From NCBI GenBank assembly GCA_032622095.1, contig CP136061.1, forward strand, positions 89,954,983-90,018,982: a stretch of 64,000 nucleotides of DNA, given 5' to 3'. Of the stretch, positions 1 through 64,000 are shown in pieces. This DNA is from Siphonodentalium dalli. Its lineage: Eukaryota; Mollusca; Scaphopoda; Gadilida; Siphonodentaliidae. The position numbers and the translations under genes were made by a program. Position 1 is the stretch's first letter, and the number at the start of each line of letters is the position of its first letter. Under the pieces are notes generated by a model. That model made no database searches. It saw nothing but the letters and a program-made list of their open reading frames with translations, and was not told the origin of the DNA.

Positions 1-80
1 TAGTTATCTTTCTGGGGTGAATGTCAATATGTGCTTTCTAAATGGTTAACAGACACTTTTTGCTGTTTGATAAATCTGTA

Positions 81-228
81 CAGTAATGCCCTAATTATTC
101 GACCCCTTAACCACACTCTCCCCGAGAGCTTTCCGATGAATGGCAACAAGCCATATTTCCGACTAAATCCTGAAAAGGTACCCATAATTCTGCTGTTGTT
201 AAGGGGTCGATTATTTAGAGCATTACTG
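81..228. mobile_element. TA-flanked MITE, CAGTAATGCCC family
   Basis: Ends CAGTAATGCCCTAATTATTC and the inverse ...GAGCATTACTG, preceded by TA. Inner arms pair across most of their length (CCGAGAGC...). This suggests Tc1/mariner-type mobilisation. Confidence 0.75.
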
Positions 229-725
229 AATATGAATATTAGTACTTCAGGCACTCTGACATGATCATGTCTAGAGACCAGTCTAGATAATGATTGAAAC
301 CATCTCTATCCTATAACAATCAATTAGACTACTTTAACCCTTTATAAACTACATGTAAATACTTATTGATGAGTAGTCATCCCTCAGGAAATGTTCAGAT
401 AACAGGGCTCAAAATTCAATCAAATGCCGAATCAAGTTAGTCATAAAGCACTGAAAATTGAAAAGTTTTGCAAGAATCATTATGAGAATCGATTCTCGTT
501 GAATCGTAAGGCCTGGATAATAAAAATTCAACAAATAACCATGGGCCATTTGTTGAACTTATTATGTCAACAATTTCCTCCAATAAATAGGACTCCTTCT
601 GTACTTGTACTAACTGTTGTCTGCTTATTTTTCCTGAAAACCCTCCAGATGAGTCATAGACCTTTCCAATGTAGACTATTATAAATAAATGGGAGACTCC
701 TTTCAGTATGGAGAGGGTTAATCCT
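229..725. other. Upstream region, no gene recognised
   Basis: AT-rich sequence with short random frames only. No repeat family was recognised. Confidence 0.5.
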
Positions 726-729
726 TTAA

Positions 730-1149
730 CCCTTTCAGTGCCAGGGGCCGATCTCATCGGCCCTAATTTACGGTCTGTAAAATCAGCCCTAAAATTATAT
801 TTTTTTTAGATTTTTTTGGGTATGATTAAGCATCCTATAGCGAATTTAAAAACAAACTGGATAAAACTCAAAACTATCACCAAGTATTCATAGTAATAAT
901 TTTGATGCCCATGAAAAACGTAAGATTCCCTGGCACTAAACCTACAAAATAAGTAGGAATAAGAATATAAGAAAAAATTATTAAAATTGTAAAAAATAAT
1001 AAAAAATAATAACAAATGATGAAAAATTGTTAGGCCAATGCATTCTCTTATATATGCGAGCCGACCTATGGTCGACTCGCATATATAAGAGAATGCATTG
1101 GCACAGGGTATATGGGTTGATACAAAAATCGGACCTGACACTGAAAGGG
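730..1149. mobile_element. TTAA-flanked MITE, CCCTTTCAGTGCC subfamily
   Basis: TTAA at 726-729 and 1150-1153; ends CCCTTTCAGTGCCAGG and ...CACTGAAAGGG. It contains the shared palindrome AATGCATTCTCTTATATATG near its right side (1031-1100). TTAA duplications suit piggyBac-type transposition. A related copy lies at 11816. Confidence 0.75.
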
Positions 1150-1385
1150 TTAACACTGGTATGTAATGTTGCTCCTCTTTTATGGGCATTGACATTGGAA
1201 CGGCAGGGAGTCATGTCTCCTGATAAATTGCTAGAATGTGACAGGTTGCAGGAAATTATCCATGACCCGCCTGACTATGTCCACAAAAAAATGTCATTTC
1301 GGGCTATCCAATCGAAAATGATGGTAATTAATAATCAATACGCAAAAATTGCGGTTGGCACCTAAGAAGAAGAAGAAGAATAATA
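1150..1385 (+). other. Possible retroelement tail: short open frame ending in an AAG microsatellite
   Basis: A frame reads ALTLERQGVMSPDKLLECD, IIHDPPDYVHKKMSFRAIQS and ends AVGT-stop, directly followed by AAGAAGAAGAAGAA. A coding end placed right before a short microsatellite is common for LINE 3' ends. No domain was recognised. Confidence 0.25.
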
Positions 1386-1917
1386 ATGCTATGATGTTGG
1401 AGGATCTTGCTATTATATCCATAATACAGAGGTTATGCAAAATGATAATTGCAATTAGCAGGTGTAAACATGTTGGGCCCCCTTGTTCCCATCATTAAAA
1501 GTGACATGCAATGGTTTTCATCTTTTGGCTAAACATGAAATGGTCACAGGTTGGATCAACAATCATATCCCGCAAATACTGTATTTTATCAACACGCTTA
1601 TCTGCTGATATGCGGTGTCAAAGATTTAGCATTTCAAGATAGGTTTCCTGTTTTGAGAAAAAACATCAGGGCTTATCTCCCCATATTTTGTGATGTCATG
1701 TATTGAGGTGAAAGCGTTTAGGAGTCACCATGGTAACATCAAATAACAAGAAATCAGGGCTTCCATGGAAAATCTTTTGGCCATTTCTGAAGAATTTTTT
1801 TGGCCATTTTTCGGAAACTTTTTCCAAATTGAAAAACCAAAATATTGGATCATCGAGAAAACCAAAACTAAAAGATAAATATGAAGAAACATGCAAAAAA
1901 TAACTGAAAAATTACAT
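1386..1917. other. Upstream region of the PTN/MK gene, nothing recognised
   Basis: AT-rich. It may contain the promoter or the 5' non-coding exon of the PTN/MK gene, but no convincing signal was found. Confidence 0.4.
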
Positions 1918-2070
1918 TTGTTGCCATGGAGATGGTCACAATTACTGTATATTTTATGTACTTTCAGATGGGCAGCATGAGGTTGACTATTGTTGCCATG
2001 GAAACGGTCACATTTACTGTATTTTTATGTACTTTCAGACAGACGCAGCATGAGGTTGGCATTCGTTGCC
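1918..2070 (+). repeat. Tandem duplication spanning the acceptor and start codon of exon 1
   Basis: Two units of about 72 bp begin with TTGCCATGGA near 1921 and 1993, and a third partial unit falls inside the coding exon near 2063. Each full unit contains the pyrimidine tract, a CTTTCAG acceptor (AG at 1966-1967 and 2037-2038) and a GCAGCATGAGGTTG start context (ATG at 1977 and 2050). The upstream copy is therefore a decoy acceptor plus decoy start. Confidence 0.75.
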
Positions 2071-2110
2071 ATCTTGACGCTGGGTGCTGCTCTGACACAG
2101 GCTCAGAAGC
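2039..2110 (+). CDS. Exon 1: start codon and signal peptide of the PTN/MK-FN3 gene
   Basis: A polypyrimidine tract and AG end at 2038, and ATG lies at 2050. Translation gives Met-Arg, a hydrophobic core (LAFVAILTLGAALT) and Gln-Ala-Gln-Lys, a typical secretory signal of about 18-20 residues. The exon stops at 2110 before GTAAGT, leaving one base (phase 1). That base joins exactly to the FN3 exon at 6906 to give Pro-Pro-Ser-Glu-Pro. The ATG was chosen because it opens the signal peptide; the region just upstream is a duplicated copy of the same acceptor and ATG. A 5' non-coding exon must lie upstream and was not found. Confidence 0.75.
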
Positions 2111-5100
2111 GTAAGTAAAACTACAAAGTAACAACCCTCTAAATAAGTAAACTTATTATAATTTTTCAGCTCATGTACATGTGTATATGAAAAATATAGT
2201 ATTCAAGCCAATGAATTCACTTCCTTAGTCATCATAGGGACATCTGATGGAAAGTTTAGTTAGCAATTCGTAATTTAAAGATGGTGAATGTTCTGTGCCG
2301 ATTAATGGGACAGTTGGTAATTGGGGAAAAATATAAAAGGCTTGTACAACACTCATCACTAATAAGAACTTGGAAAAATAAAAAGACTTTGTTCTTTGGC
2401 CAATATAAATAAATTGCATGACAAAATCCTTTGGCACGGGCTACATATCGTACCTTTGGTCGGATCATTATGAAATTTGTCATTGGCATTGACATGTAGA
2501 TGGGAACGAGTCATTTTGGTGTCATTTGGAAAAAAAATATGGCCACCAGTGGCCATTTTGGATTTCAAAATTCAGTTCATTAGCACGGGCTACAGGTCAT
2601 ACTGTTTGTCTGATCATCATGAAATTTGTCATTTATTTTAATATTGACATGTAGATGGGAACGAGTCATTTTGGAGTTATTCGGCGAAAAATTTACTCTT
2701 TGCATGACTAAATCCTTTGGCAATGTCTACAGGTCATACCTTTGATAGGATCATCATGAAATTTGTCATGGATGTTGACATTGATATGTAGATGGGGAAC
2801 ATGTCATTTTGGGGTCAATCGTTATAAAAAACATGGCTGCCAGCAGTCATCTTGGATTTCAAAATTCAATTAGCACAGGCAACAGGCCAAACTCTTCGCC
2901 TGATCATCATGAAAATTGTATGGATATTAATATTGACATGTAGATGGGAATAAGTCATTTTGGGGTCATTCAGCCATAAAACATGGCCACTGACAGCCAT
3001 CTTGGATTTTACATGTACTCATTGCAAGACTAAATCCTTTGGCACTGGCTACAAGTCATGGCTTTGGCCAATCATTATGAAATTTATCATGGCTGTTAAC
3101 ATTGACACGTAGATGGGAACGAGTCATTTTGGGGTCATTCGGTCATAAAACATGTCCACTAGCAGCCATCTTGGATTTTATTGCTCTCACCTTTTGTGAT
3201 TTTATCAGATGTGAATAACTTCACTGAGGTGTTCTGAACGGAATAACAAATAATCTTGCCAAAACAAGTTATATTGATAAATTTGATATCCAAATAGTAA
3301 AAAAACAGCATCATTATTATAAACAGATTACATGCAGTGATTATTATAAACAGATTACATGCAGTGATTATTATAAACGGATTACATGCAGTGATTATTA
3401 TAAACAGATTACATGCAGTGATTATTATTGACACAATCATTTCCGCAATATTTATGTCCAATAATACATCCCGATTAACCCTTTACCCAACAGAAGGGCC
3501 CTGTGCCAATGCATTCTCTTATATATGCGAGTCGACCATAGGTCGCCTCGCATATATAAGAGAATGCATTGGCTTAACACATTAAAAATTATAAAATTGT
3601 TAAAGAATGTAAGAAAAAATGGTAAAAAGTGTTAAAAAAAGATTTTTTTTAGGCCAATGCATTCTCTTATATATGCGAGGCGACCTATGGTCGACTCGCA
3701 TATATAATAGAATGCATTGGCACAGGGCATAACTGTAACTATCACAATGTGCTCAAGGAGCCGATTCCAATGATATCCATATTTGTATGGTTCTATTGAG
3801 ACAGACCGAAGATATTTTAGGCTGTTGAAGCTTTATTTGGCCGGTTTTGGCCGGTTTGTTGGGTAAAGGGTTAAAGTAGAAAGATTCACATTTTTGCATA
3901 GTTCAGCCATTGTGTTCTCTGAAAAGGCACAATCGATGTGGTTGGAATTTTCGACAATCAAGCCTTGAAATAGGGTGTCTGTCATTTGCAGAATGAGGTC
4001 CCCAGAGGGTGAATATAGTGATGCTACCCCGCATAGCAGGCTAGCATCACCAAATTCACCCTCTGGGAACCTCATTCTGCAAATGACAGACACCCTATTT
4101 CAAGGCTTGTCGACAATCTTAGTTGATTGCTACATTCTTCAAATTGGGATAGTGTATGGATGATAACTGATTGGTTAACCCTTTACCCAACAGAAGGGCC
4201 CTGTGCCAATGCATTCTCTTATATATGCGAGTCGACCATAGGTCGCCTCGCATATATAAGAGAATGCATTGGCTTAACACATTAAAAATTATAAAATTGT
4301 TAAAGAATGTAAGAAAAAATGGTAAAAACTGTTAAAAAAAGATTGTTTTTAGGCCAATGCATTCTCTTATATATGCGAGGCGACCTATACTCGCATATAT
4401 AAGAGAATGCATTGGCACAGGGCATAACTGTAACTATCACAATGTGGTCAAGGAGCCGGTTCCAATGATATCCATATTTGTATGGTTCTATTGAGACAGA
4501 CCGAAGATATTTTAGGCTGTTGAAGCTTTATTTGGCCGGTTTTGGCCGGTTTGTTGGGTAAAGGGTTAATTGGGATAGTGTATGGATGATAACTGATTGG
4601 TTTTAGTCAACGAAATATTTCCACAATGTGTCTTTACGCGGAAGATGTTTCTCTTGTGTTTTTCGGTAATAGTAATATCCGCCCCAGGCTTCAAAATTGA
4701 CATCCAAATATCATCTCTATGTAACCCCTATCAAGCCTTGAAATAGTGTGTCTGTCATTCGCAGAATGACGTCCCAGAAGGTGATATTAATTACGCTATC
4801 CTGCATGGCAGGCTACTATCACTAAATTTACCCTCTGGGAACCTCATTCTGCTTAGGCCTCAACTGCTATGGGAGACCTAGGATCAAATTGAAGTTCCAC
4901 AGTTGAAGTTGGTGATGATCGCCTATTAGTCGTCTCGATTATGCAAATTATCTTCTGCAAAATTGGAGATATAGAAACAAAGAGAAGGGGACAAGCCTTG
5001 AAATAGGGTGTCTGTCATTTGCAGAATGAGGTCCCCAGAGGGTGAATTTAGTGATGCTACCCTGCATAGTGGGCTAGCATCACCAAATTCACCCTCTGGG

Positions 5101-8100
5101 AACCTCATTCTGCAAATGACAGACACCCTATTTCAAGGCTTAGAAGGGGAAACGATAACTAAAAACAATGTTACAAGATTAAAGTTTATCAAGGGAAGGC
5201 TAACAGTCTTAGTATAGCGCTTGTCGAGTTGAGTTCTCGTAAGTTGCTTGTTAAGTGTGATAACTTAGGTAATAAGTATTTGGTATAATAGTACTATGTT
5301 TATAGTTTAGTGGGTTTTTAAAAACAATGTTAATTTGAGACTAATGATACTTCCCAAAAGATGAGGTATAAGCAGATTAAGGTCCCAAGAGGGTGAATTT
5401 GGTGATGCTAGGCCACTTTGTGCCAGAGTCACTTTTTATTACACACCTATAGATGTCAGATTTATAAAGATTTCTCAGTGAATTAAAAGTGGTAAGGTCA
5501 CAGCTGTGAAGTTCGTGACAGCACACAAATTTTGACAACGGAACTATATATGTTCACATTCTCGCAAAACACAGAGTGCTCGATTTGAACTGTCATAGAC
5601 TTGTGAATGTCAAAATCATTGATTGCATACATGTAGATATGGACAAGTCTGCAAGATATTCCATCTCATCATAACTATAGTATTTGCCATATTCAAACAG
5701 ACCGGTACCATTTTAATTATAAATTTTGAGCGAGCGAGAGATTAGTTGTAGTATTTGAGGTTCCAACTTCGAAAAATTAAGTCAAGCTGAATCATTGCTT
5801 CACAAATATTCAAATGACTTAATTTGTGCTCGGCATGGGACAAATCAGCTGATTCAGGACTATTCTGACACATGTTGTCTGTAATATTAATGAATTTTAA
5901 TGGCAGAAAGTATGTAATAAACAGAATAATTGTTTCGATGATTATGTGACATAATTCACTTGGGGAGTCAGACCTATGGTAAAAAGCCTGATTATAGCGT
6001 GTCTGTCATTTGCACCATGAGGTCCCCAGAGGGTGAATTTAGTGACGCTATCCCACAGGACTCAACTGATATGGGAGACCTAGGATCAGATTGAAGTTCC
6101 CCAGTTGAAGTTGGTGATGTTCAGCAATTAGTCACCTCAATTAATTTATGCATTTTATCTTCTGCAAATTAGGGGATATAGAAACTGAAAGGGAAAAAGT
6201 AACTCAAAACAATGTTAATTTGAGACTAAGGCTACTTTCCAGAAGATAAGGCTTAAACAGAATGAAGTCCCCAGAGGGTGAATTTGGTGATGCTAGCCCA
6301 CTATGCAGGATAGCGTCACTAAATTCACCCTCTGGTGACCTCATTCTGCAAATGACAGGCACACTAAACTTAGGCTTGCCCAACCCTATTGTGAATTATG
6401 TCACGTAATCAAAACCAATTGATTGCTCTCTATACCAAGCCTGATTATATTGTGCCTGTCATTTGCAGAATGAGGTCCCCAGAGGGTGAATTTAGTGATG
6501 GTAGCCCACTATGCGGTATAGCATCACTAAATTCACCCTCTGAGAACCTCATTAGGAGACATAGACTCAGCCTGAAGTTCCCAAATGGTGAATATTGATT
6601 ATGCAATGTGTCGTTTGCCAATTTGGGGATATAGAGAAACTAAACTAAAAAAGAAATAGAATCTATGTGAACAAGAATTTTGGGATATAGAGAAACTAAA
6701 CTAACAAAGAAATAGAATCTATTGATGATAAAGAAAGATGAGGCCTAAGCAGAATGAGGTCCCCAGAGGGTGAATTGAGTGATGCCTGGCCGCAATGTGG
6801 GATACCATCACTAAATTCACCCTCTGAGGACCTCATGCTGCGAATGACAGGCACACTAAACTCAGGCTTGTATTTGAACTGTGTTATTGCAATAAAATAT
6901 TACAGCACCTAGTGAACCGAGGAATGTGAAGGTCAAGGCAATCAACTCTACGGCTGTGTTAGTCAAGTGGCAACCACCCATAACTACCGGAGCGTAGTGA
7001 CGTCATCCGCGGATACCTTGTGATCTACGAAAAAATAAAAGACGGTGATTTCTTCCAATATGACACAAAGAATGCGGATATTAATAAAGCTGTGATCACT
7101 AAATTGGATCCTGATACTAAATATAGCATAAAGGTCTTAGGTTATACAAGACGAGGTGATGGTGAAAGGAGTCCAGTAATAATCGTGTATACAAATGTTA
7201 CCGGTCAGTCAGGCCATAATAAAAATATGCTTTGTTCCCCCATGCCCAAGTCTGGATATAGTGTGTCTGACATTTGCAGAATGAGGTCCCCAAAGGGTCA
7301 ATTTAGTGATGCTCTCAGAATACCACACACTGGGCTACCATCACCGATTCCATTTATATTGGCTATATGGATCATTCACAACAATATATAGATTGATTTA
7401 AAAAACCGGGCTTGTCTCATTTTTACCTGATTTATGGCCCTTGGTTCTCAGTTATGGTTCTTTTTTAGTGATTCTCGCTCAGACAGATTCTCTGTTATGT
7501 GCAAAAGAACTCGACCAGGGTCATATTTGATGTGCATGACTTGTTTTATCTTCGTTTGATCATCCTGCATTATGGTAGAGTTATCCACCTTTGTTTATAT
7601 TTGTTTCATCAGCCTGCAGATACAGGAAAGGAGTTTGGAGCCCGTGCGGAGCAGATGGACAGAAAACAAGGCAGCTGACGTTATTCCGAGGCAACAACAA
7701 CTGTCTGAACACAACCACAGAAACCAAAAACTGTGGCGGAAAGAAAGGTATGTACAGCACAGGGTCCATGCTGGTGGCCAAAATTTTCTTTTGCGAAATC
7801 TAAAAAAAAAAAATTTAAATATTTTTTATTAGGATAAAAACATGAATAAACATCATAAACACATTAGTCCACAAAAATAAAACATAACAATTGGGTTTTA
7901 TATCGAGATGTTTAAATCAATCTGTGGCTTCAACTTAATTTTTGAGGACACCTGGTTATCTTCTCTCCATGAAGAAACAGATGTTTTAAGAAATGCCCAG
8001 ATGCACCTATGTTCATGGTGTTACACTGGTTGTTTCGTGTACCATATTTTTTAGTCTTTTCGTACCGGATTGTACCATGTCTTGTACCATGTTGCAAATG

Positions 8101-11100
8101 GGGGGAAAACAGTGTTGATTTCATACTTTATTCTTTATTTTAAAATAACATATTAACATTAACAACAATATTTTATAAATGACAACAATATTATACATAT
8201 GACATGGGACATGATTGTAACAATTAACATTTTATTCAGCCGACTCGACAGCGACGGCAACTGCTGGAGCAAACAATTTTGTGCATGCCTTCAGAAATCC
8301 ACTTGTAGAAATGCCGCCGTTTTCATAATTGTTCCATAAACAGAAGAGCTGCGCTTGATTTTCCCGATACTGGACTCTCTGATATCTTTTCATCTGTTTT
8401 TCTCCCACTAACTTTATAGTCATGTCAGTTGTTGCTGATTCCTTCTTTAGCATTGGCACCAGGATGTAGTACGGGATATTTGTAGCTTTATTCTTATATT
8501 GGATGCGTCTGTGCCAGCCCTCCGTGTCATTGTTGGTTCTGATGGAGCGCCCGTAAACACACCACGATTCCATCGGTAGGCATCGGGAGTCCAGCCACTG
8601 TGTCTCCACATAGTCGTAGATCAATGGCATGTTGCCGATTTTGTCCATAAGATCTTTCACCGCATTCAATAACATGAATAATATTGTCAGCGTGATTAGT
8701 ATTCACACTCGATGTAAGCAAATCTCATACTAGTAAGTTCTTTCGCCGCATTCCAAAACATGAATAATTATACTTTAAATATAGTCCATTCTAACTATAT
8801 ATATAAAATACTTTTAAAATGTTGCTATTTTCAACATTTCCAACACATGGTACAAAACGACCAATTGATTTCCTACATGGTACGAAATGACCAAACAATG
8901 CGGTACGAAATGACCAAAAAATATTTTACGAAACGACCAGATGGTACGAAATGTCCTGTACCCGCTAATTATACTTAGTTTAAATGAAATGTTGCTATAT
9001 ATCAGCTACACGTGCCCAACACATAGTGAGATTACAAGTTGTTTATATTGGGCTAAAATTTGTTCTAAAAAAGAAAGAAATCCTCTGTGTCGGTCAGATG
9101 TACATGTACCATTGCAAAATTCAAATATATTTTACCATAGAAGATGCCAAATGATGTCAGAGCAAAATTAAGATGGCGCTCAGGTACAAGCCTGATTAGA
9201 GTGTGCCTGTCAGTGGGCCAAAGCAGAATCAGGTCCCCAGAGGGGGAATTTAGTGATGCTATCTCACATAGTGGGCTAGCATCACTAAATTCACCCTCTG
9301 GAGACCTCGTTCTGCATGGCCTCATCTGCTATGGGAGACATAGACTCAGTTTGAAGTTCCCAAATGGTGAATATTGTGATGTACACCCATTGTGAACCTC
9401 GATTATGCAATGTGTCGTCTGCCAATTTGTGGATATAGAGAAACTAAACTAAAAAAGAAATAGAATCTATGTGAAGAAGTTTTGTAGAAATTTGATAATA
9501 AAGAAACTTTCCAGAGACAATGAGGCCTAAGCAGAATGAGGTCCCCAGAGGGTGAATTTAGTCATGCTAGCCCTCTACAGGTATGCGGTATAGCGTCACT
9601 AAATTCACCCTCTTTGGACCTCATTCTGCAAATGACAGGCACACTAGACTCAGGCTTGCTCATGTGGACAATTATTCCAACCTTGGACATTTGAAAATTT
9701 GTGTGTCATCCTGCCCGTGTTTCAATTTGCCACTGTGGGTATATGTCAGCACCCATGTTGCAACAACCTCTTGTTGAAAATGACTGAAACAGGGACCAAA
9801 CTAGAGGGTGACTTGGGAGTCATGCAGTAATGCTCTAAATAATTGACTCCTTAACCCTTTACCCAACAAACCGGCCAAAACCGGCCAAATAAAGCTTCAA
9901 CAGCCTAAAATATCTTCGGTCTGTCTCAATAAAACCATACAAATATGGATATCATTGGAACCGGCTCCTTGACCACATTGTGATAGTTACAGTTATACCC
10001 TGTGCCAATGCATTCTCTTATATATGCGAGTCGACCATAGGTCGCCTCGCATATATAAGAGAATGCATTGGCCTAAAAATAAAACTTTTTTTAACACTTT
10101 TTACAATTTTTTCTTACATTCTTTAACAATTTTATAATTTTTAATGTGTTAAGCCAATGCATTCTCTTATATATGCGAGGCGACCTATGGTCGACTCGCA
10201 TATATAAGAGAATGCATTGGCACAGGGCCCTTCTGTTGGGTAAAGGGTTAACCACAGCAGAATTATGGGTAACTTTTCAGGATTTAGTCGGAAATATGGC
10301 TTGTTGCCATACATTGGAAAGCTCTCAGTGAGAGCTTTCCGATGAATGGCAACAAGCCATATTTCCGACTAAATCCTGAAAAGTTACCCATAATTCTGCT
10401 GTGGTTAAGGAGTCGATTATTTAGAGCATTACTGTATCTCTAAAATGTGTCACTTCTTCCTATTTTTGTCTCAGGGAGAACTGACTTCTCTCTCATACAC
10501 ATTTGTCGCAACATCATATATGAAGTATATTTACAGTGTCCTTTCTCACTATAATTGTTTTATAAATGGGCTCTTGTGTTGCATAGTACTAATTGGATCA
10601 TAGAAGGGTGATGTCGGGGTTTAATTTCAGTAAACCAACAATGAACATTTTGTTTGAAGTTTTATTTTATTAAAATAGCACAAAGTAATGTTATTTGAGC
10701 GTATTAAACCAATATATACATATTTACAGTAATGCCCTAAGTAATCGACCCCTTAACCACAGCAGAATTATGGGTAACTTTTCAGGATTTAGTCGAGAGC
10801 TTTCCGATGAATGGCAACAAGCCATATTTCCGACTAAATCCTGAAAAGTTAGCCATAATTTTGCTGTGGTTAAGGGGTCGATTACTTGGGGCATTACTGT
10901 ACATGCATATGCATTGGTTATAATTTATATTTCCTGTTAGCTGCAACAAAGCAAGATCAGGCGCACAATAAACTGCGCACCAGCATTTTTCAAAATCGAG
11001 GTACTACTGAAAGATAAATTTTTTGAATATTTTTTCAAGGTATGAGATGCAAGTATGAGAAAGGGACATGGAGCGACTGTGTGAATGGTGTCAGGTCGCG

Positions 11101-14100
11101 TACTCTCACTCGCAAAGCCAACAGTGCGGGCTCATGCGACGCACAGAAGGTTATAACTAAAGTCTGCAAACATGGTGAGCATTAATTATGTTTAATTGGT
11201 GGATTGACCATTAAAATTGAAGTAAGTATTGGTAAATTCGTCTGATCTATCACATTATCAACAACGGGGAACAATTGAAAAAGAAATTAAATTTTCTCAA
11301 ACCCCACCCATTATTTGATGAATGTGATTTCAGAAAATTTGTTTACCTGTTAATCCAATTGAAAACAAAATTAAATCTCTGTGCCATCATGCTAATAACG
11401 ATGTGACTGTGTTTGAAAACCTGAGAAAAGCACGGCCTCGTATTTCTCTATAGATATCTGGTAAAGGAAAATTTTAATACGAAATAAAAGCGATGTCTCA
11501 TTATCGTAGCAACAAGGTTTCTTCTTGACAATTCTGTGCATTATGAGTTTGTTCCCTAAACAATCATCGTAACTCTATTTTGTTTGCCTGCAACTGTTGT
11601 AATAAGTGTTTACAATATTTGTTTTCTTTGGCCAATCGGTGTGACATTTGGTGTATAGTCTTCTAAGTTAAACCACATGACATGGTCCAAATTTGGGCTA
11701 AATCTGGTATTTAGGAGAAACGTTATAAATGAGTGAAAATCGTGACAGAGTTACAGACTGAATTCTTTATATAGAGGATCTATAATGAGTCGCAATTCTA
11801 TACAAATTTTATTAACTCTTTCAGTGCCAGGGGCCGATCTCATCGGCCCTAATTTACAGTCTGTAGAGTGCCAGGGCTGATAAAATCGCCCCTAAAAATT
11901 TAAAAATTAAAAAAAATTAAAAAAATTTGGGTATGCTTAAGCATGCTATAGCGAATTTAAAAACAAACTGGATAAAACCTTAGGGGCATGTTATAACTCA
12001 AAACTATCACCAAGTATTCATAGTAATAATTTTGATGCCCATGAAAAACGTAAGATTCCCTGGCACTAAACCTACAATATAAGTCTTGCACTGAAAGAGT
12101 TAAAGAATATAAGAAAAAATTATTAAAATTGTAAAAAATAATAACAAATGATGAAAAATTGTTAGGCCAATGCATTCTCTTATATATGCGAGGCGACCTA
12201 TGGTCGACTGGCATATATAAGAGAATGCATTGGCACAGGCTATATGGGTTGATACAAAAATCGGACTTGGCACTGAAAGGGTTAACGAAGTACACTGAAT
12301 TTGATTTGAGCTTTAGTGAGGCTCAAATCAATTTTAAGTCTACGAGGTTAATAAATTTTGAATAGAATGCGATGAATTTTAAATCCTTTTTATCACATAA
12401 TCACATTTTAGCAAGGAAAAATGACCGGGGTTAAATGGCCGGGGTTAAAAAAAATTATATTGATTTCCTTATCACAACCAAAGAGGAAGTAAGACACCTT
12501 CAAGACAAAATATAGTTCCATTTTAAATGTGTCTTTTTGTGACAAAATTTTTTCAACCACCCGTATCACCCATGTTTATCACACTAAATAACCCAACACA
12601 AATTGAATGTCATAATTATATTATACATAACATACCGTATGCACCCGTCAGTAAGCCCATCCTCGAAGATAAGCCCAGTCTGGGTTTTTCACCCTAAATA
12701 AAACATGGGGTGGTCCTCGTAGATACATGTAAGCCCACCCCCATTTTAGAGCATTTGGTAGGTGAATAATTGTAATCATGTCTTCCTATCCAGTATAATA
12801 AGAGAAGATAATCAAGCACATCTGTGCTGTTATTATTTTTTCCAGTTGTTTTTCTTAAAAAAAAAAAATAAAGATGTATAATAGTATACACTTGTTAGCT
12901 CAACTTTACTTTGTAAAGTTTGAGCTATTGCCATGGCTTGGTATCCGTCGTCCGTGTGCGTGTGTGTGCGTGTGTGCGTGATGCGTCAACAATTTCCTTT
13001 AGCACGGGCTACAGTTCGTACCTTTGGTCCGATTATTATGAAATTTGTCATGGATGTTGACATTGACATGTAGATGGGAACGAGTCATTTTGGGGTCATT
13101 CGGAAAAAAAACATGGCCGCCAGTGGCCATCTTGGATTTCAAAATTCAATCCATTAGCACGGGCTACAGGCCGTACCGTTTGTCTTATTGTCAGGAAATT
13201 TGTTATGGATGTTAATATTGACATGTAGATGGGAACGAGTAATTTTGGGGTCATTTGGCCAAAAAACATGGCCGCCGGCAGCCATCTTAGATTTTACTCT
13301 TTGCATGACTAAATCCTTTGACACGGGCTACAGGTCGTACCTTTGGTCAGATCATCATAAAATTTGTCATGGATGTTAACAATGATATGTAGATGGGAAC
13401 GAGTCTTTTTTGGGTCATTCGGGCAAAAAACATGGCCGCCAGCAGCCATCTTGGATTTTACTCTTTGTATGACTAAATCCTTTAGCACGGGCTACAGGTC
13501 GTACCTTTAGTCTGATCATCATGAAATTTGTAATGGCTGTTGAAATTAGAATGTAGATGGGAACGAGTCATTTTGGGGTCATTCGGACAAAAAACATGGC
13601 CACCAGCAGCCATCTTTGATTTCAAAATTTAATCCATTAGCACAGGCCACAGGTCGTACTGTTCGTCTGATCATCATGAAATTTGTCATGGATGTTAATA
13701 TTGACATGTAGATGGGAACGAGTAATTTTGGGGTCATTCGGCCAAAAAACATGGCCGCCAGCAGCCAATTTGGATTTTACTCTTTGTATGACTAGATCCT
13801 TTAGCACAGGCTACAGGTCGTACCTTTAGTCTGATCATCATAAAATTTGTCACGAATGTTAATAATGACATGTAGATGGGAACGAGTCATTTTGGGGTGA
13901 TTCGACCAAAAAACATGGCCACCAGAAGCCATCTTGGATTTGACTCTTTGTATGACTAAATCCTTTAGCACGGACTACAGGTCGTACCTTGAGTCTGATC
14001 GGCATGAAATTTTTCGTGGCTGTTGAAATTGGAATGTAGATGGGAACGAGTCATTTTGGGGTCATTTGGATGAAAAACATGGCCGCCAGTGGCCATCTTT

Positions 14101-17100
14101 GATTTCAAAATTCAATCCATTAGCACAGGCTACAGGTCGTACTGTTCGTCTGATCATCATAAAATTTATCATGGATGTTAATATTGACATGTAGATGGGA
14201 ACGATTAATTTTGGGGTCATTCGGCCAAAAAACATGACCGCAGCAGCCATCTTGGATTTTACTCTTTGTATGACTAAATCCTTTAGCACGGGTTACAGGT
14301 CGTACCTTTAGTCTGATCATCATAAAATTTGTCATGGATGTTAGCAATGACATGTAGATTGGAACGAGTCATTTTGAGTTCATTCGGACAAAAAACATGG
14401 CCACCAGCAGCCATCTTGGATTTTACTTTTTGTATGACTAAATCATTTAGCACGGGCTACAGGTCGTACTTTTAGTCTGATCATCATAAAATTTGTCCTG
14501 GATGTTAACAATGACATGTAGATGGGAACGAGTCATTTTGGGGTCATTCGTCCAAAAAAAAATGGCCGCCAGTGGCCATCTTTGATTTCAAAATTCAATC
14601 CATTAGCACAGGCTACAGGTCGTACCTTTAGTCTGATCATCATAAAATTTGTCATGGATGTTAGCAATGACATGTAGATTGGAACGAGTCATTTTTAGGT
14701 CATTCGGCCAAAAAACATGGCCGCCAGCAGCCATCTTGGATTTTACTCTTTGTATGACTAAATCATTTAGCACGGCTACAGGTCGTACTTTTAGTCTGAT
14801 CATCATAAAATTTGTCCTGGATGTTAACGATGACATGTGGATGGGATATAATCATTTTGGGGTCATTCGGCCGAAGACATGGCCGTCAGCAGCCATCTTG
14901 GATTTTACTTTTCTCTTCATGTCTATAAACTAGTATTAGACATTCAACTTTCTACATTCCTAATCGCTCCATTAAATTATTCCTTTTCCAAGTTGAGCTA
15001 CAGTGTCATTGACACTTTCATGTTAATATTGTTGTGAATTATACACATCTTATTCTATTCATAGTTGTTGGATCAATAAATGATGTTATTACATTGTATC
15101 AAATCAATAAAATCAAAGGATATTAGGGGGGGTCTCGTGAGTAAGCCCAGTACCCACTTTTTGAGCAAAAACATGCACGAGCCCTCTGGGCTTACTGACG
15201 GGTGTATACAGTAATAATAACATTGATTGATATTATTGCGTTAAGCTTTTATGTCACTACATGTGCCGATAATACACATGTGTCTTACTAAAAAATATGA
15301 TGCGGTTTAGGGACTAATTATGTGATATACAGTAATTCTCTAAGTAATCGACCTCTTAACCACAGCAGAATTATGGGTAACTTTTCAGGATTTAATCGGA
15401 AATATGGCTTAAATCCTGTAAAATTACCCATAATTCTGCTGTGGTTAAGAGGTCGATTACTTAGAGCATAACTGTATATAGCTTGCTGCTCTCATTGTTT
15501 GCTCCAATACTACTCCAATTTCCACCCTAGATGATGCTTATTTCAAGTTAATCAGGTCTTGTCTTTAACTTTATCCATATGGAATGCATTTTGCATGTGA
15601 CGATGATGTCACACAATGTAAATGATGTTCGCCACAACCATGAAACTTGAACGATAAAATAAAATCATCACACATGACGAAACAAGTCCTGTATGTGCCT
15701 GAATAAACCTTGTAAGTCTGTTTTATTTTAATTCAACGATTCTATGACAGGTGGTTTGTAATAAACACAGAACGGCATGTCTTAATGGTTTTGTCGGTAT
15801 GGCACTTGTGCTATTGTGGAAGGATAGAACTTGAGGCTGCAATAGTCATTTTTGAACCCATTAACCCTTTACAAATATGGATATCATTGGAATCGGTTCA
15901 TTGACCACATTGTGATGGTTACAGTTATGCCCTGTGCCAATGCATTCTCTTATATATGCGAGTCGACCATAGGTCGCCTCGCATATATAAGAGAATGCAT
16001 TGGCCTAAAAAAATTCTTTTTTTACCATTTTTTCTTACATTCTTTAACAATTTTATAATATTTTCTTACATTTTTTAACAATTTTTATAATATTTTTCTA
16101 CATTCTTTGACAATTTTATCATTTTTAATATGTGTTAAGCCAATGCATTCTCTTATATATACGAGGCGACCTATGGTCGACTCGCATATATAAGAGAATG
16201 CATTGGCACAGGGCCGTTCTGTTGGGTAAAGGGTTAACAAACTCGTGTTATTCTGTGTTTGTATTTACATTTACAGATATAATCCTAAGTGAGAATGCAC
16301 ATGAGTAAATTCAATACCAAGCAGTTCGTTCAGTTTGGAGGGATTCCGTTATTGAACATCAGGTTTAGAGAGGTTTTAGTGAAGTAACAAACTATATTTT
16401 GTCTTTTCAGTGAATGGCTGCAAATACAGGAAAATTTCTAAAGGGGCATGTAACATGGACACAAATATGAGAACTGTGCAGTTAACACTGAAGAATGGTG
16501 ACCCCAAAAAATGTGCAGCCACCCATACAAAGGAGAAGAAATGTAAATCCAAAAAGAACAAACCGAGTAAATTAGCCAAACAAGGTGGGTTCCCAGAACT
16601 GCTTTATTGTCTCCCGAAAACAAAATTCGGGGGACTATTAAAATAGCCGTTGTCCGTCTGTCCGTGTGTGCGTGCGGAAATGGTTTCCAGATGATAACTT
16701 TAGTTTCGGTTATTAGATCAAAAGCAAATTTCATAGGTGAGTTTATCAGACCAAAACACGGGTCAAGTTCGAATATGGGTTTGCTCCGCCCATTTTTGCT
16801 AGAGTTATGGCCCTTTTTAGCTCAACTTACTTTTGTAAGTTTGAGCTATTGCCATGGTTTGGCGCCCGTCATCCGTGTGTCCGTCAACAATTTCCTTTGG
16901 CGCGGGCTACAGGTCGTACCTTTGGTCTGATCTTTATGAAATTTGATGTTAATAATGACATGTAGATGGGAACGAGTGATTTTGGGGTCGTTCGGCCAAA
17001 AAACATGGCTGCCAGCAGCCATCTTGGATTTTACTCTTTGCATGACTAAATCCTTTGGCGCTGGCTAAAGGTCGTTGCGTTGGTCGGAAGTTTATGAAAT

Positions 17101-20100
17101 TTGTCATGGATGTTAACACTGACATGTAGATGGGAACGAGTGATTTTGGAGTCGTTCGGCCAAAAAACATGGCCGCCAGCAGCCATCTTGGATTTTACTC
17201 TTTGCATGACTAAATCCTTTGGCGCGGGCTACAGGTTGTACCTTTGGTCTAATCTTTATGAAATTTGTCATGAATGTTGACATTGACATGTAGATGGGAA
17301 CGAATCATTGTGGGGTCATTCAGCCAAAAAACATGGCCGCTGGCAGCCATCTTGGATTTCAAGTTTCAATCCATTGGCGCGGGTTACAGGTCGTACTGTT
17401 CGTCTGATCATCATGAAATTTGTCATGGATGTTAATAATGACATGTAGATGGGAACGAGTGATTTTGGGGTCGTTCGGCCAAAAAACATGGCTGCCAGCA
17501 GCCATCTTGGATTTTACTCTTTGCATGACTAAATCCTTTGGCGCGGGCTAAAGGTCGTTGCGTTGGTCAGAAGTTTATGAAATTTGTCATGGATGTTAAC
17601 ACTGACATGTAGATGGGAACGAGTGATTTTGGAGTCGTTCGGTCAAAAAACATGGCTGCCAGCAGCCATCTTGGATTTCACGATTCAATCCATTGGCGCG
17701 GGCTACAGGTCGTACTGTTCGTCTGATCATCATGAAATTTGTCATGGATGTTAATAATGACATGTAGATGGGAAACAAGTGATTTTGGGGTCGTTCGTCC
17801 AAAAAACATGGCCGCCAGCAGCTATCTTGGATTTTACTCTTTGCATGACTAAATCCTTTGGTGCGGGCTACAGGTCGTAGCTTTGGTCAGATGGTCATGA
17901 AATTTGTCATGGATGATAACAATGACATGTAGATGGGAACGAGTCGTTTTAAATCCTTTTGCGCGGGACATTTTGGATTTCAAAATTCAATCCATTGGCG
18001 CGGTCAACAGGTCATACTGTTCGTCTGATCATCATGAAGTTTGTAGGTCGTAGCTTTGGTCAGATCTTCATAAAATTTGTCATGGATGTTAACAATGACA
18101 CGTAGATGGGAACGAGTCCTTTTGGGGTCAATTGGCCAAAAAACATGGCCGCCAGCAGCCATCTTGTATTTTACTCTTTGCATCACTAAATCCTTTGGCG
18201 CAGGTTAGACATTTCAATTAGCACCTTTCCTATTCCTCCATTTACTGTCAACCATTAAATTATTCCTCTACCTAAGTTGAGCTACAGTGTCATTGACACT
18301 ATCATTTTACTTAGAATCTTGCAATTTTCTGGTTTCCGAATGATAACTTCAGTTTGTTTGATCATATCTGAACCAAATTTGGTATGTGAGTTTATCAGCC
18401 CTATATACAGGTCAAATTTGAATATGGGTTTGCTCCGCCCATTTTTGCGAGAGTTGTGGCCCTTTTTCGACTTGGAATCCTGTCAATTTCTGGTTTCCGG
18501 ATGATAACTTCAGTTTGTGTGATCATATCGGAACCAAATTTGGAATGTGCATTTATCAGCTCGAAATACAGGCTAAGATCAAATATGGGTACAATCCTCC
18601 CAAATTTGCTAGAGTTATGGCCCTTTTTCGACTTAGAATCCTGTCAATTTCTGGTTTCCGGATGATAACTTTAGTTTGTGTGATCATATCTGATCAAATT
18701 TAGTATGATAGTTTATCAGCCCAAAATACAGGTCAGGTTCGAACATGGGTTTGCTCTGCCCATTTTTGTGAGAGTTCTGGCCCTTTTACGACTTAGAATC
18801 CTGTCAATTTCTGGTTTCCGGATGATAACTTTAGTTTGTGTGTTCATATCTGAATCAAATTACAAATTTGGTATATGAGTTTATCAGCTCGAAATACAGA
18901 TCAAGTTCGAATATGGGTACGATCCACCCATTTTTTGTCTGGTTGCTCTCAAATATGGAATATTGATTTCTTATATGAAAATATAACATGAACTTTTTTC
19001 CGATTATTTCTTGGCAGAAACTGTGTACCTTATAACTAAAACTTAAAAGGATAGCCTTTTGGTTCTGGTCGAAGCTTTTGCTTATGTACTATTCTCAATG
19101 TGGTGTCTATATGGGATAATTATGCACTCTAAACATTTGAATTTCTCAACAGTTAAATTTTCTGATGTCAATCTTAAAGAAATGCTAAAAAATTCCCAGT
19201 TAGAAGCAACAATGACTAGATACATTTCTGTCATCAGTTACTCATCAAGCAATCTTGGAAACTTGTTTATTCACTGAACAGATCATCTGGTAACAAATAA
19301 CACAGCCAGCATTAATGAAGGTAAAATTAACAAATAAATATCTAAAGTTTGCCGTGTACCATTTCAGGGGACACTGGTTGGATTGTTCTGAAATTTAGTA
19401 TCGGATTTAGGGTCCTTGTTATTTTTTTCAGAAAAGCTTATGCCCCCAATGAAGCCACCATTATCCGAGCAAGGTCAGTTCCCGGAACTGCTTTATTATA
19501 GGTAACTACAGTAATGCCCTAAATAATCGACTCCTTAACCACAGCAGAATTATGGGTAAATGTTCACGATTTAGTCGGGAAAATGGCTTGTTACCATTCA
19601 TCGGAAAGCTCTCACTGTGTCATCCCTGACAATGACATTACAAGAGGAGCAGAGGAACAAAATTTTTCAAATTTGTCTGAGAATCCTTTAGCTGCTGGAA
19701 TCGTTCTCAGAACACTGATCGTTGCATTGATGGTTGATTCGTGATGCCCATGCCACTGGTAATGCAGATGGCAACACAAAGCCTGACAGATACCATGTCA
19801 GTTTCGAACCCTCCGCCATATCGAAGGTATAGCTCAGATGTCGGCCAACAAACCAACTGAGCTATCCGATCCCCACTGTGAGTGCCTTATGTCACTCTAA
19901 CTTACATCATCAGCTATTAACATATATTATCAATCTGCCTTCTGTTTTAGAATGTAACTATGTTGGTGGTGAATGGAGCGAGTGCGATTTGAGAACTGAT
20001 ACCATGCAACAGTCACTCATCCTGGAAACCGGTGATGTAAAAAAATGTCCTCCAAACAAGATCATACACAAAAAATGCAAGAAAGGTAACTAAATTACAT

Positions 20101-23100
20101 AAAACAATTCTCCCCAAACGTATGGGAGGCCAAATTCACATTTAATAGCCAATTACGCTTAAGCGTAATTCCATTATGCTTAAGCGTAATTCAGATTTCT
20201 GACGCTTAAGCATAATGGCATTACACTTAAGCGTAATGAATGTGTATTACGCTTAAGCATAATGGCATTACACTTAAGCGTAATCACTTAAGCGTAATTC
20301 AAATTCCATATCTCAAAACTCCCCTGGAGCTGAAAAGGATGCAGCCAATTACTGATGCCATTAACTTTAAACATATATTTACCTTAGTTGATACCATTAT
20401 ATACGATTAAGCGTAATGCATTACGCTTAAGCGTAATTAGCAATTAAATGTGAATTTGGCCTCCCATAAAACGAAGGTCATACCCAAAAAATGCAAGAAA
20501 GGTGACTAAATTTACACACAAAAATTCCTCCAATGAAGGTCATACACAAAAAATGCAAGAAAGGTAACAAATAATACAAACAAATGTCCCCAAACGAAGG
20601 TCATATGTAAAAACAAATGTAAGAAATATAACTAAATTACACAAACTTTTTCCTATATATGACCGTTTATGAGTTGAAACACTGAGAAAATCAAAGATTC
20701 CTGGATGTGTGAAATATCACAGGTCCCCTGGCGCGACAACACCTCCATGAGTATATACATTAATACAAGGTTTATAACTATCTGACCTACAGTAATGCCC
20801 TAAATAATCGACTCCTTAACCACAGCAGAACTATGGGTAATTTTTCAGGATTTAGTCGGAAATAAGCCATATTTCCGACTAAATCCTGAAAAATTACCCA
20901 TAATTCTGCTGTGGTTAAGGAGTCGATTATTTAGGGCATTACTGTATATTGAGCTGCATGAAATATTGCAAAAACAACATCTCAGATTCCACACGAAACA
21001 CTCTCAGACCATCTAAATTGAAACATATTTCCTCTGGGCTGCCCACCCCAGTAAAAATGTTTTTATCTCACCTGTCAGGAATTAGGGTTTCATGATTTTC
21101 TTAACCCTTCTGTAAGGTATACAAACAGTCTTGTTTCTGTTTATACACAAAGACAGCATGTTTACAAACAAGATGCTCATATATTCAGGTATTATAAATA
21201 GAACATATTTATAAACAAAATTCTAGTATATTCAGATATAAATATTATACTATGCAAAATAAATGTTAACCCTTTCATGATGGGAGCTGCATTGGTGCAG
21301 CATTAAATACCATGTGTCACTGCATTCTCTTATATATGCAAGTCTCCCATAGGGAGCCTCATATATAAGAGAATGCATTTACTAACAAGGTCAAGGTTAA
21401 TATTGTTAGGCCAATCTATTCTCCTATATATCCAAGGATCCCTATGGGAGACTCGCATATATAAGAGAATGCATTGGCACAGTGTTTTCACAAAATTTCA
21501 GGAAGCTCCAGTCATGGAAGGGTTAGTTAATGCATCTCTTACATCCCTGAATCTATTGATATTTCAGCATGTAAATTCAGGAAAGGAAATTGGTCGGCAT
21601 GTAACCTAGCAACCCATCTGAAAGAGCGTAATGATATACTGGTCGGCAGCAATGAGGAAGCCTGTAGCAAAACAAGAACGATAACTAAGCACTGTCGCTA
21701 CAGCAAAAACAAAAACAACAAGAAAAACAAAAAGAATAAGAAGAATAAAAGAAAAAATAAGAAGAAAAATAAAAAGAAGAAAAATAAGAAGAAGCAAAGA
21801 AAACAGCAAAGAAAGTTCAGTAAAACAGGTACGGTGGTCTGGGTCATAGGTCACATGGTGGTCTGGGTCATAGGTCACATGGTGGTCTGGGTCACAGGGG
21901 CTTCTCATTACAGTCACATAGTGGTCTGGGTCACGGTATTCTCATTACAGTCACATAGTGGTCTGGGTCACAGGGGCCTCTCATTACAGTCACATAGTGG
22001 TCTGGGTCACAGGGTCCTCTCATTATGGTCACATGGTGGTCTGGGTCACAGGGGCTTCTCATTATGGTCACATGTGGCCTGGGTCACCGAGGCTTCTCAT
22101 TACGGTCACATGGTGGTCTGGGTCACAGGGGCCTCTCATTAAAGTCACATGGTGGTCTGGGTCACAGGGGCTTCTCAGCACCACAGCTATGCGGGGTAGC
22201 ATCACTGAATTCACCCTATGGGGACCTCATTCTGCAAATGACAGACACCCTATTTTAAGGCTTGGTGGGATTCGAACGAATTATGTCCGTTTAAGCAAGT
22301 GAGCAATAATATTAATAGAACAAAATCTAAATTTAAACAAGCCCGCCACTTAAACGTCTCTATTAACCCTTCCAAGACTGAAGCTTCCTGAAATTTAGCG
22401 AAAACCCATTGCCAATCCATTCCCTTATATATGTGAGTCTGTCCATAGGGAGCCTCACATTTATAAGAGAATTCATTGGCCTAACAATATTTACCTTGAC
22501 CTTGTAAGCCAGTGCGTTCTCTTATATATGCTAGGCTCCCTATGGGAGACTCACATATATAAGAAATGCACTGGTGTTGGATCCTTAATGCTGCAACAGC
22601 GCAGCTCCCGTCATGCAAGGGTTAACAGGGAGGACAACAAAATCAAATACATCCTCAATTTTAATGGCCTAATCTGGTTCCTAAAACTTCAAACGCCAAT
22701 TGGTTGAGTATATGCTGTAATTTACAAATCTGGTACACAATTCTAGGTTAAACTGTTCGAAAACTCATAACACAAACGATAAACAAAATATTGTTCCCGA
22801 GGACTGGGTGGTATGGACAGACTTCATTAATGGAGAAAACACTCCATCGATTCCAAGCACAGAATTTATTAATGGAGATAACAAACCGCCGATTCCAAAT
22901 ACAGAACTTAAGTTACCGATAAAAATCTGCAGATCTGATGTCAATCAACACAAATTAATTGCATATTTCAGTCTAAGTCATTTCTCGCTTTTAAAAATAT
23001 TTACAAAGTCATTTTGCTGAAGACAAAATGGACGTGCATGCCTGCTTGCCAATCAACGATCAGAATACTCATCACCCTATGGGAGACTCACATATATGTG

Positions 23101-26100
23101 ACCCGCCATATCAAATCCAGTCGGAAGTCGGGATTTTTTTTACCCTGTGCCAATGCATTCTCTTATATATGCGAGTCGACCATAGGTCGCCTCGCATATA
23201 TAAGAGAATGTATTGGCCTAACAATTTTTTACAATTTTAATAATTTGTTCTTGTATTCTTTAACAATTTTATAATTTCACCCATACAGAGCTCCAGACAA
23301 ACATGAGCAGACGACACTATTCTATATGCTTCTATATATGTGTAGGGCTCCCTGCAGGGTAATGGATGTTTTTTATTTTATGTCCTAAAAATTGTAAGAA
23401 ACATTTATTTAAAAAACATGATAAAAAATTGTTAGGCCAATGCATTCTCTTATATATGCGAGGCGACCTATGGTCGACTCGCATATATAAGAGAATGCAT
23501 TTGGCACAGGGTTTTTGCAAAATTTCAGGAATCTCCAGTCATGGAATGGTTAAATATTGGAAATGTTTGCTTTGACCACTATCTCTGTTATATTGCAGCG
23601 CCAAGAGATGTTACTATTATACCATCAGAAGATGACCCTCGATTGGTGCAAGTAAACTGGCAGCCACCAATCAGATCTCTCGGTCAAATCACAGGTATGC
23701 TGGCCTTTAGATTGGTGATATTTTGGGACATCGGGGGGATCCAACTTGTTCAACATTGTGGGAGAAACTTCCGAAATTTGCACACAAAAAAACTTGAATT
23801 CCTAGCATTTTTTCTGGGCATGATCGACTAACCCTTTACCCAACAAAACGGCCAAAACCGGCCAAATAAAGCTTCAACAGCCTAAAATATCTTCGGTCTG
23901 TCTCAATAGAACCATACAAATATGGATATCATTGGAACCGGCTCCTTGACCACATTGTGATAGTTACAGTTATGCCCTGTGCCAATGCATTCTCTTATAT
24001 ATGCGAGTCGACCATAGGTCGCCTCGCATATATAAGAGAATGCATTGGCCTAAAAAAAATATTTTTTTACCATTTTTTCTTACATTATTTAACAATTTTA
24101 TAATTTTTAATGTGTTAAGCCAATGCATTCTCTTATATATGCGAGGCGACCTATGGTCGACTCGCATATATAAGAGAATGCATTGGCACAGGGCCGTTCT
24201 GTTGGGTAAAGGGCTAAGTGATAATAATTCATTGATATAAATGTAGTACTTGTACTTGTAAACAATTTCAGTGTTTCTGAATATAAATATATCAACATAG
24301 CTGTGCAGTGAGAAAATATTGCATTCTCATCAATTCTTATATTTATTGTGGGCACTGCATTTACCAAATTGAATTTGGGGTAATCACTGATTGGCTTGAT
24401 GCACTGATGACATATATTTTCTACCCATTGAGGCCTGCAGGTATATAAGCAGCTTCACGATCATCTTTTAAGGAATCGCACATTAAAAACAGCCACAGAA
24501 AATATAATTTACCATTTCAAATGGGGAATTTTACATCTCCAACTGATTTTCTTACAGGAAGTTCTGGCATTAAATTACTCCAGGAGTGCAACTGCCTATT
24601 GCTGTGCCATATTTTAATTAATCTTCAAAACTGCGGTATGAAACCAACACCGTCTTACACCGCCCACATTATTTTCTTAACGGTATATTGGCAGTTCAAT
24701 AAAATCACGATAATCAAACCAATTAAACATTCTCACCCAAACGCTTTATCTCCATTTGAATGCATACTACTAAATATAGTCTGTCAAATTTCTATGGTGT
24801 GACATTGCATCTATCAAAGCGTATTTACCAAATATGGTGCAGGACACTTAGTTCTAGCCTCTAGAATTGGGCTGGATTAATGAAGTGATATTTTCAGTGC
24901 TCTATTTAGTCCATGTGTACTTTTTTGGCATGTTCCATTCATAGGCAGTAGGGATGAAGTCCTGACATGTATTCTCTCTCTCTCGCATGTGCGTGGGGCT
25001 TTCTACCTGTCTTTTTCTATTCCCACCCAAAATAGCAATGACATGATGAAACATGCTGAAGTGAAAACACCATGTGCGCGCAGTATACAGGAATATTCCA
25101 TTGTAATAATCCAGTTAGGTTATGCTTTCCTTTCATTTAAACAAAAAATAACTATCTATTGCTCATTGTTTTCAGATACAAACTTATTTATAGTACTAGT
25201 AAGCGGAATAATTTAATAGTTTACATGTAACTGAAATTTTTCTATTTCTGAAATATTTTATTGCTTCGGAAGTTGTGTACACTACTGTAGCTAAGTTCAG
25301 CATAGAATAACTCAGACATAGACTCTCAGCCATAGGTTATCGGATCTCGATGAAATTTAGTAAGGATTTTGGCCATCCACCGGTCAACAGCAAGCCTGAG
25401 TTTAGTATGCCTGTCATTTGCAGAATGAGGTCCCCCAGAGGGTGAATTTATCCTGCATAGTGGGCTCATTCACTAAATTCACCTTCTGGGGACCTCATTC
25501 TGCTTAGGCCTCATCTTCTATGGAAAGTTTCTTTATTATCAAATTTCTATAGAAACTTCATCACATAGATTCTATTTCTTTTTTAGTTTAGTTTCTCTAT
25601 ATCCCCAAATTGGCAGACGATATTGCATATTCAAGGTTATCAATGGGTGTACATGTACGTCACAATATTCACCATTTGGGAACTTAAATCTGAGTCTATG
25701 TCTCCCATAGCAGATGAGGCCATGCAGAATTGAGCTCCCCATAGGGTGAATTTGGTGATGCTAGCCAACCCTGTGGGTTAGCATCACTAAATTCACCCTC
25801 TGGGGATCTCATTCTGCAAATAACAGGCATACTAAGCTCAGGCTTGGGCGACAGCCCAGCCCTACAGTAATGCTCTAATTAATCGACTCCTTAACCACAG
25901 CAGAATTATGGGTAACTTTTCAGGATTTAGTCGGAAATATGGCTTGTTGCCATTCATCGGAAGAAATATGGCTTGTTGCCATTCATCGGAAAGCTCTCAG
26001 CGAGACCTTTATGATGAATGGCAACAAGCCATATTTCCGACTAAATCCTGAAAAGTTACCCATAATTCTGCTGTGGTTGAGAAATTGATTAATTAGAGCA

Positions 26101-26358
26101 TTACTGCAGTTCTGTCCATTTATTCAGTTCATTATCATGATTCTCTCCTATTTCTTTACAGATTACGTCATATTCTTCACAAATAATCTGAACAACTTGA
26201 CGAGTTGGGTGACGGAGAACGTTCAGGGAGAAAAGCTGAGTGCTGTCGTCGAGAATCTCACACTAAATATGACGTACTATTTCAAGGTTCAAGCTAAAAC
26301 GACTGGCGGTCCCGGAGCATTGTCACAGATAGTTTCATATAGCACGCCTGTTTCTTAG
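2050..26358 (+). CDS. Secreted multi-PTN/MK protein flanked by FN3 domains (whole gene, exons joined)
   Basis: Ten exons can be joined: 2050-2110, 6906-7203, 7613-7747, 11040-11174, 16411-16584, 19432-19473, 19951-20085, 21568-21828, 23599-23694 and 26162-26358. Order of parts: signal peptide, FN3, five PTN/MK-type modules (each Cys-x-Tyr/Phe...Trp-Ser-x-Cys...Cys...Cys), a Lys/Asn-rich tail, FN3, stop. All internal junctions are phase 1, so modules can be added or skipped without breaking frame. Expected length is about 510 residues if the frameshift in exon 2 is ignored. Known family: midkine and pleiotrophin are secreted heparin-binding growth factors; vertebrate forms have two modules and insect Miple proteins also few. 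The likely place of action is the extracellular matrix or cell surface. The FN3 plus five-module layout is unfamiliar to me. Exons were found by eye, so further small exons may be missing. The frameshift leaves open that this copy is damaged. Confidence 0.8.
2410..3182 (+). repeat. 164-bp-unit array, truncated copy
   Basis: Four to five diverged units containing GACATGTAGATGGGAACGAG, GTCATTTTGGGGTCATTCGG and ATGGCC...GCCATCTTGGATTT. The element ends (AGCTCAACTT) are missing on both sides. Confidence 0.75.
3309..3430 (+). repeat. 27-bp minisatellite
   Basis: About 4.5 units of ATTATTATAAACAGATTACATGCAGTG-like sequence. Confidence 0.8.
3479..3870. mobile_element. TTAA-flanked MITE, CCCTTTACCC family
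   Basis: TTAA at 3475-3478 and 3871-3874; TIR CCCTTTACCCAACA. It holds two palindromes of about 68 bp (3507-3573 and 3653-3722) around an AT-rich spacer. Confidence 0.85.
3959..4109. mobile_element. hAT-like palindromic MITE, CAAGCCTTG family
   Basis: The 151-bp element is almost a perfect palindrome: CAAGCCTTGAAATAGGGTGT at the left, inverse at the right. It is bounded by an exact 8-bp target duplication TCGACAAT (3951-3958 and 4110-4117). An 8-bp duplication points to the hAT superfamily. Confidence 0.85.
4179..4565. mobile_element. TTAA-flanked MITE, CCCTTTACCC family
   Basis: TTAA at 4175-4178 and 4566-4569. Nearly the same sequence as the copy at 3479 and in the same orientation, with a deletion in the loop of the second palindrome. 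A 31-bp direct repeat (TTGGGATAGTGTATGG...) lies on both sides, outside the TTAA. Confidence 0.85.
4734..4856. mobile_element. Diverged CAAGCCTTG-family MITE
   Basis: Starts AAGCCTTGAAATAGTGTGTC and includes the inverted pair around CTATCACTAAATTTACCCTC, but with more mismatches than the copy at 3959. The right end grades into further family sequence. Confidence 0.6.
4992..5142. mobile_element. hAT-like palindromic MITE, CAAGCCTTG family
   Basis: 151 bp, closely similar to the copy at 3959. The 8-bp target duplication GAAGGGGA lies at 4984-4991 and 5143-5150. Confidence 0.85.
5151..5980. other. Intron DNA of the PTN/MK gene, little recognised
   Basis: AT-rich intron sequence. A short family fragment (AGAGGGTGAATTTGGTGATG) lies at about 5385-5410. 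Nothing else was recognised. Confidence 0.5.
5983..6378. mobile_element. CAAGCCT-family element, longer form
   Basis: Starts AAAGCCTGATTATAGCGTGT and ends ...ACTAAACTTAGGCTTG. It carries the GAGGTCCCCAGAGGGTGAAT palindromic blocks at both ends and a non-palindromic middle (GATATAGAAACTGAAAG...). Confidence 0.7.
6436..6870. mobile_element. CAAGCCT-family element, longer form
   Basis: Left CAAGCCTGATTATATTGTG, right ...ACTAAACTCAGGCTTG. The two palindromic blocks are separated by a middle with AGAGAAACTAAACTAA repeated twice. It ends 35 bp before the FN3 exon at 6906. Confidence 0.7.
6906..7203 (+). CDS. Exon 2: FN3 domain with a 1-base frameshift
   Basis: The acceptor TTACAG ends at 6905 and the donor GTCAGT begins at 7204. 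The exon starts PSEPRNVKVKAI and reaches WQPPITTGA, the conserved Trp-x-Pro-Pro core of FN3. It then meets TAG-TGA at about 6993-6998 in that frame. One base over, the domain resumes at once as SDVIRGYLVIY and continues through LDPDTKYSIKVLGYTRRGDGE to the donor. Both outer junctions are phase 1, so an intact exon should be a multiple of three; it is 298 bp (3n+1). This fits a single inserted base near 6990. It may be real gene damage, a polymorphism or an assembly error. The frameshift is directly visible. Confidence 0.75.
7240..7345 (+). mobile_element. Partial CAAGCCT-family element
   Basis: CAAGTCTGGATATAGTGTGT followed by GCAGAATGAGGTCCCC and a decayed right arm. Confidence 0.5.
7613..7747 (+). 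CDS. Exon 3: PTN/MK module 1
   Basis: Acceptor CATCAG ends at 7612 and donor GTATGT begins at 7748; the exon is 135 bp, phase 1-1. It encodes ACRYRKGVWSPC, then a basic strand (QKTRQLTLFRG), NNC and a final KNC. The four Cys and the Trp-Ser-x-Cys motif match the C-terminal heparin-binding hairpin of midkine and pleiotrophin. Asn-x-Thr near the third Cys is a possible N-glycosylation site. Confidence 0.8.
8026..8945 (-). mobile_element. Deleted Mutator-like (MULE) transposon remnant
   Basis: Imperfect terminal inverted repeats of about 38-40 bp at 8027-8066 and 8902-8939, both built from GGTACGAAATGACC-type motifs. The right side carries several further copies of GGTACGAAATGACC in tandem (8858-8960). 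The interior holds the transposase fragment. No clear target duplication was found. Confidence 0.5.
8232..8675 (-). pseudogene. C-terminal fragment of a MULE-type transposase-like protein
   Basis: A 147-codon frame with ETQWLD, ESWCVYGRSIRTNNDTEGWH and RRIQYKN. The Arg-Thr-Asn-Asn-x-x-Glu-Gly-Trp-His motif is typical of the region after the MULE transposase domain in FLYWCH/MULE-related animal proteins. The catalytic DDE part is missing. It is flanked by inverted repeats (about 8027-8066 and 8902-8939), so it is a decayed or deleted transposon within an intron of the PTN/MK gene. Confidence 0.55.
9187..9658. mobile_element. CAAGCCT-family element, longer form
   Basis: CAAGCCTGATTAGAGTGTGC at the left and ...CACTAGACTCAGGCTTG at the right, with palindromic blocks at both ends (9230-9315 and 9536-9636). 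Confidence 0.7.
9825..10434. mobile_element. CAGTAATGCCC-family MITE, split by a TTAA MITE
   Basis: The left end is CAGTAATGCTCTAAATAATT. After 27 bp its native CCTTAACC is interrupted by the TTAA MITE at 9855-10247, and the rest (CCACAGCAGAATTATGGG...) resumes at 10252. The right end is ...GAGCATTACTG. Unsplit copies elsewhere show the empty site. Confidence 0.85.
9855..10247. mobile_element. TTAA MITE (CCCTTTACCC family) nested in another MITE
   Basis: TTAA at 9851-9854 and 10248-10251. TIR CCCTTTACCCAACA, two 68-bp palindromes. Opposite orientation to the copies at 3479 and 4179. Confidence 0.9.
10727..10899. mobile_element. TA-flanked MITE, CAGTAATGCCC family
   Basis: Exact ends CAGTAATGCCCTAAGTAATC and ...GGGGCATTACTG, with TA on both sides. 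Confidence 0.8.
11040..11174 (+). CDS. Exon 4: PTN/MK module 2
   Basis: Acceptor TTCAAG ends at 11039 and donor GTGAGC begins at 11175; the exon is again exactly 135 bp, phase 1-1. It encodes MRCKYEKGTWSDC, RSRTLTRKAN, GSC and KVC, giving four Cys, the Trp-Ser-x-Cys core and a basic strand. Equal length and phase with exons 3 and 7 argue for descent by exon duplication. Confidence 0.8.
11175..11811. other. Intron DNA, nothing recognised
   Basis: Intron between PTN/MK modules 2 and 3. AT-rich with no repeat family recognised in this part. Confidence 0.5.
11816..12281. mobile_element. TTAA-flanked MITE, CCCTTTCAGTGCC subfamily
   Basis: TTAA at 11812-11815 and 12282-12285. Same family as the copy at 730, with one palindrome at 12171-12236. 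Confidence 0.75.
12635..15211. mobile_element. TA-flanked element with CACCCGTCAGTAAGCCC inverted repeats
   Basis: Left end CCGTATGCACCCGTCAGTAA, right end the inverse (CTGTATACACCCGTCAGTAA on the - strand), TA on each side. Most of its length is the nested 164-bp array at 12893-15016. Its own interior is short and non-coding. Confidence 0.7.
12893..15016 (+). repeat. 164-bp-unit array with AGCTCAACTT ends
   Basis: Starts TAGCTCAACTTTACTTTG, a hairpin with the following GTAAAGTTTGAGCT, and ends ...AAGTTGAGCTACAGTGTCAT with the hairpin AGTGTCATTGACACT. Inside are about a dozen units with GACATGTAGATGGGAACGAG. Two linker types alternate (TTTCAAAATTCAATCCATTA and TTTACTCTTTGTATGACTAA). Confidence 0.8.
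15330..15474. mobile_element. TA-flanked MITE, CAGTAATGCCC family
   Basis: CAGTAATTCTCTAAGTAATC at the left and ...GAGCATAACTG at the right, TA on both sides. Confidence 0.75.
15475..15860. other. Intron DNA, nothing recognised
   Basis: AT-rich intron sequence without a recognised repeat or exon. Confidence 0.5.
15865..16233. mobile_element. TTAA MITE, CCCTTTACCC family, left end shortened
   Basis: TTAA at 15861-15864 and 16234-16237. After CCCTTTAC it jumps to AAATATGGATATCATTGG, skipping the approximately 60 bp of other copies. Two palindromes are present. Confidence 0.8.
16411..16584 (+). CDS. Exon 5: PTN/MK module 3, Trp-less, with Lys-rich extension
   Basis: Acceptor TTTTCAG ends at 16410 and donor GTGGGT begins at 16585; 174 bp, phase 1-1. 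It encodes NGCKYRKISKGAC, a basic strand, KKC, EKKC and then a Lys-rich stretch (KSKKNKPSKLAKQ). The four Cys are kept, but the usual core Trp is replaced (SKGAC instead of WSxC), so this module may bind differently. Its 3' end plus the following intron bases resemble those of the mini-exon at 19432. Confidence 0.75.
16600..18945 (+). mobile_element. Element with approximately 170-bp tandem units, split by a nested array
   Basis: Starts with the hairpin CCCGAAAACAAAATTCGGG and has units with TTTCCGGATGATAACTTTAG, CCAAATTTGG and CATTTTTGCTAGAGTTATGG. One unit lies at 16677-16814 and about four at 18307-18940. The array 16815-18306 interrupts it inside GGCCCTTTTT. Confidence 0.65.
16815..18306 (+). 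repeat. 164-bp-unit array with AGCTCAACTT ends, nested
   Basis: Starts TAGCTCAACTTACTTTTG and ends CTAAGTTGAGCTACAGTGTC plus the hairpin AGTGTCATTGACACT. About eight units. The host element resumes at ACTTAGAATC. Confidence 0.8.
18946..19430. other. Intron DNA, nothing recognised
   Basis: AT-rich intron with one short frame (19059-19277) that has no recognised domain. Confidence 0.45.
19432..19473 (+). CDS. Exon 6: 14-codon Pro-rich linker exon
   Basis: A TTTTTTTCAG acceptor ends at 19431 and GTCAGT follows 19473; 42 bp, phase 1-1. It encodes EKLMPPMKPPLSEQ. The last bases and the intron start (GTCAGTTCCCGGAACTGC) closely match exon 5 and its intron start (GTGGGTTCCCAGAACTGC). It is probably the remnant end of a duplicated module-3 exon. 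Usage is unproven, but frame and splice sites are good. Confidence 0.5.
19509..19614 (+). mobile_element. Left half of a CAGTAATGCCC-family MITE
   Basis: CAGTAATGCCCTAAATAATC through CATCGGAAAGCTCTCAC, then the sequence changes. The right arm is missing. Confidence 0.7.
19615..19874 (-). mobile_element. tRNA-derived SINE
   Basis: On the - strand the head at 19874-19801 has a tRNA-like A box (TAGCTCAGTTGGT) and B box (GGGTTCGAAAC) at near-normal spacing. It is followed by a non-tRNA body down to about 19620. The acceptor stem does not close well, so this is a SINE rather than a tRNA gene. Confidence 0.6.
19951..20085 (+). CDS. Exon 7: PTN/MK module 4
   Basis: Acceptor TGTTTTAG ends at 19950 and donor GTAACT begins at 20086; exactly 135 bp, phase 1-1. 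It encodes ECNYVGGEWSEC, DTMQQSLILETGD, KKC and HKKCKK. The four Cys and the Trp-Ser-x-Cys core are present. The first strand is less basic than in other modules. The 3' end of this exon and its donor are repeated downstream. Confidence 0.8.
20055..20640 (+). repeat. Tandem copies of the exon 7 end and its splice donor
   Basis: The unit GGTCATACACAAAAAATGCA / AGAAAG / GTAACTAAATTACA recurs at about 20472, 20533 and, decayed, 20597 after the real donor at 20085. The decoys at 20502 (GTGACT) and 20563 (GTAACA) keep an AG|GT junction; the last has ATATAA instead. A MITE (20123-20466) separates the first unit from the rest. Confidence 0.75.
20123..20466. mobile_element. TA-flanked MITE with ATTACGCTTAAGCGTAAT palindromes
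   Basis: Ends TGGGAGGCCAAATTCACATT and the inverse ...AATTTGGCCTCCCA, TA on each side. The interior has about nine CTTAAG-centred palindromes. A decayed relative lies at 31075-31215 and again at 39690-39828. Confidence 0.75.
20790..20944. mobile_element. TA-flanked MITE, CAGTAATGCCC family
   Basis: Near-perfect palindrome with exact ends CAGTAATGCCCTAAATAATC and inverse, TA on both sides. Probably a young copy. Confidence 0.85.
21270..21522. mobile_element. TTAA-type MITE, CCCTTTCATGATGGG subfamily
   Basis: TTAA before 21270 and TTAG after 21522 (one base changed). It has two related palindromes with TCTCTTATATATGCAAG and a different loop (CCCATAGGGAGCC). It ends 45 bp before the module-5 exon. 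Confidence 0.7.
21568..21828 (+). CDS. Exon 8: PTN/MK module 5 with long Lys/Asn tail
   Basis: Acceptor ATTTCAG ends at 21567 and donor GTACGG begins at 21829; 261 bp, phase 1-1. It encodes ACKFRKGNWSAC, four Cys ending in KHC, and then about 45 residues made almost only of Lys, Asn, Arg and Gln. A basic tail after the C-terminal hairpin is what midkine and pleiotrophin have, only longer here. It is likely a strong heparin- or proteoglycan-binding segment. A minisatellite begins right at the donor. Confidence 0.8.
21829..22180 (+). repeat. Minisatellite beginning at the exon 8 donor
   Basis: Units of TGGTCTGGGTCACAGGGGCT / TCTCATTACAGTCACATAG, about 39-40 bp, with two shorter 22-bp units first. 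The array begins with the donor itself (GTACGGTGGTCTGGGTC). Confidence 0.8.
22184..22263 (-). mobile_element. Partial CAAGCCTTG-family MITE
   Basis: Right arm only: AGCATCACTGAATTCACCCT ... AGACACCCTATTTTAAGGCTTG. Confidence 0.6.
22367..22621. mobile_element. TTAA MITE, CCCTTCCAAGACTG subfamily
   Basis: TTAA at 22363-22366 and 22622-22625. It holds two diverged forms of the shared palindrome and ...GCTCCCGTCATGCAAGGG at the right. Confidence 0.7.
22626..23125. other. Intron DNA, nothing certain
   Basis: AT-rich. It contains two copies of a TTAATGGAGA(A/T)AAC-like motif near 22828 and 22869. No domain recognised. Confidence 0.4.
23085..23548. mobile_element. TTAA-type MITE, mosaic copy
   Basis: Contains palindromes at 23149-23219 and 23436-23506 and a middle (ACCCATACAGAGCTCCAGAC) shared with 53685-53830. 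The right end is ...CATGGAATGG before TTAA at 23549-23552. The left part (ACCCGCCATATCAAATCC) matches 53940-53960 in reverse. Confidence 0.6.
23599..23694 (+). CDS. Exon 9: first half of C-terminal FN3 domain (copy 1)
   Basis: Acceptor ATTGCAG ends at 23598 and donor GTATGC begins at 23695; 96 bp, phase 1-1. It encodes APRDVTIIPSEDD, RLVQVNWQPP and RSLGQIT, the A to C strands of an FN3 fold with the Trp-x-Pro-Pro motif. The intron falls just before the Tyr-Val-Ile strand. An identical exon lies at 32183. Confidence 0.8.
23832..24213. mobile_element. CCCTTTACCC-family MITE flanked by CTAA (copy 1)
   Basis: Same TIR and palindromes as the TTAA copies, but CTAA lies on both sides (23828-23831 and 24214-24217). 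The duplicate at 32415 has the same flanks. Confidence 0.85.
24218..25380. other. Intron 9 DNA, nothing certain
   Basis: AT-rich intron. Frames at 24521-24802 and 24989-25216 recur in the second repeat but show no domain. Confidence 0.45.
25391..25846. mobile_element. CAAGCCT-family element, longer form (copy 1)
   Basis: CAAGCCTGAGTTTAGTATGC at the left, ...ACTAAGCTCAGGCTTG at the right, palindromic blocks at both ends. Imperfect 8-bp flanks GTCAACAG / GGCGACAG. Confidence 0.75.
25865..26106. mobile_element. CAGTAATGCCC-family MITE (copy 1)
   Basis: CAGTAATGCTCTAATTAATC at the left and ...GAGCATTACTG at the right. An internal 32-bp segment (ATATGGCTTGTTGCCATTCA...) is doubled. It ends 55 bp before exon 10. 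Confidence 0.8.
26162..26358 (+). CDS. Exon 10: second half of C-terminal FN3 and stop (copy 1)
   Basis: Acceptor TTTACAG ends at 26161. Phase 1 joins to exon 9 to give Asp-Tyr-Val-Ile-Phe-Phe. The exon continues through LSAVVENLTLNMTYYFKVQA (the Tyr-x-Phe-x-Val-x-Ala end strands of FN3) to STPVS and a TAG stop at 26356-26358. Two Asn-x-Ser/Thr sites (NLT, NMT) fit a secreted protein. The following AT-rich DNA is presumably 3' UTR. A copy with the same protein sequence lies at 34751. Confidence 0.8.
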
Positions 26359-26979
26359 TTCTAAAAATACCAGTATGGTGCAATACAGCAAATAAGGGTC
26401 CACTTCACATAAATCTGAGAGAAATATAATGTGTGGCAAAAGTTATAAAACGTGATAAATCTTGAATCTCTATCGATAAAAACCATGATCTTTGTTGTGA
26501 CAGATAAAATTCATATAATTGTATAAGTTTTTGATAGAATTTTGTTCTTTCTATTTATGAAAGGCATTTTTATATAGTATGCCAGGCTCTTATGTTCCTT
26601 TAATTTGGCCTTGACATTGGTGGAACACTGACTCTCATTGGGCTTAACATTGTGTGAGAGAATATTTTGTTTCTAGTATTTGACATTTTAAGACAGCAAT
26701 TTCTTTGCATATGGGGGCACAATAGCTGCTTCAAGAAACCTTCAAAAAATAAAATCTCAAATAAGATATTTCTGAAGTTTCACATTGATATTCATATACA
26801 TGATGAAGGTATGTCTGTATCTGCTCTGATTATTATAAGGGCATAATTCCATATTTTGGGCTCACCCTTGTTCTGCTTGAATTTGAAGGAATTTAAATGC
26901 CTGCATGTGAACTGCACATCATCACCTCATCAGTGTAAACAGTTGCAAGTGATTATTATTATGTGGTTTTGCTGATTTA
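26359..26979 (+). other. Probable 3' UTR of the PTN/MK gene
   Basis: Follows the stop. AT-rich, with AATAAA-like signals (for example AAAATAAAATC near 26745). The real poly(A) site cannot be chosen from sequence alone. Confidence 0.4.
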
Positions 26980-27193
26980 CAGTAAAGCCCTAAATAATGG
27001 ACTCCTTAACCACAGCAGAATTATGGGTAACTTTTCAGGGATTTAGTCGGAAATATGGCTTGTTGCCATTCATCAGAAAGCTCTCATCAAGAGCTTTCCG
27101 ATGAATGGCAACAAGCCATATTTCCAACTAAATCCTGAAAAGTTACCCATAATTCTGCTGCAGTTAAGGAGTTGATTATTTAGGGCATTACTT
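26980..27193. mobile_element. CAGTAATGCCC-family MITE (copy 1)
   Basis: CAGTAAAGCCCTAAATAATG at the left, ...GGGCATTACTT at the right, long paired arms. Confidence 0.75.
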
Positions 27194-27624
27194 TAGCTTG
27201 TTTCGTCCTGCAAAAGCCAGATTTGGTCACTAAGGACGTACCATATCCAGATACAGTCATCGATAATGACAGAAACAAAACAGCAGCAAGAAGTCACAAG
27301 ATGTCTCTCAGAGAATTGATTCATGCATTTCTGAATCGGCAACATACAACTTCATTGCACCTTATATCTCTCTCAGATTCTCAAGTCATCTCAAATCAAG
27401 TTTCCTTTAAATTAACCCTTAGGCGATTGAGTATGTCATATATTAACTCATGGGTGAATATATTTTTGAAAATAAACCAGGTAATACTTATTATCTAAAC
27501 ATTTCCGACCAATAAATATGAATTCTTCTGCAATTGTATTATCATTTCATCCTTAACATCCCTCCAAATGAACAATAGACCATTCCAATGTTTACTTTTA
27601 TAACCGAGTGGGAGAAAGGGTTAA

Positions 27625-28001
27625 CCCTTTACCCAACAAACCGGTCAAAAACGCCCAAATAAAGCTGCAACAGCCTAAAATATCTTCTGTCTGTCTCAAT
27701 AAAACCATACAAATATGGATATCATTGGAACCGGCTCATTGACCACATTGTGATGGTTACAGTTATGCCCTGTGCCAATGCATTCTCTTATATATGCGAC
27801 CATAGGTCACCTCGCATATATAAGAGAATGCATTGGCCTAAAAAAAATCTTTTTTTAACATTTTTTCTTACATTCTTTAACAATTTTATAATTTTTAATG
27901 TGTTAAGCCAATGCATTCTCTTATATATGCGAGGCGACCTATGGTCGACTCGCATATATAAGAGAATGCATTGGCACAGGGCCCTTCTGTTGGGTAAAGG
28001 G
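27625..28001. mobile_element. TTAA MITE, CCCTTTACCC family (copy 1)
   Basis: TTAA at 27621-27624 and 28002-28005. The first palindrome lacks a few loop bases compared with the copy at 36221. Confidence 0.85.
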
Positions 28002-28005
28002 TTAA

Positions 28006-31000
28006 ATCAAAGGAAACTTGGACAATCTCATATCATGAAACATTAGATATCAGTTTTCATATATCTTGTTGAAATATAGAAAATCTTATTTTACATTTAG
28101 GCCATAAATAGATAATGTCAGCAGTCAACACACTTTTCAACTTATTGGCACTGTGGAAAACCTGATCTCGAAAATAACGAAAATAAATATATTTAAATTT
28201 GAGAAAATATGCCTTTCTTATAAAAATGTTTTCCGATCAACATTCAATGAAACAAAGAGTCAAATTAATTATGTAATTATAATGAACTTCCAGACACTGA
28301 TTTTACTTCATTCATCAGTAAGATTTTGTTTTGTCTCTACAGTTTTGTGGTGTCATGTTTTTGTCATCGTAAACTGTTGTCTAATAAAAACTCATGAGTT
28401 TGTTGTATTGCTGCATCGTCATTGTTTATAAATAACTATTCTTCATTTTTTGTCTTTCATTCTATGTCTCATGAACAAATACGACATTAAATCCTTAAAA
28501 ACAAAATATTCAGGATATAACCCAACTCTGTTGAGTTGGTTATTCCGTGATTTGATTATGATAACACTATGAGAATGAGCCAGCTTGCTGCTGGCGAGTT
28601 TATAACCTGTTATTATGCTCGAATTCCTGAATTTCCAAGGGTACTTTTACCCCCAGTGTAATTCAATCCACCAAAATATAACAAATAAACCGCATGAAAA
28701 GTACTTTTTATATTTATTTACCTTTTGACCTTGTAAGGCAATGCTTTCTCTTATATATGCAATGCTCCCTGTGGGAGACTCACATATATAAGAGCATGTA
28801 CTGGCACATGATCTTAAATGCTGTGCCAGTGCAGTTCCCATCATGAGAGGGTTAATTTAATTGCTACATCATTTTGGTCTATTTAGTCTTTGAAAACTCG
28901 GTAATTTGGTGTTATTGTATTGATACAGCTCCCCCAGTGTCACAGTATATCTTGCATCTAAGGGTTACAATTGTAAATTATTTCTCATTGTAAATGATGC
29001 ATTGTACTGTTTGTTACATATACACGCTTGTTTGTTTATATATAAATTCTCATCTTAGTTTTGAGCATAGTTTCGTACATTTTTCATCATTGATTCCATA
29101 ATATTGCATTTTATTATGACATGTCTTGAACAATGAAGACTTTTATGTTTATACATGAAGACGTTTTTGCTTTTATGTATATAAATTCTGAAAGTTTTTT
29201 CTGAAGATTTCCCACCTTAAAATAATCTTGCCATCTTGATTTTTTTTCTTTTGAAGTTTTGACTTGTTGCGATGTGTTTGTTTTTATTATTATATTGAAT
29301 TATAGATAACATTTTAATTTGACCCGTCAATGTAAAGTTTTAAGATATGACTTGCCACATAACGGCAAAAACCCTAAAACTAACCCCATTCAAAAGGATA
29401 TTATCATGCACAATCTTGGAACATCATGTGCTATTTCAAATGTAAAGACACCATGGTTGTGACACAGTAAATTTTTGAGTTCTATTATGAATGATGCCTG
29501 ACTTCTAATATGCTGATGTGGGTCTATAGGTTTTACAAAACGTATAGCACACAATGTTCACTTTTAAGTATGTAATAATTTTGGATGTCATAGCAGCGAA
29601 GAGGGTAATATTTGGGGCTTCCTAATTTTTTTTAAGTGAGCTTGATTTGAGGAATCTCTACATAGATTAAGTTGAATTGTCAAAAACAAAAACATTTCAT
29701 TGGCGAAGTTAAACAGATATTAGAATTCCACAGTGTAGTGACAATTATTCCTATTTGCATGAAAAATGCACTTATTTTAGAATTTTTCTGCCACTTCTTT
29801 TCCTCATATAACCAGCAAGGTTTGGGATGATTCTTATTCAATTTGATCTCTTAATTGTTTGCCAAAAACTGGTTTTTAATTAATTACTTTATTGTTGTAA
29901 CCTTGCTGGCTCAAGATTGTTCAAGTCATTTGTGTTACACATTTTTATCTAGATAACTGTTCCATCTATATTATTATCATGTCTACTGTGATTTTCATTT
30001 CGTAAATAAAAAATGCTTGAATATTCAACATGAATCTTGTCATGCTTCCATTTTATTCAAGCTTGAATATGTCAAGATGGTGGAAGAAGTCAAGGGTAGG
30101 CTAGAGGCTCTTTGTTGGGGGCTGTTTAACTGTTAAACTGTTTAAATTTACAACTAATTCATAATATCATATCTCAATATTTACAACTGGTTAGAAATTT
30201 CTAACCTGATAATAATCAATCCATTTTTCACATGCATTCTGCAGGTACCCCGTTCCAATGCATGGGACAATTATTGCCCTGGTGAACCTGAACATTCAGT
30301 AACAATCTACTGCTCCCCAGTGACAGGGAAGTACAGCCACAATGTGGCTTGCATACTGACAAAATATTTCACTGCTCATAATCTGTTACCCTTTTCAACA
30401 CATGGGTGGTGTAAAACAGACACAGTACGAGTGACCTTGCTCAAGGGTCACAACTTTGCGCGAAATATGAACAGCGTACAATCTGACAATTGCAAGTCAA
30501 TCAATTCGGCCAAGCCATTGCTGTGTGAAACTCACAGGACTCACCTCGCTGTGTTGACAGTGAAGGCAAGTCTGATGTGCTAACCAATGGACCACAGAGC
30601 TTCACATATACCCCAAATGGTTGGACAATTTCCAACCATTGATCATTTCAGTCTAAATATTTTACCTGTGAAAGTAGGAAGAAATTTTAATCTTGGTCTG
30701 AAAACGACATATTTTACACACGATATTTGTTGGGAATCCAAGCTATTGAAATTCTCAACTTAATTTCAGTCAGACTACCATGAAATTTCCTGTTCTATGA
30801 AACATCCTTGGTAGAGAGTGATATGGGGTGGTTTGGAAGGAGTGGAGCATATAATTATCATTTAATTAATAATTCCTCTTCAATACTCTATTAAATATTG
30901 GATTCAAATGTAATTCAATTGCTCTCCAGAACAATAAACTGTATTTAAATATTATAAGTTATTGTGATTGATTAACATGGTATGACATTGAAAGTTTGGA

Positions 31001-31074
31001 GTTTATGTTCAACCAAGTCACAGCTTGATTGTTCACAAGTGCAAATAATTATTCCTAAGTCTTGAGTTATGGGT
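28006..31074. other. Long AT-rich stretch without a recognised gene (copy 1)
   Basis: Mostly unclassified. It includes half a TTAA-type MITE at about 28725-28849 (palindrome with GCTCCCTGTGGGAGAC, TTAA at 28850). The frame 30320-30583 recurs at 38932-39195 without a known domain. Confidence 0.45.
30320..30605 (-). mobile_element. Possible tRNA-derived SINE (copy 1)
   Basis: On the - strand from 30605: GAAGCTCTGTGGTCCATTGG / TTAGCAC resembles a tRNA A-box region. The B box is weak. The body runs left to about 30240. The same sequence recurs at 38932-39217. Confidence 0.3.
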
Positions 31075-31220
31075 TTGGGAGGCCAAATTCACATTTATTA
31101 GCTAATTACACTAAAATTGGGCCTAACCCATATGGAATTGCGCTTAAGCCTAATAAAATATGCTTAATTAATTATGTTTAAGCCTAGCTAATTTGCTACT
31201 AAATGTGAATTTATGATCTA
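31075..31220. mobile_element. Decayed TGGGAGGCC MITE (copy 1)
   Basis: TTGGGAGGCCAAATTCACAT at the left and ACTAAATGTGAATTTATG at the right, with GCTTAAGCCTAAT-type inner motifs. Also at 39690-39828 in the second repeat. Confidence 0.55.
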
Positions 31221-31853
31221 ACATAGTATTAGTGTTGGCAGTGCCGTTACCTATGTGACATTGAAGTACCGGTACCAGTATTTTTATTTAACCCAATAAC
31301 TGAAATATAATATAGTCACACATTTTAAGGGGAGGGAAGCATGAACGTGAATTATGAATACTAATAAATGTGAATTTTGCTGAATTTGACTCGAAACTGA
31401 TTGATCAGCACAAATAATTTGCGACTGGTACGGTATAGTTAGAGTACGTTTTTTAATTCCAGGATCCAAATAAAAAAAAATTCGTGAAATCTTTTTGAGA
31501 TTTTTGGTGCTGTTTGCACCAAAATCGACCGAAAATGACACACCCCGTATTATAGCATTCGTTCTTCGTTAAATGGGTCGATGAACCACCAAATATCCAG
31601 GATCAGTTACGAGATAGAGCATTCTATCTATTCATACATCGAAAATAGGTGACCTATTCCATTACAATAGATCACAATTGTTACGCAATAGCCGAATACT
31701 TAAGTCGAAGCACAACACCACAAGGTACGAGTTTAAGTTGCATTATTCGACATGGGCCAATATTCAGGCAAGATATTGTGCTGCCATTCTTCATTCTTAA
31801 GTCATAATAATGTTCATGTTCAATTATAGTGTATACTATATATCAATATTTAA

Positions 31854-32130
31854 AGAAAGCCTGAACACTGAACTATCATAGGGCCCTCCCATGGCGGTGC
31901 CATTCCCAACCCCGCGACTCGCCAATCTTCTGATTGAGTTGAAAATAAACTGGCTAATTCAATCTGTACAGTGAATTATATTGGGACTGCGCATGCGTGA
32001 CTGATTCCGAGGCAAGCCACTGAAGAGTACAGACCGTGAATGACCGTAGGCGACCAAAAAGTTAACCCTTTTCTGCTATGGTTTACAAACGCAGGACATC
32101 TATCCATATAGTTCAGTGTTCAGGCTTTCT
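31854..32130. mobile_element. TTAA-flanked MITE, AGAAAGCCTGAACACTG family
   Basis: TTAA at 31850-31853 and 32131-32134; inverted ends AGAAAGCCTGAACACTGAAC and its complement, about 23 bp. It is present only at the junction between the two large repeats. Confidence 0.8.
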
Positions 32131-32182
32131 TTAAGGAAATATATATTATATTTTTAAAAATATCATCTCTGTTATATTGCAG

Positions 32183-32278
32183 CGCCAAGAGATGTTACTA
32201 TTATACCATCAGAAGATGACCCTCGATTGGTGCAAGTAAACTGGCAGCCACCAATCAGATCTCTCGGTCAAATCACAG
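32183..32278 (+). CDS. Exon 9, copy 2 (duplicated FN3 first half)
   Basis: The base sequence appears identical to 23599-23694, with the same AG acceptor, GTATGC donor and phase 1-1. It lies at the left edge of the second 8.6-kb repeat. It could serve as an alternative terminal exon spliced from 21828, but it encodes the same residues, so splicing to it would not change the protein. Confidence 0.65.
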
Positions 32279-32414
32279 GTATGCTGGCCTTTAGATTGGT
32301 GATATTTTGGGACATCGGGGGGATCCAACTTGTTCAACATTGTGGGAGAAACTTCCGAAATTTGCACACAAAAAACTTGAATTCCTAGCATTTTTTCTGG
32401 GCATGATCGACTAA

Positions 32415-32796
32415 CCCTTTACCCAACAAAACGGCCAAAACCGGCCAAATAAAGCTTCAACAGCCTAAAATATCTTCGGTCTGTCTCAATAGAACCATAC
32501 AAATATGGATATCATTGGAACCGGCTCCTTGACCACATTGTGATAGTTACAGTTATGCACTGTGCCAATGCATTCTCTTATATATGCGAGTCGACCATAG
32601 GTCGCCTCGCATATATAAGAGAATGCATTGGCCTAAAAAAAATATTTTTTTACCATTTTTTCTTACATTATTTAACAATTTTATAATTTTTAATGTGTTA
32701 AGCCAATGCATTCTCTTATATATGCGAGGCGACCTATGGTCGACTCGCATATATAAGAGAATGCATTGGCACAGGGCCGTTCTGTTGGGTAAAGGG
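32415..32796. mobile_element. CCCTTTACCC-family MITE flanked by CTAA (copy 2)
   Basis: Duplicate of 23832-24213, with CTAA at 32411-32414 and 32797-32800. Confidence 0.85.
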
Positions 32797-33980
32797 CTAA
32801 GTGATAATAATTCATTGATATAAATGTAGTACTTGTACATGTACTTGTAAACAATTTCAGTGTTTCTGAATATAAATATATCAACATAGCTGTGCAGTGA
32901 GAAAATATTGCATTCTCATCAATTCTTATATTTATTGTGGGCACTGCATTTACCAAATTGAATTTGGGGTAATCACTGATTGGCTTGATGCACTGATGAC
33001 ATATATTTTCTACCCATTGAGGCCTGCAGGTATATAAGCAGCTTCACGATCATCTTTTAAGGAATCGCACATTAAAAACAGCCACAGAAAATATAATTTA
33101 CCATTTCAAATGGGGAATTTTACATCTCCAACTGATTTTCTTACAGGAAGTTCTGGCATTAAATTACTCCAGGAGTGCAACTGCCTATTGCTGTGCCATA
33201 TTTTAATTAATCGTCAAAACTGCGGTATGAAACCAACACCGTCTTACACCGCCCACATTATTTTCTTAACGGTATATTGGCAGTTCAATAAAATCACGAT
33301 AATCAAACCAATTAAACATTCTCACCCAAACGCTTTATCTCCATTTGAATGCATACTACTAAATATAGTCTGTCAAATTTCTATGGTTGTGACATTGCAT
33401 CTATCAAAGTGTATTTACCAAATACGGCGCAGGACACTTAGTTCTAGCCTCTAGAATTGGGCTGGATTAATGAAGTGATATTTTCAGTGCTCTATTTAGT
33501 CCATGTGTACTTTTTTGGCATGTTCCATTCATAGGCAGCAGGGATGAAGTCCTGACATGTATTCTCTCTCTCTCGCATGTGCGTGGGGCTTTCTACCTGT
33601 CTTTTTCTATTCCCACCCAAATTAGCAATGACATGATGAAACATGCTGAAGTGAAAACACCATGTGCGCGCAGTATACAGGAATATTCCATTGTAATAAT
33701 CCAGTTAGGTTATGCTTTCCTTTCATTTAAACAAAAAATAACTATCTATTGCTCATTGTTTTCAGATACAAACTTATTTATAGTACTAGTAAGCGGAATA
33801 ATTTAATAGTTTACATGTAACTTAAATTTTTCTATTTCTGAAATATTTTATTGCTTCGGAAGTTGTGTACACTACTGTAGCTAAGTTCAGCATAGAATAA
33901 CTCAGACATAGACTCTCAGCCATAGGTTATCGGATCTCGATGAAATTTAGTAAGGATTTTGGCCATCCACCGGTCAACAG

Positions 33981-34435
33981 CAAGCCTGAGTTTAGTATGC
34001 CTGTCATTTGCAGAATGAGGTCCCCAGAGGGTGAATTTATCCTGCATAGTGGGCTCATTCACTAAATTCACCTTCTGGGGACCTCATTCTGCTTAGGCCT
34101 CATCTTCTATGGAAAGTTTCTTTATTATCAAATTTCTATAGAAACTTCATCACATAGATTCTATTTCTTTTTTAGTTTAGTTTCTCTATATCCCCAAATT
34201 GGCAGACGATATTGCATATTCAAGGTTATCAATGGGTGTACATGTACGTCACAATATTCACCATTTGGGAACTTAAATCTGAGTCTATGTCTCCCATAGC
34301 AGATGAGGCCATGCAGAATTGAGCTCCCCATAGGGTGAATTTGGTGATGCTAGCCAACCCTGTGGGTTAGCATCACTAAATTCACCCTCTGGGGATCTCA
34401 TTCTGCAAATAACAGGCATACTAAGCTCAGGCTTG
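33981..34435. mobile_element. CAAGCCT-family element (copy 2)
   Basis: Duplicate of 25391-25846 with one C fewer in the GGTCCCC run. Confidence 0.75.
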
Positions 34436-34453
34436 GGCGACAGCCCAGCCCTA

Positions 34454-34695
34454 CAGTAATGCTCTAATTAATCGACTCCTTAACCACAGCAGAATTATGG
34501 GTAACTTTTCAGGATTTAGTCGGAAATATGGCTTGTTGCCATTCATCGGAAGAAATATGGCTTGTTGCCATTCATCGGAAAGCTCTCAGCGAGACCTTTA
34601 TGATGAATGGCAACAAGCCATATTTCCGACTAAATCCTGAAAAGTTACCCATAATTCTGCTGTGGTTAAGAAATTGATTAATTAGAGCATTACTG
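34454..34695. mobile_element. CAGTAATGCCC-family MITE (copy 2)
   Basis: Duplicate of 25865-26106, including the doubled inner segment. Confidence 0.8.
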
Positions 34696-34750
34696 CAGTT
34701 CTGTCCATTTATTCAGTTCATTATCATGATTCTCTCCTATTTCTTTACAG

Positions 34751-34947
34751 ATTACGTCATATTCTTCACAAATAATCTGAACAACTTGACGAGTTGGGTG
34801 ACGGAGAACGTTCAGGGAGAAAAGCTGAGTGCTGTCGTCGAGAATCTCACACTAAATATGACGTACTATTTCAAGGTTCAAGCTAAAACGACTGGCGGTC
34901 CCGGAGCATTGTCACAGATAGTTTCATATAGCACGCCTGTTTCTTAG
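34751..34947 (+). CDS. Exon 10, copy 2 (duplicated FN3 second half and stop)
   Basis: Same protein as 26162-26358, including the STPVS-stop ending, with an intact TTTACAG acceptor. It is part of the second 8.6-kb repeat. It has no promoter or signal peptide exon of its own, so it can only act as an alternative 3' end of the gene, or it is silent or an assembly duplicate. Confidence 0.65.
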
Positions 34948-35565
34948 TTCTAAAAATACCAGTATGGTGCAAATACAGCAAATAAGGGTCCACTTCACAT
35001 AAATCTGAGAGAAATATAATGTGTGGCAAAAGTTATAAAACGTGATAAATCTTGAATCTCTATCGATAAAAACCATGATCTTTGTTGTGACAGATAAAAA
35101 TTCATATAATTGTATAAGTTTTTGATAGAATTTTGTTCTTTCTATTTATGAAAGGCATTTTTATATAGTATGCCAGGCTCTTATGTTCCTTTAATTTGGC
35201 CTTGACATTGGTGGAACACTGACACTGACTTAACATTGTGTGAGAGAATATTTTGTTTCTAGTATTTGACATTTTAAGAAAGCAATTTCTTTGCATATGG
35301 GGGCACAATAGCTGCTTCAAGAAACCTTCAAAAAATAAAATCTCAAATAAGAAATTTCTGAAGTTTCACATTGATATTCATATACATGATGAAGGTATGT
35401 CTGTATCTGCTCTGATTATTATAAGGGCATAATTCCATATTTTGGGCTCACCCTTGTTCTGCTTGAATTTGAAGGAATTTAAATGCCTGCATGTGAACTG
35501 CACATCATCACCTCATCAGTGTAAACAGTTGGAAGTGATTATTATTATGTGGTTTTGCTGATTTA

Positions 35566-35766
35566 CAGTAAAGCCCTAAATAATGGACTCCTTAACCACA
35601 GCAGAATTATGGGTAACTTTTCAGGGATTTAGTCGGAAATATGGCTTGTTGCCATTCATCAGAAAGCTCTCTGATGAATGGCAACAAGCCATATTTCCAA
35701 CTAAATCCTGAAAAGTTACCCATAATTCTGCTTCAGTTAAGGAGTTGATTATTTAGGGCATTACTT
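35566..35766. mobile_element. CAGTAATGCCC-family MITE (copy 2)
   Basis: Duplicate of 26980-27193, shortened at the hairpin tip. Confidence 0.75.
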
Positions 35767-36220
35767 TAGCTTGTTGTTCTAATCTGGCAGTGCAATGTTT
35801 CGTCATGCAAAAGCCAGATTTGGTCACTAAGGACGTACCATATACAGATACAGTCATTGATAATGACAGAAACAAAACAGCAGCAAGAAGTCACAAGATG
35901 TCTCTCAGAGAATTGATTCATGCATTTCTGAATCGGCAACATACAACTTCATTGCACCTTATATCTCTCTCAGGTTCTCAAGTCATCTCAAATCAAGTTT
36001 CCTTTAAATTAACCCTTAGGCGATTGAGTATGTCATATATTAACTCATGGGTGAATATATTTTTGAAAATAAACCAGGTAATACTTATTATCTAAACATT
36101 TCGACCAATAAATATGAATTCTTCTGCAATTGTATTATCATTTCATCCTTAACATCCCTCCAAATGAATAATAGACCATTCCAATGTTTACTTTTATAAC
36201 CGAGTGGGAGAAAGGGTTAA

Positions 36221-36612
36221 CCCTTTACCCAACAAACCGGTCAAAAACGCCCAAATAAAGCTGCAACAGCCTAAAATATCTTCTGTCTGTCTCAATAAAA
36301 CTATACAAATATGGATATCATTGGAACCGGCTCATTGACCACATTGTGATGGTTACAGTTATGCCCTGTGCCAATGCATTCTCTTATATATGCGAGTCGA
36401 CCATAGGTCACCTCGCATATATAAGAGAATGCATTGGCCTAAAAAAAATCTTTTTTTAATACTTTTTACCATTTTTTCTTACATTCTTTAACAATTTTAT
36501 AATTTTTAATGTGTTAAGCCAATGCATTCTCTTATATATGCGAGGCGACCTATTGTCGACTCGCATATATAAGAGAATGCATTGCCACAGGGCCCTTCTG
36601 TTGGGTAAAGGG
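36221..36612. mobile_element. TTAA MITE, CCCTTTACCC family (copy 2)
   Basis: TTAA at 36217-36220 and 36613-36616. It keeps a fuller first palindrome and spacer than copy 1 at 27625. Confidence 0.85.
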
Positions 36613-36616
36613 TTAA

Positions 36617-39600
36617 ATCAAAGGAAACTTGGACAATCTCATATCATAAAACATTAGATATCAGTTTTCATATATCTTGTTGAAATATAGAAAATCTTAT
36701 TTTACATTTAGGCCATAAATAGATAATGTCAGCAGTCAACACACTTTTCAACTTATTGGCACTGTGGAAAACCTGATCTCGAAAATAACGAAAATAAATA
36801 TATTTAAATTTGAGAAAATATGCCTTTCTTATAAAAATGTTTTCCGATCAACATTCAATGAAACAAAGAGTCAAATTAATTATGTAATTATAATGAACTT
36901 CCAGACACTGATTTTACTTCATTCATCAGTAAGATTTTTTTTTGTCTCTACAGTTTTGTGGTGTCATGTTTTTGTCATCGTAAACTGTTGTCTAATAAAA
37001 ACTCATGAGTTTGTTGTATTGCTGCATCGTCATTGTTTATAAATAACTATTCTTCATTTTTTGTCTTTCATTCTATGTCTCATGAACAAATACGACATTA
37101 AATCCTTAAAAACAAAATATTCAGGATATAACCCAACTCTGTTGAGTTGGTTATTCCGTGATTTGATTATGATAACACTATGAGAATGAGCCAGCTTGCT
37201 GCTGGCGAGTTTATAACCTGTTATTATGCTCGAATTCCTGAATTTCCAAGGGTACTTTTACCCCCAGTGTAATTCAATCCACCAAAATATAACAAATAAA
37301 CCGCATGAAAAGTACTTTTTATATTTATTTACCTTTTGACCTTGTAAGGCAATGCTTTCTCTTATATATGCAATGCTCCCTGTGGGAGACTCACATATAT
37401 AAGAGCATGTACTGGCACATGATCTTAAATGCTGTGCCAGTGCAGTTCCCATCATGAGAGGGTTAATTTAATTGCTACATCATTTTGGTCTATTTAGTCT
37501 TTGAAAACTCGGTAATTTGGTGTAATTGTATTGATACGGCTCCCCAGTGTCACAGTATATCTTGCATCTAAGGGTTACAATTGTAAATTATTTCTCATTG
37601 TAAATGATGCATTGTACTGTTTATTACATATACACGCTTGTTTGTTTATATATAAATTCTCATCTTAGTTTTGAGCATAGTTTCGTACATTTTTCATCAT
37701 TGATTCCATAATATTGCATTTTATTATGACATGTCTTGAACAATGAAGACTTTTATGTTTATACATGAAGACGTTTTTGCTTTTATGTATATAAATTCTG
37801 AAAGTTTTTTCTGAAGATTTCCCACCTTAAAATAATCTTGCCATCTTGATTTTTTTTCTTTTGAAGTTTTGACTTGTTGCGATGTGTTTGTTTTTATTAT
37901 TATATTGAATTATAGATAACATTTTAATTTGACCCGTCAATGTAAAGTTTTAAGATATGACTTGCCACATAACGGCAAAAACCCTAAAACTAACCCCATT
38001 CAAAAGGATATTATCATGCACAATCTTGGAACATCATGTGCTATTTCAAATGTAAAGACACCATGGTTGTGACACAGTAAATTTTTGAGTTCTATTATGA
38101 ATGATGCCTGACTTCTAATATGCTGATGTGGGTCTATAGGTTTTACAAAACGTATAGCACACAATGTTCACTTTTAAGTATGTAATAATTTTGGATGTCA
38201 TGGCAGCGAAGAGGGTAATATTTGGGGCTTCCTAATTTTTTTTAAGTGAGCTTGATTTGAGGAATCTCTACATAGATTAAGTTGAATTGTCAAAAACAAA
38301 AACATTTCATTGGCGAAGTTAAACAGATATTAGAATTAGTGACAATTATTCATATTTGCATGAAAAATGCACTTATTTTAGAATTTTTCTGCCACTTCTT
38401 TTCCTCATATAACCAGCAAGGTTTGGGATGATTCTTATTCAATTTGATCTCTTAATTGTTTGCCAAAAACTGGTTTTTAATTAATTACTTTATTGTTGTA
38501 ACCTTGCTGGCTCAAGATTGTTCAAGTCATACCAGAGTTTTTTGTGTTACACATTTTTATCTAGATAACTGTTCCATCTATATTATTATCATGTCTACTG
38601 TGATTTTCATTTCGTAAATAAAAAATGCTTGAATATTCAACATGAATCTTGTCATGCTTCCATTTTATTCAAGCTTGAATATGTCAAGATGGTGGAAGAA
38701 GTCAAGGGTAGGCTAGAGGCTCTTTGTTGGGGGCTGTTTAACTGTTAAACTGTTTAAATTTACAACTAATTCATAATATCATATCTCAATATTTACAACT
38801 GGTTAGAAATTTCTAACCTGATAATAATCAATCCATTTTTCACATGCATTCTGCAGGTACCCCGTTCCAATGCATGGGACAATTATTGCCCTGGTGAACC
38901 TGAACATGCAGTAACAATCTACTGCTCCCCAGTGACAGGGAAGTACAGCCACAATGTGGCTTGCATACTGACAAAATATTTCACTGCTCATAATCTGTTA
39001 CCCTTTTCAACACATGGGTGGTGTAAAACATACACAGTACGAGTGACCTTGCTCAAGGGTCGCAACTTTGCGCGAAATATGAACAGCGTACAATCTGACA
39101 ATTGCAAGTCAATCAATTCGGCCAAGCCATTGCTGTGTGAAACTCACAGGACTCACCTCGCTGTGTTGACAGTGAAGGCAAGTCTGATGTGCTAACCAAT
39201 GGACCACAGAGCTTCACATATACCCCAAATGGTTGGACAATTTCCAACCATTGATCATTTCAGTCTAAAAATTTTACCTGTGAAAGTAGGAAGAAATTTT
39301 AATCTTGGTCTGAAAACGACATATTTTACACAAACGATATTTGTTGGGAATCCAAGCTATTGAAATTCTCAACCTAATTTCAGTCAGACTACCATGAAAT
39401 TTCCTGTTCTATGAAACATCCTTGGTAGAGAGTGATATGGGGTGGTTTGGAAGGAGTGGAGCATATAATTATCATTTAATTAATAGTTCCTCTTCAATAC
39501 TCTATTAAATATTGGATTCAAATGTAATTCAATTGCTCTCCAGAACAATAAACTGTATTTAAATATTATAAGTTATTGTGATTGATTAACATGGTATGAC

Positions 39601-40466
39601 ATTGAAAGTTTGGAGTTTATGTTCAACCAAGTCACAGCTTGATTGTTCACAAGTGCAAATAATTATTCCTAAGTCTTGAGTTATGGGTTTGGGAGGCCAA
39701 ATTCACATTTATTAGCTAATTACACTAAAATTGAGCCTAACCCATATGGAATTGCGCTTAAGCCTAATAAAATATGCTTAATTAATTATGTTTAAGCTTA
39801 GCTAATTTGCTACTAAATGTGAATTTATGATCTAACATAGTATTAGTGTTGGCAGTGCCGTTACCTATGTGACATTGAAGTACCGGTACCAGTATTTTTT
39901 TTAACTCAATAACTGAAATATAATATAGTCACACATTTTAAGGGGAGGGAAGCATGAACGTGAATTATGAATACTAATAAATGTGAATTTTGCTGGACTT
40001 GACTCGAAACTGATTGATCAGCACAAATAATTTGCGACTGGTACGGTATAGTTAGAGTACGTTTTTTAATTCCAGGATCCAAATAAAAAAAAAATCGTGA
40101 AATCTTTTTGAGATTTTTGGCGCTGTTTGCACCAAAATCGACCGAAAATGACACACCCCGTATTATAGCATCCGTTCTTCATTAAATGGGTCGATGAACC
40201 ACCAAATATCCAGGATCAGTTACGAGATAGAGCATTCTATCTATTCATACATCGAAAATAGGTGACCTATTCCATTACAATAGATCACAATTGTTACGCA
40301 ATAGCCGAATACTTAAGTCGAAGCACAACACCACAAGGTACGAGTTTAAGTTGCATTATTCGACATGGGCCAATCTTCAGGCAAGATATTGTGCTGCCAT
40401 TCTTCATTCTTAAGTCATAATAATGTTCATGTTCAATTATAGTGTATATATCAATATTTATAAGTG
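36617..40466. other. Long AT-rich stretch without a recognised gene (copy 2)
   Basis: Duplicate of 28006-31852. No additional exon recognised. Confidence 0.45.
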
Positions 40467-40499
40467 AATATTGTTCTCAGTTTGTGGTAACAAAAAGCC

Positions 40500-41640
40500 A
40501 TGTTCTTCTTCTTTTGGATGAGATTCCCCCGTTGATTGTGCGAGGCACTCCAGTATTGGATGAATGTAGGATGTATTCCTCCGAATTGAATTGAATCCGT
40601 GAATATACAGCTGTGTACATATTTACATGTGGCGTCAGTTAAGAGCCTTCTATACCTAGAGAATACTTAAGGGACTTTGAGCTCGGAGCGAGTCTTGCGT
40701 GGTCTATGTGAAACTTTCCCTTTGACTTTTAGAACTGCAAATCTTCTAGTATGGAGCTGATATAGGAATTCTCTGGAGTAAAGTTCTAGCTGGTCGACAG
40801 AGTGTTCCTCCCAATCGATGATGTCAGGAATATCTGGATGGCTAAGATCAAGGATGAGTTGGGTAAAGGTTGCTGAGTTGTCTAGGAGGCCTTGATTTAT
40901 ACTGGGGAGAAGATTGTTGATCTTCTGTTTGAGTCTGGATCTTTCCTTCTGGTAGGTGGGACAGGAAGCGATAACATGTTCTCGGTCTTCTGGGCCAAGG
41001 TTGCATGTCAGGCAGGTAGGACTGACAGTGTGTTGGTTGAAAGCTGCTTTATTAGCCTGGAGAGTATAGGTGCCACACAGGAACTTGGCCTTAACTTCGG
41101 CACGTCTTACGTCAAATATGCTAGGTCTAACAGAATTGTATAGTCTATGGACAGAGTTGTAGGCAATTCCTTCAGGGTTGAGTAGCCGTAGAGAGGATTT
41201 TGCTGAGATGTCATTTCTCCATTTTCCTGTCACTTTAGCAGCGACTGCCTCGTCTAGTGTATTCCGCCATTCGGTCTTAGTTGGAGGGTGTAGAATGATT
41301 GAATAAGCTGAAGGGAGGTTATACTCTGTTAGAAGTCGTCTGATATAGGAGAACCAGCTATTGTCATTGATGTCTCTCACGGCAAGTTGGCGACAAGCTA
41401 TCTGATGTTCTGTTGAGTCTGGAGACCGTGCAATTCGTAGGAACAGGTTGAGCATGTTCTTGTGAATGATGACAGATAGTGGCGGAATGCCAAGAAGCCC
41501 TTTTACTGCAGTCAGGGCAGTTCTTGTTGGGAGATTCTGTAATTGTCGGAGCATTTTATCCTGGAAGGTGTCTAATTTGCTAAGTTGAGTTTTTGCATAT
41601 AACTTAGTATAAGTGTTAATTATAAACTAAGTACTAGCTG
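40500..41640 (-). mobile_element. 5'-truncated non-LTR retrotransposon (LINE)
   Basis: Contains the reverse-transcriptase C-terminal frame at 40667-41554, a short 3' region, and a short AAG-type tail near 40505-40520 (read on the - strand). Exact ends and target duplication were not determined. It sits just outside the second 8.6-kb repeat. Confidence 0.6.
40667..41554 (-). CDS. C-terminal part of a LINE-type reverse transcriptase polyprotein
   Basis: An uninterrupted frame of 295 codons on the - strand, open for about 24 more codons upstream to roughly 41627 without a better start. It holds LDTFQDK/MLRQLQNLPTRTA near the start, FLCGTYTLQ, and a zinc-knuckle-like CLTC...H...C (PTCLTCNLGPEDREHV, SC). 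This resembles the region after the reverse transcriptase domain of animal non-LTR retrotransposons. The polymerase and endonuclease domains are absent, so the copy is 5'-truncated, as usual for LINEs. The sequence is undamaged, suggesting recent insertion. Just beyond, at about 40500-40520, the - strand has an AAGAAGAAG tail. Confidence 0.7.
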   Translation of the reverse strand: MLRQLQNLPTRTALTAVKGLLGIPPLSVIIHKNMLNLFLRIARSPDSTEHQIACRQLAVRDINDNSWFSYIRRLLTEYNLPSAYSIILHPPTKTEWRNTLDEAVAAKVTGKWRNDISAKSSLRLLNPEGIAYNSVHRLYNSVRPSIFDVRRAEVKAKFLCGTYTLQANKAAFNQHTVSPTCLTCNLGPEDREHVIASCPTYQKERSRLKQKINNLLPSINQGLLDNSATFTQLILDLSHPDIPDIIDWEEHSVDQLELYSREFLYQLHTRRFAVLKVKGKVSHRPRKTRSELKVP

Positions 41641-41910
41641 CAGGATGGGTCTGTTTGGTGATCAAAATTCATTGAGTTGTGTATACAAAGAGGTGTTGCT
41701 TTATATTAAATCAACTACATTGTAGGCGTAGTGAAAGTGGATCGAACATTCGATGAGACAGAAGCTGACGTACTTGTGGCAAGTTGTGTGCAAAACGGAC
41801 GATATTTAACCAATATTTATTTCACGCCATGATTACAGACTAACAATAGACTTTTCAAAATTGTATAAATGATGAGCTGAGAAATATCAGAAGTGCACAA
41901 CACTCCATAG

Positions 41911-42686
41911 GGGAACGGGACTACCCGCCCCCGAGACAACCCGCCCCTATGCTATTTTGGGGGCGGGTTGTCCCGATAAATGAGGGCGGGTTGTCCCAAA
42001 ATTGTTAATAGTGATTATGTTCTTTTATGTTCTTTGGTGATATATTATTACAGATTTTGATCAACAAAACATGTGTTTATTCATTAATTATGTCAATGCG
42101 TGGACTGGGATAAAGAATGACACGATGTTTTGACAACTGAACGGCACCTAGGGTAAGTGAAGACTAATTAAAAGGGGTGCTTTCAAAACAAACAATTGAT
42201 GCAAATGGTTCATTATCACAGTGTTTTATCACAACACTTAGTGATCGGGATTCATCTCACTGACGATGCCGACGGAACTGGGTATATTAACTATTGAGTG
42301 TGGGACATCTGCGAGGTGTGTAACACTGTTATATATATATATCTTTATTTTTTTTTAACAACTATTATACTTTATATATTACAAATATTCTAAATTCTCT
42401 TAAATTCTAACAATTGTTTTCTATTTTACAGCGGCTTGGAAAGCTGTGAAAGAAGTATATATTTCCAGATACAGATGTAAAGGGGTGCTGCTTCCATTAA
42501 ATAAAAATCTATAAAAAAAACAACCCAGCTTCGTTAAAGAAACATCTCATAATCCCCTCACACCTCCTAATTAGCCACTGATTACCGCTAATTGATTTTT
42601 GGGGGCGGGTTGTCCGGGGGCGGGTTGTCTCAGAGTGAAAGAGGGCGGGTTGTCTCGGGGGGGGGGGGGCGGGTAGTCACGGACCC
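41911..42686. mobile_element. hAT-like element with GC-rich ends
   Basis: Ends GGGAACGGGACTACCCGCC and, inverted at the right, GGGTCCGTGACTACCCGCC. Exact 8-bp target duplication CTCCATAG at 41903-41910 and 42687-42694. Subterminal GGGCGGGTTGTC motifs repeat at both ends. The interior is AT-rich and non-coding. Confidence 0.85.
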
Positions 42687-42694
42687 CTCCATAG

Positions 42695-44217
42695 GGCCTA
42701 TGTGGAAAATTGACCAAAAACAATTTAAAAATGCCAAATATGCTTTAAATAACGTGTTTTATTTAAAATACGGTATCTTACTATCTACAGTAGAATAGAC
42801 ATCGATATTTTCATTAAAATGCTTACTTTTATGCATTTAACTGACATGTATACATGTATGACTTGATTATTAAATTTAGACTTGTTCTCAGTAAATACTA
42901 CTAGTAGTACATGTAGTATCATGCTCTATATTAGACCAAAAAGATTGAACGTTCTTATCATATATTGGATGACTAGCATACATTATGTGATCAATGTCGT
43001 CACAGGCTATTAAACTGATATTCCAACATGTGGTCATATCGCGGTGCAATCATCCATGTCCCTCCTTTGGTATTTGTGCAGGCACAGAAATTTGGCCCTC
43101 GTGAGATCAGATTATCCTGTCTCGAGACCGGCTTAATCAGATTGGTCTAGGATGTTTTCATCTATTCAAATTATCTACGGTTGGTTATTGCACATTACGA
43201 TTCATCTGGATGACAAAATGACTGAAAAATTTTGAAGAAATTGGGGAGTATGTTTACGTTAGCTGAATGCTAAATATTCGGAAAATAATACCGGTATTAA
43301 TTCCGGAATTCCACTTCTCCTTGGCTCTTGGTTCATAAGTTCGAAGTATTGGGGCACATGGTGGTAATTTTATCAGTTACATAAAAGCATCTGTTTCCCA
43401 ATCTAAATGCCAAAACATGTCGAAATATTTATGCTCGCCCATCGACCGTAGATGATTTTTATGAAGAGAGTCTGACTATAATAGGTTCTAACTTATGTGT
43501 AAAATGAGACTAATTTATGGTATATATAACAATTTAATTTAGATGCTGTATCGATCAGAAGAAATTACATTTTGAAGACAAATGACGATTATGTCATTTG
43601 AAAAACTTCATCATCCCCTTAATCAAGTTTGTCTGAACAGAGTAAAGTTTACACTCAAACAGTCATCTAAGTTCATTGTTTTATTTGCAAGCTACATGAT
43701 CAGAGTCCTTCAGAGGTATGTGACATAAAGTTTATAGTAGGTAGCTCACTTACAGTGTCTATAAGAAACATGTCACCAATACAATTTTATGGTGGAATTA
43801 TTAATATATTTATGGGATTTTTTGTATTGGTATCGGTCTTCACACTGTTGAAGAAAAAATATGCACTGTGTTAGGGCAATGTTGCTGATGGGATCATTGT
43901 CATAACGATTTATAAATAAATGCACAATGCATTTCTGTATATCTAAATGCACACCAGTCTTGTGTAATGTCATGTGACAGGGATAATTGTCATAACGTTT
44001 TTACATAAATGCACACATTCATTTTGATCATTTTTATAAGTTCAGTTTCATTTGCCCATTGATCAAATAACCAGTTATTTCAGTTTCTTTACTATAAATT
44101 ATTCCAGCAATATTTTTATAGTGTGCCGACCTAGACTAGTGTGCATTTATATATACATAAATGTACATGGTGTGCCCAAATTACACTAATATAAAGGCCT
44201 GATACTATGACTACATG
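42695..44217. other. Intergenic DNA, nothing recognised
   Basis: AT-rich intergenic stretch between the PTN/MK gene and CUEDC2. Two related segments with TTGTCATAACG(A/T)TT near 43898 and 43988. Confidence 0.45.
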
Positions 44218-44227
44218 TTAGATGGCC

Positions 44228-45235
44228 TCTTTATTTTTAGAATATCTGTGGACTGTCCAAGTCTGCTCATATGAAAACCAGCTAAGATATTTGGATAGCG
44301 AAATGCTTTTTTTTGGGCAAGACCGCCCCATTGCCATTTCTATGACAAGAGTTACGTGTTGGTGACCAGCTCTCATAAATCCACTCATAAATGTCGTCAA
44401 ATATAACAATTGCGATAATAAACGGGTTTATTCCATAGAAGACATATTTGTTCTGAAAACCACATCACTTGTAAATTGAAAGCTGTAATCTAATGTGAAA
44501 TTAAGACATTTCCGCATGTGTTTACATATTATAAAAAGTATGCGAACTCAATTGACCTCATGAAGTGACATCAGCATATTCCGGCGAAAATATTCTAGCA
44601 ATCGTAAGGTAAATATAAACACAACCATGTGATCATAAATTGAATTAATTCTATCACTTATACCCGGTAATTTGTAAATTAAAAATTGCATATATACTGT
44701 ATATGGCTAGACGTTCCGTGTAAGAAATGTTTAACTAATAAGTAATATAGGACCATTTACAGTTAAAATAAACACATAATAGTTGTGGGATGTTGAAATA
44801 AAATAACAGCGCACGTTGTCGGCGATCTGGTGTACTCGATTGTTTATGAGTGATTTTTGGTGTACTGGATTGTTGGCTTAGAAGTCGAACTTAGCCAAGT
44901 ACAGAACATTTCGGCTATCAGTTAAAACGTAAACACACCGATGTTTGTCTTAATTAACCGGAATATTCTATGTGTAATTTAACATGAAAGTTAGATTATT
45001 ATACGCCATTATGACCATAAGATGTCACTCTTTCCGATATATATAGCATCAAGTATTGATTTGTTAGGTAAAATCGAGTAAATTAGACTAAAATTCCCTC
45101 CACCAACCCTGAGCGTAACTCATGTTATTGAAATGGCAATGGGGCGATTTCAGATCCAAAACAGCATTTCGCTCTCCAAATATCTTAGCTGGTTTTCATA
45201 AGAGCAGACTTGGACTAATCTGTGGAGTGTATATA
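44228..45235. repeat. Inverted repeat arms just upstream of CUEDC2
   Basis: 44245-44355 and about 45115-45225 pair in reverse (CCAGCTAAGATATTTGGA and GCCCCATTGCCATTTC in both). The arms are about 110 bp with mismatches, separated by about 0.76 kb. It could be a decayed transposon. It ends 45 bp before the first coding exon. Confidence 0.6.
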
Positions 45236-45271
45236 GAATGGTGCATCATGTATTTTGTTCATTGTTTTCAG

Positions 45272-45356
45272 ATTGAACAATGAGTGAAAATGAAGAAAAA
45301 GTTAGAGCTGCGCTGAGTAGTTTTCTCAAAGAACACTCATTACAAGATTCCATTGG
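45272..45356 (+). CDS. CUEDC2: CUEDC2 exon 1 (start codon)
   Basis: ATG at 45280 begins [28 protein letters not shown] precedes at 45271, so a 5' UTR exon probably lies upstream. The exon ends at 45356 before GTAAGT, leaving two bases that join with exon 2 to make Ser (IGSVDD). Confidence 0.8.
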
Positions 45357-47633
45357 GTAAGTGAATTAATTAAAAGCCCTTTAGTATCATGGTGTGCAAG
45401 ACACTATCAGTGTGAACCATAAAGACGTGAAATACTTTATAAAGAATTTATAATGGCCCCGTAACTCGGCTGTTAATTATTGGATTTCATTGTCCTTTGG
45501 CATGGTAATAAAGTTGGGGGACTGGGTACCCGCAATACGGGTTTCGTCCATTGATTTCTACCAGAGTTACAGCCCTTATTTGACTTGGAAATTTGTGAAG
45601 ATTGTATCTGTACGAACATATCACCTTGTAACACAGGTGTTAGTTATCAGAATTCATTGTCCTTTTGGTATGGTGATAGCACAGCTTGGGGAAAGGGATA
45701 CCCACATACTACAGATTTCGTCAATTCATTTTTACCAGAGTTGCCGCCCTTTTTTTCTCGGAATTTTTTTAATTTCATTCTGTATGCACATTTCAGCTTG
45801 TAACACTGGCATAGACAATTTGATTTGGTTGTGCTTTTGTGATAGCACAGGTTGGGAGAAAGGATATCCACATACTACGGGTTTCGTCAATTTAGTTTTA
45901 CTAGAGTTACCACTCTTGTTTGACTTGGAAATTTGTTAATTTTGTGTCCTAAAGAACATTACAGCTTGTAACTTGAACACGGATCATCGGATTCAGTTGT
46001 GCATTGGTATGGTGATAGCACACCTCGTGGAAAAAGATACCGACTTAATACATGTTTCATCAATTTACTTTTACCAGAGTTACGGCCCTGATTTGACTTG
46101 GAAGTTTGTGAATTTTGTCTCTCTACAAACATTTCAGCTTGTAGCTTGGGCATGGATCATCACATTGTGTTGTGCCTTGTGATCTATTGATAGCCCAATT
46201 TAGGGGGAAAGGATACCCACATTTAGAAAATATATTTTTTTTTCCATCCATACAAATATTTAGTATTGCACACTCTCCAAACTGAGGGTCAGGATAACCA
46301 CTCATCAATGAGTATTTATTATAGAAAAGGTTAACTTGTTTCACTGAAACAAACATAAATTATTTATTAAATGCCTGTAACAAATCTGAATTCTAGCAAT
46401 AGTTTCTAATCTAGAAACAATACTAACATATAGTATAGTATGAAAGTAAATGCTGTATGTGTGATGTATTTTTTCAGATCTGTTGATGATATCGTGTTGA
46501 GCTATGTTGTTGGTATACTCAAAGATATGGGAGATTCAGATGTCGATGATGAAGTCATTGATGTTGATCAGTTTGTTGAGGTCATGGGTGCTTACCTTCC
46601 TGGGTTCGAGGAAATAAACAGGTAGGTCATGGTGCCCTGTTCATTAGTGTTGGCTATCTGAGGTTTGTGAGTGGCTGCTAATTATGTTAGTATTTTTGCA
46701 GTATGGAGGTTTGTGAGTGCCTATTAATTACGTTAGTATTTTTGCATTATTGAGGTTTGTGAGTGGCTGTTATTATGTTATGTTTATAGTATTTTTGCAG
46801 TGTGGAGGTTTGTGAGTGGCTGTTATTATGTTAATAATTTTACACTCTGGAGGCTTGTGAGTTAATTATGTTATGTTTATAGTATTTTTGCAGTGTGGAG
46901 GTTTGTGAGTGGCTGTTATTATGTTAATAATTTTACACTCTGGAGGCTTGTGAGTTAATTATGTTATGTTTATAGTATTTTTGCAGTGTGGAGGTTTGTG
47001 AGTGGCTGTTTATTATGTTGGTATTTTTGCAGTGTGGAGGTTTGTGAGTAGCTGCTCATTATGTTAGTATTAATGCAGTATGGAGGTTTGTGAGTGGATA
47101 TTAATTCTGTTAGTATATCTGCAGTGTGGATGTTAATTATTTTAGTATTTTTGCAATGTGGATGTTGTGAGTAGCTGTTAGTTATGTTAGTATATTTGCA
47201 GTGTGGTGGTTTGTGAGTAGATGTTAATTATGTTAGTATTTTTGCAGTGTGGAGGTTTGTGAGTGGATTTTCTCATTCACTGAGAAGCTCGCAGCTGATC
47301 GACCAAAAGAAACGTCAAAAAGTGATGGCAAATCAGGTTTGTTAAATTTAAGAATACCTAGAAGCCTTTTATGACATTATTTCACATAAATCTTTCCCTC
47401 TTGCCACTTATAATGGCTTCTTATTTCTCTGAATGTGATAAATAAAACACGTGTTAAAAAAATCGAAATGGAGTAGTTTTTTCGTTCCTTGACCCTTTTT
47501 CTCTTGGTTTCGGATTTGTCTCTGTTGATTTTCCTGCCTTATTATTCCAGATAATAGGTCTCGATCTAATGTTTGATTTTTGGTTCCAGCCACCTATTTC
47601 TACCAGAGTTATGGAACTTTTTTAGGGTATATT

Positions 47634-47664
<31 letters not shown>

Positions 47665-50600
47665 CACTCCGTGCTTTTCTTCTAATCATTCTAATGTCTT
47701 TGATATAATATTTCATCTCATAATTTATCCTGTTTTCCTTGCTTTCAGACTCAGGTGCTAACTTATCAATGATACTACAGCAGAATATTAGAAAACCTCG
47801 AACAGAGAGTGAGAGTACTACGAGTACAAGTTCCTACCACTCATTGTCTGATGAGAGGGAATCAGAAGTATCCCCCGAGGTAGGTTGTTAAAGCCAGAAA
47901 ACTAGAAATATGAATTCCTAACACTCGCTCTCTGATGAGAGGGAATCAGACGTGTCCTCCGAGGTAGGTTGTTAAAGTGAGAAAACTAGAAATATGAATT
48001 CCTGCCACTCACTGTCTGATGAGAGGGAATCAGATGTGTCCTCCGAGGTAGGTGTTCAGGAGTCATCTGCCGCACTTTAAGAATGTGGAGATTTTTTTTA
48101 GGAAAAATGAGTGGGGGAGGTATATTCGATTGACTTTGTCCGTCTGTCTTATACATTTTGTGACATACACTTCCTATACATTTTTGCTACATTTCCTGAG
48201 TTTTGGTTGAAAACCATAACCTTGTATTTTTGCTATTGGTGGTCAAACATAGGCAAGCCAACATTTATTGTTTTAAAAATTTACAAACTTCTAGATGATA
48301 ACTATCATATTTAAACGATTTTCGATCAACAAACGTGGCTGCTGGCAGCCCTCTTTGATTTTACTCTCTGCATGACTAATACTTTGGCAAGCTCTGCAGC
48401 CAACATTTATCATCCAATTAGTCCCACACTTCATATGGCTCTACAGGTTTGATGTCTGGTAGTACTAAAATATAACAACTTTCTACATTCCTTATCACTC
48501 TATTGACTGTAATGTATGACATCATCCTCTCTCCAAGTTGAGCTACAACTTTGTTCCATTCTTCCATTGATTCCAAAAGTGAAAATCAAATGTGACATAT
48601 AAAACTAAGAATAAACCGAAGAAGGTCATTTCGTTATTGCTATCCCTTTAACCCTTTACCCAACAAACCGGCCAAAACCGGCCAAATAAAGCTTCAACAG
48701 CCTAAAATATCTTCGGTCTGTCTCAATAGAACCATACAAATATGGATATCATTGGAACCGGCTCCTTGACCACATTGTGATAGTTACAGTTATGCCATGT
48801 GCCAATGCATTCTCTTATATATGCGAGTCGACCATAGGTCGCCTCGCATATATAAGAGAATGCATTGGCCTAAAAAAAATCTTTTTTTAACACTTTTTAC
48901 CATTTTTTCTTACATTCTTTAACAATTTTATAATTTTTAATGTGTTAAGCCAATGCATTCTCTTATATATGCGAGGCGACCTATGGTCGACTCGCATATA
49001 TAAGAGAATGCATTGGCACAGGGCCCTTCTGTTGGGTAAAGGGTTAAACCATAAAATTTGTATCAATTAAAGATGCATTATCCGAATTAACGCTCCTAAA
49101 TTAATATTTCTTTGGCTTCGGGGGTAAAAAATATTTGATTCAAGTCAAGGAACCCACCCATGAAAGCTCATAGTGATCAGATATCAATTTTTAAAGTTTG
49201 TTATTTCCGAGTTGTGCAATTATTTGTGGCCGAGAAACAAGTTGTCAAATAGAAGGTCTCAGACAAAATTGTGGATGCAAGTGGATACCTCTAAAATTAA
49301 GTGGTAAAACGGCCAAATTTCCTGATACTCGAGTGATAATACGGCCATATTTGGTTGAACAAAATGTTGATAGATAACACGTTTTGGGAAATTTGATAAC
49401 TACCATAGTTGACAGTGGTTAGCACTATTTTATTGCAATTAATCGATTCTGATAACTGAAGCATATTTTGAAGAAATGTTGTTGTTGTACAGGGACCAGC
49501 CTAGACCAGATTTTCAGGGCGAAATGACTTCGCCCTACTATAAAAATAAGGCGAAGTGGCCGTTCTATAGGGCGAAGTGAGTCTACAAAATTTAAATCGA
49601 TCAGTACTACGACAGGAATCGCTAATAGGAGAGATGACATAATTAAGTCAATTAAACTTATGAAACAATGGTTGAAATATGGAGTCATTATGTTCACTTC
49701 ATGACCCTAATAACTATTAATAATACCCAAACATAATTGTGAGAGGATAGCAGCATTTTATATCGTAATTGTGGGAGAATGACAGGATTTTATTTCATAT
49801 TTTTCGGGTTTTTAAAAATGCCAACAATATATCAAACCGAAACGAAACGAAATCATGAACACTTTTACTGCGCTCTGTTAGTAATCCCGTTTGAAATTTT
49901 AATATGCTTCACAAATGAATTTGTTTTAAAATTTCTTTAACCAAACTCCATAGAGGGAGTGATGAATTGACACATTGTGAGAGGTGTGAGTTGTAATCTT
50001 CATTGTAAGGTGTGGTAATCACGGTAATCTAAAAATAACAACAACCAGATTAACACTTGAGGCCCGACGATGTTTTCACAGCTGCCAGTAATCAGACTCC
50101 GTTGTCAACATGCTTCCAGATTGGAGCATTACAGGTGTTAATTGTTTTATAACACCATGATACACCCTGATAGTGGATGGAGTATTGTGTGCAATCACAG
50201 TTGACAGTTGTAAATTATCATAAATTATTTGGGGCATTTTGTCGAATTTCGTCAGTCAACTTTGGAATTTTTAGGGCGACTTGAACTTCGCCCGACGGCA
50301 AACATAAGGCGAAGCGGACGGCGCTAGGGCGAAGAAGTCGCCCACGTCGCCCTCTCGGCTGGTCCCTGTTGTTGTATCTTGATGGTATGGGGACCATCTG
50401 ATCGGATTGAGCACCTTTAAATGTGCACGGAATCAAGTAAAAACTCCAGGCAAATATCAGTTTCAGGATTTCTCTGTGAAATAGAAATATTTCTCTGTGT
50501 TTTACTCGATTGCTTGCCCTATTCTGCGTCGACACTCAATTAGGACAAACAAAACATCACTGAGATATTCACACGGTGTTGCGAGTGACGCAATGCAAAC

Positions 50601-53600
50601 AAATCATCATCAACCGCAAGGATAGGATTTGTTCTAATTGAGCAACATTACCAGATGTGGAATCTATCAACATTACCAGATGTGGAATCTATCAACATTA
50701 CCAGATGTGGAATCTATCAACATTACCAGATGTGGAATCTATCAACATTACCAGATGTGGAATATTATCAACATTACCAGATGTGGAATCTATCAACATT
50801 ACCAGATGTGGAATCTATCAACATTACCAGATGTGGAATCTATCAACATTACCAGATGTGGAATCTATCAACATTACCAGATGTGGAATCTATCAACATT
50901 ATTAATTACCAGATGTGGAATCTATCAACATTACCAGATGTGGAATCTATCAACATTACCAGATGTGGAATCTATCAACATTACCAGATGTGGAATCTAT
51001 CAACATTACCAGATGTGGAATCTATCAACATTACCAGATGTGGAATCTATCAACATTACCAGATGTGGAATCTATCAACATTACCAGATGTGGAATCTAT
51101 CAACATTACCAGATGTGGAATCTATCAACATTACCAGATGTGGAATCTATCAACATTACCAGATGTGGAATCTATCAACATTACCAGATGTGGAATCTAT
51201 CAACATTACCAGATGTGGAATCTATCAACATTACCAAGTTTAACCGAGGTAAACAGAATGGCTAATTCAAATCCAATATCTGTAGCAGATATTATAAAGT
51301 ATGAAGTATATATAACAAGACTCTGCATCATACAAAACACCCACAGAACGGGATTTGTTTTACCCTGTGCCAATGCATTCTCTTATATATGCGAGTCGAC
51401 CATAGGTCGCCTCGCATATATAAGAGAATGCATTGGCCTAACAATTTTTAGCTCAACTTACTTTTGTAAGTTTGAGCTATTGCCATGGCTTGGCGTCCGT
51501 CGTCCGTGTGTCCGTCAACAATTTCCTTTGGCGCGGGCTACAGGTCGTACCTTTGGTCTGATCTTTATGAAATTTTGCATGAATGTTGACATTGACATGT
51601 AGATGGGAACGAGTCATTTTGGGGTCATTCGGCCAAAAAACATGGCCGTCAGCAGCCATCTTGGATTTTACTCTTTGCATGACTAAATCATTTGGCGCAG
51701 GCTACAGGTCGTAGTTTTGATCGGAACTTCTTGAAATTTGTCATGGATGTTAACAATGACATGTAGATGGGAACAAGTGATTTTGGGGTTGTTCGGCCAA
51801 AAAACATGGCCGCCAGCAGCCATCTTGGATTTTACTCTTTGCATGACTAAATCCTTTGGTGCGGGCTACAGGTCGTACCTTTGGTCTGATCTTTATGAAA
51901 TTTGTCATGAATGTTGACATTGACATGTAGATGGGAACGAGTCATTTTGGGGTCAATCGGCCACAAAACATGGCCGCTGGTGGCCATTTTGGATTTCAAA
52001 ATTCAATCCATTGGCGCGGGCTACAGGTCGTACTGTTCGTCTGATCATTATGAAATTTGTCATGGATGTTAATATTGACATGTAGATGGAAACGAGTCAT
52101 TTTGGGGTCGTTCGGCCAAAAAATATGGCCGCTGGCAGCCATCTTGGATTTTACTCTTTGCATGACTAAATCCTTTGGCGCAGGCTACAGGTCGTAGTTT
52201 TGATCAGAACTTCATGAAATTTGTCATGGATGTTAACAATGACATGTAGATGGGAACGAGTGATTTTGGGGTTGTTCGGCCAAAAAACATGGCCGCCAGC
52301 AGCCATCATGGATTTTACTCTTTGCATGACTAAATCCTTTGGCGCGGGCTACAGGTCGTACCTATGGTCTGATCTTTATGAATTTTGTCACGAATGTTGA
52401 CATTGACATGTAGATGGGAACGAGTCATTTTGGGGTCATTCGGCCAAAAAACATGGCCGCTGGTGGCCATTTTGGATTTCAGAATTCAATCCATTGGCGC
52501 GGGCTACAGGTCGTGCTGTTCGTCTGATCATCATGAAATCTGTCATGGATGTTAATATTGACATGTAGATGGGAACTAGTGATTTTGGGGTTGTTCAGCC
52601 CAAAAACATGGCCGCCAGCAGCCATCTTGGATTTTACTCTTTGCATGACTAAATTCTTTGGCGCGGGCTACAGGTTGTAGCTTTGGTCAGAACTTCATGA
52701 AATTTGTCATGGATGTTAACAATGACATGTAGATGGGAACGAGTGATTTTGGGGTTGTTCGGCCAAAAAACATGGCCGCCAGCAGCCATCTTGGATTTGA
52801 CTCTTTGCATGACTAAATCCTTTGGTGCGGGTTACAGGTCGTATCTTTGGTCTGACCTTTATGAAATTTGTCATGAATATTGATATTGACATGTATATGG
52901 GAATGAGTCATTTTGGGGTCATACGGCCAAAAAACATGGCTGCTGGCAGCCATCTTGGATTTCAAAATTCAATCCATTGGCATGGGCTACAGGTTGTACT
53001 GTTTGTCTGATCATCATGATATTTATCATGGATGTTAATATTAACATGTAGATGGGAACGAGTCATTTTGGGGTCGTTTGGCTAAAAAACATGTCCGCCA
53101 GCAGCCATATTGGATTTTACATGAATAAATCCTTTGGTGCGGGCTACAGGTCGTAGCTTTGGTCGGAACTTTATGAAATTTGTCATGTATGTTAACAATG
53201 ACATGTAGATGGGAAACGAGTCATTTTGGGGTCGTTCAGCCGAAAAACATGGCCGCCAGCAGCCATCTTGGATTTTACTCTTTGCATGACTAAATCCATT
53301 GGCACAGGCTACAGGTCATACCTTTGATCAGATCATTATGAGATTTGTAAAGGCTGTAGATGGGAACAAGTCATTTTGGGGTAATTCGGAAAAAAACATG
53401 GCTGCCGGTGGCCATTTTAGAATTTACTCTTTGCATCAATAAATCCTTTGGCACAGCATAATCACCACATCCCTGATCCGATCATTATGAAACCTGTTAT
53501 GAATGTTGATATTGACATGTACATCTAGTCTTACTTAGACATTTCAATTAGCTCTTTTCCTATTCCTCCATTTACTGTCGACCATTAAATTATTCCCCTA

Positions 53601-56600
53601 CCTAAGTTGAGCTACAGTGTCATTGACACTTTTATTTACAATTTTAATAAAAAAAAATTGTATTCTTTAACAATTTTATAATTTCACCCATACAGAGCCC
53701 CAGACAAACATGAGCAGACGACACTCTTCTATATGCTTCTATATATGTGTGGGGCTCCCTGCAGGGTAATGGATGTTTTTTATTTTATGTCCTAAAAATT
53801 GTAAGAAACATTTATTTTAAAAAAATGATAAAAAATTGTAAGGCCAATGCATTCTCTTATATATGCGAGGCGACCTATGGTCGACTCGCATATATAAGAG
53901 AATGCATTGGCACAGGGTAAAAAAATCCCGACTTACGACTGGATTTGATATGGCGGGTCACATATAACAAGACTCTGCATCATACAAAACACCCAACGAG
54001 AACGTATGGAATATGGATGGACATTGTGTCCCATCTACAAGTGAATGGTATAATTAAATTGGCATTTAATAAAAGGCTTAAAAAAACTTTCATTGTTATT
54101 GACTCGTGTGTTGGATCAATGAGCCCACAGACCCTTGGGGAAAACTATCACATTTTTACCATATGTGATGAATTGCTACCAAGTTGCCCAAAGGAGGATG
54201 ACAGAATTTCCATGAGCAAATTTTATTAGCATACACGATATTGTCTTTCAAGTGGCACTAATTGTTTCAAATAAATGTTATTTTATATATTAGAATCATA
54301 ATAGGAAAAATAATGACCAAGATTCTTGTACTGGCTTACAAGGTCAAGATAAATATTGTTAGGCCTATGTATTCTCTTGTATATGTGAGGCTACCTATGG
54401 GGGACTCGCATATATAAGAGAATGCATTGGCACAGGGTAAAAAAATCCCGACTTACGACTGGATTTGATATGGCGGGTCACATATAACAAGACTCTGCAT
54501 CATACAAAACACCCAACGAGAACGTATGGAATATGGATGGACATTGTGTCCCATCTACAAGTGAATGGTATAATTAAATTGGCATTTAATAAAAGGCTTA
54601 AAAAAACTTTCATTGTTATTGACTCATGTGTTGGACCAATGAGCCCACAGACCCTTGGGGAAAACTATCACATTTTTACCATATGTGATGAATTGCTACC
54701 AAGTTGCCCAAAGGAGGATGACAGAATTTCCATGAGCAAATTTTATTAGCAAACAAGATATTGTCTTTCAAGTGGCACTAATTGTTTCAAATAAATGTTA
54801 TTTTATATATTAGAATCATAATAGGAAAAATAATGACCAAGATTCTTGTACTGGCTTACAAGGTCAAGATAAATATTGTTATGCCTATGTATTCTCTTGT
54901 ATATGTGAGGCTACCTATGGGGGACTCACATATATAAGAGAATGCATTGGCACAGGGTTTTCGCAAAATTTCAGGAAGCTCCAGTCATGGAAGAGTTAGT
55001 TAGCTAAATGCTAAGTTTCATTTCATTTGTAGACAGCCAGTGGTGTCAAGGAGGAGTTAGATCGGGAGGTCACAATGCTGTGTGAAATGTTTCCGACGTC
55101 GTCCCGACTGGAAGTTGAACACTGTTTAAATCATTCTTGCGGTGACCCAGAGAAAGCTGTCCAACTTATCCTTCACAGACAAGACTCAAATGAGAGTATC
55201 ACCTCTGCTTCCAAATCAAATGTGAGTACTGTTTTAATTTATGTCTGGACAAGTGCCCACCAGACCTCGAAATATGGTGCTGGTCATTTGCAGAATGAGG
55301 TCCCCAGAGGGCGAATTTAGTTACACTACCCCTCACAATGGGCTAGCATCACCAAATTCATCCTCTGGGGACCTCATTCTGTGTTGTGTCATCTGATATG
55401 AGAGACCTAGACATAGATTTAAGTTCCCAGATTGTGAAGATGGTATTGTGAACCCATTGGGCACCTCGATTATGCATTGTGTCGTCTGCCAAATTGGAAA
55501 TATCGGGAAACTGAACTAAAAAAGACAAAAGAATCTTTCTAAAGAAGTTTCTAGAAGAATAAAAAAAACTTGATTAGCTGATAATAAAGATACTTTCCAG
55601 AGAAGATCAGGCCTAATCAGAATGAGGTCCCAAAAGGGCGAATTTAGTGATGCTAGCCTGCTGTTTGGGGTAGCATCAATAAATTCACCCTCTGGGGATC
55701 TCATCCTGCAAATGTCCTGCACCATAATTTAAGGCCTGATGCACCGCACTACATATCCTGTGCAAAGGTGGATTTTCGCTGGGGTTTATTTATTTTCTAA
55801 GGGCCAAAACTTCAAAAGAAATGAATGGACAAAAACCTGTTGAATGTAGATTTTGTCCCTTCCAAGCCGGTTCAATACAGGAGCTTCCTGAATTATTGCG
55901 AAAACCCAGTGCCAATGCATTCTCTTATATATGCGAGTCGTCCATAGGTCGCCTCGCATATATAAGAGAATGCATTGGCCTTACAAATTATATCTCATTT
56001 TTTATAATTGTTAAAAAATGTAAGAAAAATAATAAAAAAAATAACAAATTGTTAAAGAATGTATGAAAAAATTATAAAAATTGATAAAGAATGTAAGAAA
56101 AAATTATAATAAATGATAAAATTGTTAAAGAATATAAGACAAAATGATAAAAAATGTTATAGAATGTAAGACAAAATTATAAAAAATGATAAACAATTGT
56201 TAGGTCAATTCATTCTCTTATATATGAAAAGCGACCTATAGTCGACTCGCATATATAAGAGAACGCATTGGCACAGGGTCTTTAATGTTGCGCCAGCGCA
56301 GCTCCCATCATCAAAGGGTTAAGCTAGCATATGGTCATATTACTGTTACTTACCAACAAAAGCACCTATGTGCTGTGTAATACCACCAAACTCTTGATTG
56401 ACAATGCTAGAATGTCTTATAGCATCTAGCAAAGTCATCTTCCCATGATCTACATGCCCCATAATTGTAACAACAGGTGGTCTTTTCACCAGTACTGATG
56501 GATCAGGTGGGGGCCTAAAACATTAAAGATAATTCAAACATGAGCTATGATTAGAGCTGCAGAGATCATACCAAAAATAATGTGCATGATTTAAAGGTAC

Positions 56601-59600
56601 TCAATCCGATTAAGCAACCCTAAATTACTATTTCTTTGGCTTCGGGGGTAAAAAATATTTGATTCGAGTCGAGGAATCCACCCATCAAAGCTCAGAGTGA
56701 TCCGATATCGATTTTTGAAGTTTGTTAATTTTTGGAGATGTGGGCCAGAACCACATGCTCAAACAGACAAATTGCAGGTGTAAGATGGATAACTCGAAAA
56801 TCAAGTGGCTACTATTAACAATGATAACCACTTGATTTTAGAGTTATCCATCTTATACCCGCAATTTGTCTGTTTGAGCACGTGGTTCTGGCCCACATCT
56901 CCAAAAATTAACAGACTTCAAAAATCTGATTACTCTGAGTTTTGATGGGTGGGTTCCTCGACTCGTATCAAATATTTTTTACCCCGAAGCCAAAGAAATA
57001 GTAATTTAGGGGTGCTTAATCGGATTGAGTACCTTTAATTATTTTACGCTCTTGACTCTATGGTCTTCCTCAGTGTTATCACAAATAGCATTTGTAATTA
57101 ACAGTTGCCAAAATTGAGCTAAATTATAAAAAAAAACTAGTCTTGGTATACCACTGTGCCATAATTCTGTTTCAGGTTTATAAATCATCGACCAAAGTAT
57201 TAGGTAACAAAGAGATGAAGAGCAACATATTTGCGAGGTATGTAGAATATTAGATATTATATGGTTGACGACTGATTTCAAACGGCAAATTTCAAAGAAT
57301 ACAGGTCACATGGCCTTCCCAGTACTTAACACTCAGATATAGGGCAATAAATATAATTTATGATTCAAAATATATGATCTTCACCAGATATCAAATTTCA
57401 ATATCCATAAATCCATTCTATGATAATGATATACAACAGTCATTGTATACTGGAAAATTTGGCCAAATGTATTATTGTTGCGCACACGTGACCTTTGACT
57501 TCTGACTTGGTATGTTAAATCGCTGTTTGCGACTATTGATGATTTAGTTTGAACAAATATTTCATTAAATATGTCAAAGAGTCTTTATTTTGGACTATTT
57601 CTTTATGCATCCAAACAAAACATTACAGGCCGATGTTACTTTCATGTCCCATTTATTGTTTTAAGTATTATGTTTTATGGAGGTTTTGATTCAAGTAATA
57701 AATAGAACTCGTCCCCAGTTTATAGCGCAATTTACAAAATTTGTCCAGTAAATTAGGTCTGGACCTCACCAAAGTATATTCTTATTTAATAATTAAATGC
57801 AGTGACTCTTGATGACGAAATTGTTTTCATAATGTTTATCGCTGATAGATGCGTCCCGAATTCAAGTAGTATATCTCCGTCAAATATATCTTGGACACTG
57901 AAACTAATGGTTATATATTTCTTGCTTGCAAGATTCTAGAAGAAGTCGTTTTAAAAATCGGTACGCAATACCTCGAGTACGCGCACTTGTCAAATGCCAA
58001 TTATATCTTTGGACCAATCGTGGGAGTCCTTTCGCTATAAAAGCGATTGAAAGGTAAGACCTCATTCATTTTAAATTTCTTCTAGTCGCAAGATAAGTCG
58101 CATTTTTCATCTGTTCATTTCTCATGAACGTTTCTCTTTATGCTATTGCGAACGACAACACGCAGTTGCCTAATTTTGTGCACTACGCACGTGTTTTCCA
58201 ATTTTCGCAATTTAGTTTTACAATTGTTCAACAATCTTTTATTCTACAACACTGTCTTATTAATGACAGTAGTCCGTGGGTGGATAATTTCATTAACCAT
58301 TATTTCAATTTTGTTTCATTTACGATAATCACTTCGAACAAATATTGTTTTTGTTTGCATAAAACAAGAGATAACAACCGATGCTCTTTCGAGTCATTCG
58401 CCGAGATTCGAGTTCTCGTCGGGATTTTTTAACACTGCACCGGATGCAATATTGTGTTGGCGTCTACACTAAGCTCCAGTTTGGAGTTTGGTCCCTGACA
58501 AAATCCTATCCAAATGTATTGGAAGTAATAATTTACAATATTTTACATTTACAATATTTTATAATAATTTTCCTCACAGATGCTAGATAAAATAGCCACA
58601 GTGTGGCTTGCCTCTTCTCTCTACATTGAACATACGTCTCAATGCTTTTACGATGAAAACTTTGTAATGTTTTTTTCCCTCCGACTGGTAGGGGTGCCAC
58701 GATTGATCGTATTATCGATGAAACGTTGATACAGCCGATTACTCTGAGTTCTTTATTTCGGATGTCGAAAAGTACCGGACATATCTGGATACCCTGTTTT
58801 ACAGTTTAATATCCCACGGACAGGTTAACGATCGTTGATCGTGCAAAGATATTTGTAACGCATTGTGCTCATTACTAATTACCGACTTTCCTTCCCACTA
58901 GACAGTAACGATTGCTCTCGCACCCATATGCACTCGCAATTTTCTATTCACGGGTGTTCACCATTTGCACTTGTCCACCTGGTCACAATCAATATTAAAA
59001 TATGTGAAGATATATTTAGCACATTTCCCATCTCCGTTAATTTATGGGCATGTGAAAGTGTCAGTGGACTTGGGTATATCACACAATGACCTTTGATTTG
59101 AGATAACCCCAACTTACAATTATATTACCGGTGCAATTACACCCTTCTAATCAACGAAACTGTAATTTTTGTCATGGGAAGGACTGTCTCGGTGGTTTCT
59201 GATACAAATTATGCACATGTGAATATTATGCACTACTTCCTCTGTCCTTGCTATTAGATACGCTTCATCGATTCTAATCTAGTATTGACTATCGATTATC
59301 AAGTTCAATGATCGTGGCACCTCTGCTGACATGGCACCTTCTCTTGCATCCTCCATTAACTTGGAGACTCCGCTGGAGTTGGTTGGTGGACATGCCTCCT
59401 CCCTCATGGTCGCGGCATCCATAGCCCCCGCAGAGAAGGGCAGTGATGGTGGTCCAAGCGCAGCTACCTTTGGTTCTGCCTCCGGTTCCGCCGGGTTCGT
59501 TCCGTCGCTGCACCAGCCGGCCACTTGCTACAGCTACCACATCAGTGGTCCGTTTAGCTCGCAAGCCCCGGTGCCCTCGGCACATTGCCTGCCTACGCAG

Positions 59601-62600
59601 TTCAATGTGTCAACTGCCACTGCTTCCACTCCAGGGGATTTGACTGCACGGGTTCTGACCTGTCCTCCATTCGTCAACGTCTTTCCCGGCATCCGTCCCT
59701 CCCGGTTTTGGGTGAGTATGTATCCCTATTATTCACCTGTGTTCTTTCATCCACCAGTGTGGCCTTGCTTCGTACAGTTTCTGGCCTCTTTTGGGCTCCT
59801 AGGCCAGAACTTAGACCAGGTGACCTGGTCGGGATACTTTCCCCTTTCCCCCCATCTCCTGGACGGACGGTGCTGTTCAGATACGAGGACATGCTGTCGC
59901 AACATCCCCTGGATTTGGCAGCGTTTGATGCGTGTCCGAGTTCGCCATGACCATCCGAGAGTGCCTTCCATGAGGGTCATTTCGGATGGGTCAGTCCTTC
60001 GGTCTTAGGATAACAATTACGCACAATTTTGCATGCATTACCAGCACGATACTAACAGCACAGAAAAAGGAAGAACAAACATGGCCATTCTCTTGCTTCC
60101 TCCATTCACATGGAGCCTCCGCTGGAGTCAGTTGCGGGACATGCCTCCTCCTTATTGGTTGCGGCCTCCTGAGCCATCCGCAGAGAAGTACGCCTGTCTT
60201 CCACAACCGAAGGACTGGATGGGGCCCACATATCAAGAACAAAAACCAACGTGTGACGATTTTTCCTCTGCCAACTCGATACAGCCTGCGCGGCAGGCTC
60301 AGGGTCTGTTAGTGGTCATGCCTCCTCTATTTGTAGTCGCGGCTTCCACAACTTCGCAGAGACGGTCAACAATGGATTTTCCTCTGCCAACTCGGTACAG
60401 TCTGCGTTGCAGGCTCGGAGTCTGTTGGTGGTCATGCCTCCTCTATTTGTAGTCGCGGCTTCCACAACCTTCGCAGAGACAGGAAACAATGAATTTTCCT
60501 CTGTCCACTCGGTACAGCCTGCGCTGCAGGCTCGGAATCTGTTGGTGGTCATGCCTCCTCTATTTGTAGTCACGGCTTCCACAACCTTCGCAGAGACAGG
60601 AAACAATGAATTTTCCTCTGTCAACTCGGTACAGCCTGCGCTGCAGGCTCGGAATCTGTTGGTGGTCATGCTTCCTCTATTTGTAGTCGCGGCTTCCACA
60701 ACCTGCGCAGCGATGAGCAGCGATGGAGGTTCTGCAGCATCTACAGCTGGTTCTGTCTCAGTCCATCCAGGTTCATGCTGTCACGGCACATAGCGGTTTT
60801 TCCGATCCCTTTCTTGCCTTGGCTACCTCATTGTGCCTCGTCGCCGACAAGTGTCATTCATTCGACTGAGTGTTTTGTACAATATTACCTTCGTTATTTG
60901 TACTTTGAGGTTTCCTCTGTCAGTCTGCTTTCTGCCATATCGCATTGCTCTGGCTATGTGCCGCATTCAGGAACTGCTCCTGAATAAGTTTCTTTCACCT
61001 ACATTCTCACCTCCGTTCTTATCCCGTCGGGGTATTCCAGGTGTTGTTGAGACCTGTCTTTATAGTTTTGGGCCTTCTAATCTGTTAGATTTTTATTCAA
61101 CAATTAGGCCGCTTTTATGAGACAAACCTAGACGTATTATGGACTTGATCGTGTGTGTGAACCTGATAAGTTAGTATGCGGGTACTATATCTCACAGGGG
61201 ACTTTGGCGCTCTACTCACTTAGCCGAACATATCATGAATATCGACCGTTCAGCTCCATAGACACTATCGTCTGAACTACGCTCATTTTCAATTTTACTT
61301 CTAGATTTGGGATGTATCTTTCAGTGACCACCTAACACCATAGGATTTCATCATATAGCGTATCAGCATTTCATTGGTGTCTAGGCGTCATGTATGTAGT
61401 CCATTTTGTTATCGTATTTGTCACAGCACCGACCTTGAACCAAGAATATTTTCCTATTCTATGTTATCATTCTAATTCTAATCCGATTTAGCGATCTCCG
61501 ATTCTCACCTTTGCGACATTTCACAATTATTGCCGCATGCCCATCGGTGCTTGAGCATACCAGGTGGCGAGTTATCACAGTTTTTGTAACTTTCTGCTAA
61601 CCTACGGTATGGGTCCCTATACCACCACCTGACAAACGATATTAAACTAAGTTCCACATTTATTTTGAAACCATGCAGGCCGGTTCATTGCATCACAGAT
61701 TGGCCGTATGATCAGACAGTGTTCCATTAGTGGTATTAGTTCCTCTCCTTGGTTGACCGTACACTTCAATTTCCAGTTACTTGGCTTGGTGTACCAGAGG
61801 GGGTGTCATAACCATGTTTTCCCCTCGGTGCCCCTTCACCATGTGATCATTACTAGTAGGGCACATGAAGTACGTGGTGTTTCCTTTTAGGAGGCTCAGT
61901 TGTTTTTGAGTTTATCTGAACTATTACATATGGGACACAATGATCTATTTTTTGGCACATGTCTACCAAGAAATCTTTTTGGTACATGATGCAGGTCTTT
62001 TCTGCTTCAGCAGGTGGGTTTCATGGACATAGTCGGATTATCTGCCTCGTGGCCTCCTCCTCTTCAAGAATTCTAATTATAACCATTAGTTTCAGTGTCC
62101 AAGATATATTTGACGGAGATATAATATTTTTTTACCCAAAATATGTATCTCCTATAATAAATATCTTGGACACTGAACACAGCAAGGACCCTCCCAGTTG
62201 GGATCAACATTCCCGCCCCGCGCACTCGGTCAAACGCATCAAACACACAGGAGGAAGAAATTAAAATGAATGAGGTCTTACCTTTCAATCGCGAAAGGAC
62301 TCGCACGATTGGTCCAAAGATATAATCGCCATTAATTGGCATTTGACAAGTGCGCGTACTCGAGGTATTGCGTACCGATTTTAAAAACGACTTCTTCTAG
62401 AATCTTGCAAGCAAGAAATATATAACCATTAGTTTCAGTGTCCAAGATATTTATTATAGGAGATACATATTTTGGGTAAAAAAATATTATATATTTACAA
62501 TTGAGTGTAGTTCAGACGATGTTTTCTATGGAGTGGCACGGTCGTTTTGTTCAGATTTTCGGTGATGTCAGTAGAATGCTACATTCCTCCAGTTGGCATA

Positions 62601-62938
62601 GATCCTGGATACTAACTGATAAGTTTCATGCACCCTAAGAAGTACATAATATGTCTTGAACAACTCTCCGTTTGAACTCAATTGCGCAACTCATGGCTGT
62701 GCAGTGTCATATTTGACTCGCATCATAAATTCTAATGTACTCCATTCAAATTTTTTCAACAGGCGATGCTGGTGAATCGAAAACTAAAGTTAGCAGCTGT
62801 CGACCAATCAGAATGTGTGCTTTAGCGACAAACATCCGAGCTGAATTATAATCATCTTTAACCTTATCTGTTTTCAGATATGGTTTTCTATCTGAGAGCG
62901 TTGAGCCAGTAGAACACAAACCACAGGAGCCAAAATGG
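45280..62938 (+). CDS. CUEDC2: CUE domain-containing protein 2 (whole gene, 3' end outside the window)
   Basis: Seven coding exons join in frame: 45280-45356, 46478-46621, 47248-47336, 47749-47879, 55033-55221, 57176-57237 and 62878-62938. The N-terminal part ([18 protein letters not shown] ... [11 protein letters not shown]) matches the conserved CUEDC2 start. The middle is Ser-rich. A CUE domain follows with the Met-Phe-Pro motif (LCEMFPTSS) and a C-terminal Leu pair (AVQLILHR). Then comes the conserved [13 protein letters not shown] ... HKP segment. Known role of the family: a ubiquitin-binding adaptor that affects degradation and phosphorylation of signalling proteins in cytoplasm and nucleus. 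The last exon(s), expected to hold the Arg-Tyr ... STKGER tail, lie beyond the window. Confidence in family identity is high. Confidence 0.85.
45490..46215 (+). repeat. Approximately 170-bp tandem repeat in CUEDC2 intron 1
   Basis: About four units with TGGTGATAGCACAGCTTGGG, CCCACATACTAC(A/G)G and TTTTACCAGAGTTAC, near 45502, 45668, 45837, 46008 and a last partial one at 46186. Confidence 0.75.
46478..46621 (+). CDS. CUEDC2: CUEDC2 exon 2
   Basis: TTTTTTCAG ends at 46477 and the donor GTAGGT begins at 46622. It encodes [19 protein letters not shown], an acidic stretch and [19 protein letters not shown]. This is the best conserved N-terminal block of the family. It ends in phase 2 (AG), which joins to TGTG of exon 3 as Ser-Val. 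Confidence 0.85.
46640..47247 (+). repeat. CUEDC2: Array of decoy acceptors of CUEDC2 exon 3
   Basis: About a dozen units of TTAGTATTTTTGCAGTGTGG / AGGTTTGTGAGTGGCTG, ending at the true acceptor. At least seven keep a pyrimidine tract and CAG (for example near 46700, 46800, 46893, 46986, 47033, 47075 and 47205). Others have lost it (TTTTACACTCTGGAGG). Joined to exon 2, a decoy would read SVEVCEW and then run into a stop. Confidence 0.8.
47248..47336 (+). CDS. CUEDC2: CUEDC2 exon 3
   Basis: Acceptor TTTTTGCAG ends at 47247 and GTTTGT follows 47336. It encodes [18 protein letters not shown] and a polar stretch ending in DGKS. The acceptor together with the first approximately 20 coding bases is repeated many times just upstream, so this is the last of a row of possible acceptors. 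Only this one reads on without an early stop. Confidence 0.8.
47636..47665 (+). repeat. Homopolymer of 30 C
   Basis: Uninterrupted C run in CUEDC2 intron 3. The length is probably unreliable or polymorphic. Confidence 0.9.
47749..47879 (+). CDS. CUEDC2: CUEDC2 exon 4 (Ser-rich linker)
   Basis: Acceptor GCTTTCAG ends at 47748 and donor GTAGGT begins at 47880. It encodes [15 protein letters not shown], then a Ser/Thr-rich stretch and [11 protein letters not shown], ending in phase 0. The end of the exon and its donor are repeated twice more downstream at 84-bp spacing. Confidence 0.75.
47836..48055 (+). repeat. CUEDC2: Three copies of the CUEDC2 exon 4 end and its donor
   Basis: GATGAGAGGGAATCAGA recurs at exact 84-bp spacing (47850, 47934, 48018), each followed by CCTCCGAG or CCCCCGAG and GTAGGT. 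The first is the real donor (47880). The other two (about 47964 and 48048) are intact decoys. Using them would read through GTTGTTAA and stop. Confidence 0.85.
48290..48545 (+). repeat. Decayed remnant of the 164-bp-unit array
   Basis: AAACGTGGCTGCTGGCAGCC, TTTACTCTCTGCATGACTAA and the end CCAAGTTGAGCTACA without the final hairpin. Confidence 0.65.
48652..49043. mobile_element. TTAA MITE, CCCTTTACCC family
   Basis: TTAA at 48648-48651 and 49044-49047. Complete copy with both 68-bp palindromes. Lies in CUEDC2 intron 4. Confidence 0.9.
49067..50420. mobile_element. Element with TTAAAGGTACTCAATCCG-type ends, carrying a nested hAT
   Basis: The left end TTAAAGATGCATTATCCGAA and right end ATCGGATTGAGCACCTTTAA match the arms of the palindrome at 56591-57039, as does GGCTTCGGGGGTAAAAAATA. 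The interior is split by the hAT element 49490-50368. Confidence 0.65.
49490..50368. mobile_element. Non-autonomous hAT element
   Basis: 12-bp inverted ends CAGGGACCAGCC and GGCTGGTCCCTG, flanked by the exact 8-bp duplication TTGTTGTA (49482-49489 and 50369-50376). Subterminal hairpins with GGGCGAA / TTCGCCC lie at both ends. No transposase frame is present. Confidence 0.9.
50642..51236 (+). repeat. 25-bp minisatellite, about 24 units
   Basis: Near-identical units of ACATTACCAGATGTGGAATC plus TATCA. Two irregular units lie at about 50757-50775 and 50900-50910. As 25 is not a multiple of 3 and the unit lacks stops, all three + frames stay open; the resulting long frames are not genes. Confidence 0.95.
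51355..51445. mobile_element. Palindrome part of a TTAA-type MITE, left of the array
   Basis: TTTTACCCTGTGCCAATGCA ... GCATTGGCCTAACAATTTT, continuing at 53632 after the array. The host arrangement matches 23140-23290. Confidence 0.7.
51446..53632 (+). repeat. 164-bp-unit array with AGCTCAACTT ends, nested in a MITE
   Basis: Starts TAGCTCAACTTACTTTTG and ends AAGTTGAGCTACAGTGTCAT plus the hairpin AGTGTCATTGACACT. About 12 units of about 164 bp (measured 51527 to 51691). The interrupted host reads CCTAACAATTTT | TACAATTTTAAT, as in the unbroken copy at 23217. Confidence 0.85.
53633..53920. mobile_element. Right part of the interrupted TTAA-type MITE
   Basis: ACCCATACAGAGCCCCAGAC ... and the palindrome at 53842-53911, matching 23280-23505. 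Confidence 0.7.
53905..54952 (+). repeat. 520-bp tandem duplication of MITE-derived sequence
   Basis: 53911-54430 and 54431-54950 differ at only a few bases. Each holds a 94-codon frame (53945-54229 and 54465-54749) and half a palindrome (ATATGTGAGGCTACCTATGG). The frame [20 protein letters not shown] differs by one residue (Ser/Pro) between copies and has no recognised domain. Confidence 0.8.
55033..55221 (+). CDS. CUEDC2: CUEDC2 exon 5 (CUE domain)
   Basis: Acceptor TTTGTAG ends at 55032 and donor GTGAGT begins at 55222; 189 bp, phase 0-0. It encodes [39 protein letters not shown] and a Ser-rich end. The Met-Phe-Pro motif and terminal Leu-rich helix are the ubiquitin-contacting parts of CUE domains. 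Intron 4 before it is over 7 kb and packed with repeats. Confidence 0.85.
55256..55740. mobile_element. CAAGCCT-family element, diverged, after CUEDC2 exon 5
   Basis: CCTCGAAATATGGTGCTGGT / CATTTGCAGAATGAGGTCCC at the left and ...CTGCACCATAATTTAAGGCCTGA at the right, with two palindromic blocks. It begins about 35 bp after the exon 5 donor. Confidence 0.65.
55840..56319. mobile_element. TTAA-type MITE, long AT-rich spacer form
   Basis: Palindromes at 55911-55980 and 56201-56275; the right end ...CCCATCATCAAAGGG is followed by TTAA (56320-56323). The spacer has AGAATGTAAGAAAAAATTAT-type repeats. Confidence 0.7.
56354..56514 (-). pseudogene. MTIF2: Orphan exon of mitochondrial translation initiation factor IF-2, changed P-loop
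   Basis: On the - strand a TTTTAG acceptor precedes 56514 and GTAAGT follows 56354. The 161-bp exon encodes [18 protein letters not shown], then [19 protein letters not shown] and [12 protein letters not shown]. This is the start of the GTPase domain of the IF-2 family (G1 motif GHVDHGKT, then GGITQHIGA). Here the Mg2+-coordinating Thr of GKT is Met, readable as one C-to-T change. No other IF-2 exon was recognised. It lies inside CUEDC2 intron 5 between two MITEs. It may be a stranded gene fragment; alternatively it is an exon of a very widely spread gene on the other strand. Confidence 0.7.
56591..57039. mobile_element. Long palindromic MITE
   Basis: Two arms of about 210 bp that pair almost fully: TTAAAGGTACTCAATCCGAT ... 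around a short loop near 56815-56830. Related sequence at 49067-50420. The arms end 136 bp before CUEDC2 exon 6. Confidence 0.85.
57176..57237 (+). CDS. CUEDC2: CUEDC2 exon 6
   Basis: CTGTTTCAG ends at 57175 and GTATGT follows 57237; 62 bp, phase 0 to 2. It encodes [20 protein letters not shown] and two bases of Arg. It was found because exon 7 needs a phase-2 donor. The join gives [10 protein letters not shown], which lines up with the Leu-Lys-Ser-Phe-Ile-Leu-Gln-Lys-Tyr block of vertebrate CUEDC2. Confidence 0.75.
57240..57869. other. CUEDC2 intron 6 before the DIRS element, nothing recognised
   Basis: AT-rich intron without a recognised repeat. Confidence 0.5.
57870..58083 (+). repeat. 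Left inverted terminal repeat of the DIRS element
   Basis: Pairs with 62251-62490 read in reverse. It starts TATATCTCCGTC and ends near ATTCATTTTAAATTTCTTC. There are few mismatches and small indels, for example CGCTATAAAAGCG here against CGCGA in the partner. Confidence 0.8.
58084..59330. other. DIRS interior, left part: no gene recognised
   Basis: AT-rich, with only short open frames and no recognisable domain. It may contain the promoter of the element or foreign filler. Confidence 0.5.
59331..60008 (+). CDS. Unrecognised 225-codon frame inside the DIRS element
   Basis: Starts [20 protein letters not shown] and is rich in Ala, Ser, Pro and Gly, then aromatic and Arg-rich. No known domain was recognised. 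Position near the left half of a DIRS element would suit a gag-like gene, but base composition is locally GC-rich and several frames are open here. The first part resembles the 117-bp repeats further right, so the frame may be only a by-product of repeats. Confidence 0.25.
   Translation: MAPSLASSINLETPLELVGGHASSLMVAASIAPAEKGSDGGPSAATFGSASGSAGFVPSLHQPATCYSYHISGPFSSQAPVPSAHCLPTQFNVSTATASTPGDLTARVLTCPPFVNVFPGIRPSRFWVSMYPYYSPVFFHPPVWPCFVQFLASFGLLGQNLDQVTWSGYFPLSPHLLDGRCCSDTRTCCRNIPWIWQRLMRVRVRHDHPRVPSMRVISDGSVLRS
60300..60712 (+). repeat. 117-bp tandem repeat in the DIRS interior
   Basis: About 3.5 units with spacing 117 bp; the core TGGTGGTCATGCCTCCTC falls near 60424, 60541 and 60658. 117 is a multiple of 3, so frames on both strands stay open (the + strand gives [11 protein letters not shown] repeated). 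Diverged copies extend left to about 60090 and 59330. Confidence 0.75.
60713..62078. other. DIRS interior, right part: no gene recognised
   Basis: Short overlapping frames only, for example 60833-61120 and 61708-61890, none with a domain I recognise. The reverse transcriptase and recombinase expected in a full DIRS element are not visible. Confidence 0.5.
62079..62177 (+). repeat. Internal complementary region of the DIRS element
   Basis: The first half, through GACGGAGATATA, is the reverse complement of the left end from 57870. The second half, from TTTTTTTACCCAAAATATG to TTGGACACTGAA, is the reverse complement of the right end up to about 62484. The two meet at 62122-62126. Confidence 0.8.
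62251..62490 (-). repeat. Right inverted terminal repeat of the DIRS element, with extension
   Basis: Inverted partner of 57870-58083, with a distinct outer extension (TTATTATAGGAGATACATA, TTTTGGGTAAAAAAA) also represented in the internal complementary region. Confidence 0.8.
62878..62938 (+). CDS. CUEDC2: CUEDC2 exon 7
   Basis: TTTTCAG ends at 62877 and GTGAGT begins at 62939; 61 bp. In phase with exon 6 it encodes [20 protein letters not shown], the segment that ends in His-Lys/Arg-Pro in the family. The next exon was not seen before the window ends. Confidence 0.75.
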
Positions 62939-62944
62939 GTGAGT

Positions 62945-63415
62945 GAATTTTATTATACTGTAAAATAATTTTAATTAATTATAAATTTGCACAGAAGTTG
63001 CAGAATGACACAAGTGTGAATGGGTTTGTCGATATGGCACGAGAGCCATTGCGGAAGGAATGACAAACACATTCACATACGTGTCGTTCTATTGCACACC
63101 ATCCGTCCTAAAATCTGTTAATTGAAAACAAAAAGACTTTCAAGATTTATTCAGAGACAGACATGGCTTGTTTAAAGTTTTATATCATAGTCCTGCATCC
63201 ATGGTCGAGGCGAGCATCATTTACGTCGATATCATCCGATTCCACACACATTTGTGGAATCACTTGAAGAAGATGACATGGCCCAGGCCAAGACAACTGA
63301 TTTGTTTATCTTTCAGGAAGAGGCATGTAATAAAAAAAATCCACACCAAATGAAGCAGGGAATTTTGCTCTCTCATTTTATAGAATTACCAGCAGTTTTT
63401 GGTTCACCACCTTAC
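62945..63415. other. CUEDC2 intron 7, nothing certain
   Basis: No exon that fits the expected CUEDC2 C-terminus was found. A short acidic frame (VESLEEDDMAQAKTTD) near 63250-63300 has no clear splice context. Confidence 0.4.
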
Positions 63416-63417
63416 TC

Positions 63418-63520
63418 AGGCCTCAAAATATGGTGCCGGACATTTGCAGAATGAGGTCCCCAGAGAGTGAATTTTGTGATTCTAACCCGCACAGTGGGCT
63501 AGCATCACTAAATTCACCGA
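63418..63520. mobile_element. Partial CAAGCCT-family element
   Basis: GGCCTCAAAATATGGTGCCGG / CATTTGCAGAATGAGGTCCC and a short inverted arm ending ATCACTAAATTCACC. Confidence 0.6.
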
Positions 63521-63595
63521 TCAATTGCTGTAAGATTTCTTTCTAAGGTCTCTTTCAGATGTCATTTTCTTAGCCATTGCCCACCCAAGTCTGAG

Positions 63596-64000
63596 TTTAG
63601 TGTGCCTGTCATTTGCAGAATGAGGTCCCCAGAGGGTGAATTTAGTGACGCTATCCCGCATAGCGGGCTAGCATCACTAAATGACTAAATTCACCCTCTG
63701 GGGACCTCATTCTGCTTAGGCCTCATCTTCTTTGGAAAGTTTCTTTGTTATCAAATTTCAAAAGAAACTTCTTCGCATAGATTATATTGCATAATCGAGG
63801 TTCCCAATGGGTTACACCACAATATTCACCATTTGGAAACTTCAATCTGATCCTAGGTTTCCCATAGCAGATAAGCCAATGCAGAGTGAGGTCCCTAGAG
63901 TGTGAATTTGGTGATGCTAGCCTGCTATGTATGATAGTATCATCACCAAATTCACCCTCTGGGGACCTCATTCTGCAAATGACAGGCACACTAAGCTCAG
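63596..64000. mobile_element. CAAGCCT-family element, running to the window edge
   Basis: Starts CAAGTCTGAGTTTAGTGTGC, with palindromic blocks at 63618-63717 and 63880-63980. The last bases ...CACTAAGCTCAG lack only the final GCTTG. Confidence 0.75.

Follow-up and report, generated by a model that had tools for sequence, protein, structure and literature searches.

Exons and reading frame of the candidate gene

The window, by which we mean the whole stretch of 64,000 nucleotides analysed here, corresponds to C1:89954983-90018982 in a genome of 2.23 Gb assembled in 9 contigs. A first coding exon on its plus strand (2050-2110) provides a start codon and a signal-peptide-like sequence, as judged from the translation, and ends in phase 1 at a GTAAGT donor. 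The encoded N-terminus is hydrophobic when read by eye, and the signal peptide that an earlier note on this DNA had proposed was recognized in the same way. Five exons that each encode one PTN/MK module follow on the same strand. Modules 1 (7613-7747), 2 (11040-11174) and 4 (19951-20085) occupy exactly 135 bp each, as had been noted before, module 3 (16411-16584, 174 bp) carries a short basic extension, and module 5 (21568-21828, 261 bp) continues into a long Lys-rich tail, likewise noted previously, with K or R at 26 of its 43 residues. All five module exons are phase 1-1. Two more plus-strand exons encode a C-terminal FN3 domain, the first half at 23599-23694 and the second half at 26162-26358, which includes an in-frame TAG at 26356-26358. 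A further FN3 exon at 6906-7203, between the first coding exon and module 1, has 298 bases and a one-base frameshift, and, as sequenced, cannot be translated throughout.

Joining the eight exons without 6906-7203 gave an open frame of 1194 bases (397 residues) that runs to the TAG. The codon is split after its first base (phase 1) at all seven junctions, and none of the seven codons formed there is a stop. The assertion that every exon of the locus is phase 1-1 thus applies to the junctions of the eight-exon model and fails for 6906-7203, whose length is not divisible by 3. The module-5 exon contains no stop and reaches a fitting donor that matches the consensus at 7/9 positions. Minisatellites with 24-bp and 39-bp units (21833-22177) adjoin this donor, and the module-5 frame stays open within them as far as about 22139. 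We also considered that the last FN3 exon might end at a splice donor, and rejected this version on account of a donor fit of 3/9 and the TAG in frame. Neither a start of their own nor another FN3 partner was found within the window for the terminal FN3 exons.

Chance openness was estimated from other AG...GT blocks in window positions 1-46000. In phase 1-1, blocks were open in 10/110 cases at 135 bp and in 7/109 cases at 174 bp; at 96 bp 21 of the 116 blocks were open, and at 261 bp none of 121. Openness alone would therefore be weak evidence for the short exons, and it is the domain scores that carry the case. Sixteen more phase 1-1 open blocks are present in the window; one lies inside a frame scanned against Pfam and had no match, and many of the others look like repeats by eye. 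When frames of at least 20 residues in the window and in one further locus were searched with PTN/MK and FN3 profiles, the only exons of these domain types listed were the five modules and the pieces of FN3. Six chosen window frames, scanned against Pfam, returned one CUE and one zf-RVT match, both below cut-off. A terminal exon may nevertheless lie undetected between 21829 and 23598, which would count against the gene model.

The predicted protein was compared with Pfam, as the earlier note had proposed. All five modules exceeded the PF01091 (PTN_MK_C) cut-off of 25.3 bits, with 34.6, 38, 30.8, 33.5 and 39.8 bits for modules 1 to 5, confirming the number of modules reported before. The joined protein scored 116.3 bits for PTN_MK_C in 5 stretches and 41.4 bits for fn3 (cut-off 25), so that the C-terminal FN3 domain, too, was correctly recognized at the outset. 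Four cysteine columns are invariant in 8 modules of the genome, and the mature protein would contain 20 cysteines. The four-Cys pattern of each module is the one seen in the C-terminal halves of midkine and pleiotrophin, and a profile built from the eight modules matched pleiotrophin/midkine-type C-domain chains in 5/5 of its structure-bank matches. No PTN_MK_N match was listed for the joined protein at E up to 0.1, and the layout of one N-type and one C-type module was not encountered.

The mature protein of 378 residues has a calculated pI of 10.06 (86 K or R versus 27 D or E), and the FN3 domain alone a pI of 4.77. Pairwise identity is 24-40% among the five modules and 26-42% between them and the C-domains of midkine and pleiotrophin. 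The equal exon lengths fit a duplication of module exons. Growth of the gene by this route, as suggested earlier, is likely, but the argument is weakened by identities of only 24-40%, and the duplications are old.

Two tandem arrays of about 164-bp units (12995-14909 and 16893-17944) are situated in the two large introns. The intron after module 1 contains a 156-codon open frame on the minus strand (8232-8702), for which Pfam yielded no match at E up to 0.1.

Sources of the two FN3 regions

The FN3 exon at 6906-7203 is a copy from a LAR-type receptor phosphatase gene. It shares 64% identity with an exon at C3:67786754-67787050, against 27-34% for the next-best matches genome-wide, and its bounds coincide with those of the C3 exon. 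The best solved structures for the protein of C3:67786754-67787050 were receptor phosphatase delta (2.9e-33) and Drosophila Lar (8.7e-27). Phosphatase-domain exons follow downstream on the same strand (C3:67805086-67815237). These exons and the structure matches together identify a LAR-type gene as the origin of the first FN3. The LAR-type receptor tyrosine phosphatases are membrane phosphatases; none of the tyrosine phosphatase domain matches listed lies in the window.

The frameshift in the copy falls within approximately 6984-7004. Immediately behind it the phase-1 frame runs into stops; a different frame is open through the remainder of the FN3. The two halves scored 22.2 and 33.9 bits against the fn3 cut-off of 25, one below and one above. 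The intact N-terminal FN3 domain described in the earlier note was not recovered. The acceptor of the exon is weak (7/17 pyrimidines), and its donor agrees with the consensus at 7/9 positions. A transcript that includes 6906-7203 would end translation inside the FN3, and a transcript that omits it would keep the frame. Such skipping is possible since the two flanking exons meet in phase 1.

Comparison of 6906-7203 with the LAR-type exon (NG86, 96 codons) gave dN = 0.24 and dS = 1.05, that is, a dN/dS of about 0.23. The copy contains no point stop, one frame-shifting indel, and an in-frame length difference relative to the LAR-type exon. In a simulation of free decay that counts frame-shifting indels only, such a state had P values of 0.04, 0.002 and <0.001 at indel-to-substitution ratios of 0.05, 0.12 and 0.38, if all change was placed on the 6906-7203 copy, and of 0.22, 0.07 and 0.0002 at the same ratios, if half as much change was placed there. 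A test on stops alone was weak (P = 0.15). With moderate confidence, these values suggest that 6906-7203 is not a long-dead relic, and that it was under constraint in the past. The lesion may have arisen recently, may be allelic, or may stem from an error in the assembly; alternatively, a different gene may have preserved the exon undamaged until it arrived at this locus.

The terminal FN3 (23599-23694 and 26162-26358) derives from FN3 number 6 of a neogenin/DCC gene. In a structure-bank search, the ten best of 31 matches were to neogenin or DCC. E-values of the first nine lie between 7.8e-22 and 3.1e-19; a further DCC FN3, in tenth place, had 6.1e-8. The match in 4urt, a construct of DCC FN5-FN6 (PMC5563286, in the part available), covers residues 102-197 and thus FN6. 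Within the genome, two exons at C6:48781115-48782264 and an inverted second copy of them share 49-51% identity with the terminal FN3, and the FN3 of the first C6 copy has neogenin as its best structure match (3e-40). The intron inside the terminal FN3 and the acceptor before it are placed at the same codon and in the same phase as in the neogenin gene of the genome. At the position of the neogenin donor, the window gene meets a stop within two codons. All 4 genomic matches to Neogenin_C are on C6, and the window gene lacks this region. Between the terminal FN3 and its neogenin source dN/dS is approximately 0.27 to 0.34, with dS saturated.

The neogenin/DCC-type gene itself is present in two inverted copies, at C6:48774567-48817671 (plus strand) and C6:49021161-49062649 (minus strand). 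Both have equal FN3 match scores and paired Neogenin_C matches, and the pair could equally be a recent inverted duplication or an effect of the assembly.

Taken together, and as far as sequence can tell, the locus is an exon-shuffled mosaic that received its FN3 domains from the LAR-type and neogenin/DCC genes of the same genome. Its history is unusually clear, because both donor genes persist. The description of five PTN/MK modules between two FN3 domains has to be revised to a well-supported gene model in which a secreted protein carries five PTN/MK modules and a single FN3, the first FN3 exon being frameshifted; two FN3 domains would be encoded only if this lesion were an assembly error or a non-functional allele.

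The terminal FN3 lies inside a recent tandem duplication, which had escaped the earlier note. A segment at 32165-40451 on the plus strand (8.3 kb) repeats 23581-31839 with 98.3% identity by BLAST; 47 substitutions and 18 indels separate the two over 8226 aligned bases. According to the sequence letters, the second copy of the terminal FN3 exons is found at 32183-32278 and 34751-34947 (plus strand), and none of the 293 exon bases differs between the duplicates. We did not accept this identity as proof of selection, since it is equalled by 795/8258 circular shifts (P = 0.09-0.18). A 319-codon open frame on the minus strand (40670-41626) has a zf-RVT match of 17.4 (cut-off 27.5) and is probably the remnant of a retrotransposon at the end of the tandem duplication.

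Alternative readings of the locus

We consider it somewhat more probable than all other readings combined that the window harbors a single plus-strand gene, assembled by exon shuffling, for a secreted basic protein with signal peptide, five PTN/MK C-type modules, Lys tail and one FN3. Transcription and splicing of the eight exons in this arrangement would join an FN3 domain to PTN/MK modules in one transcript, which stands as a strong prediction rather than a fact. The full series of FN3, five PTN/MK modules and FN3 might instead be real, with the frameshift in 6906-7203 representing an assembly error or a private allele, so that the normal protein would have both FN3 domains. We regard this as possible, at perhaps half the weight of the single-FN3 model or a little less. 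The exact exon bounds, the dN/dS of about 0.23 and a single frame-shifting indel without any point stop speak for it, together with the free-decay probabilities of 0.04 to <0.001 at ratios of 0.05 to 0.38. Yet the sequence as assembled is broken, at a site outside any long homopolymer run, the acceptor is weak (7/17 pyrimidines), and the stops-only test carries little weight. Part of the divergence, moreover, lies on the LAR side, and intactness may have been maintained in another gene before the exon arrived.

We think it unlikely that the product is a secreted PTN/MK-only protein, the FN3 exons being captured passengers that the mature transcript leaves out and the actual last exon having been overlooked. 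One of the FN3 exons is visibly broken, the terminal FN3 is part of a recent duplication, and the other PTN/MK genes of the genome have no FN3 match nearby. Against this stand the two terminal FN3 halves, both intact at about 50% identity to their source, with conserved splice positions and a dN/dS of about 0.27-0.34 (dS saturated), and a module-5 exon that offers no stop of its own before the minisatellite. More doubtful still is a soluble modulator of guidance cues, in which the PTN/MK modules would tether the protein to proteoglycans and the neogenin-derived FN3 would bind RGM or netrin. Its appeal is the descent of the terminal FN3 from FN6, a domain within both the RGM-binding (FN5-FN6) and the netrin-binding (FN4-FN6) regions according to the available parts of PMC8063088 and PMC5563286. 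The minimal RGM region is, however, FN5-FN6 with a specificity loop in FN5 (PMC8063088, same limit), FN5 is absent here, and about half of the FN3 residues have changed.

Predicted function and relation to known families

Under the favored single-FN3 model, the product would most likely be a secreted, multivalent proteoglycan-binding protein that ends in an FN3 domain. Binding of the basic modules to proteoglycans is a reasonable expectation by homology and charge. The modules and the Lys tail would engage heparan or chondroitin sulphate multivalently, the protein would thereby be held in the matrix or on proteoglycans, and the terminal FN3 would be presented as a spacer or as a contact domain for protein partners. 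The earlier note proposed that the FN3 domains could bind a receptor or matrix; both trace back to FN3 domains of guidance receptors. The Drosophila Miple proteins bind heparin even though the heparin-contact residues are not fully conserved, as the accessible text of PMC4224452 describes. Neogenin binds RGM through a minimal FN5-FN6 region with the specificity loop in FN5 (PMC8063088), and netrin binding by DCC requires FN4, FN5 and FN6 (PMC5563286), in both cases according to the portion of the paper at hand. Direct binding of RGM by the terminal FN3 is less likely, because FN5, which bears the specificity loop, is absent here. It would be a long shot to propose that a midkine-type, heparin-binding cytokine whose FN3 domains came from the animal's own LAR-type phosphatase and neogenin/DCC acts outside the cell, tethered to proteoglycans, and modulates the cues that these receptors sense.

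Midkine and pleiotrophin are usually described as small two-module cytokines without FN3. Among the receptors reported for them is a receptor tyrosine phosphatase (PMC4224452, accessible text). The predicted protein shares four-Cys C-type modules and a basic tail with them and with Drosophila Miple1/2, known members being small, secreted and heparin-binding (PMC4224452, within the portion seen), but differs from them in its five C-type modules and its terminal FN3, and no N-type match was listed for it. With neogenin/DCC it has FN3 number 6 and its internal intron in common. The neogenin/DCC receptor has Ig domains, six FN3, a membrane anchor and Neogenin_C, whereas the window gene shows only one FN3 of these. 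Exon shuffling among extracellular proteins commonly involves class 1-1 modules, and the frame is preserved when exons of this class are skipped (PMC8001218, available part). The mode of assembly is therefore ordinary, even if the product is unusual. The domains and the way they were assembled are of known kinds; the combination of FN3 with PTN/MK was not found in print among the listed titles and opening lines of abstracts on PTN/MK with FN3 or on PTN/MK in molluscs and relatives, or in the available portions of PMC4224452 and PMC10131483, and may be recorded elsewhere. A PTN/MK gene with exon-exact copies of guidance-receptor FN3 domains would be a clean and traceable case of class 1-1 exon shuffling. 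It would extend the range of layouts known in the PTN/MK family, and it would connect matrix-binding cytokines with domains of guidance receptors in a way that can be tested.

The genome contains two other, full-length single-frame genes with tandem C-type modules, at C1:50885033-50885629 and C3:151064305-151064895, which start with a signal-peptide-like sequence by eye. In contrast to the window gene, they have three modules, no introns between the modules and no FN3 in frame. The two are 93-94% identical (dN = 0.038, dS = 0.079), and a third, truncated single-frame copy is located at C3:151062058-151062447. The single-frame genes may be retrocopies.

Towards the end of the window, plus-strand frames at 46434-46622 and 55033-55317 resemble a CUE-domain gene, which we take to be CUEDC2-like; the CUE match of 55033-55317 scored 15.9 (cut-off 21.1). 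A short-unit tandem array between these frames, at 50643-51236, leaves long open frames.
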